Source of the DNA: a virus
DNA: 36,265 nucleotides
Virus record (IMG/VR): IMGVR_UViG_3300009503_000580
Location: 1 to 36,265 of that record
Reading direction: 5' to 3' (one strand)
Shown here: positions 1 through 36,265 of the stretch, one piece after another
Numbering within the stretch: the stretch's first letter is position 1
Layout of the letters: each line of letters starts with the position of its first letter
Translations under genes and position numbers: made by a program
Notes under the pieces: generated by a model
Told to the model about the DNA's origin: nothing
Database searches by the model: none
The model's input: the letters and a program-made list of their open reading frames with translations, nothing else

Positions 1-1
1 A

Positions 2-220
2 GTTATGGAAGGCATAGAACTTTTAAAAAATGTTAGAAGTGACCCACAGCTTAAAGATATACCTTTCTTAATGGTCACAGCAGAAGCCGAAAAAGAAAAA
101 GTAATTGAAGCAATAAAATCAGGAGTTGATAACTATATTGTTAAACCTTTCACAGGAGAAGTTTTAAAGGAAAAGCTTGAAAAAATTGCTCAGAAGAAGA
201 GCGTACTGAGGTGTGATTGA
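2..220 (+). CDS. cheY: CheY-like response regulator receiver domain, 5' truncated by window edge
   Basis: The visible C-terminal 72 residues match the second half of a single-domain chemotaxis-type receiver. MVTAEA carries the conserved switch Thr and KPFT the conserved Lys. In the family, phosphorylated CheY binds the flagellar motor. The frame runs off the left edge (gtt atg gaa), so the Met at base 5 is internal and the phosphoacceptor Asp lies outside the window. The protein ends with an unusual tail (KKSVLRCD) whose codons contain the SD of the next gene, one base after the stop. That suggests it belongs to the phage operon and is not an assembly join. Codon use (mostly AAA, GAA) looks somewhat more host-like than the genes that follow. 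It could instead be a host flank next to an insertion; identity as a receiver domain is firm. Confidence 0.85.
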   Translation, partial: VMEGIELLKNVRSDPQLKDIPFLMVTAEAEKEKVIEAIKSGVDNYIVKPFTGEVLKEKLEKIAQKKSVLRCD

Positions 221-221
221 T

Positions 222-446
222 ATGAGACGCTTACAGCGGTATGTTGCATTAGTTGTGGTAGAAGATAGTTCAGGAAGATCGAAGATACTTCGAGTTATCG
301 ACAGTATAGACGAAGAGGCTGTTTACGAATGCCTCGCCAATGAGTATCAAGATTTTATGTTAGCTGCAGTAGTTCTAACTGTGGATGAGTTTCGGAGACT
401 GCAATCCTTGAATCCTGACGAGACACTTCTCCTATCCGTCAACTAA
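222..446 (+). CDS. small hypothetical protein, 74 aa
   Basis: No family recognised. The protein alternates short strand-like segments (YVALVVVED, MLAAVVLTVDEF) with acidic helices, suggesting a small alpha/beta domain. ATG 222 is chosen over the in-frame GTG at 213 because GAGGTG at 209-213 sits at normal SD distance from it. It lies one base after the cheY stop and is probably translationally coupled to it. It is followed by a hairpin at 472-490, which may end this transcription unit. Confidence 0.6.
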   Translation: MRRLQRYVALVVVEDSSGRSKILRVIDSIDEEAVYECLANEYQDFMLAAVVLTVDEFRRLQSLNPDETLLLSVN

Positions 447-471
447 CAACAAACGTATAAGAAAAATAACT

Positions 472-490
472 ATGCCTTCGTTGAAGGCAT
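472..490 (+). terminator. 8-bp hairpin between genes, possible terminator
   Basis: ATGCCTTC / GAAGGCAT form a perfect 8-bp stem with a GTT loop. It is followed by ATATCTTTTAT, a weak U-rich tail. The SD of the next gene (ATGGAGG at 502) begins only about 12 nt later, so a separate promoter would not fit between them. It may be a weak terminator or a 5' structural element of the downstream message. Confidence 0.45.
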
Positions 491-514
491 ATATCTTTTA
501 TATGGAGGTATAGT

Positions 515-856
515 ATGAGTGGAGTAAAGAAGCAATTAGTTAAAAGTGCGTACCTTGCACTTAAAGATTGCTTAAGTGCTTGGTTACGTATTGACATAAG
601 CAAAGAGGAAGAAGCGGAAGTCAGGGACACTTATAACTTCTTGTCGGAAGTCGTAGTTCTAATAGAAAGAGATGAAGCAGACCTGGAGAAGTTAGTGCAC
701 CAATTGTTAGCTAGCCGTAAAAACTATGCTACACAACTTCAGACGTTGAAAAAGAATGTAGAACAGAAGCAGATTCAGCATAAGATGGTAGATCAGCTTG
801 TTAAGAGCTACGAGACGTTGCTTCAACGAATCGATATGTTAAGGATGTCACGATGA
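515..856 (+). CDS. coiled-coil hypothetical protein, 113 aa
   Basis: No family recognised. The sequence is almost entirely helical. Residues about 45-110 show heptad-like spacing of Leu/Val with many Lys, Glu and Gln, typical of a coiled coil. The SD is ATGGAGG at 502-508. The stop overlaps the start of the Rad50-like gene by 4 bp (ATGA), so the two are probably co-translated. That makes a structural or accessory role with the Rad50/Mre11 pair possible, but this is inference from position only. Confidence 0.6.
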   Translation: MSGVKKQLVKSAYLALKDCLSAWLRIDISKEEEAEVRDTYNFLSEVVVLIERDEADLEKLVHQLLASRKNYATQLQTLKKNVEQKQIQHKMVDQLVKSYETLLQRIDMLRMSR

Positions 857-1977
857 AGCTTACTTTGAGGAATTTCCAGTGTCATAAGCATGCGGAGTTA
901 GAACTGAGTCCTCTAACGTTCTTAATAGGTCCAAGTAATACGGGTAAGAGTGCATACGTTCGTGCTATCGGATTTCTTACGGGTCAACTTTCGTTAGGCG
1001 CTAGCCGACTTGTCACTCGTGGACAGAAAACGATGTCGGTGAGCCTACAAACAGATTCACATATATACGAGCGGATGCTCGACAAAGACGGTGTGCACTG
1101 TAAGCTTGACGATACAGTGTACCCTCGAATGGGAGTTAACGTACCAGATGAGTTCACAAAACTCGCAACTATTCAGTTTCAGTTCGAGCCGTTCTTCTTA
1201 GTAACAGATGCACCATCTGATGTATTCAAAAAGATATCTACTGTACTGGATCTCGAGAAGTTGGATAATCTCACGAAATTGATTACATCTGACGTCAACG
1301 CTCTAAGATCCTCTTTGAAAGTAGACATTGAGTCTTATCAAGAACTTACACAACGCTTACATATTGTTGAGAACATTCACAATCAATATAGAGTACTAGA
1401 ACAGATTAAGTTCGCTACACTACTTTCGCTTACCAACGACTTTCGGAAGAGGCTGATCGATCTATATAGAACTAAACTTCAACTTCTCAAACAACTCTGG
1501 AAGACGCACGTATACTATATCTACACTAAGTTACTCTTTCTGCTGAAAGCACTCCAGCAGTTACGGTACTGGAAGACTATTGTACTAACGCAGAAGCCAC
1601 GATTGTTGAATCAGCTGTATGCCCACATAAAAGTGTTGCACGTCTACAAACTACGAATCTGGATCTATAGATGTTGTATGCTTATACATCTATTTGATCG
1701 AGTACAGAGTCTGATAAAAGCGATTATACACAGTCGAGTATTGTTAAACTTACGGAAACTACTGTTATATTTAGTCTACATAAAACAGCGTGAGAAATAT
1801 GTTGGCCTTCGACTTTCCTACGGAATTTACGGTTTATATTTACACTTGTTACGTCTAACTCAGACCGCTCAACTCGAACGGCTTGAGGATTTGATACAAA
1901 TCTGTGAGAAGCTCGCAACAATACGCAATAGAAGATGTCCTACGTGTGGACAGCAATTACCTGAGGTGCAAATATGA
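853..1977 (+). CDS. Rad50/SbcC-like ATPase, N-terminal half only (Walker A and zinc hook)
   Basis: Residues 1-145 form the N-terminal lobe of a Rad50/SbcC ATPase: LRNFQCHKHAELEL, then Walker A GPSNTGKS near residues 26-33, and a Q-loop-like QFQFEPFF near residue 117. Residues about 150-355 are a helical arm rich in Leu, Tyr, Arg and Lys. The protein stops just after a CPTCG zinc-hook motif (C362, C365). There is no ABC signature, Walker B or H-loop, so it cannot be a complete ATPase alone. The missing half matches the gene at 33152-33700. It lies two genes upstream of Mre11, its usual partner in end resection and in T4-type recombination-dependent replication (gp46/gp47). The arm is strongly basic between about residues 215 and 330, unlike ordinary Rad50 coiled coils; the other frames here are full of stops, so the frame is real. 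Confidence 0.8.
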   Translation: MKLTLRNFQCHKHAELELSPLTFLIGPSNTGKSAYVRAIGFLTGQLSLGASRLVTRGQKTMSVSLQTDSHIYERMLDKDGVHCKLDDTVYPRMGVNVPDEFTKLATIQFQFEPFFLVTDAPSDVFKKISTVLDLEKLDNLTKLITSDVNALRSSLKVDIESYQELTQRLHIVENIHNQYRVLEQIKFATLLSLTNDFRKRLIDLYRTKLQLLKQLWKTHVYYIYTKLLFLLKALQQLRYWKTIVLTQKPRLLNQLYAHIKVLHVYKLRIWIYRCCMLIHLFDRVQSLIKAIIHSRVLLNLRKLLLYLVYIKQREKYVGLRLSYGIYGLYLHLLRLTQTAQLERLEDLIQICEKLATIRNRRCPTCGQQLPEVQI

Positions 1978-2357
1978 ACTTTTCTCAAATTCTTAGACGT
2001 GCTATTGACGTGTTAAGACCTAAATATGTCTCACTCCAATTGGTAACTATAGGAAAGAGTAAGGTAGTGATACTTCCACCAACCGTTTCTGAATTCAAAC
2101 TACGATTGCTTGAGCTCAATATCATTTGGAATAAATTCTCTATTGTCTACGTGTGCTTACATCACGCGGAGTATGTAAAAGGTTTCGCAATACTATACAT
2201 GTGTGATGACGCCTTAATTCATAAATGCTCAAGATGGAAACTCTTTAGCGCCCATCTAACAGACGTTATCGTTCCGCTCTCAGCGATGACTCTTCAGTCA
2301 CTATATCCGACGTTGAAACATCAGCCATTAGGTATTCCTGTGGAGGACTTACTATGA
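1974..2357 (+). CDS. hypothetical protein between Rad50 half and Mre11, 127 aa
   Basis: No family recognised. The protein is mixed alpha/beta with hydrophobic strands (FSIVYVCLHHAEYV, FAILYMCDD) and several scattered Cys and His that do not form an obvious zinc motif. It overlaps the Rad50 half by 4 bp upstream and Mre11 by 4 bp downstream, so it is translated as part of the same unit. The operon position suggests a role with the nuclease complex; nothing in the sequence proves it. Confidence 0.55.
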   Translation: MNFSQILRRAIDVLRPKYVSLQLVTIGKSKVVILPPTVSEFKLRLLELNIIWNKFSIVYVCLHHAEYVKGFAILYMCDDALIHKCSRWKLFSAHLTDVIVPLSAMTLQSLYPTLKHQPLGIPVEDLL

Positions 2358-3151
2358 AGATAGGTTTCATAGGAGATCTACATTTACAGAAAGCTCAACC
2401 ACCTAGTAGAGCAGATGACTGGGTAGAGACGACATACCGCAAAATTAGTTGGCTGAATACTGTACCTGTAGACATTCTAGTCTGTACAGGAGATCTAGTA
2501 ACACAACGTCCTCTTACAGTATCTACACTTTTGTTTGCATTTCGTATTTTAGCACAAATTCAGAAACCGTTTTACTCGATTGTTGGCAACCACGATCAGA
2601 TCACGACGACTGATAGTGTATTGGATCTTGTGCCGTCTATACATTCGTTAGACGTAGTTGAAATAGACGATGTTGTTATATTTGGTGTCCCATATGGACA
2701 AACAGCCTATCCGGTTCCTGTACCAGATAGATTCAATATATTGGTGTTGCATGAGATGATTACTCCTGCGACGAAAGAGTTACTAGGCTGCTATCATACA
2801 CCAAAAGTGAAAGGCTTCGACTTATATATAGTTGGACACTATCACGAACCCTTTGTACTTACGACACCTGAAGGTAAAGATGTTATCAATCCTGGAGTAG
2901 TATTGAGAGGTCGAGCGGATGAGGCAGACATACAAAGTAAATTAGTTATCTTCGATACTGAAACAAAAAGTGTTGAATTTGTAGATATTCCGCAAGCTCG
3001 GAATGTCTTCGTAGAACGTGTTGAGACAGTACTCGAACACGTTGTGTACACATTACGAGATCTACAACATATTACACTATCTAATTGGCTAGAAGAAGCT
3101 CCAGAAGACATCAAACCTATCTTGATGGAGTATGTCATTAAAGTGAAATAA
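2354..3151 (+). CDS. Mre11/SbcD-like DNA exonuclease (metallophosphoesterase)
   Basis: All calcineurin-like phosphoesterase motifs are present in order: GDLHL (D8, H10), TGDLV (D47), GNHD (78-81), VLHE, VGHYHEP and NPGV. These bind the two Mn ions of Mre11/SbcD/T4 gp47, which processes DNA ends together with a Rad50-type ATPase. At 265 residues it is shorter than cellular Mre11; the catalytic domain is complete and the region after about residue 210 is a short cap or Rad50-binding segment. The SD GTGGAGG lies in the end of the previous gene, with a 4-bp overlap. Confidence 0.88.
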   Translation: MKIGFIGDLHLQKAQPPSRADDWVETTYRKISWLNTVPVDILVCTGDLVTQRPLTVSTLLFAFRILAQIQKPFYSIVGNHDQITTTDSVLDLVPSIHSLDVVEIDDVVIFGVPYGQTAYPVPVPDRFNILVLHEMITPATKELLGCYHTPKVKGFDLYIVGHYHEPFVLTTPEGKDVINPGVVLRGRADEADIQSKLVIFDTETKSVEFVDIPQARNVFVERVETVLEHVVYTLRDLQHITLSNWLEEAPEDIKPILMEYVIKVK

Positions 3152-3199
3152 AGAAGCAAATAGAAAATCGTATAGTAAGAGTTATGGAGGGACATTCTA

Positions 3200-3406
3200 A
3201 TGCAATATGCAAGCGTTGACAACGTTACTTTGTCTGTAGACGATTTGATAATGAAGCTAGGATCGTTGACAGTAGAGAAAATGGAATTGGAGAAGAGACT
3301 ACAAAATCTAACGAAGAAATACAACGAACTATCTGACATGTTAAATCAAGAGAGGTTGAAAGTAGCAAAATTAGAGGAGAAGTTGAATGATAGTAAGACT
3401 GAATAA
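3200..3406 (+). CDS. small coiled-coil protein, 68 aa
   Basis: No family recognised. Residues 20-66 form a continuous charged heptad pattern (VEKMELEKRL, LNQERLKVAKLEEKL), a clear coiled coil. The SD ATGGAGG at 3184 gives normal spacing to ATG 3200. It is placed just after Mre11 and before a membrane mini-protein. A structural or adaptor role is possible, but its function is unknown. Confidence 0.6.
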   Translation: MQYASVDNVTLSVDDLIMKLGSLTVEKMELEKRLQNLTKKYNELSDMLNQERLKVAKLEEKLNDSKTE

Positions 3407-3502
3407 AATATATACATGAACTCACTACACGAAGAAATTCAGTTTTATATCAACGTAGTACTATTACAGATAGAAGAATATTATTATAAGGAGGAATAAA
3501 AG

Positions 3503-3619
3503 ATGGAAAACTTTCTTGAGTCATCTTTGAGTCTCTTACTTTTTATGTCGGGAATATGTGGTATCATGCTTGTACTGACGTCTGTTGACTGGGTCTCCGA
3601 GAAAATCCTTAGGAAGTAA
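3503..3619 (+). CDS. 38-aa single-pass membrane mini-protein
   Basis: ATG 3503 follows a strong SD (AAGGAGG at 3488-3494) and opens a 38-codon frame. Residues about 8-28 are hydrophobic (LSLLLFMSGICGIMLVLT), enough for one membrane helix, followed by a short charged tail ending EKILRK. No family is recognised. The next gene, queD, has its own SD 20 bp downstream. Single-helix phage mini-proteins include holin-like and superinfection-exclusion proteins, but the sequence does not decide. Confidence 0.55.
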   Translation: MENFLESSLSLLLFMSGICGIMLVLTSVDWVSEKILRK

Positions 3620-3639
3620 TATTTTGAAGGAGGAATAAA

Positions 3640-4071
3640 ATGAGACTAAGAGTTATCGACCACTTCGATGCTGCACATCGTTTATTGCAGTATCAAGGTA
3701 AGTGTGCGAATCTACACGGACATACCTGGGTCGTAGAAGTAGGTATCGATATTGACATTCGTCAGATCACTTCCGTAGGCTTCGCAATCGACTTCGGAGA
3801 TCTCAAACTTATTGTGAAGAGTGTGTTAGAAGAATACGATCACGCGTTCCTTGTTAATAGGACTGATCCTATTTGTGCTAATATGAGCTCTACACGGTTA
3901 ATACAACTTGACGGAAATCCCACAGCAGAAACGCTTGCGATACAAATACTGAAAGACTTACGACAAGAACTAAGAGAGCGAGAGTTGACTGGAGTTACAG
4001 TCGCAGAAGTTACAGTTTGGGAATCTCCGAAAGCGGGCGTAACAGTCTACAATCGGGAGGTAGCAGAATGA
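3640..4071 (+). CDS. queD: QueD-like 6-carboxytetrahydropterin synthase
   Basis: This is a PTPS/QueD-fold enzyme of 143 residues. Zinc ligands H13, H26 and H28 are visible in DAAHRL and NLHGH, with the catalytic Cys22 just before. AIDFGDLK, YDHAFL and NPTAETLA follow, and TVWESP supplies the conserved Glu near residue 126. QueD converts dihydroneopterin triphosphate to 6-carboxytetrahydropterin, the second step toward preQ0. The SD AAGGAGG precedes ATG 3640. With GAT-QueC (4689), QueE (20059) and DpdA (19367) it forms a 7-deazaguanine pathway; no FolE is visible, so GTP cyclohydrolase may come from the host or lie outside the window. Confidence 0.9.
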   Translation: MRLRVIDHFDAAHRLLQYQGKCANLHGHTWVVEVGIDIDIRQITSVGFAIDFGDLKLIVKSVLEEYDHAFLVNRTDPICANMSSTRLIQLDGNPTAETLAIQILKDLRQELRERELTGVTVAEVTVWESPKAGVTVYNREVAE

Positions 4072-4400
4072 CAAAAGAAATAGAACTACAGATTAATTTG
4101 TTGAAGAATGAGCTACAAAAATTAGGATTTAAGAGTGTTGAGGACGCGATGAAGTATGTTGAAAGTGTCGACATACAGAAGTTGAAAGACGAACTCATAG
4201 TGATGGAGAATATTATGAAAGATCTTCCGTCTATCACAACAGTGATGACGGAAATAAAGATGATAGAAAAAGAATTACAAGAGTTGGGTGTAACAGACAT
4301 TGAGGAATTCATGCAACAAACGAAAGATGTTGACGTTGCTAGTGTCGTGTATGAGATCAAAAACTTGCAAGAACAGATTAAGGAGCTAAAAATAATTTAA
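4068..4400 (+). CDS. helical protein with an internal tandem duplication, 110 aa
   Basis: No family recognised. The protein is helical and charged. Two similar segments are visible: LQKLGFKSVEDAMKYVESVD (about residues 17-36) and LQELGVTDIEEFMQQTKDVD (about 67-86), each flanked by coiled-coil stretches, so the gene likely arose by internal duplication. ATG 4068 is chosen because GGGAGG lies 6-12 bases upstream; earlier in-frame ATGs lie inside queD. It overlaps the end of queD by 4 bp and is probably co-translated with it. Confidence 0.6.
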   Translation: MTKEIELQINLLKNELQKLGFKSVEDAMKYVESVDIQKLKDELIVMENIMKDLPSITTVMTEIKMIEKELQELGVTDIEEFMQQTKDVDVASVVYEIKNLQEQIKELKII

Positions 4401-4410
4401 GGGGGGTGTT

Positions 4411-4689
4411 ATGCGAGTATATTGGAAAGTTAAGAACGATCCACGGGTAGACAAGAATTTTTGTCCTGCCTGTGGTACGACACTTACACATAACCTAATC
4501 CCGGCCTCTAAGGAGGCTAGCTGGCGATGCCGAAATTGCGGTTGGGAGGTAATAGCTCGACATCCTTTTCCAAGAGTATCTGAGGATATTGTAAGTTGCT
4601 ATGAATATCCTTGGTTGATTAAAGACAACGGAAAGACAGGATGGATCTCTCCAGAAGTAGAAGCGGAAGAGAAAGGAGGTAAGCTGTAA
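4411..4689 (+). CDS. zinc-ribbon protein, 92 aa
   Basis: A four-cysteine zinc ribbon is clear: FCPACG near residue 17 and WRCRNCGW near residue 43, with a short beta spacer. The C-terminal half (PWLIKDNGKTGWI) is not recognised. SD GGGGGGTG precedes ATG 4411. The stop overlaps the GAT-QueC start by 1 base, so it is tightly coupled to the deazaguanine genes. Small zinc ribbons often act in nucleic-acid or protein contacts; no specific role can be assigned. Confidence 0.6.
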   Translation: MRVYWKVKNDPRVDKNFCPACGTTLTHNLIPASKEASWRCRNCGWEVIARHPFPRVSEDIVSCYEYPWLIKDNGKTGWISPEVEAEEKGGKL

Positions 4690-6173
4690 TGTGCATGTTA
4701 CTTGGTTGGGCGGGAAAAGTACCTCTTCGCCCAAGTCACGAGTTTATACAATACATTGATAGACGCGGTAGAGATGCGTTTGGTGTTTACACACCAAAAA
4801 CAGGTAAAATTACAGCATTCTCAAAAGACGCGTTTCTAAACAAAGTTACGGATATAGAAGATGAAGTAGCTTTATTTGTAGGTAGAGCTGTTCCCGCGAC
4901 AGAGTATCACGGTCACAAATACATTAGCAGCAAAGACACTCAACCCTTCATAAAAGGTGACTGGGTTGTAACACATAACGGATTACTACATAATGACACT
5001 GTGCTCGGGAAGAAGTATAAGCTACGTCGTCCTACCAAAGTTGATTCTTTCGTTATTGCATCTCTTCTAGATCGTTTCACAGTATCAAATACGTCTGCTC
5101 CTGATACTGTGACTAAAGTATTGGATGAAATCGAAGGATCATACGCTCTTGCAATCTACAACTCCAAGCAAAATTATCTCGCACTAGTAACGAACTTTAT
5201 GCCACTTTACTATAAACTTACTAATGATACTATCTACTGGTCTTCACTTCCTATTGAAGATATTACAACACCTCTTGAGCCATATTCGGGACTCCATATT
5301 TTTTTAAATGAACCTTCTGGTATCAAAGTTTCTCCATTCACACTAAAGACAACTCTAGACTTTAATAAAGTTGGTGTTGTATGTAGTGGGGGTATGGATA
5401 GTGTAACCGCACTACGCCTCTATCAGGTTCTCGGTTTCGATGTTACACTTATTCATTTTAGCTATGGACAAGCAGCACAAGTCGTTGAGGATTATGTCAC
5501 CACACAGATCGCGGACACATACGGCATACGCAAAATAACGCTTGATGTACAAGATTTATTCAAGCATTTCACGAGTGTGCTACTAAAAGCTAAACAGATC
5601 CCCGACAAAGCAGCTAGACTACTTGATGCCGAAGGTACATACAGTTACGTTCCTGCCAGAAATCTCATCTTTGCAGCTATTGGTTTAGGAGTTTGTGAAG
5701 AGTTAGACCTCGGCCGTTTAGTTATATCTGGTAATTTAGATGATGGGGGTGGCTATCCAGATAACAATTACCCATTCTTCAAGTATCTCGACTACGTGAG
5801 TGCGTTATCACTTAATCAGCGACATAAGGTGAGATTTGAAGCACCTTTCGTACATCTAACGAAAAAAGAGATTTTAGAGATTGCATTTGCAACTGGTACA
5901 CCTCTTCACATGACTGCGAGTTGCTACTATCCTAAACTAGAGGAAGATAACAAGATAATATATTGCGGAAGTTGCGGGTGCGATAAGCTGAGAGTAGAGA
6001 GCTTTAAAGCTTTAGGTTATGTCGATCCGGTTAAGTATAGAATGTCACAGAAATGGGGAAGACGAAAAAGTCTATGGAAGCATCCGCAATGGGCGGATCG
6101 AGTGAACAATATTAACTTAAGAATGTTGGAGGCTGAGATTCCTTACTTCGAGTATTTAGACATCAAAAAATAA
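4689..6173 (+). CDS. GAT-QueC fusion: class II glutamine amidotransferase joined to 7-cyano-7-deazaguanine synthase
   Basis: Residues 1 to about 215 are a class II glutamine amidotransferase: Cys2 as N-terminal nucleophile (MCMLLGW), RGRDAFGV, HNGLLHND, EGSYALAIY. Residues about 228-494 are QueC: PP-loop CSGGMDS near 233, VPARN, YPDNNYPF, and the zinc cluster SCYYP ... CGSCGCDKLR followed by GYVDP. QueC makes preQ0 from 7-carboxy-7-deazaguanine. GAT-QueC fusions are known from archaea and phages, where the amidotransferase is linked to conversion of the nitrile to the amidine of archaeosine. All key residues are intact. The length fits two full domains. The start is supported by AAAGGAGG at 4674-4681. 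The likely product is a modified guanine for phage DNA, but the exact end product is inference. Confidence 0.88.
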   Translation: MCMLLGWAGKVPLRPSHEFIQYIDRRGRDAFGVYTPKTGKITAFSKDAFLNKVTDIEDEVALFVGRAVPATEYHGHKYISSKDTQPFIKGDWVVTHNGLLHNDTVLGKKYKLRRPTKVDSFVIASLLDRFTVSNTSAPDTVTKVLDEIEGSYALAIYNSKQNYLALVTNFMPLYYKLTNDTIYWSSLPIEDITTPLEPYSGLHIFLNEPSGIKVSPFTLKTTLDFNKVGVVCSGGMDSVTALRLYQVLGFDVTLIHFSYGQAAQVVEDYVTTQIADTYGIRKITLDVQDLFKHFTSVLLKAKQIPDKAARLLDAEGTYSYVPARNLIFAAIGLGVCEELDLGRLVISGNLDDGGGYPDNNYPFFKYLDYVSALSLNQRHKVRFEAPFVHLTKKEILEIAFATGTPLHMTASCYYPKLEEDNKIIYCGSCGCDKLRVESFKALGYVDPVKYRMSQKWGRRKSLWKHPQWADRVNNINLRMLEAEIPYFEYLDIKK

Positions 6174-6202
6174 ACAAAAATTATAAGACTGGAGAGTATT
6201 GA

Positions 6203-6880
6203 ATGTTAATCGGGGTCTCGGGTACGCATAGCACGGGCAAATCGTTGTTTTTGTACGAGCTACGAAAGCATCTCAAAAAACCTACAAAACTTATTACTGA
6301 GTTGTACCGAGAGATAATCGCACGGACGCCTGTCAGTAGATTTACAGACGGAGCGCTTCAAGATCTCGCGACATTCGAGATGTATGTACGCCACGAGATG
6401 ATCTTAGAAGCTCTCAAAGAAGAGAAGATTGTTTTAGTTGATCGGCATCCAGTTGACGCTCTCGTTTACGCTAAGTTCTTCGGCGCAAATGTTACAAAAG
6501 TAGAGTCTATTCTAAAAGAGCAATTGCCTTTATGGGAAGATGCTATTATTGTTGGTTTTCTTTTTGGGTTTGAGTATACTATACCTCCACGACTCCTCAA
6601 GCCTCTACGAGACGATCCCGTTCGTAGAGAGACACTAAGACTTACTAACTACTCTACGTTAGATAATGCTGTCATAGAGTTCGAGCGACTCTACTTGCAA
6701 ACCGTCCAAGAACTGCAGATCCCGATGAAGATTTTCAAGTTGTCAGATTATATAACACAACCTATAACGGAGACGTATACAGCTCGCAATACGACTGCAA
6801 TCGAGTATATTTTAGCAGAGACTGGTAGTCGGGCACAAAAAATACAGGAGGTGGAAAGTAATGTTCGTAGATCTGCATAG
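6203..6880 (+). CDS. P-loop NTPase, nucleotide/deoxynucleoside kinase-like (AAA_28/NadR-C type)
   Basis: Walker A GTHSTGKS sits near residues 7-14. A second acidic motif, VLVDRHPVDALVYAKFFG, near residues 80-97 resembles the D-R/H lid of kinases related to the NadR C-terminal domain and thymidylate kinase. Length (225 aa) fits this family. Phages often carry such proteins for nucleotide metabolism, but the substrate cannot be read from sequence. SD GGAGAG precedes ATG 6203. The 3' end overlaps the next gene by 20 bp. Confidence 0.6.
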   Translation: MLIGVSGTHSTGKSLFLYELRKHLKKPTKLITELYREIIARTPVSRFTDGALQDLATFEMYVRHEMILEALKEEKIVLVDRHPVDALVYAKFFGANVTKVESILKEQLPLWEDAIIVGFLFGFEYTIPPRLLKPLRDDPVRRETLRLTNYSTLDNAVIEFERLYLQTVQELQIPMKIFKLSDYITQPITETYTARNTTAIEYILAETGSRAQKIQEVESNVRRSA

Positions 6881-7085
6881 AGGATATGTTTGTATAGATT
6901 GTGATGCTATCTTTGATCCGTCTGATTATCGAGACGCTAGCAAAGAGATTCAATGTCCTAGATGTGCTTCTAGAGTCGCAATACCACTTACGCGGTGGCT
7001 TAGAGCATTAGGTATGACGGCACTTGAAGCTTATATTCGGGAGGAAGCATGTCGAGTGACATCAGCAGAATCTTTAGAGAACTAG
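6861..7085 (+). CDS. small zinc-ribbon protein, 74 aa
   Basis: Four cysteines in two CxxC pairs (VCIDCDAIF and IQCPRCASR) define a zinc ribbon in residues 10-40, followed by a helical tail. SD GGAGG at 6847 precedes ATG 6861. It overlaps the kinase-like gene upstream by 20 bp and the ligase downstream by 37 bp, so it is embedded in the operon. Function unknown; possibly a nucleic-acid or protein adaptor. Confidence 0.55.
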   Translation: MFVDLHRGYVCIDCDAIFDPSDYRDASKEIQCPRCASRVAIPLTRWLRALGMTALEAYIREEACRVTSAESLEN

Positions 7086-8308
7086 AAAAGATACAAAATC
7101 TTCGTACACTCCGCGAGAAACTATCTGCACTTCAATCTTTATTGACCTCTCCTCACTCGCAACTATTGAAAGAGGTTATTGATTTTACTTATAATTATAA
7201 AAAGAAATATTTTGTGAGGGCACCTATATCAGAAACGCACATTCCGACAGCACCCATTCGAGAAGACCCGAATCAAACTTGGTCTCGATTTAAGGAGCTC
7301 TTGACACAATTACAGCAACGACCAAAGAACGCACGAATGCTCGTACTCCAATACTTCAATTCTATTCCTGTGGAGGATCACGTTAAATGGTATGTACGAA
7401 TCTTGAATAGAGACTTAAAGATCGGGATTGGAGAAGATTCTCTAAAGAAATTATTTGCCGGAGTTATCGCAGATGTTCCAGTTATGCTAGCAGATCTGTA
7501 TGATCCAAAAATGAAGTTACCGGATGAAGTTATAATAGAACCTAAATACGATGGTGTTCGTGTTGTATTGATAGTAGAAAATGGTGATGTGATTGCTCTT
7601 ACACGGAATGGGAAGCGTGTGGAGAATATAGAGAATTTACTCCTAACAGCTAACTGTAAGCTTCCGGATGGCGTGTATGATAGCGAAGCATTCGATTCTT
7701 CTTGGAATGTTACACTCTCCGCGATTACGAAAGCAGGAGCACCTAACATACACACTATCAGACTTAACGTCTTCGACTACTTGACACTCGAAGAGTGGAG
7801 ACGAAGATCTTCTCATATCCCACTTCTATCTAGAAAACATAGACTTGAACAAGTATTACGAAATGTGGATTGCAAGTATGTAAGGAAAGTGCCGTATTTC
7901 ATAGTTGATCAGTCTGGAATAAATAAGTACTACGAACGCTTTACGAAGGAAGGATTCGAAGGTGCAATCATAAAAGATCCAAACTCTTACTATCTCTTCA
8001 AACGAAGTAACGCTTGGTTGAAGCTTAAGGAAAGAGATGTGCAAGCATACAAAGTTGTGGGTGCGGAAGTTGGTACGGGAAAGTATACTCACGTCTTAGG
8101 AGCGCTTATCGTACAAGACAGAGACGGAACAACGTTTAAGGTCGGAGGTGGCTTCACAGATAAACAAAGAAAAGAGTTTTGGGAGAATAGGAATAGCTTG
8201 ATCGGACAATGTGTAGAAGTTGTTCTCTTTCCGTCTAAACAAAAGGCGTCGAAAGCGTCTTTTCCTGTGTTTCTTAGATTTCGTCCAGATTTAGGCGGCG
8301 AATGTTAG
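7049..8308 (+). CDS. ATP-dependent DNA ligase
   Basis: Residues about 1-150 look like the helical DNA-binding domain. The adenylation domain follows, with motif I EPKYDGVR (Lys166 as the AMP acceptor), RNGKRVE, YDSEAF, EGFEGAIIKD and LKLKERD (motif V). The OB-fold C-terminus ends near residue 419. The size and N-terminal domain resemble archaeal and phage ligase I-type enzymes. It seals nicks in phage replication and repair. SD GGGAGG at 7039-7044 supports ATG 7049. Confidence 0.9.
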   Translation: MSSDISRIFRELEKIQNLRTLREKLSALQSLLTSPHSQLLKEVIDFTYNYKKKYFVRAPISETHIPTAPIREDPNQTWSRFKELLTQLQQRPKNARMLVLQYFNSIPVEDHVKWYVRILNRDLKIGIGEDSLKKLFAGVIADVPVMLADLYDPKMKLPDEVIIEPKYDGVRVVLIVENGDVIALTRNGKRVENIENLLLTANCKLPDGVYDSEAFDSSWNVTLSAITKAGAPNIHTIRLNVFDYLTLEEWRRRSSHIPLLSRKHRLEQVLRNVDCKYVRKVPYFIVDQSGINKYYERFTKEGFEGAIIKDPNSYYLFKRSNAWLKLKERDVQAYKVVGAEVGTGKYTHVLGALIVQDRDGTTFKVGGGFTDKQRKEFWENRNSLIGQCVEVVLFPSKQKASKASFPVFLRFRPDLGGEC

Positions 8309-8326
8309 TTACTAAGGAGGGCAGTT

Positions 8327-8557
8327 ATGGAAGACGCAACCGTAAAAGTTTTAAGCGAAGAGGTATTTAGCACACGTACTATTCGTTTTGAGATTACTGT
8401 TGGAGATCAATTAGGTTTCGGAGATGTTATAATTACTAGACGTAGCACAGATACGCATGAAGATGTCGATTACCGTATTGAGTGGGAGCAACCCATTATG
8501 GGTATCACCGATGATCTCGTCATCGATATGGTACTCGAAGAGGTTAGAAGCTATTGA
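8327..8557 (+). CDS. small hypothetical protein, 76 aa
   Basis: No family recognised. The protein is mostly predicted beta (VKVLSEEVFS, IRFEITVGD, FGDVIITRR, VDYRIEWEQ) with a short C-terminal helix, and is acidic. SD AAGGAGGG precedes ATG 8327 at good spacing. It lies between the ligase and another small gene in the same direction. Confidence 0.55.
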   Translation: MEDATVKVLSEEVFSTRTIRFEITVGDQLGFGDVIITRRSTDTHEDVDYRIEWEQPIMGITDDLVIDMVLEEVRSY

Positions 8558-8576
8558 AAATAGAAGAGGAGGAAAG

Positions 8577-8894
8577 ATGACACTACAAGGCGCTACACTA
8601 ACTAAGAAGAAAGCGGAAGAGATTCAACAAAGAATTGAATATACAAGTATCGGCTGGGGACATACATTCGTTCATGTAACTCCTAATGGAGGTGTACATT
8701 ATACGGGTAAAGCAACGAAAACGAATGCGTTGTTCATTGAGCTTCCTGCTGGCAGAGGACAATATATTCTCGTCGTCCTATACGAATATCCGAAGGGTGT
8801 GATAATGCATATTTATGAAACAAAGACGAATGCACATACACGTGCTCAACACGCGATCATAGAAATAATTAACATCTTAAAAGAGAAAGACTAG
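8577..8894 (+). CDS. small hypothetical protein, 105 aa
   Basis: No family recognised. Helix at residues 8-20, then strands (TFVHVTPNGGVHYTG, YILVVLYEY, IMHIYETK) and a final helix. This alpha-beta-alpha plan resembles small nucleic-acid-binding folds, but no motif proves it. ATG 8577 is chosen because it follows GAGGAGG; upstream in-frame starts lie inside the previous gene. Two bases separate it from the next gene. Confidence 0.55.
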   Translation: MTLQGATLTKKKAEEIQQRIEYTSIGWGHTFVHVTPNGGVHYTGKATKTNALFIELPAGRGQYILVVLYEYPKGVIMHIYETKTNAHTRAQHAIIEIINILKEKD

Positions 8895-8896
8895 TT

Positions 8897-9325
8897 ATGC
8901 GGATGTGGATGGTTCAACCTCAAATTTTGTGTGATCAGCACTTACTGGGCGAGCATTGTGAGATTCATATGTTCATCGGTACACTCGAAAAGGGAGTAAA
9001 GATTGACGGTTACGCTAAAAGAAATCTTGTTGAACCTTGCTCATTTCTTGTGAGACATGAAGAGTTAACAGAAGAGATGGAACGTAGGGGTATGAAACAT
9101 CGCACTCCCTTAGAATATAAACAAGAGCTCATCGAACGTTTGCCTTACGAGATAAAGAATTGCAAGATAGACAGATCTGAATCGCTTGCTGAGCTCATAC
9201 GGAGATGCGAAAAATGTAGAAGAAACTATATACAGTTTCTAACCGAGCGAAAGGAGGCTATAAATGAAAAAATTGCTTGCATGGGCTCAGACAGTAGCTC
9301 GGAACACAGAGACGTTTCCACTTGA
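8897..9325 (+). CDS. pyrimidine-dimer DNA glycosylase / T4 endonuclease V-like protein
   Basis: The N-terminus MRMWMVQPQ ... CDQHLLGEH fits the phage endonuclease V (DenV, Pyr_excise) family, in which the N-terminal region provides the catalytic amine and QHL...EH the catalytic Glu. KIDGYAKRNLVEP and RGMKHRTPL are also typical of the phage-encoded versions as I recall them. Such enzymes excise UV-induced cyclobutane dimers. Length (142 aa) is near T4 DenV. The 3' end overlaps the next gene by 62 bp, and its last 20 residues (after IACMGS) look low-complexity. Confirm by profile search. Confidence 0.6.
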   Translation: MRMWMVQPQILCDQHLLGEHCEIHMFIGTLEKGVKIDGYAKRNLVEPCSFLVRHEELTEEMERRGMKHRTPLEYKQELIERLPYEIKNCKIDRSESLAELIRRCEKCRRNYIQFLTERKEAINEKIACMGSDSSSEHRDVST

Positions 9326-10139
9326 CGAAGATGAGGTTGTATCGGCTACACTATACGGCATTACTAAATACATTAAAGATTTTTTAGCTGGTAAGTTTAT
9401 GGGAGTCCATAAACCGTTGCTAGCTAAATACATACGAACCGAAATATTGAACACACGACAGTGTCTACTTACCGTAGGACGAAACTGGTTCAATACCGTC
9501 GATATGTATGGAGACAACGACATTACTCTCGTACCAGATACTCACACTACAGATCCGTATTATTGTCTGCTACGAAAAGAGGTTGCTAGAGCTGTACTAA
9601 CATCGAGCAAATTAACGCCGAAACATAAAGCTCTCTTTATTTTGCTAAACGTCGGTTGGAGTTGGAGGGATTCATGTGAGTTGTGCAAAATCTTTAAAGT
9701 GAACAGTCAAGGCTTAAGTCAGCTTTGGCGAGAACTACAAAGTTATGTCAAAGAAGATCTCCTATTGCTGAGATCAAACAGATACTACGAGAGAAGACAA
9801 CGCCGGCAGATTCTCGTACGTTCGAAGAGTAAGTTACAACAGCTACGTAAGATGCTCTTAGATACATATGAGAAACTGCAAGCTACAAACGAGAAGTCCA
9901 GACTAAGAAAGAGGTTGAAAGCTATATACCGCGAAATAGCATACGTTTTAGAGACGCTCGCCGACAAATGCGAAGAGTTCAGAGATTATCATAACGCTTT
10001 CGTTTCTATCCTATCTGGAAGTGACTATGTTCATACAAATACGCTCTTTAAGATAGACGAAGTCATTGATCTTATAGATCCGACAATTGAGGATGATTAC
10101 GTACAATCACAGCTAAGAATAGGTGTAGAATGCAAGTGA
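9264..10139 (+). CDS. putative sigma-factor-like protein
   Basis: Residues about 18-55 (DEVVSATLYGITKYIKDFLAG ... LAKYIRTEILN pattern) resemble sigma-70 region 2. Residues about 117-165 (LTPKHKALFILLNVGWSWRD, then a helix-turn-helix) resemble region 4. The C-terminal part (residues 170-240) is a long basic coiled coil with no sigma counterpart. A phage sigma factor would redirect host RNA polymerase to phage promoters. SD AAGGAGG at 9250 precedes ATG 9264; it overlaps the upstream gene by 62 bp and the polymerase by 10 bp. Alternative: an unrelated HTH DNA-binding protein. Moderate to low confidence in function. Confidence 0.4.
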   Translation: MKKLLAWAQTVARNTETFPLDEDEVVSATLYGITKYIKDFLAGKFMGVHKPLLAKYIRTEILNTRQCLLTVGRNWFNTVDMYGDNDITLVPDTHTTDPYYCLLRKEVARAVLTSSKLTPKHKALFILLNVGWSWRDSCELCKIFKVNSQGLSQLWRELQSYVKEDLLLLRSNRYYERRQRRQILVRSKSKLQQLRKMLLDTYEKLQATNEKSRLRKRLKAIYREIAYVLETLADKCEEFRDYHNAFVSILSGSDYVHTNTLFKIDEVIDLIDPTIEDDYVQSQLRIGVECK

Positions 10140-12856
10140 AAGATATCAACAGGAAGATAATTTGTGGTCTTTGGTGGGCATTACTATTTAGGACGCCAGA
10201 TCCCACAAAACAGCCGCCGCATCCTCATGCTGAAGTTGACGGTACTACTCTTGCACGATCATACTTACGAGACTTACCGCAGAGAGATATTCTGGAGTTA
10301 CATCCTCCTACGGTTGAACTCGTTGCAAGTTTAGTGGACACCTACGACAAAGAACTTTGTTATAAGTGGTATCATCTCTTTAGAGAAGAAGTATGTAAAA
10401 AGTGTCCGTATTATGAGTTAGAGGATCAATGGGTAGGTAGTAGTTATACTAACAAAGATCGTCCGAGATTGATTGTCGTAGGACAAGCTCCTGGAGCCGA
10501 CGAAGTAGATGATGGGCGTCCGTTCGTAGGTCCAGCGGGTAAGTATTTGTGGAAACGTTTAGGAGAAATAAATGTCGTTAGAAGTGACATATATGTTACG
10601 AACTCAGTCAAATGCAGACCTCCGAAGGATGCTGAACCTACTACAGAAGCGTTAACTTGTTGTACACCACTCTTGTATGAAGAACTAAAACAGTTACCCG
10701 ACTTGCTTGTAATAGCAGCAGGTAAAGTTGCTGTGAGAGCTACTACTCATCTGAAAACGTTTAGAATTGACGACTATGCTGGCGGTTGTATAGACTCGCA
10801 GATCACTCACCACAATATATTCGTATTGAAACATCCAGCATCCGTTTTACGTTCTGGATCGTTATGGATTGACAGACAGTACAGAGATCATGTTAATCAG
10901 CTTCAACGAGTGCTATCTGGAGAAGAATTCAAACACTCACTACCTTCATTCGAAGTTGTAGATAGTCTTGCAAAATTTGATGAGTTCGAGCTGAAAGTTA
11001 GACAGCAGCCTATATGTGCTATAGATATAGAAACAACGGGATTAGGTTTCGAAGACGAGATTGTGTCTGTAGCAATAAGTAATAATTTAGGTACTTGGGT
11101 GTTCCCTGTTCTTACGCATCCTTATCTAATAGACAAACTAAGACAAGTCCTACCTACACTAAAACTAATCGCACACAACGCTATATTCGATATCTGCATG
11201 ATAAACTATAGGTGGGATCTAGAATGTGACGTATATTGGGATACAATGCAATTTCAACACTTACTTGACGAAGAAGGAGAGCTAGGGCTGAATATACTCG
11301 CTGTTCGTATGGTAGGTGCTCCTCCAGGTTTCAAAGAGAAAGGAGATAAGTTTTGGCGAATCAAAGATCTCGCTGCACATCTCAAAGAACACAAAGAAGA
11401 TTTAAGCACATTCTTGGAGTACAATGCTACTGACGCATACTATACTTATAAAGTTTATCTCGCGCAACAGAAACACCCAGAGTACGCCCACGTAATCAAT
11501 TTCCATAACATATTCACACTTCCTGTACTTAACATGTTCATCGATATCAATAAGTTTGGCGCTCCTATTGACGTATACCAGATGATAGAACTCAACAAAC
11601 ATTTCTCTACAGAGATCTCAAATCTCGAACAAGAATTATTTGCTATAGTAGGATCATCATTCAGGCATAGGAGTACTCAAGAACTAGCAAACGTATTGAG
11701 ATTATTAGGAGTTACAGAAGAGCAGACAGGTAAAACAGATACGGGTAGAATGAAGTTGACGCAGGACGTAATCGAGAAATTATCAGAAGCTGAAAACGAG
11801 AAAGTGGCACTCTTAGCTCAGAAAATACTTGAGATACGAAAGCTCGAAAAACTAAGAGATACATACATACGCCAATTGAGCAATTATATTTACACGAATG
11901 CATATACGAAAGTTCCTAGTGTCTCGCCTGTGTTTAAGCTACATGCATCTAAGACATATCGTATCAATACAGAGAATCCGAACATCCACAATATACCAAG
12001 AGGTTCTCAACTAAAGAAATTATTTGCTGCTCCTGAAGGATATGTCATTCTAGGATCAGACTACGAAAGTGCGGAAGCGTTTCACGCTGCAAGTATTAGT
12101 GGAGAATCGAAAGTAATTGAGTTTGTTCTAGATCCCACAAAAGATCAGCATAGATATACAGCTGCTCGCGTTTTTGGTATATCTGAAGATCAGGTAACAA
12201 AAGATCAGCGGACGACAGCAAAGCTTGTATGGTTTTGTTTACAATATGGTGGTACGGAACACGCCGTTGCTCGAGACTTGAACATCTCATATGAAGAGGC
12301 TATGAAAATTGTTAACGGGATCAGAAAGACGTATCCTAGACTTTTTCATACTCTCGATAGTTTTATTGCAGTAGCTAAAACAAATAAAAGATTAGTGAAT
12401 AGATTTGGAGCTGTTAGGAGATTCAAAATTTGGGAAGGACAATTTGCATCTTCGAATGCTAGACAAGCACTTAACTTTCCAATTCAAAGTGAAGTGTCTA
12501 TCTATTGTCATTTAGCAGCTTATGATCTACATCTTATTATGAAAGAAGTTGGCTTGGAGAATTGGAGAATCTTATTCACTATCCACGACGCTATTTACAC
12601 TCTCGTGAAAAAAGAGTTGGCAAGTCTGGCTGCTGCAATTATGAAGAAAGTGATGGAGCTACCTCGATATGGTATGTACCTACTAACAAGCCCTGAAGTT
12701 GGGCCTACTTGGTACGATTTACATCCTCTCGAAGGTACTGAGAAAGAGTTATACGATAGTTTCTTAGTCCAACCATTAGATGAATTAATTAGGAGGATAA
12801 TATTAGATGTCGAACGTGATACGAGTAACGAACTTAGAGTTTCTTACTACGTGTGA
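10130..12856 (+). CDS. DNA polymerase A with N-terminal uracil-DNA glycosylase domain and 3'-5' exonuclease
   Basis: Three domains are visible. Residues about 85-265: iron-sulfur-type uracil-DNA glycosylase, with the CKKCPYY pair, GQAPGADEVDDGRPFVGPAG, KCRPP, a later Cys of TCCTP and KHPASVLRSG. Residues about 295-460: DEDDy exonuclease, IDIETTGL (near 302), HNAIFD and YNATDAYYTY. Residues about 500-908: family A polymerase, motif A GSDYESAE (Asp near 643), motif B RTTAKLVWFCLQYGG and motif C TIHDAIYT (D820). The usual Glu after the catalytic Asp in motif C is Ala. A UDG-like N-terminus on a phage PolA is known, as I recall, from SPO1-type phages. ATG 10130 lies inside the end of the sigma-like gene. 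The dUTPase at 13526 fits a shared uracil-exclusion role. Confidence 0.88.
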   Translation: MQVKDINRKIICGLWWALLFRTPDPTKQPPHPHAEVDGTTLARSYLRDLPQRDILELHPPTVELVASLVDTYDKELCYKWYHLFREEVCKKCPYYELEDQWVGSSYTNKDRPRLIVVGQAPGADEVDDGRPFVGPAGKYLWKRLGEINVVRSDIYVTNSVKCRPPKDAEPTTEALTCCTPLLYEELKQLPDLLVIAAGKVAVRATTHLKTFRIDDYAGGCIDSQITHHNIFVLKHPASVLRSGSLWIDRQYRDHVNQLQRVLSGEEFKHSLPSFEVVDSLAKFDEFELKVRQQPICAIDIETTGLGFEDEIVSVAISNNLGTWVFPVLTHPYLIDKLRQVLPTLKLIAHNAIFDICMINYRWDLECDVYWDTMQFQHLLDEEGELGLNILAVRMVGAPPGFKEKGDKFWRIKDLAAHLKEHKEDLSTFLEYNATDAYYTYKVYLAQQKHPEYAHVINFHNIFTLPVLNMFIDINKFGAPIDVYQMIELNKHFSTEISNLEQELFAIVGSSFRHRSTQELANVLRLLGVTEEQTGKTDTGRMKLTQDVIEKLSEAENEKVALLAQKILEIRKLEKLRDTYIRQLSNYIYTNAYTKVPSVSPVFKLHASKTYRINTENPNIHNIPRGSQLKKLFAAPEGYVILGSDYESAEAFHAASISGESKVIEFVLDPTKDQHRYTAARVFGISEDQVTKDQRTTAKLVWFCLQYGGTEHAVARDLNISYEEAMKIVNGIRKTYPRLFHTLDSFIAVAKTNKRLVNRFGAVRRFKIWEGQFASSNARQALNFPIQSEVSIYCHLAAYDLHLIMKEVGLENWRILFTIHDAIYTLVKKELASLAAAIMKKVMELPRYGMYLLTSPEVGPTWYDLHPLEGTEKELYDSFLVQPLDELIRRIILDVERDTSNELRVSYYV

Positions 12857-13511
12857 AGCCAGATTCGGTTTCTCGATACTAGACTTTCCGCAGAAGTCTT
12901 CGCTAGCCGCAGAACGAGGAACGTATTTGCATGATGTCTTCCATAAAGTTATTACTGCTGATGCTTCTGTAGCATCGTTGCCTCCTCGTTCCCCGTATAA
13001 CGATGATCTCACACAGTTTCAAACGAAGATTCAAGAGTGGTGGAATAGTTACACCAAACAAATTGTTCTAGCAGAACAGAGATTACAAATACCTATCGAT
13101 GGAAGCTTCATACTTAGTGGAAAGCCAGACGTAATTGTGCAGCTAGAGGACACAACACTAAAAATAATTGACTTAAAAACGGGAAAGGATGTAGAGCACT
13201 ACCTCTATTCATCCCAGCTTCCTTTGTATAGTTTCTTAGTCACTTATTCACTAAAACTTCCAAAACCGCCAATTCGTGTATCTATACTGAATGTCGAAGG
13301 TATGGAGTACGAACGAACGTTAAGCACATCTGACTTCGAGTATGCGTACACATTAGCTCAACTGGGTGTGAAGCTGATCAATCGCGGTGTATTCCAGAAA
13401 TCATTCGGGTGTTCGTATTGTGATTTCTATGAATATTGTATAGAAATAACTAAGAACTATATAACATTTGAACAACTAAAACAACTAAGGGACAGAGCGA
13501 CCAAGGAGTAA
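12807..13511 (+). CDS. RecB/Cas4-like PD-(D/E)XK nuclease with probable 4Fe-4S cluster
   Basis: Nuclease motifs: GTYLHDVFH (motif with His), GKPDVI (Asp), IIDLKTGK (D-x-K), and QLPLYSF. One Cys near residue 16 (TTCEARF) and three near the C-terminus (CSYCDFYEYC) match the four-cysteine cluster layout of AddB/Cas4-type PD-(D/E)XK exonucleases (PDDEXK_1). It likely degrades or resects DNA ends. SD AGGAGG at 12791 supports ATG 12807, giving a 50-bp overlap with the polymerase gene, so the two are coupled. Exact polarity of the nuclease cannot be inferred. Confidence 0.75.
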   Translation: MSNVIRVTNLEFLTTCEARFGFSILDFPQKSSLAAERGTYLHDVFHKVITADASVASLPPRSPYNDDLTQFQTKIQEWWNSYTKQIVLAEQRLQIPIDGSFILSGKPDVIVQLEDTTLKIIDLKTGKDVEHYLYSSQLPLYSFLVTYSLKLPKPPIRVSILNVEGMEYERTLSTSDFEYAYTLAQLGVKLINRGVFQKSFGCSYCDFYEYCIEITKNYITFEQLKQLRDRATKE

Positions 13512-13525
13512 GAAATGGAGGTGCA

Positions 13526-13954
13526 ATGGAAGACTTACTAGTTTACTCTGAAAAATCTAAATTTCCTTCGAAAGGCTATGACGACGATGCAGGAATCGAT
13601 CTCTACATCTACGAAGACATTACGTTCCAACCTCTCGAAACAAAAGAACTGCCAATTGATACACGTATTCTGATTCCGAAGAACTATTTTGGTTACATAG
13701 TACCACGCTCATCGTATAGGAGACTAGGCCTAGTAGCGTTAGCAATCATCGATGCTAATTATACAGGAGAACTTCGAGTTGTGACTACATATGTAGGCAA
13801 ACAGCCACTTACGCTAAAAGCAGGCGAACGTCCCGTACAATTGATTCTCTTACCCGTTCATTACGCCCGACTTACGAGTGTGAAGTCTATCGAAGAGTTT
13901 AAGGTTGATGGGAATATGAGAGGTGACTGTGGACTAGGAAGCACTGGAAGGTAG
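13526..13954 (+). CDS. dut: dUTP diphosphatase (dUTPase)
   Basis: The trimeric dUTPase motifs are present in order: AGIDLY (I), PRSSYRRLG (II), AIIDANYTGELRV (III), GERPVQLILLP (IV) and RGDCGLGSTGR (V). The enzyme hydrolyses dUTP to dUMP, keeping uracil out of DNA and feeding dTMP synthesis. Length of 142 aa is standard. ATG 13526 follows ATGGAGG. The adjacent UDG-polymerase suggests strict uracil control. Confidence 0.93.
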   Translation: MEDLLVYSEKSKFPSKGYDDDAGIDLYIYEDITFQPLETKELPIDTRILIPKNYFGYIVPRSSYRRLGLVALAIIDANYTGELRVVTTYVGKQPLTLKAGERPVQLILLPVHYARLTSVKSIEEFKVDGNMRGDCGLGSTGR

Positions 13955-13959
13955 GAAAA

Positions 13960-14346
13960 ATGCATACATTCATAGTAACTACATCGTTAGAGTTTCTCTT
14001 TGCAGTCGTAGTCTTAACAAAGTTCGTATTGCCTGAGTCAGTTTCTAACACCGCAATCATTATATACTTACTCTTACGAACATGGCTATCACTCTCATAC
14101 ATATTTGGTGCGAAGATTTGTGCTGGATATCTGAAAGCGAGATTTCCACGAACCGCATTCGTAGACTTCGTACGAGATTCGAATATGTACGCATCTGTAA
14201 CAGCGGGTGTTCTCGCTGGTGTACTACACACTATAGGAATACTCCCGTTACTTTTCGCTGCTCTGTACTTCCTAACGGTTGCTCTCAATCAATTAGGATA
14301 TGTAGTTATCCTATACGTATACGATAAAGTAGAGCCGATACACTAG
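13960..14346 (+). CDS. integral membrane protein, 128 aa
   Basis: No family recognised. Four hydrophobic segments are visible: about residues 3-22, 28-46, 72-88 and 90-118. There is a basic loop (KARFPRTAF) in the middle. It starts 5 bp after dut. No signal peptidase or lipobox motif. Could be a superinfection or lysis-related membrane protein, but position among DNA-metabolism genes gives no clear hint. Confidence 0.5.
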   Translation: MHTFIVTTSLEFLFAVVVLTKFVLPESVSNTAIIIYLLLRTWLSLSYIFGAKICAGYLKARFPRTAFVDFVRDSNMYASVTAGVLAGVLHTIGILPLLFAALYFLTVALNQLGYVVILYVYDKVEPIH

Positions 14347-14363
14347 ACGGAGGGGGAAGCGAA

Positions 14364-14894
14364 GTGAATAAGAGTGCGAAGATCGTAGACTTCGTTCTAG
14401 TGTTATTATCTAAGCACCCAGACGGGCTTGCGGCAAGAGATATTCTTAACGAAGTTCAGAAGACGTTCGGGATCACAGCCGTAGCCTTCCGACTTCTAGC
14501 CAACCGTTATCTGAAAGACAAAGTAACAAAAACGATTATGCGACAAGGTAATAAATTTGATGGTTGGCTATGGAAAGTCAAAACTGCTAACGATAACAAC
14601 GGTAACGACAACCTCTCAACTTATAGGAATCGTTGGGTAGAATACGCGAGAGTTATATTAGATAACTATACTAACGGTGACATGCAGCCTCGTTGTCGTA
14701 CGTGCAGATTTCTTAAACACGATAGCAAACTGATTTGGTGTGAGCTCTCGAAGCTAGGAGGACAAGCATTCGATATCGTAAAGATGAAAGAAGAACTTAA
14801 TCGAAACAAGGCGGGGTCTTTCTCGAGTGAGCTCATCGAATTCGGCAGAATGCTAAAGAAATATGAACGATGTAGAGTATACGAAGAGAAGTAA
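14364..14894 (+). CDS. winged-helix protein with C-terminal cysteine cluster
   Basis: Residues 4-70 look like a winged helix-turn-helix (VDFVLVLLSKHPDGLAARD, then a recognition-type helix and a wing with GWLWKV). The C-terminal half has CRTCRFL, a Cys in IWCEL and a final Cys in ERCRV, a four-Cys set that could bind zinc or Fe-S. GTG 14364 is used; the purine-rich GGAGGGGGAAG precedes it. It may be a transcriptional regulator. It is the last gene before a roughly 100-bp gap with two palindromes. Confidence 0.5.
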   Translation: MNKSAKIVDFVLVLLSKHPDGLAARDILNEVQKTFGITAVAFRLLANRYLKDKVTKTIMRQGNKFDGWLWKVKTANDNNGNDNLSTYRNRWVEYARVILDNYTNGDMQPRCRTCRFLKHDSKLIWCELSKLGGQAFDIVKMKEELNRNKAGSFSSELIEFGRMLKKYERCRVYEEK

Positions 14895-14910
14895 ACAAAA
14901 CTAATCACCA

Positions 14911-14934
14911 TTCTGCAGAAACTATTCTACGTAG
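14911..14934 (+). promoter_or_regulatory. two perfect palindromes in an AT-rich gap, possible operator/promoter region
   Basis: The 97-bp gap after the winged-helix gene holds TTCTGCAGAA (14911-14920) and CTACGTAG (14927-14934), followed by AT-rich sequence and a strong SD (AGGAGGG). The spacing is about one and a half helical turns. An operator for the neighbouring winged-helix protein is a plausible guess. No clear -35/-10 pair was recognised. Confidence 0.3.
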
Positions 14935-14991
14935 GCCTCAGTATACGCATTTTTATTCCATAAATAAACAAAAACAAGCAGGAGGGCTAAA

Positions 14992-15990
14992 ATGTATACG
15001 CTTCAGCAGGTCTCGGGCGACGAGATCATAACAAATCGGGAGGTATATGAACCTCATCTTCCAACGTTAGTAGACGTGTTGAACCTATCACGTGTCAAAA
15101 GAAAGCCGGAGCTCCTTTTCTCGTTATTGGAAGGGCCTAAGTTCAGAAACCTCAAATTTAGTATGTTAACATACGAAGGTAAAATGATAGGTTTTACAAA
15201 ATATACGAACTATCCTTGCGAAACTGCAACTACGTGGGCTAAGATACTTACAGACCACGGCTTCATTACTCGAGACTTTCGTACGTGGATTGCTGACGCT
15301 CCAACTCCTCTCTCAAATGAAATCGAGGTCTTCAAAAATGAGATGTTTAAAGTAAACAGGCATATTATAGTAGACTTCCTATCCAGAAAATGGACTGAGT
15401 TCACATCTCTACTCCGAATGGTTTGTGTAAACAGAGCATACTTCCCAGAGAAGTCATACTCATATAATACGTTTCTGGATAAGAACGTGAATCTCCAACA
15501 ACTTGTTACAAAACCAAACACGACGATACCAACAGTAATGCAACTACGTGCCCACCTAAGAGCACTAGTTAATGAGAAAGCAGTTGCTGAAGATATCCTT
15601 ACAGCATACTCCGCAGTAAAGTCGCTACCAGAGCAACCAGAGCATCATAACACACTTAAAGAAGCTCTTCTCGATATCTTCGAAGCGTATGAACTACACA
15701 CACAACCAACGTCATCTGTTGACTCAGAAAACAGGCGTATCTTTGCTGTACAGATCCAGCCTTTAGATTGGAGAAGGACTGCAATTCACGATACGCTAAA
15801 GAAATGGGATGTATGGAACCACGCAACATACATAATCTCTCGTGCAGAAGAAAGCGGTGTGGATATCGATGTGATACGAGCAGCTAACGTTAAAGTCAGT
15901 GCGATACTCAGTGTAAAACAACCAATAGTGATAGCTCGAAAGAAAGAGATGCCGCAGCCACCACTAACAACAGAATCAGCACAAGTATAA
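14992..15990 (+). CDS. hypothetical protein upstream of primase, 332 aa
   Basis: No family recognised. The protein is largely helical with a proline-rich C-terminal tail (MPQPPLTTE). There is no P-loop or metal motif. ATG 14992 follows AGGAGGG at good spacing. It opens a run of replication genes (primase, ssDNA-binding protein, recombinase), so a replication accessory role is possible. No DnaB-type replicative helicase appears in the window, and this gene lacks the motifs to be one. Confidence 0.55.
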   Translation: MYTLQQVSGDEIITNREVYEPHLPTLVDVLNLSRVKRKPELLFSLLEGPKFRNLKFSMLTYEGKMIGFTKYTNYPCETATTWAKILTDHGFITRDFRTWIADAPTPLSNEIEVFKNEMFKVNRHIIVDFLSRKWTEFTSLLRMVCVNRAYFPEKSYSYNTFLDKNVNLQQLVTKPNTTIPTVMQLRAHLRALVNEKAVAEDILTAYSAVKSLPEQPEHHNTLKEALLDIFEAYELHTQPTSSVDSENRRIFAVQIQPLDWRRTAIHDTLKKWDVWNHATYIISRAEESGVDIDVIRAANVKVSAILSVKQPIVIARKKEMPQPPLTTESAQV

Positions 15991-16004
15991 TTGTTAACGT
16001 AATA

Positions 16005-16733
16005 ATGTTAGTTCTTCGTAATCTTACAGGACGTTGGATCAGAGAGGACGAGTTTCGAACAAACTGTCCTTTCTGTAGTGATACGAAAGAACATCTTTAC
16101 GTGTCTACATCGAAACGTTGTTTTTACTGCTTCCGTTGTGGTATTCGTGGAAGATATGAAACTGATAATTCACCACAACAGAAGCAGACTCCTAAACATA
16201 TACTCGAGAACTTCGATCTTCGTCAACCTTCACAACAACATATACAATATCTTCAGACTCGCTTACGACCAACGGAGATACTACAATTCAGACCAATGAG
16301 CTGTCCGATATATCCGTCTTATGTATTCTCGTTATTCTCACGTCCGATAGTAGGTAGAGCAATAGATGACACCGAGCCAAAATACAGAATTCTCTCGAAA
16401 GAAGAGCTCCGTTTGTTCGGGCATGAATATGTTGACTTCAACGAGCCGCTTATTCTAGTAGAAGGAATCTTCGATCTATTCGCAGTCAGACGTAGCTATC
16501 CGAATGTGGTCGCACTACTTGGAAAACAGATCTCTAAACCGACATTCACATTTCTAGCGTGCAAACGTCCAACACAAATACTAATACTTCTAGATAGTGA
16601 CGTCAAAGAAAAAGAAGTACAGAAACTTGCAAATACTATCTCACAAATCACGGATGTTCGAATTATCAAATTAGAAGGAGGTGATCCATGGGACAACAGA
16701 GATCTAAACTTCTCCCAATTCGTGAGAGATTAA
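16005..16733 (+). CDS. DnaG-like primase, compact (zinc finger plus TOPRIM)
   Basis: Residues about 18-50 carry a CHC2-type zinc finger (NCPFCSD ... RCFYCFRCG). Residues about 145-230 carry a TOPRIM fold: LVEGIFDLFA with the catalytic Glu and LLDSDVKEKE with the Asp pair. The region between them is only about 90 residues, so the N-terminal subdomain of the RNA-polymerase domain is short and no helicase domain follows. It makes RNA primers for lagging-strand synthesis. No good SD precedes ATG 16005. Total length (242 aa) is small for a primase; it resembles the primase half of T7 gp4 in plan. Confidence 0.75.
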   Translation: MLVLRNLTGRWIREDEFRTNCPFCSDTKEHLYVSTSKRCFYCFRCGIRGRYETDNSPQQKQTPKHILENFDLRQPSQQHIQYLQTRLRPTEILQFRPMSCPIYPSYVFSLFSRPIVGRAIDDTEPKYRILSKEELRLFGHEYVDFNEPLILVEGIFDLFAVRRSYPNVVALLGKQISKPTFTFLACKRPTQILILLDSDVKEKEVQKLANTISQITDVRIIKLEGGDPWDNRDLNFSQFVRD

Positions 16734-17017
16734 TACAAATACTCGAGCCGCTACTTGACACTCTCGAACGAAAACATATCGAATACGGAGACACATATAC
16801 GGTTACGACAGAAGTACTATGTGTTCTCTTTCGACACAAAATCGAAAACGGAAAGTTCGTTTTCTCACGCGAAGATCTTCAGCATATGCTCGCGATTACA
16901 CGAACAATCGACAAACTCTGTAGAGTTACTCACGGCAATAAAGGAGAAGAAAACGCGTGGCTAGACATAGCCGGCTATGCGCTACTAGAGCTGCAACGAG
17001 CTCTAGACGAAGAATGA
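16688..17017 (+). CDS. phage protein resembling DUF6378 / nucleotide-modification-associated domain
   Basis: The pattern KHIEYGD near residue 30, an R-x-x-DKLCR segment and the conserved WLDIAGYALL near residue 90 match small phage proteins of the DUF6378 and DUF1599 (nucleotide modification associated domain 1) type as I recall them. All-helical, MazG-like length of 109 aa. Biochemistry is not established. SD AAGGAGG at 16675 lies inside the primase gene, giving a 46-bp overlap. The association with a 7-deazaguanine pathway in this phage is suggestive only. Confidence 0.5.
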   Translation: MGQQRSKLLPIRERLIQILEPLLDTLERKHIEYGDTYTVTTEVLCVLFRHKIENGKFVFSREDLQHMLAITRTIDKLCRVTHGNKGEENAWLDIAGYALLELQRALDEE

Positions 17018-17036
17018 AACAAAAATGGAGGAAGTA

Positions 17037-17822
17037 ATGTCACAGCAAAAACAAACAGCACCATCATCAAACTACTTAAAGGAGTTTTTAGATGGTACAA
17101 CTGTCTCACAGAGCGCTAGTTATTTTGTACCACAAATGGGACAAAACTTAATCAGAATCGTTGTGAAAGGCACACCAATTACGCAGATGAGAGAGCACTT
17201 CATTAAATGGAGTGCAGCTTGCTTCGGACAGAGATGTCCTATCTGCTATATCGCGTCAAAGTACAATCTCCAAGATTGGGCTGCAAGAGAAATGAGAATG
17301 GTATACGTTGCCGACCTTACGAATCCACAACCACTTATCAAGCTCTTCTCATTTGGGCCGATGATAGCAAGTAAACTTAATTTACTTGCGAGAAACTACG
17401 ACATACTCGATCCAAAGCACGGAATTGTGCTACTGCTCCAAAGGACAGGACAAGGAAGAAATACAAAATACGAAATACTTCCGAAAGAGCCTTTAGACTT
17501 AACATCACTCCCGGATTACAACATAGAATATGAATCCTTAATACCACTTGAAGAAATACCACAGAAAAGAATAGAAGAAACAAAGTCTTCACTTATCAGG
17601 AATTTCGAAGCTTACCTACCGCCAGATATATTCAACGCAGTTGTCACAGACCTAAAGGAGCGTGGGTATCTCCAAATGCTTGACATCGATGAATCACTCG
17701 TTGGTCTCGATTCAACACCGCAAACTCTACAGACAACCGAGCCGCCACTCATAGGGTCTCAACCTACGATCGAAGACATTCAGAGCGTACAAGACATTCT
17801 CAAGAAACTTAAGAAACAATAA
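17037..17822 (+). CDS. gp32-like single-stranded DNA-binding protein
   Basis: The central region resembles phage ssDNA-binding proteins of the T4 gp32 type: REHFIKW with a His, then RCPICYIA with two Cys (possible zinc ligands), aromatic-rich strands (MRMVYVADL, IKLFSFG), and an acidic, proline/threonine-rich C-terminal tail ending in a helical segment (DIQSVQDILKKL). It would coat single strands and organise replication and recombination. ATG 17037 is chosen because GGAGG lies 5-10 bases upstream; the earlier ATG 17025 is part of that SD. Next to primase and recA-like genes, as expected. Confidence 0.65.
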   Translation: MSQQKQTAPSSNYLKEFLDGTTVSQSASYFVPQMGQNLIRIVVKGTPITQMREHFIKWSAACFGQRCPICYIASKYNLQDWAAREMRMVYVADLTNPQPLIKLFSFGPMIASKLNLLARNYDILDPKHGIVLLLQRTGQGRNTKYEILPKEPLDLTSLPDYNIEYESLIPLEEIPQKRIEETKSSLIRNFEAYLPPDIFNAVVTDLKERGYLQMLDIDESLVGLDSTPQTLQTTEPPLIGSQPTIEDIQSVQDILKKLKKQ

Positions 17823-17833
17823 GTAGTAATTGT

Positions 17834-17872
17834 CAGAAGGAAGAGGATAGCATTCTCTTCCTTCTTTCTGAA
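17834..17872 (+). promoter_or_regulatory. long hairpin between ssDNA-binding and recA-like genes
   Basis: TCAGAAGGAAGAG pairs with CTCTTCCTTCT and TCTGA, with a 2-3 nt bulge and a 9-nt loop. It starts 12 bp after the stop of the upstream gene and ends 5 nt before the AAGGAGG SD of the recA-like gene. There is no U-tract, so a 5' stabiliser, processing site or factor-dependent terminator is as likely as an intrinsic terminator. Confidence 0.5.
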
Positions 17873-17887
17873 TAAGAAGGAGGAACT

Positions 17888-19159
17888 ATGACATCCCTAT
17901 TCGAAAAACTACAGATTCCTACAGTAGAAGAAACAGATGTCTCTGAAGTAACAGAAGTTATACCAACAAATATAATTCCGTTAGACATCGCATTAGGTAT
18001 AGGCGGATTTCCCAGAGGTAGATTATCTGCTATTGTTGGAACTTATAGCACAGGCAAAAGTTCGATAGGCGTAATCTTAGCAAGAAACAATCTACGATTA
18101 GGCGGAAAGACGTTGATAATCGATACCGAGTTCACATATGAAAAGTTCAGACTAACTCAATTCAACGTTCCTATCAAGTCGAAAGATATTGCTGTATTAC
18201 AGAATTGGAGGGGAGACGTACTGACCGCAGAGAAGACTGAGTCAATCTTAATCACAACGTTGAAAGTTGCTAAACCTGAGGATAAACTGTTAATCGTTTG
18301 GGACACCATAAGTAGTACGCCTCTAGAAGCTGAACTTACAGAACGTGAAGATAAAGACAAACTAATGGGAAGACATTCGCGTATTCTCTCTCGTCTTCTT
18401 CGTACGATACCAAAAGATATAGCAGAAAAGAATGTCACAATTGTGATGATCGTGCAGCCAAAGATCGATCCTATGACGGGCACAACAACCTACTTAGGCG
18501 AGAAACCTATTAAGTTCCACTCTTCGATATTAGTGAACTTAAGTCGATACTCAAAAGATGAATCAAAGATGGTAGTAGGATTCGACGTACAGAAAAACAA
18601 GTGTGCTCCACCATTCACAAAAGGTAAATTTACACTCTATCTTCATTCTGGTATTGACTATATATCTGGTTGGGATGCAGCTGTAGGTAAAGCTACAGCA
18701 TTTTATCAATTAGGGGACGTTAGTGTAAAACGTACTGAGAGCGGACTTCTTTTGCTCAAGAAGAAAACTTTAATTGAGACGATGATCACAGAGAAACTTT
18801 TCAGAAGAATTCCATATCGAATACTCTTAGAAGAAAATGATGTGTACGCCTACCGACCAACGACTAATGATACAAATAAGATCAAAGAAAATGATGTGCA
18901 CGTCTATCAATTAGCGACTAATGATATAAATGGGATCAAAGAAAATGATGTGTACGCCCACCAACTAGCAGTTAATAATATAAATAAGATCGAAGATGCT
19001 ATGTACAACGATGATGCACACGCCTGTCAATCAACGACTAATGATACAAATGATACACACAACGATAATACACACAACTCTAGTGCGTTCGACTATGATA
19101 CGTACGACTATGATACGTACGACTATGACGCGGGCGACTTTGATGCGTTCGACGACTAA
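17888..19159 (+). CDS. RecA/UvsX-like recombinase with expanded repetitive acidic tail
   Basis: Residues about 25-290 form a RecA-type core: Walker A GTYSTGKSS (51-59), LIIDTEFTYE, Walker B-like LLIVWDTISS, IVMIVQPK near the L2 region and KFTLYLHSG. It should pair homologous DNA with the UvsY-like, Rad50/Mre11 and gp32-like partners here. After about residue 315 the sequence is low-complexity: three 18-residue units of the ENDVYAY ... TNDINKIK type, then Asn/Asp/His-rich stretches and DYDTY repeats, ending FDAFDD. The tail is far longer than usual. Just after the stop, another frame encodes TTNDINEIEEDVENVVEE to 19220, which looks like the original acidic C-terminus. So the repeat tract seems to have expanded out of frame. 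ATG 17888 follows AAGGAGG. Confidence 0.8.
   Translation: MTSLFEKLQIPTVEETDVSEVTEVIPTNIIPLDIALGIGGFPRGRLSAIVGTYSTGKSSIGVILARNNLRLGGKTLIIDTEFTYEKFRLTQFNVPIKSKDIAVLQNWRGDVLTAEKTESILITTLKVAKPEDKLLIVWDTISSTPLEAELTEREDKDKLMGRHSRILSRLLRTIPKDIAEKNVTIVMIVQPKIDPMTGTTTYLGEKPIKFHSSILVNLSRYSKDESKMVVGFDVQKNKCAPPFTKGKFTLYLHSGIDYISGWDAAVGKATAFYQLGDVSVKRTESGLLLLKKKTLIETMITEKLFRRIPYRILLEENDVYAYRPTTNDTNKIKENDVHVYQLATNDINGIKENDVYAHQLAVNNINKIEDAMYNDDAHACQSTTNDTNDTHNDNTHNSSAFDYDTYDYDTYDYDAGDFDAFDD
18833..18994 (+). repeat. three tandem 54-bp repeats inside the recA-like gene
   Basis: Units start at 18833, 18887 and 18941, each beginning GAAAATGATG and containing AATGATA(C/T)AAAT. A fourth, diverged unit with extra bases runs from about 18992 to 19058, and a partial unit follows at about 19152-19184 in another reading frame. 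Unit lengths of 54 bp keep the frame in the first three; the later part does not. Confidence 0.85.
19091..19150 (+). repeat. four tandem 15-bp repeats in the recA-like tail
   Basis: GACTATGATACGTAC occurs twice exactly (19091, 19106), then as two diverged copies (19121, 19136), coding DYDTY-like pentapeptides. Each unit is a multiple of three, so copy number can vary without shifting frame. The tract lies 3 bases before the current stop region. Confidence 0.9.
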
Positions 19160-19265
19160 TGATATAAATGAGATCGAAGAAGATGTTGAAAACGTTGTAG
19201 AAGAGAATGTCGAACAATAAAAAGTATGATGTATACCTTTAGTATATAGTATTTACGAAGATCCT

Positions 19266-19318
19266 TACTACGAAGAGTTCCTTTCTACTATCCTCTATAG
19301 TAATAACTCTTCGTAGTA
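19266..19318 (+). promoter_or_regulatory. strong composite RNA hairpin upstream of dpdA-queE
   Basis: A perfect 14-bp stem, TACTACGAAGAGTT (19266-19279) with AACTCTTCGTAGTA (19305-19318), encloses a second 6-bp hairpin, TACTAT/ATAGTA with a 5-nt loop (19286-19302). It is the strongest inverted repeat I found outside genes. No U-tract follows; the GGGAGGAAG SD of a 10-codon frame begins right after the stem. It could end the recA transcript or control the deazaguanine genes. It does not match a preQ1 riboswitch that I can recognise. Confidence 0.65.
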
Positions 19319-19329
19319 GGGAGGAAGTA

Positions 19330-19362
19330 ATGTTATTATTGCCAAAACTACGAAAGAGGTGA
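19330..19362 (+). CDS. possible 10-codon leader peptide before dpdA
   Basis: ATG 19330 follows GGGAGGAAG at ideal spacing and encodes MLLLPKLRKR before a TGA at 19360. The dpdA SD (AAGAGGTG) overlaps the end of this frame and dpdA starts 4 bp after its stop, so coupling is possible. With the hairpin directly upstream, this has the layout of a translated leader. It could also be chance. Confidence 0.35.
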   Translation: MLLLPKLRKR

Positions 19363-19366
19363 AGAC

Positions 19367-20059
19367 ATGATAATTCATCATCGGATCCCGTTTGAACACA
19401 AACACCTTACTAAGAATATAGCAGTTATAGCAAGTGACTATCAAAATGATGCTCGTTGGAGAGATTGGCTACAATCTTCTGATAGACTTAACCATAAAAT
19501 CTTCTTTGATAACGCTGTCTTTGAGCATTGTCCGATTTCTATCGACCAGTATTTGAAAGCTGTCAACGAAGTCAAACCTATTCTATGGATTCTCCCGGAT
19601 ATATTCAACGATCCAAAAGGTACTATATCACTTACAAAAAGTATCTTACCCTCACTTTCGGATTCACAGAAAGCTACTGCAGCTCTTGTAATATCATCGA
19701 TTAGGCTTGACTATCTTGATGGATTAGCAGAGATACTAACTTCAGGTATCTCTTGGGTTGGTGTGCCATATGTACCTAACATAGAAAGGTTCAGTGTAGT
19801 AGCACATATTATCTCTCTATTTCCATCTGTCAAAATACACTTGCTTGGTGCACTCTCTCCTTTTGAACTGCGACTCTATCGTAAAATCAAAAACGTCAAA
19901 AGCTGTGACACTTCGATAGCACTTACTACATCCGCAAAGTCACAGTTATTCATAAATAACGAATGGCACAAAGAGACAGTTATCGACGTATCCAACTATA
20001 AAGATATAGACACAAACTACTTCGTTCAAAATATGAAATTTCTAGAGGAGGGAGTATAG
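19367..20059 (+). CDS. DpdA-like DNA guanine transglycosylase (TGT fold)
   Basis: The protein fits the phage DpdA group related to tRNA-guanine transglycosylase: FFDNAVFEH (about residues 44-52) with an Asp/Glu pair, WILPDIFNDPKGT (about 73-85), WVGVPY, the strand IHLLGALSP and KSCDTSIA near residues 177-184 carrying a conserved Asp. Such enzymes exchange guanine in DNA for a 7-deazaguanine base. At 230 residues it is short, like other phage forms. It is followed immediately by queE (1-base overlap), which strongly supports the assignment. Individual catalytic residues need an alignment. Confidence 0.72.
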   Translation: MIIHHRIPFEHKHLTKNIAVIASDYQNDARWRDWLQSSDRLNHKIFFDNAVFEHCPISIDQYLKAVNEVKPILWILPDIFNDPKGTISLTKSILPSLSDSQKATAALVISSIRLDYLDGLAEILTSGISWVGVPYVPNIERFSVVAHIISLFPSVKIHLLGALSPFELRLYRKIKNVKSCDTSIALTTSAKSQLFINNEWHKETVIDVSNYKDIDTNYFVQNMKFLEEGV

Positions 20060-20688
20060 TGCAACATTCATTAGCAGAATACTTTATAAGTATTCAAGGA
20101 GAAGCGTTCTGGGTAGGCAGACGTGCTCTCTTTCTTCGCTACACAGAGTGTAATCTGAACTGCTCATTTTGTGATACTCCACAGAAAGCAATTCAGAATT
20201 ATAGTCTTACTATACAAGATATACAAAAAACTGTAGAAGAATCAAATATTAAACATCTTGTTATAACTGGTGGAGAACCGTTTCTCAAGAAAGACTGCTT
20301 AGACGAAGTTCTCGAGACATTCTCAACGCTTACGATCGAGATCGAGACAAACGGCCTGTTGATTCCGCAACTATACGAGCTACGACCTAATGTGTATCTC
20401 AACGTGTCGCCAAAGGTAGTATTTGCTTCTCTCTATTCGAAAGAACACTTACAGTATCTAGCATCTCTACCCCGCACGATCTTTAAGTTTCCTGTGGATA
20501 AGTCCTCGTTATCAGCAACTCTTAATTTTATCGACGTAATGGGATTAGATCCCGACAAAATCTACCTGATGCCTCTTAGCAGGAACTACACGGAATATAT
20601 ACTGAATGCGGATATTGTCCTTAAAGAAGCGATCGAGAGAGGCTTCAACTTCTCACCCAGACTTCATTTGATTCAAAACGTAAAGTAA
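20059..20688 (+). CDS. queE: 7-carboxy-7-deazaguanine synthase (radical SAM)
   Basis: SIQGEAFWVGRR begins the typical QueE N-terminus, followed by the radical-SAM cluster CNLNCSFC (C31, C35, C38) and DTP. VITGGEPF, IEIETNG and VYLNVSPK are further QueE motifs. It converts 6-carboxytetrahydropterin to 7-carboxy-7-deazaguanine, between QueD and QueC. Start is GTG 20059, overlapping the dpdA stop by one base, with GGAGGG 6-12 bases upstream. Length (209 aa) is normal. Confidence 0.9.
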   Translation: MQHSLAEYFISIQGEAFWVGRRALFLRYTECNLNCSFCDTPQKAIQNYSLTIQDIQKTVEESNIKHLVITGGEPFLKKDCLDEVLETFSTLTIEIETNGLLIPQLYELRPNVYLNVSPKVVFASLYSKEHLQYLASLPRTIFKFPVDKSSLSATLNFIDVMGLDPDKIYLMPLSRNYTEYILNADIVLKEAIERGFNFSPRLHLIQNVK

Positions 20689-20706
20689 TTTAGAACGGAG
20701 GTAAAT

Positions 20707-20976
20707 ATGGAAGAGCAAAAACTTACAAACGTATCTGATGTACCATATCCATTAATTACTGAAGGGCAACCAAAGTCAACAATTGTAGCTAAAACAAAAG
20801 AATGGATTGGGCGCAAATTCGGTATAGTAGTTATGTGGATTCTCATCGGTATGTTCCTAGGTTCTTTTATCTCATATAAATTCTTCCAGTGGCGAATCAA
20901 CGAGAGTATTCAAGTAGGTGGATTTGTGTACGAGCATAAAGTTTACGACGTAACTGAAAGACTTCTGAAGAAATGA
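20707..20976 (+). CDS. single-pass membrane protein, 89 aa
   Basis: One transmembrane helix is visible at about residues 39-61 (FGIVVMWILIGMFLGSFISYK), preceded by a mostly polar N-terminus and followed by a short tail. No family recognised. SD GGAGG precedes ATG 20707. Its stop overlaps the lytic transglycosylase start (ATGA), so a membrane or lysis-related role with that enzyme, such as a spanin or anchor, is possible but not shown. Confidence 0.55.
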   Translation: MEEQKLTNVSDVPYPLITEGQPKSTIVAKTKEWIGRKFGIVVMWILIGMFLGSFISYKFFQWRINESIQVGGFVYEHKVYDVTERLLKK

Positions 20977-21464
20977 TGTTCATTGTAAGAGTAGGTATAA
21001 GTGGAGTTGTCTTCGTGCTATCACTTCTCTTGTGGCTACAGACGTCTGTACTTATAACACCATTCAATCCGAGTATTCCTGAAAACATAGAAGTAGATCG
21101 AATCTCTCAGTTCTTTCGGATTCAGACAACGTTAGCTCAAAAGATTGTAGAGATTAGCAGAGATGAAGGACTCCCACCATCACTAGTAGCAGCACTTATC
21201 TACTCGGAATCTTCATTTCGTCCGAATGCTGTCTCTCCGAAGAACTACTACGGACTTACACAAGTTCCTTGGCATATTCCTTATCAAGACATCAATATAC
21301 GATTGGGCATCCGAATTCTTAAGGAGAAATTACGGATAACTAGAGGAGACCTTCTAACCGCTCTCAAACTCTACAAAGGCTACGAGCTCAACGATCCAAG
21401 AGGGCACGAACAAGCGCAGAAAGTGATTAACCTAATGAAACAACTCGAACGCCAACAACGATAG
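20973..21464 (+). CDS. lytic transglycosylase (SLT domain) with N-terminal membrane anchor
   Basis: Residues 5-30 are a hydrophobic signal or anchor. Residues about 52-160 resemble a soluble lytic transglycosylase domain: GLPPSLVAALIYSESSF with the catalytic Glu79 in the ES motif, NYYGLTQVP, and ALKLYKGY in place of the usual A-YN-G. It would cleave peptidoglycan without hydrolysis, for lysis or for cell-wall passage during entry. It overlaps the upstream membrane gene by 4 bp. Confidence 0.8.
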   Translation: MMFIVRVGISGVVFVLSLLLWLQTSVLITPFNPSIPENIEVDRISQFFRIQTTLAQKIVEISRDEGLPPSLVAALIYSESSFRPNAVSPKNYYGLTQVPWHIPYQDINIRLGIRILKEKLRITRGDLLTALKLYKGYELNDPRGHEQAQKVINLMKQLERQQR

Positions 21465-21507
21465 TTTTCAACTAGAAAAATTACTTATAAGAATGGAGGG
21501 CAAAACA

Positions 21508-21906
21508 GTGTTAAGGTTACTACCTTTACTTCTCTTCTTAGTTTTATTATTAGGAGGATGTAGCGGAAAGAGTAACGATACTATGCAAGCAAAACCCCCA
21601 GAACTTCCGCAAATACTACAATTCGAAGAGTTTGGAACACGAATAACATTTCACACAAATTCACTTGAATATTACATCACGAATGAAGGATTAAGTGTAA
21701 AAACTCCTCCTCTCTCAGGGTATGATTGGGCTATTCATATCGATTGTCATTATGGTACATACTTTCTCTATAAAAGCGAGTTCGTAAATGGTGAACTCGT
21801 TGGACAACATATTACTCGAACTTTTCCTCGTTTAGATCCTAAAAACCTAGTGGAAAGAGTTTGTGAATATGCTCTCTTTAGAGCAAAACAAGGAGAAGAA
21901 AAATGA
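21508..21906 (+). CDS. lipoprotein, 132 aa
   Basis: GTG 21508 gives a signal peptide with a lipobox LGGC, Cys18. The earlier ATG 21493 is part of the ATGGAGG SD. The mature part has an AIHIDCHYGTYFL segment and a second Cys in VERVCEYAL near the C-terminus, which could form a disulfide. No family recognised. The same Cys-spaced plan recurs in the next gene and at 25376. Phage lipoproteins can act in superinfection exclusion or as outer-membrane lysis components. Confidence 0.65.
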   Translation: MLRLLPLLLFLVLLLGGCSGKSNDTMQAKPPELPQILQFEEFGTRITFHTNSLEYYITNEGLSVKTPPLSGYDWAIHIDCHYGTYFLYKSEFVNGELVGQHITRTFPRLDPKNLVERVCEYALFRAKQGEEK

Positions 21907-22313
21907 AACGCCTACTAACATTAGCAATTTTATTTCTAGTACTAACACTCGTTGGATGTAAACAGCTACGTGCTAATACTCAACATCCGACAATTAAGAT
22001 CGATGACTATAAAATTACGTTACTCACGCAATACGCGGTCTTCTCATACAGATATGAATTTTCACCAACGCTACAAGTCAGCATTCCCGGAGTAATCGTA
22101 TCCCAAAATCAGAACGTTAACGTTATAATCGATTGTACACACAAGCGTATAAGAGCTGAGAGACAAATTGAGAAATACGATCTATATTTCGACAGAAGAG
22201 AGACTGTCACATCTGCAAAGTTCTCACAAGTTAATAATAAAGACAGAGAACTGCTCGAGAAAGCATGCGAAGGCGCAGCAAAAAACGTACAAAGAGCTGC
22301 GTTAGGTCTCTAA
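21903..22313 (+). CDS. lipoprotein, 136 aa, distant paralog of its upstream neighbour
   Basis: Signal peptide with lipobox LVGC (Cys19). The mature region has NVIIDCTHKR and, near the C-terminus, LEKACEGAA: the same I-D-C then late Cys pattern as the preceding lipoprotein. Start ATG overlaps the upstream stop by 4 bp and AAGGAG precedes it. No family recognised. The pair may have arisen by duplication and now be very diverged. Confidence 0.6.
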   Translation: MKRLLTLAILFLVLTLVGCKQLRANTQHPTIKIDDYKITLLTQYAVFSYRYEFSPTLQVSIPGVIVSQNQNVNVIIDCTHKRIRAERQIEKYDLYFDRRETVTSAKFSQVNNKDRELLEKACEGAAKNVQRAALGL

Positions 22314-22325
22314 TGGAGAACGTAT

Positions 22326-22550
22326 ATGTATACAGAATCAACAACAATATTACAATACGGACCCGGATCTAATTACGGTTATGTATGTGGTGGATATACG
22401 CACGGTAATACTAACGACAGTATCTCCACTATAGACCGCTTTCAGTTTCCATTCGATAGTGGTACCGCAAATTATGTAGGTAATTCGAGTGGAAGTAGAG
22501 ATGCATTAAGCGCTACCGATGGAGTAGACTTTACGACAATGTTTGTATGA
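22326..22550 (+). CDS. one-unit member of the VCGG/IDRFQFPFD repeat-protein family (orphan cassette)
   Basis: The 74 residues contain the family N-cap (QYGPGSNYGYVCGG), one variable loop, one framework unit (STIDRFQFPFDSGT ... GSRDALSA) and the C-cap (TDGVDFTTMFV). It is exactly what remains if all internal units are deleted between repeats. It lies 4.2 kb before the main array, separated by helicase genes. It has a weak SD (GGAGAACGTAT). Its last framework stretch GSRDALSA is shared with the C-terminus of the gene at 28178, hinting at recombination. It may be a relic or a donor cassette. Confidence 0.7.
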   Translation: MYTESTTILQYGPGSNYGYVCGGYTHGNTNDSISTIDRFQFPFDSGTANYVGNSSGSRDALSATDGVDFTTMFV

Positions 22551-22572
22551 TCAAAATAAAGGAGGGACATAA

Positions 22573-22755
22573 ATGACATATGAACATATGAAGAATCTGA
22601 AAAAAATATTGAGTGTCTTACTCAAAGACGAAGAGGTCGAGCAAGAACAAATACCGATCACAGAAAAACAACCTACGCAACTTAACTTGTTTGACGACAT
22701 AGAGAACGAAAAAGAAGTACATAGAAAAACCAATGAAGATCGAAGTCAGAGATGA
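22573..22755 (+). CDS. small protein with sliding-clamp-binding motif, 60 aa
   Basis: The protein is short, charged and probably disordered apart from an N-terminal helix. Residues 36-40 are QLNLF followed by DD, matching the bacterial beta-clamp-binding pentapeptide QL-x-LF. It overlaps the downstream helicase by 23 bp and has a strong SD (GGAGGGAC). A peptide that recruits or blocks the host DnaN clamp, or tethers the helicase to it, is the obvious hypothesis. No family recognised. Confidence 0.6.
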   Translation: MTYEHMKNLKKILSVLLKDEEVEQEQIPITEKQPTQLNLFDDIENEKEVHRKTNEDRSQR

Positions 22756-24028
22756 GAACTTTGCAGTACTAAAAGAGCATACTAAAGAGGAATGGACACA
22801 GATTAGGTCTCTTCTCTCTTATAAAACTCAAACGTTTATAAGAGGAAGATGGACTGCTATTCCTCACTACTTGATTCACGGTAAGACGAAAGTCTTTCCT
22901 ACAGGCCTACTGCACATCATAACAAGTAAGTTCAAAGTAGAGATAGCCGATCTTCGTCCTAAACGCATACCAATTACTCTACCCGAAAATATTCCTCTCG
23001 ATACATACCAGAAACAGATAATGCGTGATGCCTTACGCTATCAACGTGCTATCGTTAATGTACCTACAGGTGCTGGTAAGACGTATACATTCTCAACGTT
23101 TGCGGCATATATTGATAGACCAACTATCATAATCACTCCTACTCAAGAGATACTTAGTCAAGTTGTTGAGCATATTACAAAATACACAACAGACATACGA
23201 GTTATGTGGAACACATCTCACACTACTTTTGATAAACGTATAATAGTAACAACAAGTGGCACACTGAACTCTCGATTCGACTTCCTCAAAGAAGAAGGCA
23301 AAAAGATAGAAGTAATGATTAGTGATGAAGCTCATTTCTACGGAGCCGATTCGTTCTTCAGAATAAGCCATCTGTTTCCGAATGCCTGGATTCGTTTAGG
23401 CTTCAGCGGTACACCAATAGGTCGTTCTGATAATGCAGACTTAAGAACACTAAGTGTGTTCTCTCCCCATATCGTAACCTATCAAGGAGAAATAGAAAGA
23501 ATAGTACCCGTAAAAGTTTTTCTAGTAGATTACTGTAGCAACGCAAGATGGAGTGATCCCGAAGATTACGAACAACTACTGGAAGACGTAGAGCGTCAAG
23601 AAGCGATTGTGGAGCTAATAAATATCCTCAGGAAAGAAAAGTTGACACCTTATCTCGTATTTGTTGATAGAATCAAATACGGAGAAACACTTTCAGAAAA
23701 GCTTTCGATTCCGCTCATTACATCTACCTCACTCGAGCGAGACACAATCTTCGACGATCTCAGAAACGAAAAGTTAGAAGGTATCGTAACTACAATTGGA
23801 TGGATAGGTTTAGACATACCTAATCTGAAAGCAGTAGTGAATACTTCACGAGAGACTACGTCTATTAGTCTAGGACAAAAAGCTGGCCGTGTCAGACGTA
23901 AAATGGGAAAGGATGTAGGCATCGTATTCGACTTTCTAGATCGTGGAAGACTACCAAGTAGATGGGCCCGTAAGAGGCGAAAGACATACGAAAGCTTAGG
24001 ATTCGAAGTAATACAAACAAAACTTTAA
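22733..24028 (+). CDS. SF2 DNA helicase, UvsW-like
   Basis: Superfamily 2 motifs in order: Q-motif-like LDTYQKQIM, motif I VPTGAGKT (near residues 109-116), TIIITPT, motif II ISDEAH (near 197), FSGTPIG (motif III), VFVDRIKYGE (IV region), and VRRKMGKD with QKAGRVR (VI). The N-terminal 80 residues carry a small extra domain. UvsW-type helicases resolve branched recombination intermediates and R-loops and switch T4 from origin-driven to recombination-driven replication. This fits the RecA, UvsY-like and Rad50/Mre11 set here. The start overlaps the clamp-motif gene. Confidence 0.8.
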   Translation: MKIEVRDENFAVLKEHTKEEWTQIRSLLSYKTQTFIRGRWTAIPHYLIHGKTKVFPTGLLHIITSKFKVEIADLRPKRIPITLPENIPLDTYQKQIMRDALRYQRAIVNVPTGAGKTYTFSTFAAYIDRPTIIITPTQEILSQVVEHITKYTTDIRVMWNTSHTTFDKRIIVTTSGTLNSRFDFLKEEGKKIEVMISDEAHFYGADSFFRISHLFPNAWIRLGFSGTPIGRSDNADLRTLSVFSPHIVTYQGEIERIVPVKVFLVDYCSNARWSDPEDYEQLLEDVERQEAIVELINILRKEKLTPYLVFVDRIKYGETLSEKLSIPLITSTSLERDTIFDDLRNEKLEGIVTTIGWIGLDIPNLKAVVNTSRETTSISLGQKAGRVRRKMGKDVGIVFDFLDRGRLPSRWARKRRKTYESLGFEVIQTKL

Positions 24029-24047
24029 AGTAAAAAGGAGGGATTTG

Positions 24048-24971
24048 ATGGAAGAGCAAAAACAGACCACAGAGCTCACAGAGCTAACAAACATTACTAA
24101 AAATATTTTCAATGCACTCGCTAAAGACGAGCAACTTGTATCATCTCTGCCCGTTGAACTTAATCAGAAACTGGTGGAGGTCACAGATATAATTTCTCAG
24201 AATAAAACACTGCCACAACTATACGGAGACATACTTACAGAAATTCCAGTATCTCAATCATTGTTTCAAGATGTATGCGTACAATACGAAATCCACTTCA
24301 CACCACACCGCAAACTGAGACAGGCTATGTTAGAACTAGACGGTAGACTGAGAGCACTCTATGCCGCAAAAGATGGACACGCAGAAGCATATTATAAAGT
24401 AGAGCAGACGAAATTGAGACTCGAAGAGCTCGAGAACGAGCTCGCATCCGTAACAGATGACTTTGAGAGACGGAGACTAGAACTTCGAATAGGTAAGTTA
24501 AGATACGAACTCGAAAAGAAGCAAAGAGACCTTGAGAACGCAATTCACTTAGTAAAAGATGCAATGTTGAAAGTAGCGATGCATCAAACACTAATAGACC
24601 GTCTTAAGAAAGAAGTAGAAGAAAGCGGTCTGAGCTTTGAAGAAGCTGAAATGGTATACTTTGTAATGTATTTCACAAAGGATGCAGAAGTACAGCTCCG
24701 TACGATGGGTAGAGTAGATACAGGAACGTTTGGTGCTATAGCACAATTACCCGAGGGCATACGAAAGAAGGTATTATGGAACATCGAATTCATAAGAAAG
24801 AAGCTCCAAGAAGAAAACTACAACGGAGATTATCTACATATCGTCTACAGAGACATCTTATTACCAAAGAAGACTGGAGAGAACGAGATAGAAGGATGCA
24901 ACGTCAAAGAGTTCACCGGTCTAGAGCCCATTAAAGTACTAGCTAAAAGCGACGGACAGACACCAGAATAG
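24048..24971 (+). CDS. coiled-coil hypothetical protein, 307 aa
   Basis: No family recognised. Residues about 85-205 form a long coiled coil (KLRLEELENELASV, LRIGKLRYELEKK). The C-terminal third (MVYFVMYFTKDAEVQL to GNEIEG region) is globular. ATG 24048 is chosen over an upstream in-frame TTG, with AAGGAGGG at ideal spacing. It is the last gene before a strong hairpin at 25003. Function unknown. Confidence 0.55.
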   Translation: MEEQKQTTELTELTNITKNIFNALAKDEQLVSSLPVELNQKLVEVTDIISQNKTLPQLYGDILTEIPVSQSLFQDVCVQYEIHFTPHRKLRQAMLELDGRLRALYAAKDGHAEAYYKVEQTKLRLEELENELASVTDDFERRRLELRIGKLRYELEKKQRDLENAIHLVKDAMLKVAMHQTLIDRLKKEVEESGLSFEEAEMVYFVMYFTKDAEVQLRTMGRVDTGTFGAIAQLPEGIRKKVLWNIEFIRKKLQEENYNGDYLHIVYRDILLPKKTGENEIEGCNVKEFTGLEPIKVLAKSDGQTPE

Positions 24972-25002
24972 TAGAAGAGTACGAAATGTTTTAGTTATAA
25001 GA

Positions 25003-25039
25003 GTGCCGAATGTTTAGCTATCAACTAAGCATTCGGCAC
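25003..25039 (+). terminator. 15-bp hairpin, probable terminator or 5' structure
   Basis: GTGCCGAATGTTTAG and CTAAGCATTCGGCAC pair over 15 bp with one G-U, around a 7-nt loop. It lies between two genes, 31 bp after one and 12 nt before the next SD. A clear U-tract is lacking (AAATCTTTG follows). Confidence 0.6.
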
Positions 25040-25067
25040 AAATCTTTGAAAAAGGAGGATCCTATCA

Positions 25068-25400
25068 ATGACTTCAAATGACAAACAGCCACAAGAAAAA
25101 TCCTTAAGAGATAATATATACGTAATCTTATATGATATCGTTGACGATGAAGTGACACTAAGAATCGTTCGTATGAAGGATGATGTTAATCCTAACACTT
25201 ACATACTAGAACCAAATATTGGCAGTACAGACTTGAAATACTACGATCCTGTAGCTATTGAGTCAGCGATCGAAGAAGAAGTTGCACTTATTAGTTTAGG
25301 TCCAAACAAAAAGGATATTAGTGTTAGAGTATACTCCGACTACAATCTTCTTCTTAAGAAGGAACTAACTGTCACATGGGAAGAAAAAGACGTCAACTAA
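25068..25400 (+). CDS. hypothetical protein, 110 aa
   Basis: No family recognised. Strand-rich in the first half (YVILYDIVDD, VTLRIVRM) and acidic overall. Strong SD (AAAGGAGGA). It overlaps the next gene by 25 bp. Confidence 0.55.
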   Translation: MTSNDKQPQEKSLRDNIYVILYDIVDDEVTLRIVRMKDDVNPNTYILEPNIGSTDLKYYDPVAIESAIEEEVALISLGPNKKDISVRVYSDYNLLLKKELTVTWEEKDVN

Positions 25401-25774
25401 CTCTATCGGATATAATTATAATACTTCTTTGTATAACCGCCACTCTTACTATCGTCTCGTATGCTACGACTCCGGCTATCTCATTCTTCTCACAATTACA
25501 TACAATCGAAACACGCTATGTCAAAGTTACGATACAAGACTCAGGATATCATCTTCTTACAGAGCAACCAATATTCGATATGCCTGTTCGTATAGAAACT
25601 AGAGACGGAATGACATATCCCGGAATAATAACTATCAATTGTAGTAAGCGAACATACACTATACATTCTTACTATATCAATACGACTACAAAATTACCTC
25701 GGGGAAGATTACAAGACTTCCTCGAGGACTATTGTATACGATTTCCGTCTTCGTATAGACATGTTATAAGATAA
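25376..25774 (+). CDS. membrane-anchored protein with the IDC/INC two-cysteine plan, 132 aa
   Basis: Residues 11-35 are a hydrophobic anchor (DIIIILLCITATLTIVSYA) after a basic N-terminus (GRKRR), so the rest is probably outside the cytoplasm. ITINCSKRTYTIHS and a later Cys in EDYCIRF match in position the pairs in the two lipoproteins at 21508 and 21903. No family recognised. The SD is weak or absent and the gene overlaps the previous one by 25 bp, suggesting coupling. Confidence 0.5.
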   Translation: MGRKRRQLTLSDIIIILLCITATLTIVSYATTPAISFFSQLHTIETRYVKVTIQDSGYHLLTEQPIFDMPVRIETRDGMTYPGIITINCSKRTYTIHSYYINTTTKLPRGRLQDFLEDYCIRFPSSYRHVIR

Positions 25775-25788
25775 ATGGAGGTATATTA

Positions 25789-26721
25789 ATGCGAATGTCC
25801 GATGAAGAATTCGTACATAGATATCATAAAGCTTTGGAATTACACCTACGGGGTTATACATTAGCGGGTGCTATACGGAGATTCGAACTACCTACAAATT
25901 GGAGGACACGAGCTAAGAAACTAGGCCTTCCGGGCAAGTTACTTGAACTCGCATTGGGATTCGAATACCCCGACTTCGAAACGAAGTGGCAGAATCTCAT
26001 AGACGAGTTCTTAAGCTACGAAACATGTTATTCGCGGCCTAGCGTACATGCTCTCTTTGTAAAACATTTCCCTGACTATCCGTTTTCATTCGAAGTCGCA
26101 AGTCAGTATGCAAAGTACTTAAATCTTCCAATGCCGTCTCAATTAATCAAACAACGAAAGGAGAGTAAGAAGATGATACCTCTTAAAGAACTATACGAAC
26201 GAAAACCGGAAGTTCGAGCAATCGCGGAAAGCGTAATTGAAAATAGATTAGAGAAGTACATACTCCGCTATCTCTTTACGAGAGAACCAAAAACATTAGA
26301 AAGATATTTTCCATCCGGGTGGACTTATATTTCGAAAGAAGGTAAGCCGTACATAAGACTTACGATCTGTCAGAATACGCAACCAGTGACTGAGTTAGTT
26401 AAAAGCAACATAGAGCAGCTATTCGCAAAATCGAAGGTAAGCGTTCCTAACATCGATGTACTATGGAAGTCACCTAATCTCTACGTAGACATTGAACTTC
26501 AGTCAACAATGTTCATTCTTTTAGCAACAAGTGATATTCTTGATACATACGAATTAGATCCTACGATAGCTTCACAGATTCTCAATACCGACGACGAGAA
26601 CGATCTTGCTGATCTACTATACGACGAAATCGATGATGATACGCTCATAGAACACCTTCGACTAAGAAAAGTATACCAACAAATATTCTCAGATCTTGCA
26701 ACATCACTAACTACAAGTTGA
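25789..26721 (+). CDS. hypothetical protein with HTH-like N-terminus, 310 aa
   Basis: No family recognised. Residues about 5-50 (ALELHLRGYTLAGAIRRFELP ... RAKKLG pattern) resemble a helix-turn-helix. The rest is mixed alpha/beta and acidic near the end (DDENDLADLLYDEIDDD). ATG 25789 follows ATGGAGG. It sits directly before the repeat-protein array; a regulatory role for the array is possible but unsupported. Confidence 0.5.
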   Translation: MRMSDEEFVHRYHKALELHLRGYTLAGAIRRFELPTNWRTRAKKLGLPGKLLELALGFEYPDFETKWQNLIDEFLSYETCYSRPSVHALFVKHFPDYPFSFEVASQYAKYLNLPMPSQLIKQRKESKKMIPLKELYERKPEVRAIAESVIENRLEKYILRYLFTREPKTLERYFPSGWTYISKEGKPYIRLTICQNTQPVTELVKSNIEQLFAKSKVSVPNIDVLWKSPNLYVDIELQSTMFILLATSDILDTYELDPTIASQILNTDDENDLADLLYDEIDDDTLIEHLRLRKVYQQIFSDLATSLTTS

Positions 26722-26767
26722 CGAAAAAGAGCATACAAAAATCCCTAAAAAAAATGGAGGGCGTATA

Positions 26768-27136
26768 ATGTATACAGACTCAAATTCAACAACACAACGA
26801 TATGGGTCTGGATCTAACTATGGTTGAGGTTGGAATGGCGGTTATAGAGGCTTTTACAGTATCTCTACTATAGACCGTTTTCAATTTCCATTCGATAGTG
26901 GAACTGCAAATAAAGTTGGTAATTTAAGTGGAAATAGACGTTTCTCAAGTGCTAACAATAGCAGTACATACGGTTATGTATGCGGAGGTGAAGATTCCAA
27001 CTACTATCTCTCTACCATAGACCACGTCCAATTTCCATTTGATAATGGTACAACAAATCTGGTAGGCAACTTAAGCGAAGATAGAGCGTTATTAGGTGCT
27101 ACAGATGGCGTAGACTTCGTAACAATGTTTGTGTAA
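26768..27136 (+). pseudogene. repeat-family member disrupted by an in-frame TGA (two units)
   Basis: The frame begins with the family N-cap (MYTDSNSTTQRYGSGSNYG), and an intact SD precedes it, but codon 20 is TGA (26825-26827). Compared with siblings, 9 bases of the TATGTATGTGGAGG segment are missing, which creates the stop without changing the frame. After it, two full units and the C-cap (VDFVTMFV) continue. TGA is a normal stop in many genes here, so recoding is unlikely. It is either a pseudogene or a silent cassette that can be restored by recombination. Confidence 0.75.
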
Positions 27137-27203
27137 TTGTAACTAATAAGATAATAAACAAAACACAAAAACGTACAAAAAATCTCCAAAATGAGGAGTG
27201 TAT

Positions 27204-28133
27204 ATGTGTACAAACTCAAATCTAACGACACAGCGATATGGACCTGGATCAAATTATGGTTATGTATGTGGAGGATCACGTAGTAGTAACTATTTCTCTA
27301 CCATAGATCGCTTCCAGTTTCCATTTGATAGTGGTACAACAAATCAGGTGGGCAATCTGAGTGGAAGTAGAAAAGAGTCAAGTGCTAATAATAGTAGTAC
27401 ATACGGTTATGTATGCGGAGGATATAGTAGTCAAATCCTCTCAGTCATAAACCGCTTTCAGTTTCCATTTGATAGCGGTACTGCAAACCACGTAGGTAAT
27501 TTGTGTAGGAACAGAAAACAACTATGCGCCAATAATAGCAGTACACATGGTTATGTATGTGGTGGAACAGAAATCTTCTGGATTTCTACTATAGATCGCT
27601 TTCAATTTCCGTTTGATGAAGGTACAGCAAATCTGATAGGCAATTTGAGTAGACGTAGAAGTTGGTCGAGTGCTAACAATAGTAGTACATACGGTTATGT
27701 ATGTGGTAGTTGGTATAGCATCTTAGACCGTTTCCAATTTCCATTCGATAATGGCTCAGTAAGTCAGGTAGGCAATTTAAGTGAGGATAGAACAGGCTTA
27801 AGTACTAACAATAGTAGTACGTACGGATATGTATGTGGTGGGCATAGTAGTAATGGCATTCTTTCTGCCATAGATCGCTTTCAGTTTCCATTTGATAGTG
27901 GTACAGCAAATCAAGTGGGTAATTTGAGTGGAAGTAGAACGTTATTAAGTGCTAATAATAGTAGCACACACGGTTACGTATGTGGTGGATGGATTGGTGA
28001 TCCTCTCTCCATTATAGACTGCTTTCAATTTCCATTCGATAGTGGTACAGCAAGTCAGATAGGCAATTTGAGTGGAAGTAGAAACGACTTGAGTGCTATA
28101 GATGGTGTAGACTTCGTGACAATGTTTGTATGA
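27204..28133 (+). CDS. repeat-family protein, six units, intact
   Basis: N-cap, six framework units and C-cap form one continuous frame of 309 codons. The six loops differ in sequence and length. Unit 4 has one of the shortest spacers in the array (GYVCGS then WYSILDR). ATG 27204 follows AGGAG at 5-nt spacing; the GTG at 27198 is part of the SD. Six units could close a small propeller or form a fibre segment. It is likely an exported virion or adhesion protein, but no signal peptide is seen. Function is inference from family resemblance. Confidence 0.75.
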   Translation: MCTNSNLTTQRYGPGSNYGYVCGGSRSSNYFSTIDRFQFPFDSGTTNQVGNLSGSRKESSANNSSTYGYVCGGYSSQILSVINRFQFPFDSGTANHVGNLCRNRKQLCANNSSTHGYVCGGTEIFWISTIDRFQFPFDEGTANLIGNLSRRRSWSSANNSSTYGYVCGSWYSILDRFQFPFDNGSVSQVGNLSEDRTGLSTNNSSTYGYVCGGHSSNGILSAIDRFQFPFDSGTANQVGNLSGSRTLLSANNSSTHGYVCGGWIGDPLSIIDCFQFPFDSGTASQIGNLSGSRNDLSAIDGVDFVTMFV

Positions 28134-28177
28134 ATAAGAGACAACAAATTAAGTCTCTAAAAATAGAGAGGTGTATA

Positions 28178-29170
28178 ATGTATATAGCAGATGCAAATTC
28201 AACAACACAACAATATGGACCAGGATCAAATTATGGTTATGTATGCGGAGGATATAGTGGAGACGGAAATAAAGCATCTTGGTACTCTATTATAGACCGT
28301 TTCCAATTTCCGTTTGATAGTGGTACTGCAAATAAAGTTGGTAACTTAAGTAGACGCAGACGTGGCTCAAGCGCTAATAATAGTAGTACGTACGGGTATG
28401 TATATGGTGGAGACAGTGGATATAATGATACTACGGTTTCTACTATAGACCGCTTTCAGTTTCCATTTGATAGCGGTACTGCAAATAAAGTTGGTAATTT
28501 AAGCAAACGTAGGAGTGCATCAGCCGCCAATAATAGTAGCACGTACGGTTACGTATGTGGCGGTGATTACGGATACTACAATAACTATCTCTTTATCATA
28601 GACCGCTTCCAATTTTCATTCGATAGTGGAACTACAAATCAAGTAGGCAACCTAAGTGGAAGTAGAAGTGACTTGAGTGCTAACAATAGTAGCACATACG
28701 GTTATGTATGCGGAGGATTTAGGGGTGGATACCAAATCGTAGACGTGTACTCCACTATAGACCGCTTCCAATTTCCATTCGATAGTGGTACTGCAAATCA
28801 AGTAGGTAATTTGAGCGTAAGTAGAGAATGGTTAAGTGCTAACAACAGTAGCACACACAGCTATGTATGTGGTGGGTATAATCATTATAATGGCACTCTC
28901 TCTACTATAGATCGCTTTCAGTTTCCTTTTGATAGTGGCACTGCAAATCATGTAGGTAATTTGAGTAGGAATAACAGTTGCTCAAGTGCTAACAATAGTA
29001 GCGTATATGGTTATGTATGTGGTGGTGGAAGTGATGATTTCAGTTCTACTATAGACCGCTTCCAGTTTCCGTTTGATAGTAGCATTACAAGTTATGTAGG
29101 TAATTTAAGTGGAAGTAGGGATGCATTAAGCGCTGTAGATGGTGTAGACTTTGTAACGATGTTTGTATGA
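28178..29170 (+). CDS. repeat-family protein, six units, intact
   Basis: Start ATG 28178 follows AGAGGTG. Six framework units with six different loops (YSGDGNKASWY, DSGYNDTTV, DYGYYNNYL, FRGGYQIVDVY, YNHYNGTL, GSDDFS), then the C-cap. Loop residues are rich in Gly, Tyr, Asn, Asp and Ser, as in binding loops. The spacer after it matches the spacer before it in part, showing whole-gene duplication. The last unit shares GSRDALSA with the orphan at 22326. Confidence 0.75.
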   Translation: MYIADANSTTQQYGPGSNYGYVCGGYSGDGNKASWYSIIDRFQFPFDSGTANKVGNLSRRRRGSSANNSSTYGYVYGGDSGYNDTTVSTIDRFQFPFDSGTANKVGNLSKRRSASAANNSSTYGYVCGGDYGYYNNYLFIIDRFQFSFDSGTTNQVGNLSGSRSDLSANNSSTYGYVCGGFRGGYQIVDVYSTIDRFQFPFDSGTANQVGNLSVSREWLSANNSSTHSYVCGGYNHYNGTLSTIDRFQFPFDSGTANHVGNLSRNNSCSSANNSSVYGYVCGGGSDDFSSTIDRFQFPFDSSITSYVGNLSGSRDALSAVDGVDFVTMFV

Positions 29171-29212
29171 ATAATAAGAGACAATATTTACTAAGTATCT
29201 AAAAAAATGTAT

Positions 29213-29719
29213 ATGTATACAGAATCGACAGCACAACGATACGGTCCGGGGTCTAACTATGGTTACGTATATGGCGGATGGGATAGCTCTCACATTTTCT
29301 CTACCATAGACCGCTTCCAATTCCCATTTGATAGTGGTACGGCAAGTCATGTAGGTAATTTGAGTGGAAGCAGAGAATGGCTAAGTGCTAACAATAGTAG
29401 CACATACGGTTATGTATGTGGAGGAACTTCAGTCTTCTCATGGATCTCTACCATAGACCGCTTCCAATTTCCATTTGATGATGGTACTACAAATCGGGTA
29501 GGCAATTTGAGTGAAAGTAGAAGCGATTTGAGTGCTAATAATAGTAGCACATACGGTTATGTATGCGGAGGATGGAATAAGAGTGACAATTTCTCTATTA
29601 TAGATCGCGTTCAATTTCCATTCGATGGTGGTACTACAAACTACGTAGGTGATTTGAGTGGAAGAAGAAGTGCGCTGAGTGCTACAGATGGCGTAGACTT
29701 CGTAACAATGTTTGTGTAA
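29213..29719 (+). CDS. repeat-family protein, three units, no ribosome-binding site
   Basis: The frame is intact (N-cap, three units, C-cap), but the SD found before every main-array sibling is missing. The bases before the start read CTAAAAAAATGTAT where relatives have a GAGG block, so about 10 bases seem to be deleted. ATG 29207 is an alternative start two codons earlier. Translation would be poor unless coupled to the upstream gene 37 bp away. Its third loop, WNKSDN, recurs in unit 6 of the gene at 30844. Confidence 0.65.
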   Translation: MYTESTAQRYGPGSNYGYVYGGWDSSHIFSTIDRFQFPFDSGTASHVGNLSGSREWLSANNSSTYGYVCGGTSVFSWISTIDRFQFPFDDGTTNRVGNLSESRSDLSANNSSTYGYVCGGWNKSDNFSIIDRVQFPFDGGTTNYVGDLSGRRSALSATDGVDFVTMFV

Positions 29720-29782
29720 TTGTAAGCTAACAAAACAACAAACAAAAAACGTACAAAAAATCTCCAAAATGGAGGGCGTAAT

Positions 29783-30781
29783 ATGCAAAATCCAACAACA
29801 CAACAATATGGACCAGGATCTAATTATGGTTATGTATGTGGCGGATCACGCGGATATAGTTCTTACTCTACTATAGACCGCTTCCAATTTTCATTCGATA
29901 GTGGTACTGCGAATAAAGTTGGCAACTTAAGTAGACGTAGATATGACTCAAGTGCTAACAATAGTAGTACGTACGGATATGTATGCGGAGGAATTGCAGT
30001 CACACGAACTTTCGTCTTATGGACCTCAGCCTCATGGACCTCTATCATAGACCGCTTTCAGTTTCCATTTGATGAGGGTACAACAAATTATGTAGGCAAT
30101 TTGTGTAGACTTAGATGCTGGTCGGGAGCTAATAATAGTAGCACACACGGATATGTAAGCGGAGGATATAATAGTAACTACTATCTCGCTACTATAGACC
30201 GCTTCCAGTTTTCGTTTGATAGTGGTACTGCAAATCAAATAGGTAATTTAAGTGGAAGTAGAGAACGGGTTAGTGCCAACAATAGTAGTACACATGGTTA
30301 TGTATGCGGAGGATATAGTCGTAACAATCTCTCTACTATAGACAGATTCCAGTTTCCATTCGATAGTGGTACTGCAGATTTTGTGTGTAAGTTAAGTAGA
30401 AGTAGAGAGAGCTTAAGTGCTAACAATAGTAGTACGTACGGTTATGTATACGGCGGATGGAGTGTAAGCTGTGGTCACGTCCCTATCATAGACCGCTTCC
30501 AATTTCTATTCGATGATGGTGTTGCAAGTCAGGTAGGTGATTTGAGTGGGAGTAGAAGCTGGTCGGGCGCTAATAATAGTAGCACACACGGATATGTATG
30601 CGGAGGATATTATAGTTTCCAGATGCATCAGGGTAGTCTCGACTGCTACCACTACTCTACTATAGATCGCGTCCAATTCCCATTCGATGGTGGTACTGCA
30701 AATTATGTAGGCAATTTGAGTGGAAAAAGAAGTGCGCTGAGTGCTACAGATGGCGTAGACTTCGTAACAATGTTTGTGTAA
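29783..30781 (+). CDS. repeat-family protein, six units, intact
   Basis: ATG 29783 follows ATGGAGGG. Six units, including two of the longest loops in the array (IAVTRTFVLWTSASWTS in unit 2 and YYSFQMHQGSLDCYHY in unit 6). The N-cap is shortened at its start (MQNPTTQQ). The C-terminal unit carries the variant IDRVQFPFDGGT shared with the gene at 29213, pointing to gene conversion between neighbours. Otherwise the framework is constant. Confidence 0.75.
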   Translation: MQNPTTQQYGPGSNYGYVCGGSRGYSSYSTIDRFQFSFDSGTANKVGNLSRRRYDSSANNSSTYGYVCGGIAVTRTFVLWTSASWTSIIDRFQFPFDEGTTNYVGNLCRLRCWSGANNSSTHGYVSGGYNSNYYLATIDRFQFSFDSGTANQIGNLSGSRERVSANNSSTHGYVCGGYSRNNLSTIDRFQFPFDSGTADFVCKLSRSRESLSANNSSTYGYVYGGWSVSCGHVPIIDRFQFLFDDGVASQVGDLSGSRSWSGANNSSTHGYVCGGYYSFQMHQGSLDCYHYSTIDRVQFPFDGGTANYVGNLSGKRSALSATDGVDFVTMFV

Positions 30782-30843
30782 TTGTAAAGCTAATAAAACA
30801 ATAAACAAAACGTATAAGAATCTCTAAAATGGAGAGCGTAATA

Positions 30844-31795
30844 ATGTATACAGACTCAAATTCAACAGCACAACGATATGGACCAGGATCTAACTATGGT
30901 TACGCATGTGGAGGTTGGGATAGCTATAACCGTCTCTCTACTATAGACCGCTTTCAGTTTCCATTCGATAACGGTACCACAAATCAAGTAGGTAATTTGA
31001 GGGAGAGTAGATTTGCTTCAAGTGCTAACAATAGTAGTACATACGGATATATATATATGTGGTGGTAGTCGTATCTCTACTATAGATCGCTTCCAGTTTC
31101 CGTTCGATAGTGGTACCACAAATCAGGTAGGCAATCTGAGCGAAGATAGAAACAGACTATGTGCCAACAATAGTAGCACACGCGGATATGTATACGGAGG
31201 ATGGAATAGCGGTTATAGCAGTCATAACGATCTCTCTATCATAGACCGCTTTCTGTTTCCATTCGATAGTGGTACTGCAAAACATATAGGCAATCTGAGC
31301 GAAAACAAAAGCAGACTATGTGCTAACAACAGTAGCACACACGGATATGTATGTGGCAGTGGTAGTTGCAACTCTACCATAGACCGCTTCCAGTTTCCAT
31401 TTGATGATGGTACAGCAAATTATGTAGGTAACTTGAGTGGAAGCAGAGGTTGGCTAAGTGCTAACAACAGTAGTACATATGGTTACGTATGTGGTGGAAT
31501 TGATAGTAGTTATTACCCCTCCTCTACTATAGACCGCTTTCAGTTTCCATTTGATAGTGGTACAGCAAATCAAGTAGGTAATTTGAGTGGACGTAGAGCG
31601 TTCCTGAGTGCCAATAATAGTAGCATACACGGATATGTATGCAGCGGATGGAATAAGAGTGATAATCTCTCTACTATAGACCGCTTTCAGTTTCCATTCG
31701 ATAGTGGAACTACAAATCAAGTGGGCAACTTAAGTGGAAGTAGAAGCGACTTGAGTGCTATAGATGGTGTAGACTTTGCGACAATGTTTGTGTAA
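30844..31795 (+). pseudogene. repeat-family gene split by an (AT)6 frameshift; six units if repaired
   Basis: Reading from ATG 30844, the first unit and N-cap are normal. At 31047-31058 the sequence has (AT)6 where siblings have TATGTATGT, adding 4 bases and shifting the frame so that translation ends at TAG 31066-31068. In the shifted frame five more units and the C-cap follow to 31795. Losing two AT repeats, or gaining one, would restore the frame. The location at the start of a loop is suggestive of a slippage switch. It could also be ordinary decay or a read error. Confidence 0.75.
31047..31058 (+). repeat. (AT)6 dinucleotide tract inside coding frame
   Basis: Twelve bases of AT alternation replace the TAT-GTA-TGT codons of the unit consensus. 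The tract makes the gene out of frame by +1. Four or seven AT units would put it back in frame. This is the classic form of a phase-variable dinucleotide repeat, though short. Confidence 0.85.
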
Positions 31796-31841
31796 CAATT
31801 CTGATCTTTTAGAAACTATCCGTATACACTCAATAAAATAC

Positions 31842-31882
31842 TAGTGAAGAGCATATCCAACCGTTAGATGTGCTCTTCACTA
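31842..31882 (+). terminator. 15-bp hairpin after the repeat array
   Basis: TAGTGAAGAGCATAT pairs with ATGTGCTCTTCACTA over 15 bp (one G-U), loop of 11. It lies 46 bp past the last array gene and closes that unit. It lacks a U-tract (TAAAGAAAAA follows), so it may be a terminator or a 5' hairpin of the next message. Confidence 0.55.
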
Positions 31883-31904
31883 AAGAAAAAGTAAGAGGAA
31901 CAAT

Positions 31905-32282
31905 ATGAAACCCGGATTGGAAGCATTAAAACGGACTATAATAATTCTATCTTTGTTGGGAGTACTTCTACAAGCAGCTTCAGACGAGCCTTCACAAATA
32001 CGAATAGCGGATATCGTTTGGCTCTTGATCATAGGAACTATAAATGTAATAGACATCGTCCGTCCACATCACTTAACTATCTTCGAGAAAGGCGTACGAA
32101 TCGTGATAATGGCGCTCACTAACTTCATCTTGATAAGAATGATTGAAGGAGTCATTCCTTTTGAGCTACTTGAGTTCGTCTACTGTCTACTCGTAATGTA
32201 TGTTTTCATTGCAGATGTATTCTACTGGAAACAATTTTATACTCTAACTACGGAGGAGGACAGCAAAAATGAAAATAAATGA
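31905..32282 (+). CDS. membrane protein, about four helices, 125 aa
   Basis: Hydrophobic segments at about residues 10-26, 36-52, 64-82 and 88-108, with a hydrophilic C-terminal tail (TTEEDSKNENK). No family recognised. Size and topology are compatible with a holin but also with many small phage membrane proteins. SD AGAGGAAC. It overlaps the UvsY-like gene by 14 bp. Confidence 0.55.
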   Translation: MKPGLEALKRTIIILSLLGVLLQAASDEPSQIRIADIVWLLIIGTINVIDIVRPHHLTIFEKGVRIVIMALTNFILIRMIEGVIPFELLEFVYCLLVMYVFIADVFYWKQFYTLTTEEDSKNENK

Positions 32283-32679
32283 GATACATCAACTTATTGA
32301 GAATGAGTTACGAATTACTGAAGAAAATCTCGACAAGTGCATGTTAGAACAAGGAGCGTTATTCGCAAACTACGCAGTTCGACTTGCGGCTCTCAGAGCT
32401 AAATATGATATAAAGAAAGTAGAATTGCAAGCACTCGAAGCAACACTTGGTAGAGAATACAGAGAAAAACTAACGAAAGTAACAGAAAAAGCAGTCGAGG
32501 AAGCTGTCATGAGCGACGAACGTTGGAAGCAAGCGAACGAAGAACTCATTAACGTCAAAGAAGATATGTTGATCATCGAAGCGATCGTTAACGCTCTCAT
32601 ACAAAAGAAAGAAATGTTAGTTGCATATACGAATCTAATAAAAACGAGATCGTTTCAAGGAGAACGGAATGGCTCATGA
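32269..32679 (+). CDS. UvsY-like recombination mediator (putative)
   Basis: The 136-residue, all-helical protein starts MKINEIHQLIENELRI and continues with LRAKYDIKKVELQALEATLGREYREK and a C-terminal helix pair. This plan (N-terminal acidic helix, K/E coiled coil, C-terminal helix with a short polar end) resembles T4 UvsY, which loads the RecA-like UvsX onto gp32-coated ssDNA. Sequence identity looks low, so this is inference from size, pattern and the presence of UvsX-, gp32- and UvsW-like genes. SD GGAGGA precedes the ATG. Confidence 0.45.
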   Translation: MKINEIHQLIENELRITEENLDKCMLEQGALFANYAVRLAALRAKYDIKKVELQALEATLGREYREKLTKVTEKAVEEAVMSDERWKQANEELINVKEDMLIIEAIVNALIQKKEMLVAYTNLIKTRSFQGERNGS

Positions 32680-32896
32680 GTTATTTAGTAAGCTCCATAG
32701 ATGGCTTCCCAGACACGAAATCTCAAAAGCGATCGACTACTATACGACATACGATAGTATTACGTATGCAGCTCTATACATACTATCTGTAACTAACAAC
32801 TATTATTTGGCAGGACACCTTTCTGAGAGCGAGTACGAGAATATCGTACAGCTATTAAGCGCATACGAGCCATCTATAGACAGAATATTATATTAA
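32669..32896 (+). CDS. small hypothetical protein, 75 aa
   Basis: No family recognised. Helical and aromatic-rich, with repeated Tyr (IDYYTTYDSITYAALY). SD AAGGAGAA. It overlaps the UvsY-like gene by 11 bp. Confidence 0.5.
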   Translation: MAHELFSKLHRWLPRHEISKAIDYYTTYDSITYAALYILSVTNNYYLAGHLSESEYENIVQLLSAYEPSIDRILY

Positions 32897-32916
32897 TAAA
32901 AAGTAAGAGGTACAAA

Positions 32917-33138
32917 GTGAAAAAGTTCAGAGTAATAAGAGTGCACATAATAGGTGAACGTACTGTATATAAAAATCCTACGCGTATGTACAAGTTTCTC
33001 ATAGACCCAAATGGACTTGAGGCATTTGTAGTCCTAAAAGACGAAGATGGAAAAATGGACATAGAGCTTGCTACAGATATACACTACGACTACTCACTTC
33101 TCAAGACAGAAGAAGGATTGTTTGCAGTTAAGAAATAG
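32917..33138 (+). CDS. small hypothetical protein, 73 aa, GTG start
   Basis: No family recognised. Strand-rich with basic N-terminus (KKFRVIRVHIIG) and charged loops (KDEDGKMDIEL). GTG 32917 follows AAGAGG. It ends 13 bp before the Rad50 C-half gene and is probably co-transcribed with it. Confidence 0.5.
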   Translation: MKKFRVIRVHIIGERTVYKNPTRMYKFLIDPNGLEAFVVLKDEDGKMDIELATDIHYDYSLLKTEEGLFAVKK

Positions 33139-33151
33139 TGCTGGAGGAAAA

Positions 33152-33700
33152 ATGTATAAAGATCTTACGATTTATCTCAATCATCTGAGAACACAAACGA
33201 ATGAGCTATCCACGAGAATCCAACAAACGCAAGAACTGATGGAGAAACTACAAAAAGCTGCCGACTATCTCAAAGCTGTAAAAACAAATATAATCAAAGA
33301 GACAATCGAGATATCAACTTCGATCGTTAACTCTCTTATACAAATACTCGGGCCAGAGTATAGTTTCACTGCAACTATCGAAGAAGACAAATTGAAGTTC
33401 AAGATCCTAAAGAATGGTATTGAGTTCGATCCGAAGTACGAACTTGGGGGTGGAGTCTTAGATCTCATAAGTTTGGGTCTTAGACTTAGTCTCTGGGCTA
33501 TCTCTTCTAGAGCACCGTTGTTAGTACTCGATGAGCCTTTACGATATCTCTCCCGCGAGTATAAGCCAGCAGTAACTAACTTCTTGTCCCAATTATGCCA
33601 AACGCTTGATTTACGTATACTCATCATAACACATGATCCCGAGTTAATAACTGAATCTGAGAACGTCATCGTCTACAGTACTAGAAATCGCGAAAACTAA
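33152..33700 (+). CDS. Rad50/SbcC-like ATPase, C-terminal half only
   Basis: The protein starts with a short coiled coil (residues 1-50) and then has the C-terminal ATPase lobe: signature-type LGGGVLDLISLGLRL (98-111), Walker B LLVLDEP (123-129) with catalytic Glu128, D-loop near 133 and H-loop ITHD (His161). There is no Walker A anywhere in 182 residues, and no zinc hook. ATG 33152 is chosen because GGAGG lies just upstream. It complements the gene at 853-1977, which has Walker A and hook but none of these. Its arm is about 50 residues against about 200 in the N-half. Alternatively it partners a Walker A protein elsewhere. Confidence 0.8.
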   Translation: MYKDLTIYLNHLRTQTNELSTRIQQTQELMEKLQKAADYLKAVKTNIIKETIEISTSIVNSLIQILGPEYSFTATIEEDKLKFKILKNGIEFDPKYELGGGVLDLISLGLRLSLWAISSRAPLLVLDEPLRYLSREYKPAVTNFLSQLCQTLDLRILIITHDPELITESENVIVYSTRNREN

Positions 33701-33740
33701 CAAATCAAATAGACAAACTTTAGACGTGAGAGGAGGAATG

Positions 33741-34328
33741 ATGCGATGGTATGGTAAATGGGCGGGTGAACCTAGAGGAATTCCAGAAGACACTACACGA
33801 TGTATTGTATCTACTATCGACGAAAAAACAAAACTGTCAAAACAATGCGGTCGAAAGAGAGGATACGGACCTAACGGCTTATTCTGTAAGCAACACGCAG
33901 ACATGCTCACACGTAGCATAAAGTTACAGATACCAGAAGACGAGCCTGAAGCGAATCCGAACGTGAATCCTACGGATACGATAGATATCATAAAGAAAAC
34001 TTTTGCGGAACTGAAAGAGCAAATTGAGGTTGCAGTCAGAATAGCAAAAACTCAAGACGTATACGAAGGCGCAGAACATCTCAGAAAACACGCCATATCA
34101 ACTTACGAACGTTGTAACGAAGTCATAAGTATCTTACTCAGTAACTTCGACAACGTGACAACAAAAAAACTAGGACTATACAAACTTGCTCCTGACTTCT
34201 ATAGTTTCTTGCCTACGTCAATAAAGAGAGACATTCCTTACGAAGAGATTACTAAGAAAGTGGAGAAGCTTGAGAGTGCGATCATAGACGAGGTAGAAAA
34301 ACTATGTAGAACGCAGGAGATAAAATGA
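33741..34328 (+). CDS. zinc-finger protein with helical C-terminus, 195 aa
   Basis: Residues about 18-55 hold a Cys/His motif: RC, then QCGRKR, GYGPNGLFC and KQH, the RC-x-QC-x-G-x-C-x-H plan found in small phage zinc fingers. The rest (residues 75-195) is helical and charged. Two adjacent ATGs (33738, 33741) follow AGGAGG; the second is better spaced. Function unknown. Confidence 0.55.
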   Translation: MRWYGKWAGEPRGIPEDTTRCIVSTIDEKTKLSKQCGRKRGYGPNGLFCKQHADMLTRSIKLQIPEDEPEANPNVNPTDTIDIIKKTFAELKEQIEVAVRIAKTQDVYEGAEHLRKHAISTYERCNEVISILLSNFDNVTTKKLGLYKLAPDFYSFLPTSIKRDIPYEEITKKVEKLESAIIDEVEKLCRTQEIK

Positions 34329-34753
34329 AAGGAGTACGCCTTCTAGAAAGATTAACTAATTTATACAAACGTATTTGTGCTAAAAAAGTAGAGGATGCTA
34401 ATAGTTTTATTGCGTTAAGTGAACTCTACACGGATTCACTCGAACTTACAAATCACATCAACATTAAAATTGGAGAGACTCTAGTCCGAGTATTGAGGGA
34501 TATTATCCCTGATATTGAATATCAACAAGGAGATATCGATTCAGACTGGACCGTAATTTATCTACGCTCGGAGACATATGAAAAACGTCTTAGTGAAGAT
34601 ACGGACGAATACTCTGAACCGCTCGACGTGATTATCTCGAGCATATTTCCTCAACTACAACATTATATCAGCTCTTATATTTGGCTTACACAAGAAGAAG
34701 CGACTTGTATACGCGCAAAACTCGTCCGATGGAAGGAGGGACGTAAATGTTAG
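34325..34753 (+). CDS. hypothetical protein, 142 aa
   Basis: No family recognised. Mostly helical with an acidic centre (DIEYQQGDIDSDWT, RLSEDTDEYSEP). Start overlaps the previous stop by 4 bp; SD AGGAG. It overlaps the zinc-ribbon gene downstream by 7 bp. Confidence 0.5.
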   Translation: MKGVRLLERLTNLYKRICAKKVEDANSFIALSELYTDSLELTNHINIKIGETLVRVLRDIIPDIEYQQGDIDSDWTVIYLRSETYEKRLSEDTDEYSEPLDVIISSIFPQLQHYISSYIWLTQEEATCIRAKLVRWKEGRKC

Positions 34754-34968
34754 AAGAAGCATCACCAAGAAAATTTGGGTGGATTTGTCCTAAATGTTCC
34801 AGAGTATTTTCTCCAGCCATACTCATTTGTCCGTTTTGTACGTCAAAAGAAGAGACTATAAACGAACAGTGTGACCACATTTGGGAAGAGTTTAGTATAT
34901 TCGATCCTGAAGTACAGCAAGTACGAATACTACGTAGGTGTGTCAAGTGTGGTCGTCTCACTGTATAA
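34747..34968 (+). CDS. zinc-ribbon protein, 73 aa
   Basis: Two CxxC pairs (WICPKCSR, ICPFCTS) form one ribbon and a third pair (RRCVKCGRL) with an earlier Cys-x-x-His (QCDHIW) could form a second site. SD GGAGGG. No family beyond zinc ribbon. It is the third such small zinc protein in the window. Confidence 0.6.
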   Translation: MLEEASPRKFGWICPKCSRVFSPAILICPFCTSKEETINEQCDHIWEEFSIFDPEVQQVRILRRCVKCGRLTV

Positions 34969-35003
34969 CAAACGAACGTAAATCGTCAATAGGAGTATAA
35001 AAA

Positions 35004-35246
35004 ATGAAGACTAACAATCTTGCTGAAATACTCTTAGAGAGTAAAAGTATATTTCCCGATCTCGTTGAATATACACTTATTGATCAACTACGTACTCATT
35101 CAATACAAATTCAAGATGAAGAACTCGAACACGAACTCAAACGAATGCTCAAAGCTATCGACTACGCACTAGTTCACACACAACTTACTCCAAAACAAAA
35201 ACAGTACTTCAAACGACTACGGAGAGCAGTCAAGGATGCTTTGTAA
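35004..35246 (+). CDS. small helical protein, 80 aa
   Basis: No family recognised. Residues 30-80 are basic helices (LKRMLKAIDYAL, QKQYFKRLRRAVK) with an acidic segment before. SD AGGAG at 34991. It could bind nucleic acid, but no motif proves it. Confidence 0.5.
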   Translation: MKTNNLAEILLESKSIFPDLVEYTLIDQLRTHSIQIQDEELEHELKRMLKAIDYALVHTQLTPKQKQYFKRLRRAVKDAL

Positions 35247-35252
35247 CACACT

Positions 35253-35290
35253 GTAAGCTTACTTGTGATTTATTAGTTCTAAGTCTAGAA
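35253..35290 (+). promoter_or_regulatory. palindrome and small hairpin in the gap before 35316
   Basis: GTAAGCTTAC (35253-35262) is a perfect 10-bp palindrome, and TTCTA/TAGAA with an AGTC loop (35277-35290) forms a small hairpin. The 69-bp gap is AT-rich and ends in the SD AAAGGTGG of the next gene. An operator or weak terminator is possible. Confidence 0.3.
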
Positions 35291-35315
35291 TCTACCGTAG
35301 AAAGGTGGTGAAAAT

Positions 35316-35651
35316 ATGAATTGGTTTTCATCTCTTGTGGATACCGCAAAACGGATCGTAGCGAATATCGTTGATGCTATCGAGAAGCTCGTCAACCAAA
35401 TCAGCAATCAAATCAACAACCAAATCAGTAACGAACTCGACGCAAAAAATACTATTACATCTGAAGAGATAGCTGATAGCGAAAACACATCTACCAAAGA
35501 AACTCCTCGTCGTATAGAAGCCGTAACTCGTACGATCGTCAATCTATTCGTTTCTATTGCAGTTCTCGTTGAAGTCATATATCGTGTAATAAGCACGATA
35601 GTTCAATGTTTAGGCTCACTTTCAACTGCGGCAACAGTAGCGGCTGCTTAA
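35316..35651 (+). CDS. amphipathic/membrane protein with Asn-Gln-Ile repeats, 111 aa
   Basis: Residues 26-43 repeat the pattern NQISNQINNQISNEL, within an amphipathic region that begins FSSLVDTAKRIVANI. Residues about 73-100 are hydrophobic and could span the membrane (IVNLFVSIAVLVEVIYRVI), followed by an Ala-rich tail (TAATVAAA). No family recognised. SD AAAGGTGGTG. It precedes the structural baseplate gene. A lysis or DNA-injection role is conceivable. Confidence 0.5.
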   Translation: MNWFSSLVDTAKRIVANIVDAIEKLVNQISNQINNQISNELDAKNTITSEEIADSENTSTKETPRRIEAVTRTIVNLFVSIAVLVEVIYRVISTIVQCLGSLSTAATVAAA

Positions 35652-35694
35652 GAAGCACACTCGTCTTATATCAACTACCCGAAGAAGGAACAAT

Positions 35695-35751
35695 CCCTTA
35701 GAAAGCAAAAAATCTAAGACTTCTGTTAGTCTTAGAGTAACTTTTCTAGGG
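35695..35751 (+). promoter_or_regulatory. nested hairpin that may cover the baseplate gene SD
   Basis: CTAAGACT / AGTCTTAG (35714-35721 with 35728-35735) form an 8-bp stem with a TCTGTT loop. Outer arms CCCTTAGAAA (35695) and TTTTCTAGGG (35742-35751) can also pair with a bulge, and the right arm runs into the GGGAGG SD. Folding could limit translation of the late structural gene, or act as a terminator for the upstream one. Confidence 0.45.
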
Positions 35752-35759
35752 AGGCGAAA

Positions 35760-36265
35760 ATGTTTGAAGTATTGTTACCTTCTTCTGGTAAAAAAGTTAA
35801 TGTACGCGGGCTAACTCTCAAAGAAGAACTTATGCTTCAATCTTCTCTGCTAATTGAAAATCAATCGCTCTATACAAAATTCACACGCTTAGCAGAGATA
35901 TGTCATAACGCTATTCAGAGCGAGATACCTTTATCTGCTTGGCTTAAGCAGACAACAGAAAACGATCTGCATGTTATTTGTTATGGTATATACTATGACA
36001 CTTACGGTCCAAAGCTCAAACTAACTGTTACATGCCCTAACTGCAACATACCAAATCCGGAGATAATAGTCAATTTAGATAAGATAGAATTATCAGGACA
36101 AGTCAACACCGAAGGTGTTGATATTTTCTCGAATACGAATGTTGTACTCTCAACCGGGTTGGAAGTAGTACTTCATCCGTATATTACATTCGACGATCAA
36201 CTGATAATTCTTACGCAAACTACAGCAGAAGATCTAGTATCTGAAAAACAATTAGCTGCAGCTAA
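35760..36265 (+). CDS. T4-type baseplate protein (gp26-like), 3' truncated by window edge
   Basis: The visible 168 residues start FEVLLPSSGKKVNVRGLTLKEE, then a helical part, LHVICYGIYYDTYG, LTVTCPNCNIP and VNLDKIEL. This matches, as I recall, the T4 base-plate family (PF12322), whose members have an N-terminal LP-G, LT-KEE and a central CPxC. It would be part of the baseplate hub and marks the start of a tail module to the right. The SD GGGAGG overlaps a hairpin. The 3' end is cut off. Confidence 0.65.
   Translation, partial: MFEVLLPSSGKKVNVRGLTLKEELMLQSSLLIENQSLYTKFTRLAEICHNAIQSEIPLSAWLKQTTENDLHVICYGIYYDTYGPKLKLTVTCPNCNIPNPEIIVNLDKIELSGQVNTEGVDIFSNTNVVLSTGLEVVLHPYITFDDQLIILTQTTAEDLVSEKQLAAA

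Follow-up and report, generated by a model that had tools for sequence, protein, structure and literature searches.

The window analysed here is the whole 36,265-nt stretch of the viral record IMGVR_UViG_3300009503_000580. Its plus-strand gene at 853..1977 (374 aa) encodes a Rad50-like ATPase N-terminal half, comprising an N-lobe with a Walker A motif (GPSNTGKS, residue 26) and a Q-loop region (QFQFE, residue 108, identified by inspection), an arm, and a C-terminal hook motif CPTC at residue 362, after which 9 residues remain to the C-terminus. The Pfam analysis reported AAA_15 (39.9 bits) and AAA_23 (35.8 bits), both above cut-off, and Rad50_zn_hook at 13.1 bits, under its cut-off of 24.3; zinc binding by this motif is inferred. 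The archaeal Rad50 model NF041034 matches residues 338-371 through its positions 402-435, which we take to be the hook (E-value 3.4e-7, with the match well under the curated cut-off of that model). The best matches of the N-half in the PDB sequence search were Smc6 chains (E-value 5e-5, residues 2-44), which argue against a strict Rad50 reading of this protein; Rad50 itself was reported with an E-value of just 0.54.

The gene for the C-terminal half lies on the same strand 31,174 bases further on, at 33152..33700 (182 aa), with its start ATG at 33152 preceded by a GGAGG ribosome site. The product reveals a short helix, a degenerate signature, Walker B (LLVLDEP), a D-loop in which Ser replaces Asp (YLSRE) and an H-loop (ITHD), and it contains neither Walker A nor CxxC; the canonical signature [ST]GG[EQ] was not found, and LGGGV stands there instead. 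It matches the C-terminal chains of Pyrococcus Rad50 (3qkr_B and 1ii8_B, E-value 1.2e-7) and positions 709-867 of PRK03918 (model length 878, E-value 6e-9). The preliminary description, made from the sequence alone, had claimed two complementary halves about 31 kb apart, with Walker A, Q-loop and zinc hook in 853-1977, and signature, Walker B, D-loop and H-loop but no Walker A or hook in 33152-33700. The ORF position, the distance, the motifs of the first half, the absences from the second and the complementarity all held; among the motifs ascribed to the second half Walker B and H-loop were confirmed, while "signature" was generous and the D-loop lacks its Asp.

The window is matched by a second record, IMGVR_UViG_3300005573_000071 (99,356 bp), and the two reading frames are intact in both; this record is 99.967% identical without gaps over the N-half region and 99.947% identical, with 2 gap openings over 13,118 columns, over the C-half region. 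A frameshift or mis-assembly of the N-half was ruled out, as the other two frames are filled with stops and the region is gap-free in the second record. A second complete rad50, which according to the preliminary description would refute the split, was found neither in the window nor in the 99-kb contig; both are classed as linear and may be fragments. The occurrence of one N-half and one C-half per record is shown for 26/26 viral records, none of which contains a full-length form of Rad50.

The presumed partner of the two halves is an Mre11/SbcD-like nuclease of 265 aa encoded on the plus strand at 2354..3151 (Metallophos, 45.6 bits; phrog_100, E-value 1.5e-14; motif residues aligned), the sole match to Mre11 profiles in the 99-kb contig. 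The same gene run includes a 127-aa ORF (1974..2357, plus strand) that overlaps the 3' end of the N-half gene as well as the 5' end of the Mre11 gene, and for which no family match was found. Two further plus-strand ORFs were considered as counterparts of a small coiled-coil gene that accompanies the halves in relatives (see below). The 113-aa ORF at 515..856, which overlaps the start of the N-half gene, is a possible coiled-coil partner, although its comparison with the small coil gene does not establish homology (E-value 2.8), while the 68-aa ORF at 3200..3406, located 3' of the Mre11 gene, is a possible counterpart by position alone, its score against the small coil profile not being significant (E-value 0.15). 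The top-scoring window ORF in this comparison was 33726-34328 (E-value 0.08), followed by 3200-3406, and none is demonstrable; likewise, the 99-kb contig yielded no match to the small coil gene. The region between the two halves in the window contains a RecA-like gene and a DEAD-type helicase gene.

The split is not confined to the window: phages of several bacterial groups likewise encode two halves, with the chain interrupted at the zinc hook. The gene block is conserved: the order N-half, small coiled-coil gene, C-half, Mre11 was kept in all 36 loci found with a Firmicutes-type C-half (27/27 from IMG/VR and 9/9 from GTDB contigs). These loci are not independent, because many are close relatives, collected by similarity to a single C-half. 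The N-half, the coil gene and the C-half are also present in 20/20 further genome loci, and among 398 genomes from a single phylum, 65 gave a C-half match. An Mre11-like gene occurs also in the window contig, Magritte, Tunturi_5, LR745208 and Mvi-JY20. The halves neighbour each other in most relatives, while in the window, Tunturi_5 and Magritte 31-107 kb of the record separate the two genes. Scans with each window protein as a single query revealed nothing beyond the near-duplicate 99-kb contig, and scans with the C-halves of Tunturi_5 and Mvi-JY20 found no relative. The ORFs of relatives are sometimes too long or too short (L039 looks short), because the first possible start codon was taken. 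The Mre11 gene is missing from the annotation of Bacillus phage vB_BboS-125, and the present finding points to it: the ORF spans 22423-23403 of that phage, whose N-half and C-half are gp32 and gp35.

The motif survey covered 41 N/C pairs (39 distinct N and 36 distinct C sequences), in all of which the two lobes are encoded by separate genes. Walker A is present in 41/41 N-halves and in 0/41 C-halves; simple patterns for Walker B and the H-loop are matched by 41/41 C-halves, none of which contains CxxC. For the Q-loop, the strict pattern missed several relatives. AAA_23 scored above cut-off in 25/26 viral records. A lone CxxC is situated 5-18 residues before the C-terminus in 40 of the 41 N-halves, so that the odd arm geometry noted in the preliminary description is common to the relatives; the N-half of Magritte has no hook and contains one Walker-B-like stretch (IMVDE). 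The canonical ABC signature is absent from all 41 C-halves, with GGG (39 cases), GGA (1) or GHG (1) at its position, and the Asp of the D-loop is lost in favour of Ser in 39/41. Given these losses, the ATP chemistry may differ.

The arms of Firmicutes-type N-halves exhibit a 47-residue repeat, which may account for the short coil of the C-half. The small coiled-coil protein of most relatives comprises 75-101 aa. AF2 models, built from alignments of 27 of the 36 N-halves after removal of near-duplicates, predicted helices of 27-63 residues for the Moorella N-half and of 10-56 residues for that of the window, separated by short breaks. These models are weak (pTM 0.31 and 0.33) and favour neither a zig-zag bundle nor a kinked rod, hence the shape of the arm remains a matter of inference.

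Fused relatives, whose search had been proposed in the preliminary description, do exist: in three of the 65 genomes with a C-half match, this match falls inside a single chain of 684-700 aa with the order Mre11, N-lobe, C-lobe, in which the lobes are joined without arm or hook and no CxxC is present. The split and fused forms constitute one clade, apart from SbcC, T4 gp46 and T5 D13 (UFBoot 99-100). For the trees, 7 of 20 TIGR00618 loci were kept (truncated sequences and duplicates were excluded) and E. coli SbcC, T4 gp46 and T5 D13 were added. The outgroup tree, from which four Firmicutes-type rows were left out for speed, did not resolve the position of the clade with respect to SbcC, RecN, SMC and RecF (deep nodes 41-48); its branch uniting the split and fused forms has a support of 99 in the unrooted tree, printed as 83 after re-rooting. 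The tree, which contains no archaeal or eukaryotic Rad50, leaves unresolved whether the clade descends from Rad50 proper. We did not file the family strictly as Rad50/SbcC, because it lacks two of the defining features and its place in the tree is not settled.

We propose that the two genes likely encode a two-chain Rad50-like ATPase working with the phage Mre11-like nuclease, although its assembly and activity are inferred. The recurrence of the same hook-cut split in phages of several bacterial groups speaks for a working two-chain repair machine rather than a broken gene. The N-half would contribute arm, hook and an N-lobe carrying Walker A and the Q-loop, whereas a C-lobe with signature loop, Walker B and H-loop would come from the C-half, together with a short root helix, so that one N-half and one C-half would form a single ATPase head, and two heads upon an Mre11 dimer would make up the usual ATP-gated DNA-end-processing machine. 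Assembly in trans, suggested earlier, is supported by inference only, and a physical complex has not been shown; that a two-chain head can form is indicated by the N and C segments of Pyrococcus Rad50, which are separate chains in the PDB. The Firmicutes-type arm is envisaged as helical repeats of ~47 residues, supplied by the N-half alone and ending in the CxxC hook; therefore two N-halves could join tip-to-tip via zinc, a dimer that is likewise inferred, and the C-half would require no descending coil. The small coiled-coil protein of most relatives might stabilise the arm or the arm root. The RecA-like and DEAD-type helicase genes between the halves suggest DNA-end and hairpin processing in phage recombination and replication as the likely job.

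A bolder reading, to which we lean slightly less than to its negation, would make the family a deep, separate lineage of SMC-like ATPases, with a two-gene head, an autonomous helical-repeat arm ending in a hook, and a Gly-rich loop replacing the serine of the ABC signature; it would have re-fused with Mre11 as an arm-less single-chain end-processing enzyme, found beside addAB in some bacterial chromosomes without recognisable SbcC. A mobile-gene origin is unlikely; in it, insertion of a homing gene at the hook would have divided an ancestral rad50, with the split becoming fixed afterwards. An AP2-domain gene like that of B125 indeed sits between the N-half and the coil gene in 7/27 IMG/VR loci; however, none was detected at an E-value of 1e-3 in the remaining 20, where the halves are still separate, with the coil gene between them. 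This scenario concerns origin rather than function and is compatible with a two-chain ATPase. It is very unlikely that the genes are two unrelated ATPase fragments with separate jobs and no shared head, the N protein binding DNA and bearing the hook, the C protein acting independently as a regulator: physical evidence for assembly is lacking and the genes are far apart in the window, Tunturi_5 and Magritte, but the halves occur one to one in 26/26 records, are adjacent in most relatives, carry complementary motifs, and have their lobes joined with Mre11 in the three fusions. Decay, in which an intact rad50 broke in the phage and the pieces drifted apart, at least one becoming non-functional, could be argued from the distance in the window and the degenerate signature and D-loop, but is largely refuted and all but excluded by the intact frames in two records, the ribosome site retained by the C-half, the same break with intact halves in 41/41 pairs and the same motif changes throughout the clade.

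Rad50 is nearly universal, and its logic is usually taken as fixed: one folded-back chain with the lobes at one end and the hook at the other. The two-chain Rad50-like ATPase proposed here would offer a natural lineage with the chain cut at the hook, and with arm and hook dropped upon fusion, i.e. ready-made experiments on the purpose of coil and hook. The preliminary description knew of no report of such an arrangement, and no split Rad50 was named in the literature searched. PHROG files the three components as unrelated families, phrog_16465 ("exonuclease", the N-half), phrog_15167 ("ATPase", the C-half) and phrog_18563 (unknown, the small coil protein), so that one system has gone unrecognised in that library; these families can now be given sensible names.

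The split proteins share with Rad50/SbcC and Mre11/SbcD (E. coli SbcCD, T4 gp46/gp47, T5 D13/D12) the ATPase motifs of both lobes, the CxxC hook (40/41 pairs), the Mre11-type nuclease partner and the recombination setting. They differ in being encoded by two genes cut at the hook, in lobes that are not joined in one chain by an antiparallel coiled coil, in a C-half whose N-terminal helical part is merely short, in the loss of [ST]GG[EQ] and the mostly Ser D-loop, and in forming a separate clade. Fusions of Mre11 and Rad50 have been described in Mimivirus, plasmids and others (PMC3175470), and like them our three fusions place Mre11 before Rad50 in a single chain; unlike Mimivirus R555 (1,351 aa, with coil), they lack arm and hook. 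The passages of that paper considered here do not discuss a separately encoded C-half; they note that an NTPase segment went unobserved in the fusions of Anaerostipes and of Bacillus phage 0305phi8-36 (PMC3175470), and it is possible that these are split cases. A structural parallel to a two-chain head is the catalytic domain of Pyrococcus furiosus Rad50 (PDB 1f2t/1f2u, 1ii8, 3qkr), where a single head is built from an N and a C segment present as distinct chains. That protein is a laboratory construct, from which the coil was reportedly removed and whose segments were produced together, whereas the two chains described here are encoded as such in the genome.

The window record is a linear viral sequence of 36,265 bases. 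It encodes an N-terminal Rad50-like protein (the N-half, 853-1977, plus strand, 374 aa), with Walker A GPSNTGKS at residue 26, the Q-loop region QFQFEPFF and a CPTC motif 9 residues before its end, a Mre11/SbcD-like nuclease (2354-3151), and a C-terminal Rad50-like protein (the C-half, 33152-33700, plus strand, 182 aa), whose start is preceded by GGAGG and which carries LGGG, LLVLDEP, YLSRE and ITHD, without Walker A or CxxC. The N-half lies in an open frame, the remaining two frames being stop-rich, and a second viral record (IMGVR_UViG_3300005573_000071, 99,356 bases, hereafter the 99-kb contig), which includes a stretch near-identical to the window (window start at about contig base 62,109), repeats the frame without gaps. 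In Pfam, the N-half matches AAA_15 and AAA_23 above cut-off, and its hook model score lies under the cut-off. The C-half matches the C-terminal chains of Pyrococcus Rad50 (E 1.2e-7). The halves are complementary on Rad50 models: N-half residues 338-371 align to NF041034 positions 402-435, and positions 709-867 of 878 in PRK03918 are covered by the C-half, with both matches far below the curated cut-offs. The best PDB sequence matches of the N-half are Smc6 chains (E 5e-5), with Rad50 at 0.54 only, which counts against a strict Rad50 reading.

Elsewhere in the window, 10130-12856 is one 908-aa ORF with uracil-DNA glycosylase, 3'-5' exonuclease and family A DNA polymerase domains. A QueD-like (PTPS) gene (3640-4071), a glutamine amidotransferase-QueC fusion (4689-6173) and a radical SAM protein, maybe QueE (20059-20688), could form a 7-deazaguanine DNA-modification set, the pathway being our own reading. 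Five consecutive repeat-built ORFs (27198-31795; starts 27198, 28130, 29207, 29783 and 31013; repeats like YGYVCGG...FQFPFDSGTANQVGNLSGSR) have no Pfam match, and the one tested corresponds to phrog_19111, of unknown function.

Split genes of this kind recur in other phages. A tblastn search of 50,697 phage records matched three records per window protein, and tracing of the matches and their relatives led to five further phages: Bacillus phage vB_BboS-125 (B125), Microbacterium phage Magritte, Tunturiibacter phage Tunturi_5, uncultured phage LR745208 and Microcystis phage Mvi-JY20. Each of the five encodes the two halves in separate genes. The gap between them is 821 bases in B125, 1,211 in Mvi-JY20, 6,268 in LR745208, 31,174 in the window and 107,212 by the shorter way in Tunturi_5. 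In Magritte it is 92,903 bases when counted along the record and 38,621 when counted through the record ends. A scan of IMG/VR with the B125 C-half returned 27 loci, B125 included, all with the same order on one strand: N-half, a gene for a small (75-101 aa) coiled-coil protein, C-half, Mre11-like gene and UvsW-like helicase; in seven of them the N-half and the coil gene are separated by an AP2-like gene. The Mre11/SbcD-like ORF of B125 (11019-11999 of locus L014, about 22423-23403; phrog_100, E 3e-21) falls in an annotation gap of the deposited record. GTDB contigs gave nine loci (Sutcliffiella, three Paenibacillus, Brevibacillus, Moorella and three MAGs), each with N-half, coil gene, C-half and Mre11-like gene in order. 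Across these 36 loci, many of them closely related and all collected by similarity to one C-half, the gap is 247-2,932 bases.

A second complete rad50 was not seen in the window or the 99-kb contig with AAA_23, phrog_15167 (the C-half family) and the Mre11 profile; the contig is classed as linear, so absence is not proven. AAA_23 has a single match in the window, and in the contig it finds the N-half above cut-off plus one weak match (16 profile positions, 405-aa frame); phrog_15167 and the Mre11 profile match the contig once each. A census of 26 records (the contig, the five named phages and 20 IMG/VR contigs) gave exactly one C-half match in each, and one N-half per record by AAA_23, above cut-off in 25 and below it in Tunturi_5. 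Three further weak AAA_23 matches were recorded: the 405-aa contig frame, a 446-aa frame in Tunturi_5 (PP885688.1, 214162-214287, E 0.0045) and a 429-aa frame in LR745208 that coincides with an ORF we read as RecA-like. The N-half open frames span 360-531 aa; therefore no full-length Rad50 form was seen in the 26 records.

All 41 N/C pairs were compared. The break lies at the hook: in 40 of 41 N-halves a single CxxC stands 5-18 residues from the end, and only that of Magritte has none; the latter is also the only one with a Walker-B-like motif (IMVDE). The signature [ST]GG[EQ] occurs in none of the 41 C-halves, being replaced by GGG in 39, GGA in one and GHG in one, and in 39 the D-loop has Ser instead of Asp; aligned full-length forms retain the signature Ser. 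The preliminary description, which proposed a Rad50/SbcC ATPase split into two complementary genes, is thus confirmed as to the two halves but corrected as to the signature it assigned to the C-half, since the canonical form is missing.

The stretch of the N-halves from residue 179 to the hook (in Magritte, to the end) measures 136-328 residues and is 183 residues long in the window. Among Firmicutes-type N-halves, 14 arms repeat at lag 47 (z 25 versus 40 block shuffles; harmonic at 94), a z that is overestimated, as the rows are kin. By raw score only, the peak lies at 44 for LR745208 and at 38 for Tunturi_5; repeat-lag analysis of the window arm gave no clear period. AF2 models show helices of 27-63 residues with short breaks between them for the Moorella N-half (mean pLDDT 70) and, less surely, of 10-56 residues for that of the window (mean pLDDT 64). 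Foldseek matched both to heads of Rad50, SMC, RecF and RecN, all at low TM-scores (top hits: Smc6 for one, a cohesin head for the other). The small coil protein (helix, turn often GVTP, second helix) is phrog_18563, of unknown function, in B125 and Moorella. Its possible counterparts in Mvi-JY20 (no phrog_18563 match), LR745208 and Tunturi_5 rest on position and inspection only; the gene was not found in the 99-kb contig, and the search in Magritte gave only a weak match within a 347-aa frame (E 5e-4).

An even draw of 398 genomes was taken from the phylum to which the Moorella stamsii genome belongs; 65 of them match the C-half at E 1e-10 or lower. A specificity check on nine genomes gave, beyond known loci, only a 1,198-aa frame (E 6.7e-4). 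N-half, coil and C-half are present in all 20 loci delivered from this search, one being the Moorella locus already counted and most N-halves being truncated by the locus end. Three of the 65 genomes have the C-half match inside an ORF of 684-700 aa (L073, 5652-7754, minus strand; L074, 4264-6318, plus; L075, 5583-7670, minus), so that the search of relatives for a fused form found three single-chain Mre11, N-lobe and C-lobe proteins. In all three, PHROGs assign residues 1-91 to SbcD and 327-497 to the N-half family (lobe only), with the C-half family reaching up to 680; every chain carries a single Walker A (GES[NG]QGKS) along with a Walker B and the GGG signature. CxxC is absent from all three, with no arm or hook, which suggests that these are dispensable for part of the work. 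The fusion gene is directly upstream of addB in each case, followed by addA (by model in two, by eye in L073). The SbcC model TIGR00618 has no match in these genomes at E 0.001, and two known-match control genomes gave matches; this absence is unremarkable alone, because 25 of 41 genomes from that phylum lack a match at E 1e-10. The fusions are the strongest evidence for joint action of Mre11, N-half and C-half.

Trees of N-lobe and C-lobe (16 split, 3 fused and 10 full-length rows, including E. coli SbcC, T4 gp46 and T5 D13) separate split and fused from full-length forms, and the fusions nest within the split set. UFBoot support for this division is 100 when both lobes are combined, 99 with the N-lobe only and 100 with the C-lobe only. 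Adding RecN, SMC, RecF and a further two ATPases, and omitting four split rows, leaves split and fused forms in one clade (99, unrooted), whose placement relative to SbcC is unresolved. They are one lineage, Rad50-like by anatomy and partner; its descent from Rad50 proper remains unresolved.

The interpretation as a two-chain Rad50 is supported, with physical assembly unproven. We propose that one N-half and one C-half would form one head, that a Mre11 dimer would carry two heads with ATP bound between them, and that the N-half arm, self-packed via its repeats, would extend as far as the hook, at which two N-halves may jointly bind a zinc ion. Such an arm would remove the puzzle of unequal arm lengths raised in the preliminary description, because the C-half need not span the whole arm. 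In the literature searched (full text; bioRxiv preprints and most subscription papers were outside its scope) no description of a split Rad50/SbcC was found, and the searched terms do not occur in the papers on the Lake Elmenteita phages, including B125 (PMC6375668), and on Magritte (PMC11663251). Mre11/Rad50 fusions, in two of which one NTPase segment was not observed (PMC3175470), the near universality of SbcC/SbcD among jumbo phages (PMC7824862) and SMC variants without hinge (PMC12153180) are on record. The split form is a widespread variant of the Rad50-type system, not named as a system so far as this literature shows. Pyrococcus Rad50 is present in the PDB as separate N and C chains, which shows that a two-chain head can be built.

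Follow-up and report, generated by a model that had tools for sequence, protein, structure and literature searches.

The window analyzed here (36,265 nucleotides, positions 1 to 36,265 of the virus record IMGVR_UViG_3300009503_000580) carries a tandem array of repeat genes whose products almost certainly adopt a kelch propeller fold with their variable sites on one face, as judged from a structure model. The array is a divergent member of a class of kelch arrays that is widespread in aquatic phages and apparently undescribed, and in alignments of related phages the loops changed much faster than both the flanks and the framework, often though not always. This loop hypervariability in relatives, far outpacing the neighboring DNA, was the most interesting result of the analysis. 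The array probably encodes a binding repertoire of some kind.

Architecture of the array

A framework scan of positions 26768-31795 revealed exactly 29 units of ~48 residues in six plus-strand genes, the same numbers as an earlier model-made note on the sequence had estimated, with 2, 6, 6, 3, 6, and 1+5 units per gene in order. The unit consensus was YGYVCGG, a loop, S(T/I)IDRFQFPFDSGTANxVGNLSxxR, two variable residues, and (L/S)SANNSST. Gene 2 (27204-28133), gene 3 (28178-29170), and gene 5 (29783-30781) were intact with six units each, and intact gene products had about 310-330 residues. The ORF of gene 3 opens at 28130 with the conserved array N-terminus starting at 28178, and gene 5 includes two loops of 16 residues. 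Gene 4 (29207-29719) contained just three units and lacked the leader stem-loop. Gene 1 (26768-27136, two units) was interrupted by an in-frame TGA at 26825-26827 that apparently originated from a short in-frame deletion within YGYVCGG, and gene 6 (30844-31795) is split near position 31050, where the frame breaks within the TA repeat GGATATATATATATG. Both lesions were the same in the two assemblies covering the array, bearing out the broken members described in the earlier note. Readthrough of the TGA in gene 1 was ruled out, as TGA terminates 10 of 25 genes in this phage and is therefore an ordinary stop.

The same phage was recovered from another sample as the 99,356-base contig IMGVR_UViG_3300005573_000071, of which positions 62110-98376 correspond to the window (99.97% identity, 10 differences). 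Two further genes of the array type were identified: a solo cassette (22326-22550 of the window, plus strand) with one unit and the leader, N-tail, and C-tail of the array genes, and, in the 99-kb contig at 16874-17771, a gene of six units whose frameshift is present in three assemblies. Three of the eight genes of this type in the phage were thereby broken and two were short. Cassettes hardly differed in the N-tail YGPGSN, which usually follows TTQ or TAQ, or in the C-tail GVDFVTMFV. A leader stem-loop, in which an upstream CUCC pairs with the Shine-Dalgarno GGAG (27177-27203, plus strand, for gene 2), preceded six of seven cassettes, and five of the six array genes had their own leader including the ribosome site. 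The phrog_19111 profile matched five genes over several repeats (E 1e-17 to 5e-33). In this phage the array was located among replication genes and not beside the portal.

Constrained framework and biased loops

The framework averaged about 75% amino-acid identity between units compared to 19% for the seven-residue loops. Over its 28 codons, pS was 0.53, pN 0.18, and dN/dS 0.22, so the framework is constrained, as previously proposed. The loop following VCGG was distinct in all 30 units when the solo gene was counted, including the pair WNKSDNF and WNKSDNL that was nearly identical, which agreed with the variable sequence noted before; its length was 2-16 residues with the boundaries used here, replacing the earlier range of 3-20. 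The earlier note had also overlooked a second variable site formed by the two residues directly after VGNLSGSR, with pN values of 0.64 and 0.68 and 23 different dipeptides among 30.

Loop composition differed from the other proteins of the phage by enrichment of tryptophan (4.7x), tyrosine (3.3x), serine (3.2x), and asparagine (2.5x), with lysine and glutamate below 0.2x. Compared to random DNA of equal base content, the loops were biased toward W, Y, S, N, and D, including W at 4.5x (p 9e-6) and Y at 3.2x (p 4e-9), and depleted in K (0.19x, p 2e-4) and E (0.21x). A make-up rich in W, Y, S, and N resembles that of antibody binding loops. The earlier description of the loops as free was too strong, given a composition this far from random DNA. 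These data also bear on the explanation that the array grew by duplication and that its loops drift as nothing depends on them. Persistence of broken members and low loop identity between units are consistent with such relaxed duplicates, but the framework dN/dS of 0.22, the loop bias relative to random DNA, the fact that 95% of the complete ORFs in one related group have six units exactly, and variation at the same two loop sites in three separate groups render it very improbable.

Predicted kelch fold and position of the variable sites

The gene 2 product was modeled by AlphaFold2 from an alignment of 68 sequences, to which relatives in other phages contributed, giving a model with pLDDT 91.5, pTM 0.88, and 24 strands arranged as six four-stranded blades. 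With three paralogues alone the pLDDT was 35, and the model thus depends on the relatives in the alignment. Foldseek against the PDB returned the designed protein SAKe6 as top match (E 8.6e-21, TM 0.82/0.90) followed by KLHL12, Keap1, and KLHL3, in agreement with a sequence profile match to KLHL12 (E 2e-8). The Kelch_1 profile scored 22.4 bits on gene 2 (cut-off 20.1) and less on the other array genes, and the Kelch_KLHDC2 profile had a match in Synechococcus phage S-SKS1. The hallmarks of kelch proteins were therefore present, namely a closed six-bladed propeller of four-stranded blades in the model and its Foldseek matches, and a GG after a hydrophobic strand recognized by kelch profiles. 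A propeller scaffold had been among the suggestions made from the sequence, and the prediction for 27204-28133 specifies it as a six-bladed kelch propeller.

In blade I of the model the variable loop (residues 25-31) falls between strand B (18-22) and strand C (33-38), identifying it as the BC loop, and the second variable site (57-58) lies where strand D (47-51) connects to strand A (60-63) of the following blade, identifying it as the DA loop. In unit 1 of gene 2 these sites correspond to the BC loop SRSSNYF (27276-27296, plus strand), directly 3' of YGYVCGG, and to 27372-27377 (plus strand), the two residues after VGNLSGSR. The antiparallel meander topology of the model places BC and DA loops on one face, in line with the single face that had been anticipated, and the N-tail and C-tail are predicted to exit from the face opposite these loops. 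The substrate face of the KLHL20 kelch domain owes its shape to the BC and DA loops, with blade I closed by the C-terminal strand A (PMC6720452), and the array propeller is modeled with the same kind of closure.

The array propellers share with Keap1, KLHL12, and KLHL20 (Pfam Kelch_1) the fold, the GG at the end of strand B, a blade I completed by the C-terminal strand, and variable BC loops on the ligand face, but are free-standing without BTB or other domains, multi-gene, and have far more uniform blades. SAKe, the best PDB match, has a similar near six-fold symmetric kelch scaffold that was designed, whereas the array scaffold is natural and its loops differ from blade to blade. The analogy with leucine-rich-repeat variable receptors (VLR) was narrowed by these results, as the LRR fold is absent and kelch takes its place; the two have in common no more than the idea of placing variable residues on a constant scaffold.

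Kelch arrays in other phages

No relative of the array was found among isolated phages by tblastn at 1e-5, and a relaxed limit surfaced Synechococcus phage S-SKS1. Its units consist of YGYFGGG, a loop, TIDRIDFSNETTSAPGNNLPQAR, two variable residues, and LAAVSSSS, and are encoded in a cluster of several genes (SWZG_00287, SWZG_00289, SWZG_00291, and others), some of them split, near metabolic genes and not tail genes. The YGYFGGG-loop-TIDRIDFSNET-R-xx framework and the partly split multi-gene organization are shared with the window, but intact relatives have 12 units per gene, the loops are proline-rich, and the annotation is just hypothetical. A search based on S-SKS1 gave 52 IMG/VR loci whose intact genes mostly had 12 units, equivalent to two propellers.

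A third group with the unit GYTSGG, loop, NVIDKFPF (loci L047 and L104-L172; phrog_19111) was matched in 185 IMG/VR stretches. Exactly six units were present in 213 of 223 complete ORFs (69 loci), with up to eight array genes per locus and more in one 155-kb contig. This group resembles the window in its six units per gene, tandem genes, and two variable sites, and differs in an N-terminal region of about 50 residues, Pro/Ser/Thr-rich loops, and the location of the L047 array by neck and terminase genes. The same two loop sites were variable in all three groups. In L047, the array lies directly upstream of head-tail adaptor, head-closure, tail-sheath-stabilizer, and terminase genes, a position occupied in T4 by gp12 and wac, the latter encoding the whisker.

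Phage vB_PcaM_CBB also has a cluster of three kelch-propeller genes (CBB_550, CBB_552, and CBB_554), and mass spectrometry detected CBB_552 in virions (PMC5259590); this cluster differs in that loop variation is not described and in a weaker Foldseek match. Further Foldseek matches from phages PhiPA3 and Noxifer are named as virion structural proteins. The open-access literature describes kelch proteins in phages but no hypervariable kelch arrays. The earlier note knew of no multi-gene array with broken members, a view superseded by the S-SKS1 cluster and its split members; this cluster and the multi-gene arrays on many IMG/VR contigs show that the array is not unique. A scan of genome contigs found no relatives and hence no host or prophage link.

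Loop turnover in relatives

Searches with portal, polymerase, and RNA polymerase yielded no close relative besides records of the same phage. Between its two assemblies, the array differed by two synonymous changes and an indel upstream, with no amino-acid change, so no active diversification was seen in this phage.

Loop comparison between related phages, as suggested in the earlier note, gave the expected divergence in the relatives. In the pair L055/L051, the flank was 97.4% identical over 2,440 downstream bases and identity dropped at the array edge to about 75% in the array gene, with amino-acid identities of 0.77 in the framework, 0.27 in BC loops, and 0.31 in DA loops. The pair L140/L160 had flanks 100% identical over 3,672 bases and nucleotide identities of 0.90 (framework), 0.78 (BC), and 0.71 (DA), a pattern also displayed by L106/L152 and L120/L171. 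L106/L108 showed the reverse, with identical arrays and flanks of 98.6%. As pairs were compared by position beside a shared flank, exchange of whole paralogues and in-place loop change are indistinguishable, and both count as turnover. In loops of relatives pN/pS exceeded 1, at sites so near saturation that the ratio is no proof of positive selection.

Of 424 loops in the S-SKS1 group, 374 were distinct. A >95% match in another contig existed for 67 units, and for 30 of these the unit number differed, which suggests that units are shuffled within this group. Within the window, units with 89% identical framework bear unrelated loops. Unit index carried no kinship signal between genes (0.742 for the same index and 0.738 for others, permutation p 0.26), and positional kinship of units was dropped on this basis.

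Source of the diversity

The reverse transcriptase profile PF00078 had no match in the 99-kb contig, which may be incomplete, consistent with the proposal that the array was not built by a reverse transcriptase. Loop codons included TGG among the commonest (13) as well as CAA and GAA, codons that adenine mutagenesis of AAY would not yield; pure adenine mutagenesis is therefore not indicated. A diversity-generating retroelement target was rejected on these two grounds. Diversity would instead come from point mutation, from small in-frame insertions and deletions, and from recombination between repeats and between genes, with no retroelement involved, and the broken and short copies may be either by-products of such recombination or its donors. 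Recombination in this phage, like a donor role of the broken copies, is what we infer from these patterns.

A stronger form of the donor role would be a silent-donor system that limits expression to one or two genes, with short, split, and solo copies serving as a gene-conversion reservoir, as in Neisseria pilS and Borrelia vls. The three broken and two short genes among eight, the lack of closer kinship by unit position, the index changes of 30/67 units in aquatic relatives, and the unrelated loops on 89% identical frameworks are all compatible with this. Units were scrambled, and no individual transfer into an expressed copy was directly observed. Such a system is nevertheless improbable given that the framework differs by about 26% between copies, which slows conversion, that two samples had no amino-acid change, that genes of relatives are mostly intact, and that five of six array genes have their own leader and ribosome site.

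Possible function and significance

Our preferred reading, held with modest confidence, is a virion-borne repertoire of adhesins with different specificities for host-surface recognition. Each intact gene would yield one six-bladed kelch propeller on a nearly constant scaffold closed by the C-terminal strand, and the BC loop and DA site that differ in almost every blade would give each protein its own binding face of six loop pairs. The near-invariant N-tail and C-tail on the opposite face probably serve in virion docking, perhaps via the coiled-coil protein encoded at 24045-24971. The phage would thus have a number of adhesins, each with its own specificity, available in parallel. The link to the virion is drawn from the L047 array adjoining neck, tail, and terminase genes, the presence of CBB_552 in the virion, and the structural names of the PhiPA3 and Noxifer matches; virion location and ligand are putative.

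The propellers might otherwise be protein-binding adaptors or decoys inside the host, used in takeover or counter-defense with their loops in an arms race with host proteins. Poxvirus kelch and BTB-kelch proteins are intracellular adaptors (PMC3185573, PMC6720452), this phage has its array in the replication region, and the propellers lack an obvious fiber or baseplate domain. This role was considered less likely in view of the related L047 array, which immediately precedes neck, tail, and terminase genes, the kelch proteins of CBB, PhiPA3, and Noxifer that are in the virion or named so, and the lack of a match to PADLOC profiles of anti-phage defense proteins at E 0.01.

Observations counter to the adhesin reading were the location of the array among replication genes here and near metabolic genes in S-SKS1, and the use of kelch domains as intracellular adaptors as well.

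Hypervariable phage binding proteins are known mostly from diversity-generating retroelements. In the arrays, a constant kelch scaffold whose loops resemble antibody loops in composition recurs in separate phage groups, with one gene for each propeller. We tentatively suggest, with somewhat less than even confidence, that many phages maintain a combinatorial kelch repertoire of up to a dozen genes, each encoding a six-fold scaffold, in which BC and DA loops are independently diversified and renewed by recombination without a retroelement, offering many specificities at once on one virion or within one phage population. If true, phages would have a second general means of producing hypervariable binding proteins. 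Should the products be adhesins, aquatic phages would commonly use such arrays to have more than one host specificity in reserve, and the arrays would amount to a natural collection of kelch binders with grafted loops, similar to those that protein engineers are starting to make (SAKe). The array design yields testable predictions regarding virion location, ligands, and unit-shuffling recombination.

A candidate partner protein

The gene at 24045-24971 (plus strand), 1.8 kb upstream of the array, encodes a coiled-coil protein matching phrog_1409 (E 3.7e-18) and is a candidate partner of the array. In S-SKS1-type phages the gene between arrays matched phrog_1409 at about 5e-5 to 1e-7, and in the third-group locus L106 the gene upstream of the array matched at 5e-4. 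A profile made solely from array-adjacent genes of the third group matched 24045-24971 alone in the 99-kb contig (E 3.6e-5). With weak to moderate profile scores and coiled-coils that cross-match easily, the partnership is best taken as a lead. In cyanomyovirus S-ShM2, the phrog_1409 member SShM2_038 lies beside fiber-like adhesin genes.

Leader Stem-Loops and Relatives of the Kelch Cassettes

A short stem-loop was identified in the leaders of six of the seven kelch cassettes (upstream of 22326, 26768, 27204, 28178, 29783, and 30844), being absent from array gene 4 (29207-29719), and pairs the Shine-Dalgarno sequence with a stretch 5' of it. The stems differ among cassettes with matching changes (CUCC/GGAG, CUCU/AGAG, and CCCU/AGGG) and their energies are low at only -3 to -5.6 kcal/mol.

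In Synechococcus phage S-SKS1, two repeat genes (locus L043, 1657-3505 and 4343-6192) appear to be split into neighboring pieces, one into 9+3 units and the other into 3+9, which resembles a 12-unit gene interrupted in each case by an apparent frameshift, whether genuine or a sequencing error. Kelch arrays of aquatic relatives have sulfotransferase and 2OG-Fe(II) oxygenase genes as neighbors, in S-SKS1 (L043, 3512-4342 and 6609-6887) and the loci L106 (1005-3623), L094 (4028-4858), and L101 (5635-8311); oxygenases adjoin adhesin genes in S-ShM2. A search of this phage's own 99-kb contig (IMGVR_UViG_3300005573_000071) revealed no member of either enzyme family. The loops of these aquatic relatives are Pro/Ser/Thr-rich and could conceivably be modified by the neighboring enzymes.

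Other Genes of the Phage

Genes for the beta and beta-prime subunits of a multi-subunit RNA polymerase occur twice in the 99-kb contig (23504-30303 and 36106-41971), with the beta-prime at 36106 displaying a best identity of 27-31% to other phages. In the window, a single ORF (10130-12856) combines an N-terminal uracil-DNA-glycosylase domain with a 3'-5' exonuclease and a family A DNA polymerase. Glutamine amidotransferase and QueC domains also share one ORF (4689-6173), a predicted pairing that suggests 7-deazaguanine DNA modification. A 54-base direct repeat of 3.1 copies (18831-18996) lies within the RecA-like gene (17888-19159).

Follow-up and report, generated by a model that had tools for sequence, protein, structure and literature searches.

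An uninterrupted AT run puts most of one phage kelch-like gene out of frame, probably through ordinary loss of a repeat-gene copy

The stretch of DNA analysed here (the window) is a 36,265-base virus record that carries tandem genes of a single kelch-like family, six of them between 26,768 and 31,795 and a seventh, short member at 22,326 (Table 1). The family is built from a repeat of about 48 residues of the type TIDRFQFPFDSGTANQVGNLSGSRxxLSANNSSTHGYVCGG, and its genes end in DGVDFVTMFV or a close variant. Copies c0 to c5 hold one, two, six, six, three and six repeats, respectively, and c6 holds one repeat plus five more in another frame. The counts 1, 2, 3 and 6, seen across the seven copies (22326-31795), are all divisors of six; as a speculation, short copies might join into six-blade rings. 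Elsewhere in the window, one protein (4689-6173) has glutamine amidotransferase and QueC domains, and another (10130-12856) joins, according to Pfam, a uracil-DNA-glycosylase domain, a 3'-5' exonuclease and a family A DNA polymerase.

Table 1 Kelch-like genes of the window and the parts of the interrupted copy c6.
Feature	Positions	Strand	Remarks
c0	22326..22550	+	Intact one-repeat paralog, 74 aa, away from the array
c1	26768..27136	+	Two-repeat paralog interrupted by TGA
c2	27204..28133	+	Intact six-repeat paralog
c3	28178..29170	+	Intact six-repeat paralog
c4	29207..29719	+	Three-repeat paralog, open frame, leader without Shine-Dalgarno-like stretch
c5	29783..30781	+	Intact six-repeat paralog
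c6, frame-0 part	30844..31068	+	74 codons: N-terminal segment and one kelch-like repeat, ends at TAG
(AT)6 tract of c6	31047..31058	+	Cause of the frame change; 4 bases beyond sibling motif length
c6, +1-frame part	31070..31795	+	Five more repeats and the family C-terminal strand, stop-free inside

A family profile of eight members matched the solved structure of Kelch-like protein 12 (KLHL12; E 7e-7), and two of the eight members reached Pfam Kelch_1 (E 8e-5). Judged from sequence and repeat count, the family would adopt a propeller fold. For c3, AlphaFold run from an alignment of eight rows yielded no reliable model (mean pLDDT 38.7), and a Foldseek search with this low-confidence model, to which we give no weight, found no match at E 0.001 or better. 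None of the seven proteins searched matched an NCBIfam entry. As for expression, c4 may be poorly translated, since its leader (29150-29207) is without the Shine-Dalgarno-like stretch found ahead of the other copies. The leaders of those six copies (22300-22328, 26737-26770, 27170-27206, 28146-28180, 29749-29785 and 30809-30846) also hold a CTCC, CTCT or CCCT stretch able in principle to base-pair with the ribosome site (GGAG, AGAG or AGGG). For a hairpin over the ribosome site, pairing across the six leaders was 66.7% in a register one column off and 87.5%, with two pairs changed on both sides, at a slide of +1; a translation-control hairpin is thus possible, and six leaders are too small a sample to claim one.

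The tract itself, ATATATATATAT, lies in the stretch of c6 repeat 1 that codes for the GYVCGG strand, where sibling repeats have a shorter motif, mostly TA(T/C)GTATG(T/C). Among the 17 other motif copies that we compared, six have exactly TATGTATGT, nine have the close variants TATGTATGC or TACGTATGT and two carry other substitutions; judged by eye, all 17 are equal in length and four bases shorter than c6. Reading in frame 0 stops after one repeat at TAG (31066-31068), and the +1 frame then stays open to its own stop at 31793-31795. The preliminary description had reported an AT tract four bases over sibling length in a gene otherwise intact for five further units in the shifted frame, and both its position and the motif copies bear this out; its statement that four or seven AT units would restore the frame is also arithmetically correct. 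Relative to its intact siblings, c6 thus has an interrupted reading frame, as a pseudogene does. We considered, and rejected, a translation restart just past the TAG: in a scan to 31500, the +1 frame has no ATG, GTG or TTG from 31068 until a TTG at 31433.

No other dinucleotide tract of at least five units occurs in the window. Dinucleotide shuffles of the window produced an (AT)6 tract in 0 of 100 cases, and Markov-simulated windows contained (AT)6 or (TA)6 in 1, 7 and 3 of 200 cases at orders 1, 3 and 5, or any six-unit dinucleotide tract in 4, 19 and 16 of 200. Because it appears in none of the shuffles and few of the simulations, the c6 tract is unusual for this sequence, though not extremely so. 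Separately, ACACACAC occurs at 15696-15703 of the window.

The same phage is represented by a second assembly, the 99,356-base contig IMG/VR 3300005573_000071 (G001; locus L009), which matches window positions 19782-36265 (16.5 kb) at 99.958%; the two differ by three substitutions and in the lengths of two A-runs. Two of the substitutions fall within the array (26881 and 31549), and both are synonymous in the repeat frame by reading. The A-runs differ at 26747 (A8 in the window, A7 in the contig) and at 34382 (A6 and A9, in frame), whereas the (AT)6 tract of c6 is identical, so that runs do change length between the two assemblies and the c6 tract did not. Tract length thus differs in 0 of 1 comparison, between consensus assemblies in which minor length variants are invisible. 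The c6 tract is also the only (AT)6 in the 99-kb record. Among viral contigs, neither a pattern from the flank nor a degenerate pattern of the repeat found any relative of the exact locus beyond that record, and a search with the DNA polymerase likewise found that record alone; a search of 50,697 phage records gave no near match.

The agreement between the assemblies bears on the chance that the tract is an assembly or sequencing error. Tandem arrays are hard to assemble, and our analysis used assemblies without reads. Nevertheless, the two assemblies, which likely come from independent samples, agree across the whole array except for two substitutions and one A-run difference, and the repeat cores, each just 75-93% identical to its nearest relative, argue against an error as well. 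We therefore regard an artefact as very unlikely.

The same comparison bears on whether, among phages of one population, slippage of the AT tract switches the full six-repeat c6 protein on and off; the preliminary description had proposed that slippage or unequal exchange could switch the gene in this way. In favour of such switching, the tract lies inside the reading frame, a change in its length alters that frame, every downstream repeat is open and the tract is the longest dinucleotide run of the window. It has exactly six units, which places it just at the cut-off for candidate phase-variable tracts given for dinucleotides in the relevant passages of PMC6321876, whose authors caution there that mutation rates at these cut-off lengths may fall below 1e-5. 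Set against this are that low possible rate, the equal tract length in two assemblies whose A-runs vary, the absence of another such tract from the 99-kb record and the non-AT lesions that break other family copies. Given the identical length and lesions that ordinary loss explains more simply, on/off switching of c6 is unsupported, and we consider it unlikely.

Whether a switch of this kind would be unusual for a phage is a separate matter. Sorensen et al. reportedly described, in 2021, phase-variable receptor-binding proteins governed by polyG tracts in Campylobacter phages. The introduction of a 2023 paper (PMC10579305) cites hypermutable polyG tracts as the basis of phase-variable expression of receptor-binding proteins in these phages, and PMC10877375 also cites the work of Sorensen et al. 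As far as these citing passages go, they lend a switch some precedent and weaken the earlier remark that it would be unusual for a phage. The preliminary description also called the product a phage surface protein, a role that is merely putative for the window; none of the neighbouring genes was identified as structural.

The frames of c6 might also be joined with no change in the DNA, if ribosomes slipped by -2 within the AT run and the tRNAs re-paired perfectly. A shift of -2 leads into the required frame, and each ATA or TAT codon of the run is found again two bases upstream. Against recoding, RNA folding over the tract and the sequence that follows is not unusually stable compared with shuffles (z 0.18), and none of the 17 other motif copies contains such a run; we judge recoding highly improbable. 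A search of the window against Rfam gave no match.

Codon-level comparison speaks to the age of the break. Intact repeats differ from one another with a mean pS of 0.583 and a pN/pS of 0.357, and the shifted c6 repeats differ from intact repeats with a pS of 0.599 and a pN/pS of 0.336; pN/pS thus reveals no relaxation of constraint in the shifted part, and a recent break would show none either. When random substitutions were simulated in the shifted part, the first stop arrived at a median of 22 changes (3% divergence), and by 92 changes in 95% of cases. Because a stop arrives after so few changes and the shifted part is free of stops, the break would be young relative to the divergence among paralogs (mean pS about 0.58); the lack of a stop, together with a codon-level pattern like that of intact copies, likewise points to a recent event. 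The break may therefore be recent relative to paralog divergence, or the shifted stretch may still be used at times, and the data separate neither from the other.

Copy c6 is not alone in being broken. In c1, a TGA at 26825-26827 (codon 20) apparently follows a 9-nt loss in the YVCGG stretch, the same motif that holds the c6 tract. We rejected TGA as a sense codon as an explanation of c1, as TGA terminates 17 of the 45 ORFs counted in the window. Another, distant copy of the family lies in the 99-kb contig (L011) and in two other records (L010 and L012), and in all three a single additional T in repeat 5 breaks it. Within the N-terminal part of this distant copy, L010:10064 and L011:10064 differ in length by an in-frame 6-base repeat unit. 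The record that holds L012, 3300002966, comes from Obsidian Pool, Yellowstone, at 56 °C according to the part of PMC5864196 that describes it, a site given for that record alone. Beyond these, one of three related copies on a Neomarinimicrobiota contig (L029) is broken, with G5 where its sister has G4, on a metagenome-assembled contig whose title gives a coverage of about 6.6 and in which a single-base error is possible. The cultured Synechococcus phage S-SKS1 (HQ633071; L023:1663-6160) has three frame changes in two kelch-like arrays, near locus positions 2985, 3308 and 4850, where single-base sequencing errors are again possible; after about 4850, some nine open repeats stand without an annotated gene, and the next CDS begins at 6226. 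All three complete genes of another locus (L025) are intact, with no broken copy among them. With breaks in c1, c6, the distant copy, the Neomarinimicrobiota contig and S-SKS1 set against this intact locus, frame breaks appear to be common but not universal across the broad family, and the lesions differ.

Broken copies that stay open past the break, which recur in this genome, in the Neomarinimicrobiota contig and in S-SKS1, might act as a silent store that donates repeat variants to expressed copies by recombination. The nearest relatives of the c6 repeats sit in different copies, the last two resembling the last two of c2 and the fourth the first of c4; the final repeats of c4 and c5 share 92.5% identity, which fits repeat exchange or duplication, and there is a gene for a RecA/UvsX-like recombinase. 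The same mosaic, however, would arise if repeats had duplicated and later diverged, and no recent transfer is seen, with just two in-array substitutions between the assemblies, so that such a store strikes us as doubtful. A wider version would make the kelch arrays of several unrelated phages a store of diversity, in which short indels silence all or part of a copy while its blades stay open and slippage or recombination restores it, and in which the AT length of c6 even selects between a 74-residue one-blade protein and a six-blade one. The short c6 product would equal the natural one-blade paralog c0 in length, and its last strand, YIYMWW, recalls the family ending FVTMFV; we think it improbable that the wider version holds.

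We instead favour, as the probable reading, that c6 is a recently broken copy that reflects ordinary birth and loss in a fast-changing repeat family. The same (AT)6 in both assemblies and the unrelated lesions in other copies argue for recurrent copy loss and turnover over a dedicated AT switch. On this reading, the AT-rich motif that codes for Tyr-Val-Cys in the siblings would have become an uninterrupted AT run four bases longer, most simply through one G-to-A change followed by replication slippage. The consequence is that the last five of the six c6 repeats are out of frame; the product would now probably be just a 74-residue one-repeat fragment, with the six-repeat protein presumably lost, and the tract could in principle slip back. 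Several points weaken the copy-loss reading: a gene that is still used or switching would also show unrelaxed constraint, the c6 tract is the longest dinucleotide run and reaches the six-unit cut-off, consensus assemblies hide minor length variants, and the copies of L025 are all intact.

If the tract or the broken copies do switch or recombine, the family would provide variation of a phage repeat protein without a reverse transcriptase, an invertase or a polyG tract. For now, the locus offers a clean example of what is probably the loss of one copy from a kelch family in a phage. In phages, annotated kelch genes may moreover end at frame breaks, as the unannotated open repeats of S-SKS1 illustrate. 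A literature search that combined S-SKS1 and kelch found no paper, nor did a narrow one that combined kelch and phage.

Compared with known systems, the family resembles the Kelch beta-propellers, exemplified by KLHL12, in its profile match and in the six repeats of most long members, and differs in that the phage proteins have about 310-380 aa and just two of eight members reach Kelch_1. The kelch-like proteins of S-SKS1 have repeats about 33% identical to those of the window family, likewise stand in arrays and have broken frames too; they differ in that their arrays are longer, the phage is a marine cyanophage and no AT tract was seen at the breaks. The simple-sequence-repeat contingency loci of Campylobacter, Neisseria and Haemophilus share with c6 a short in-frame repeat whose length alters the frame while the rest of the gene is open; unlike at those loci, the c6 tract is unvaried in two assemblies and at minimum length, and the other broken copies are tract-free. 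The polyG system of Campylobacter phages, as it appears in the citing passages, differs in having a G tract and reported phase-variable expression, against an AT tract of the same length in two assemblies, and is like c6 in placing within a phage gene a repeat tract able to switch its frame.
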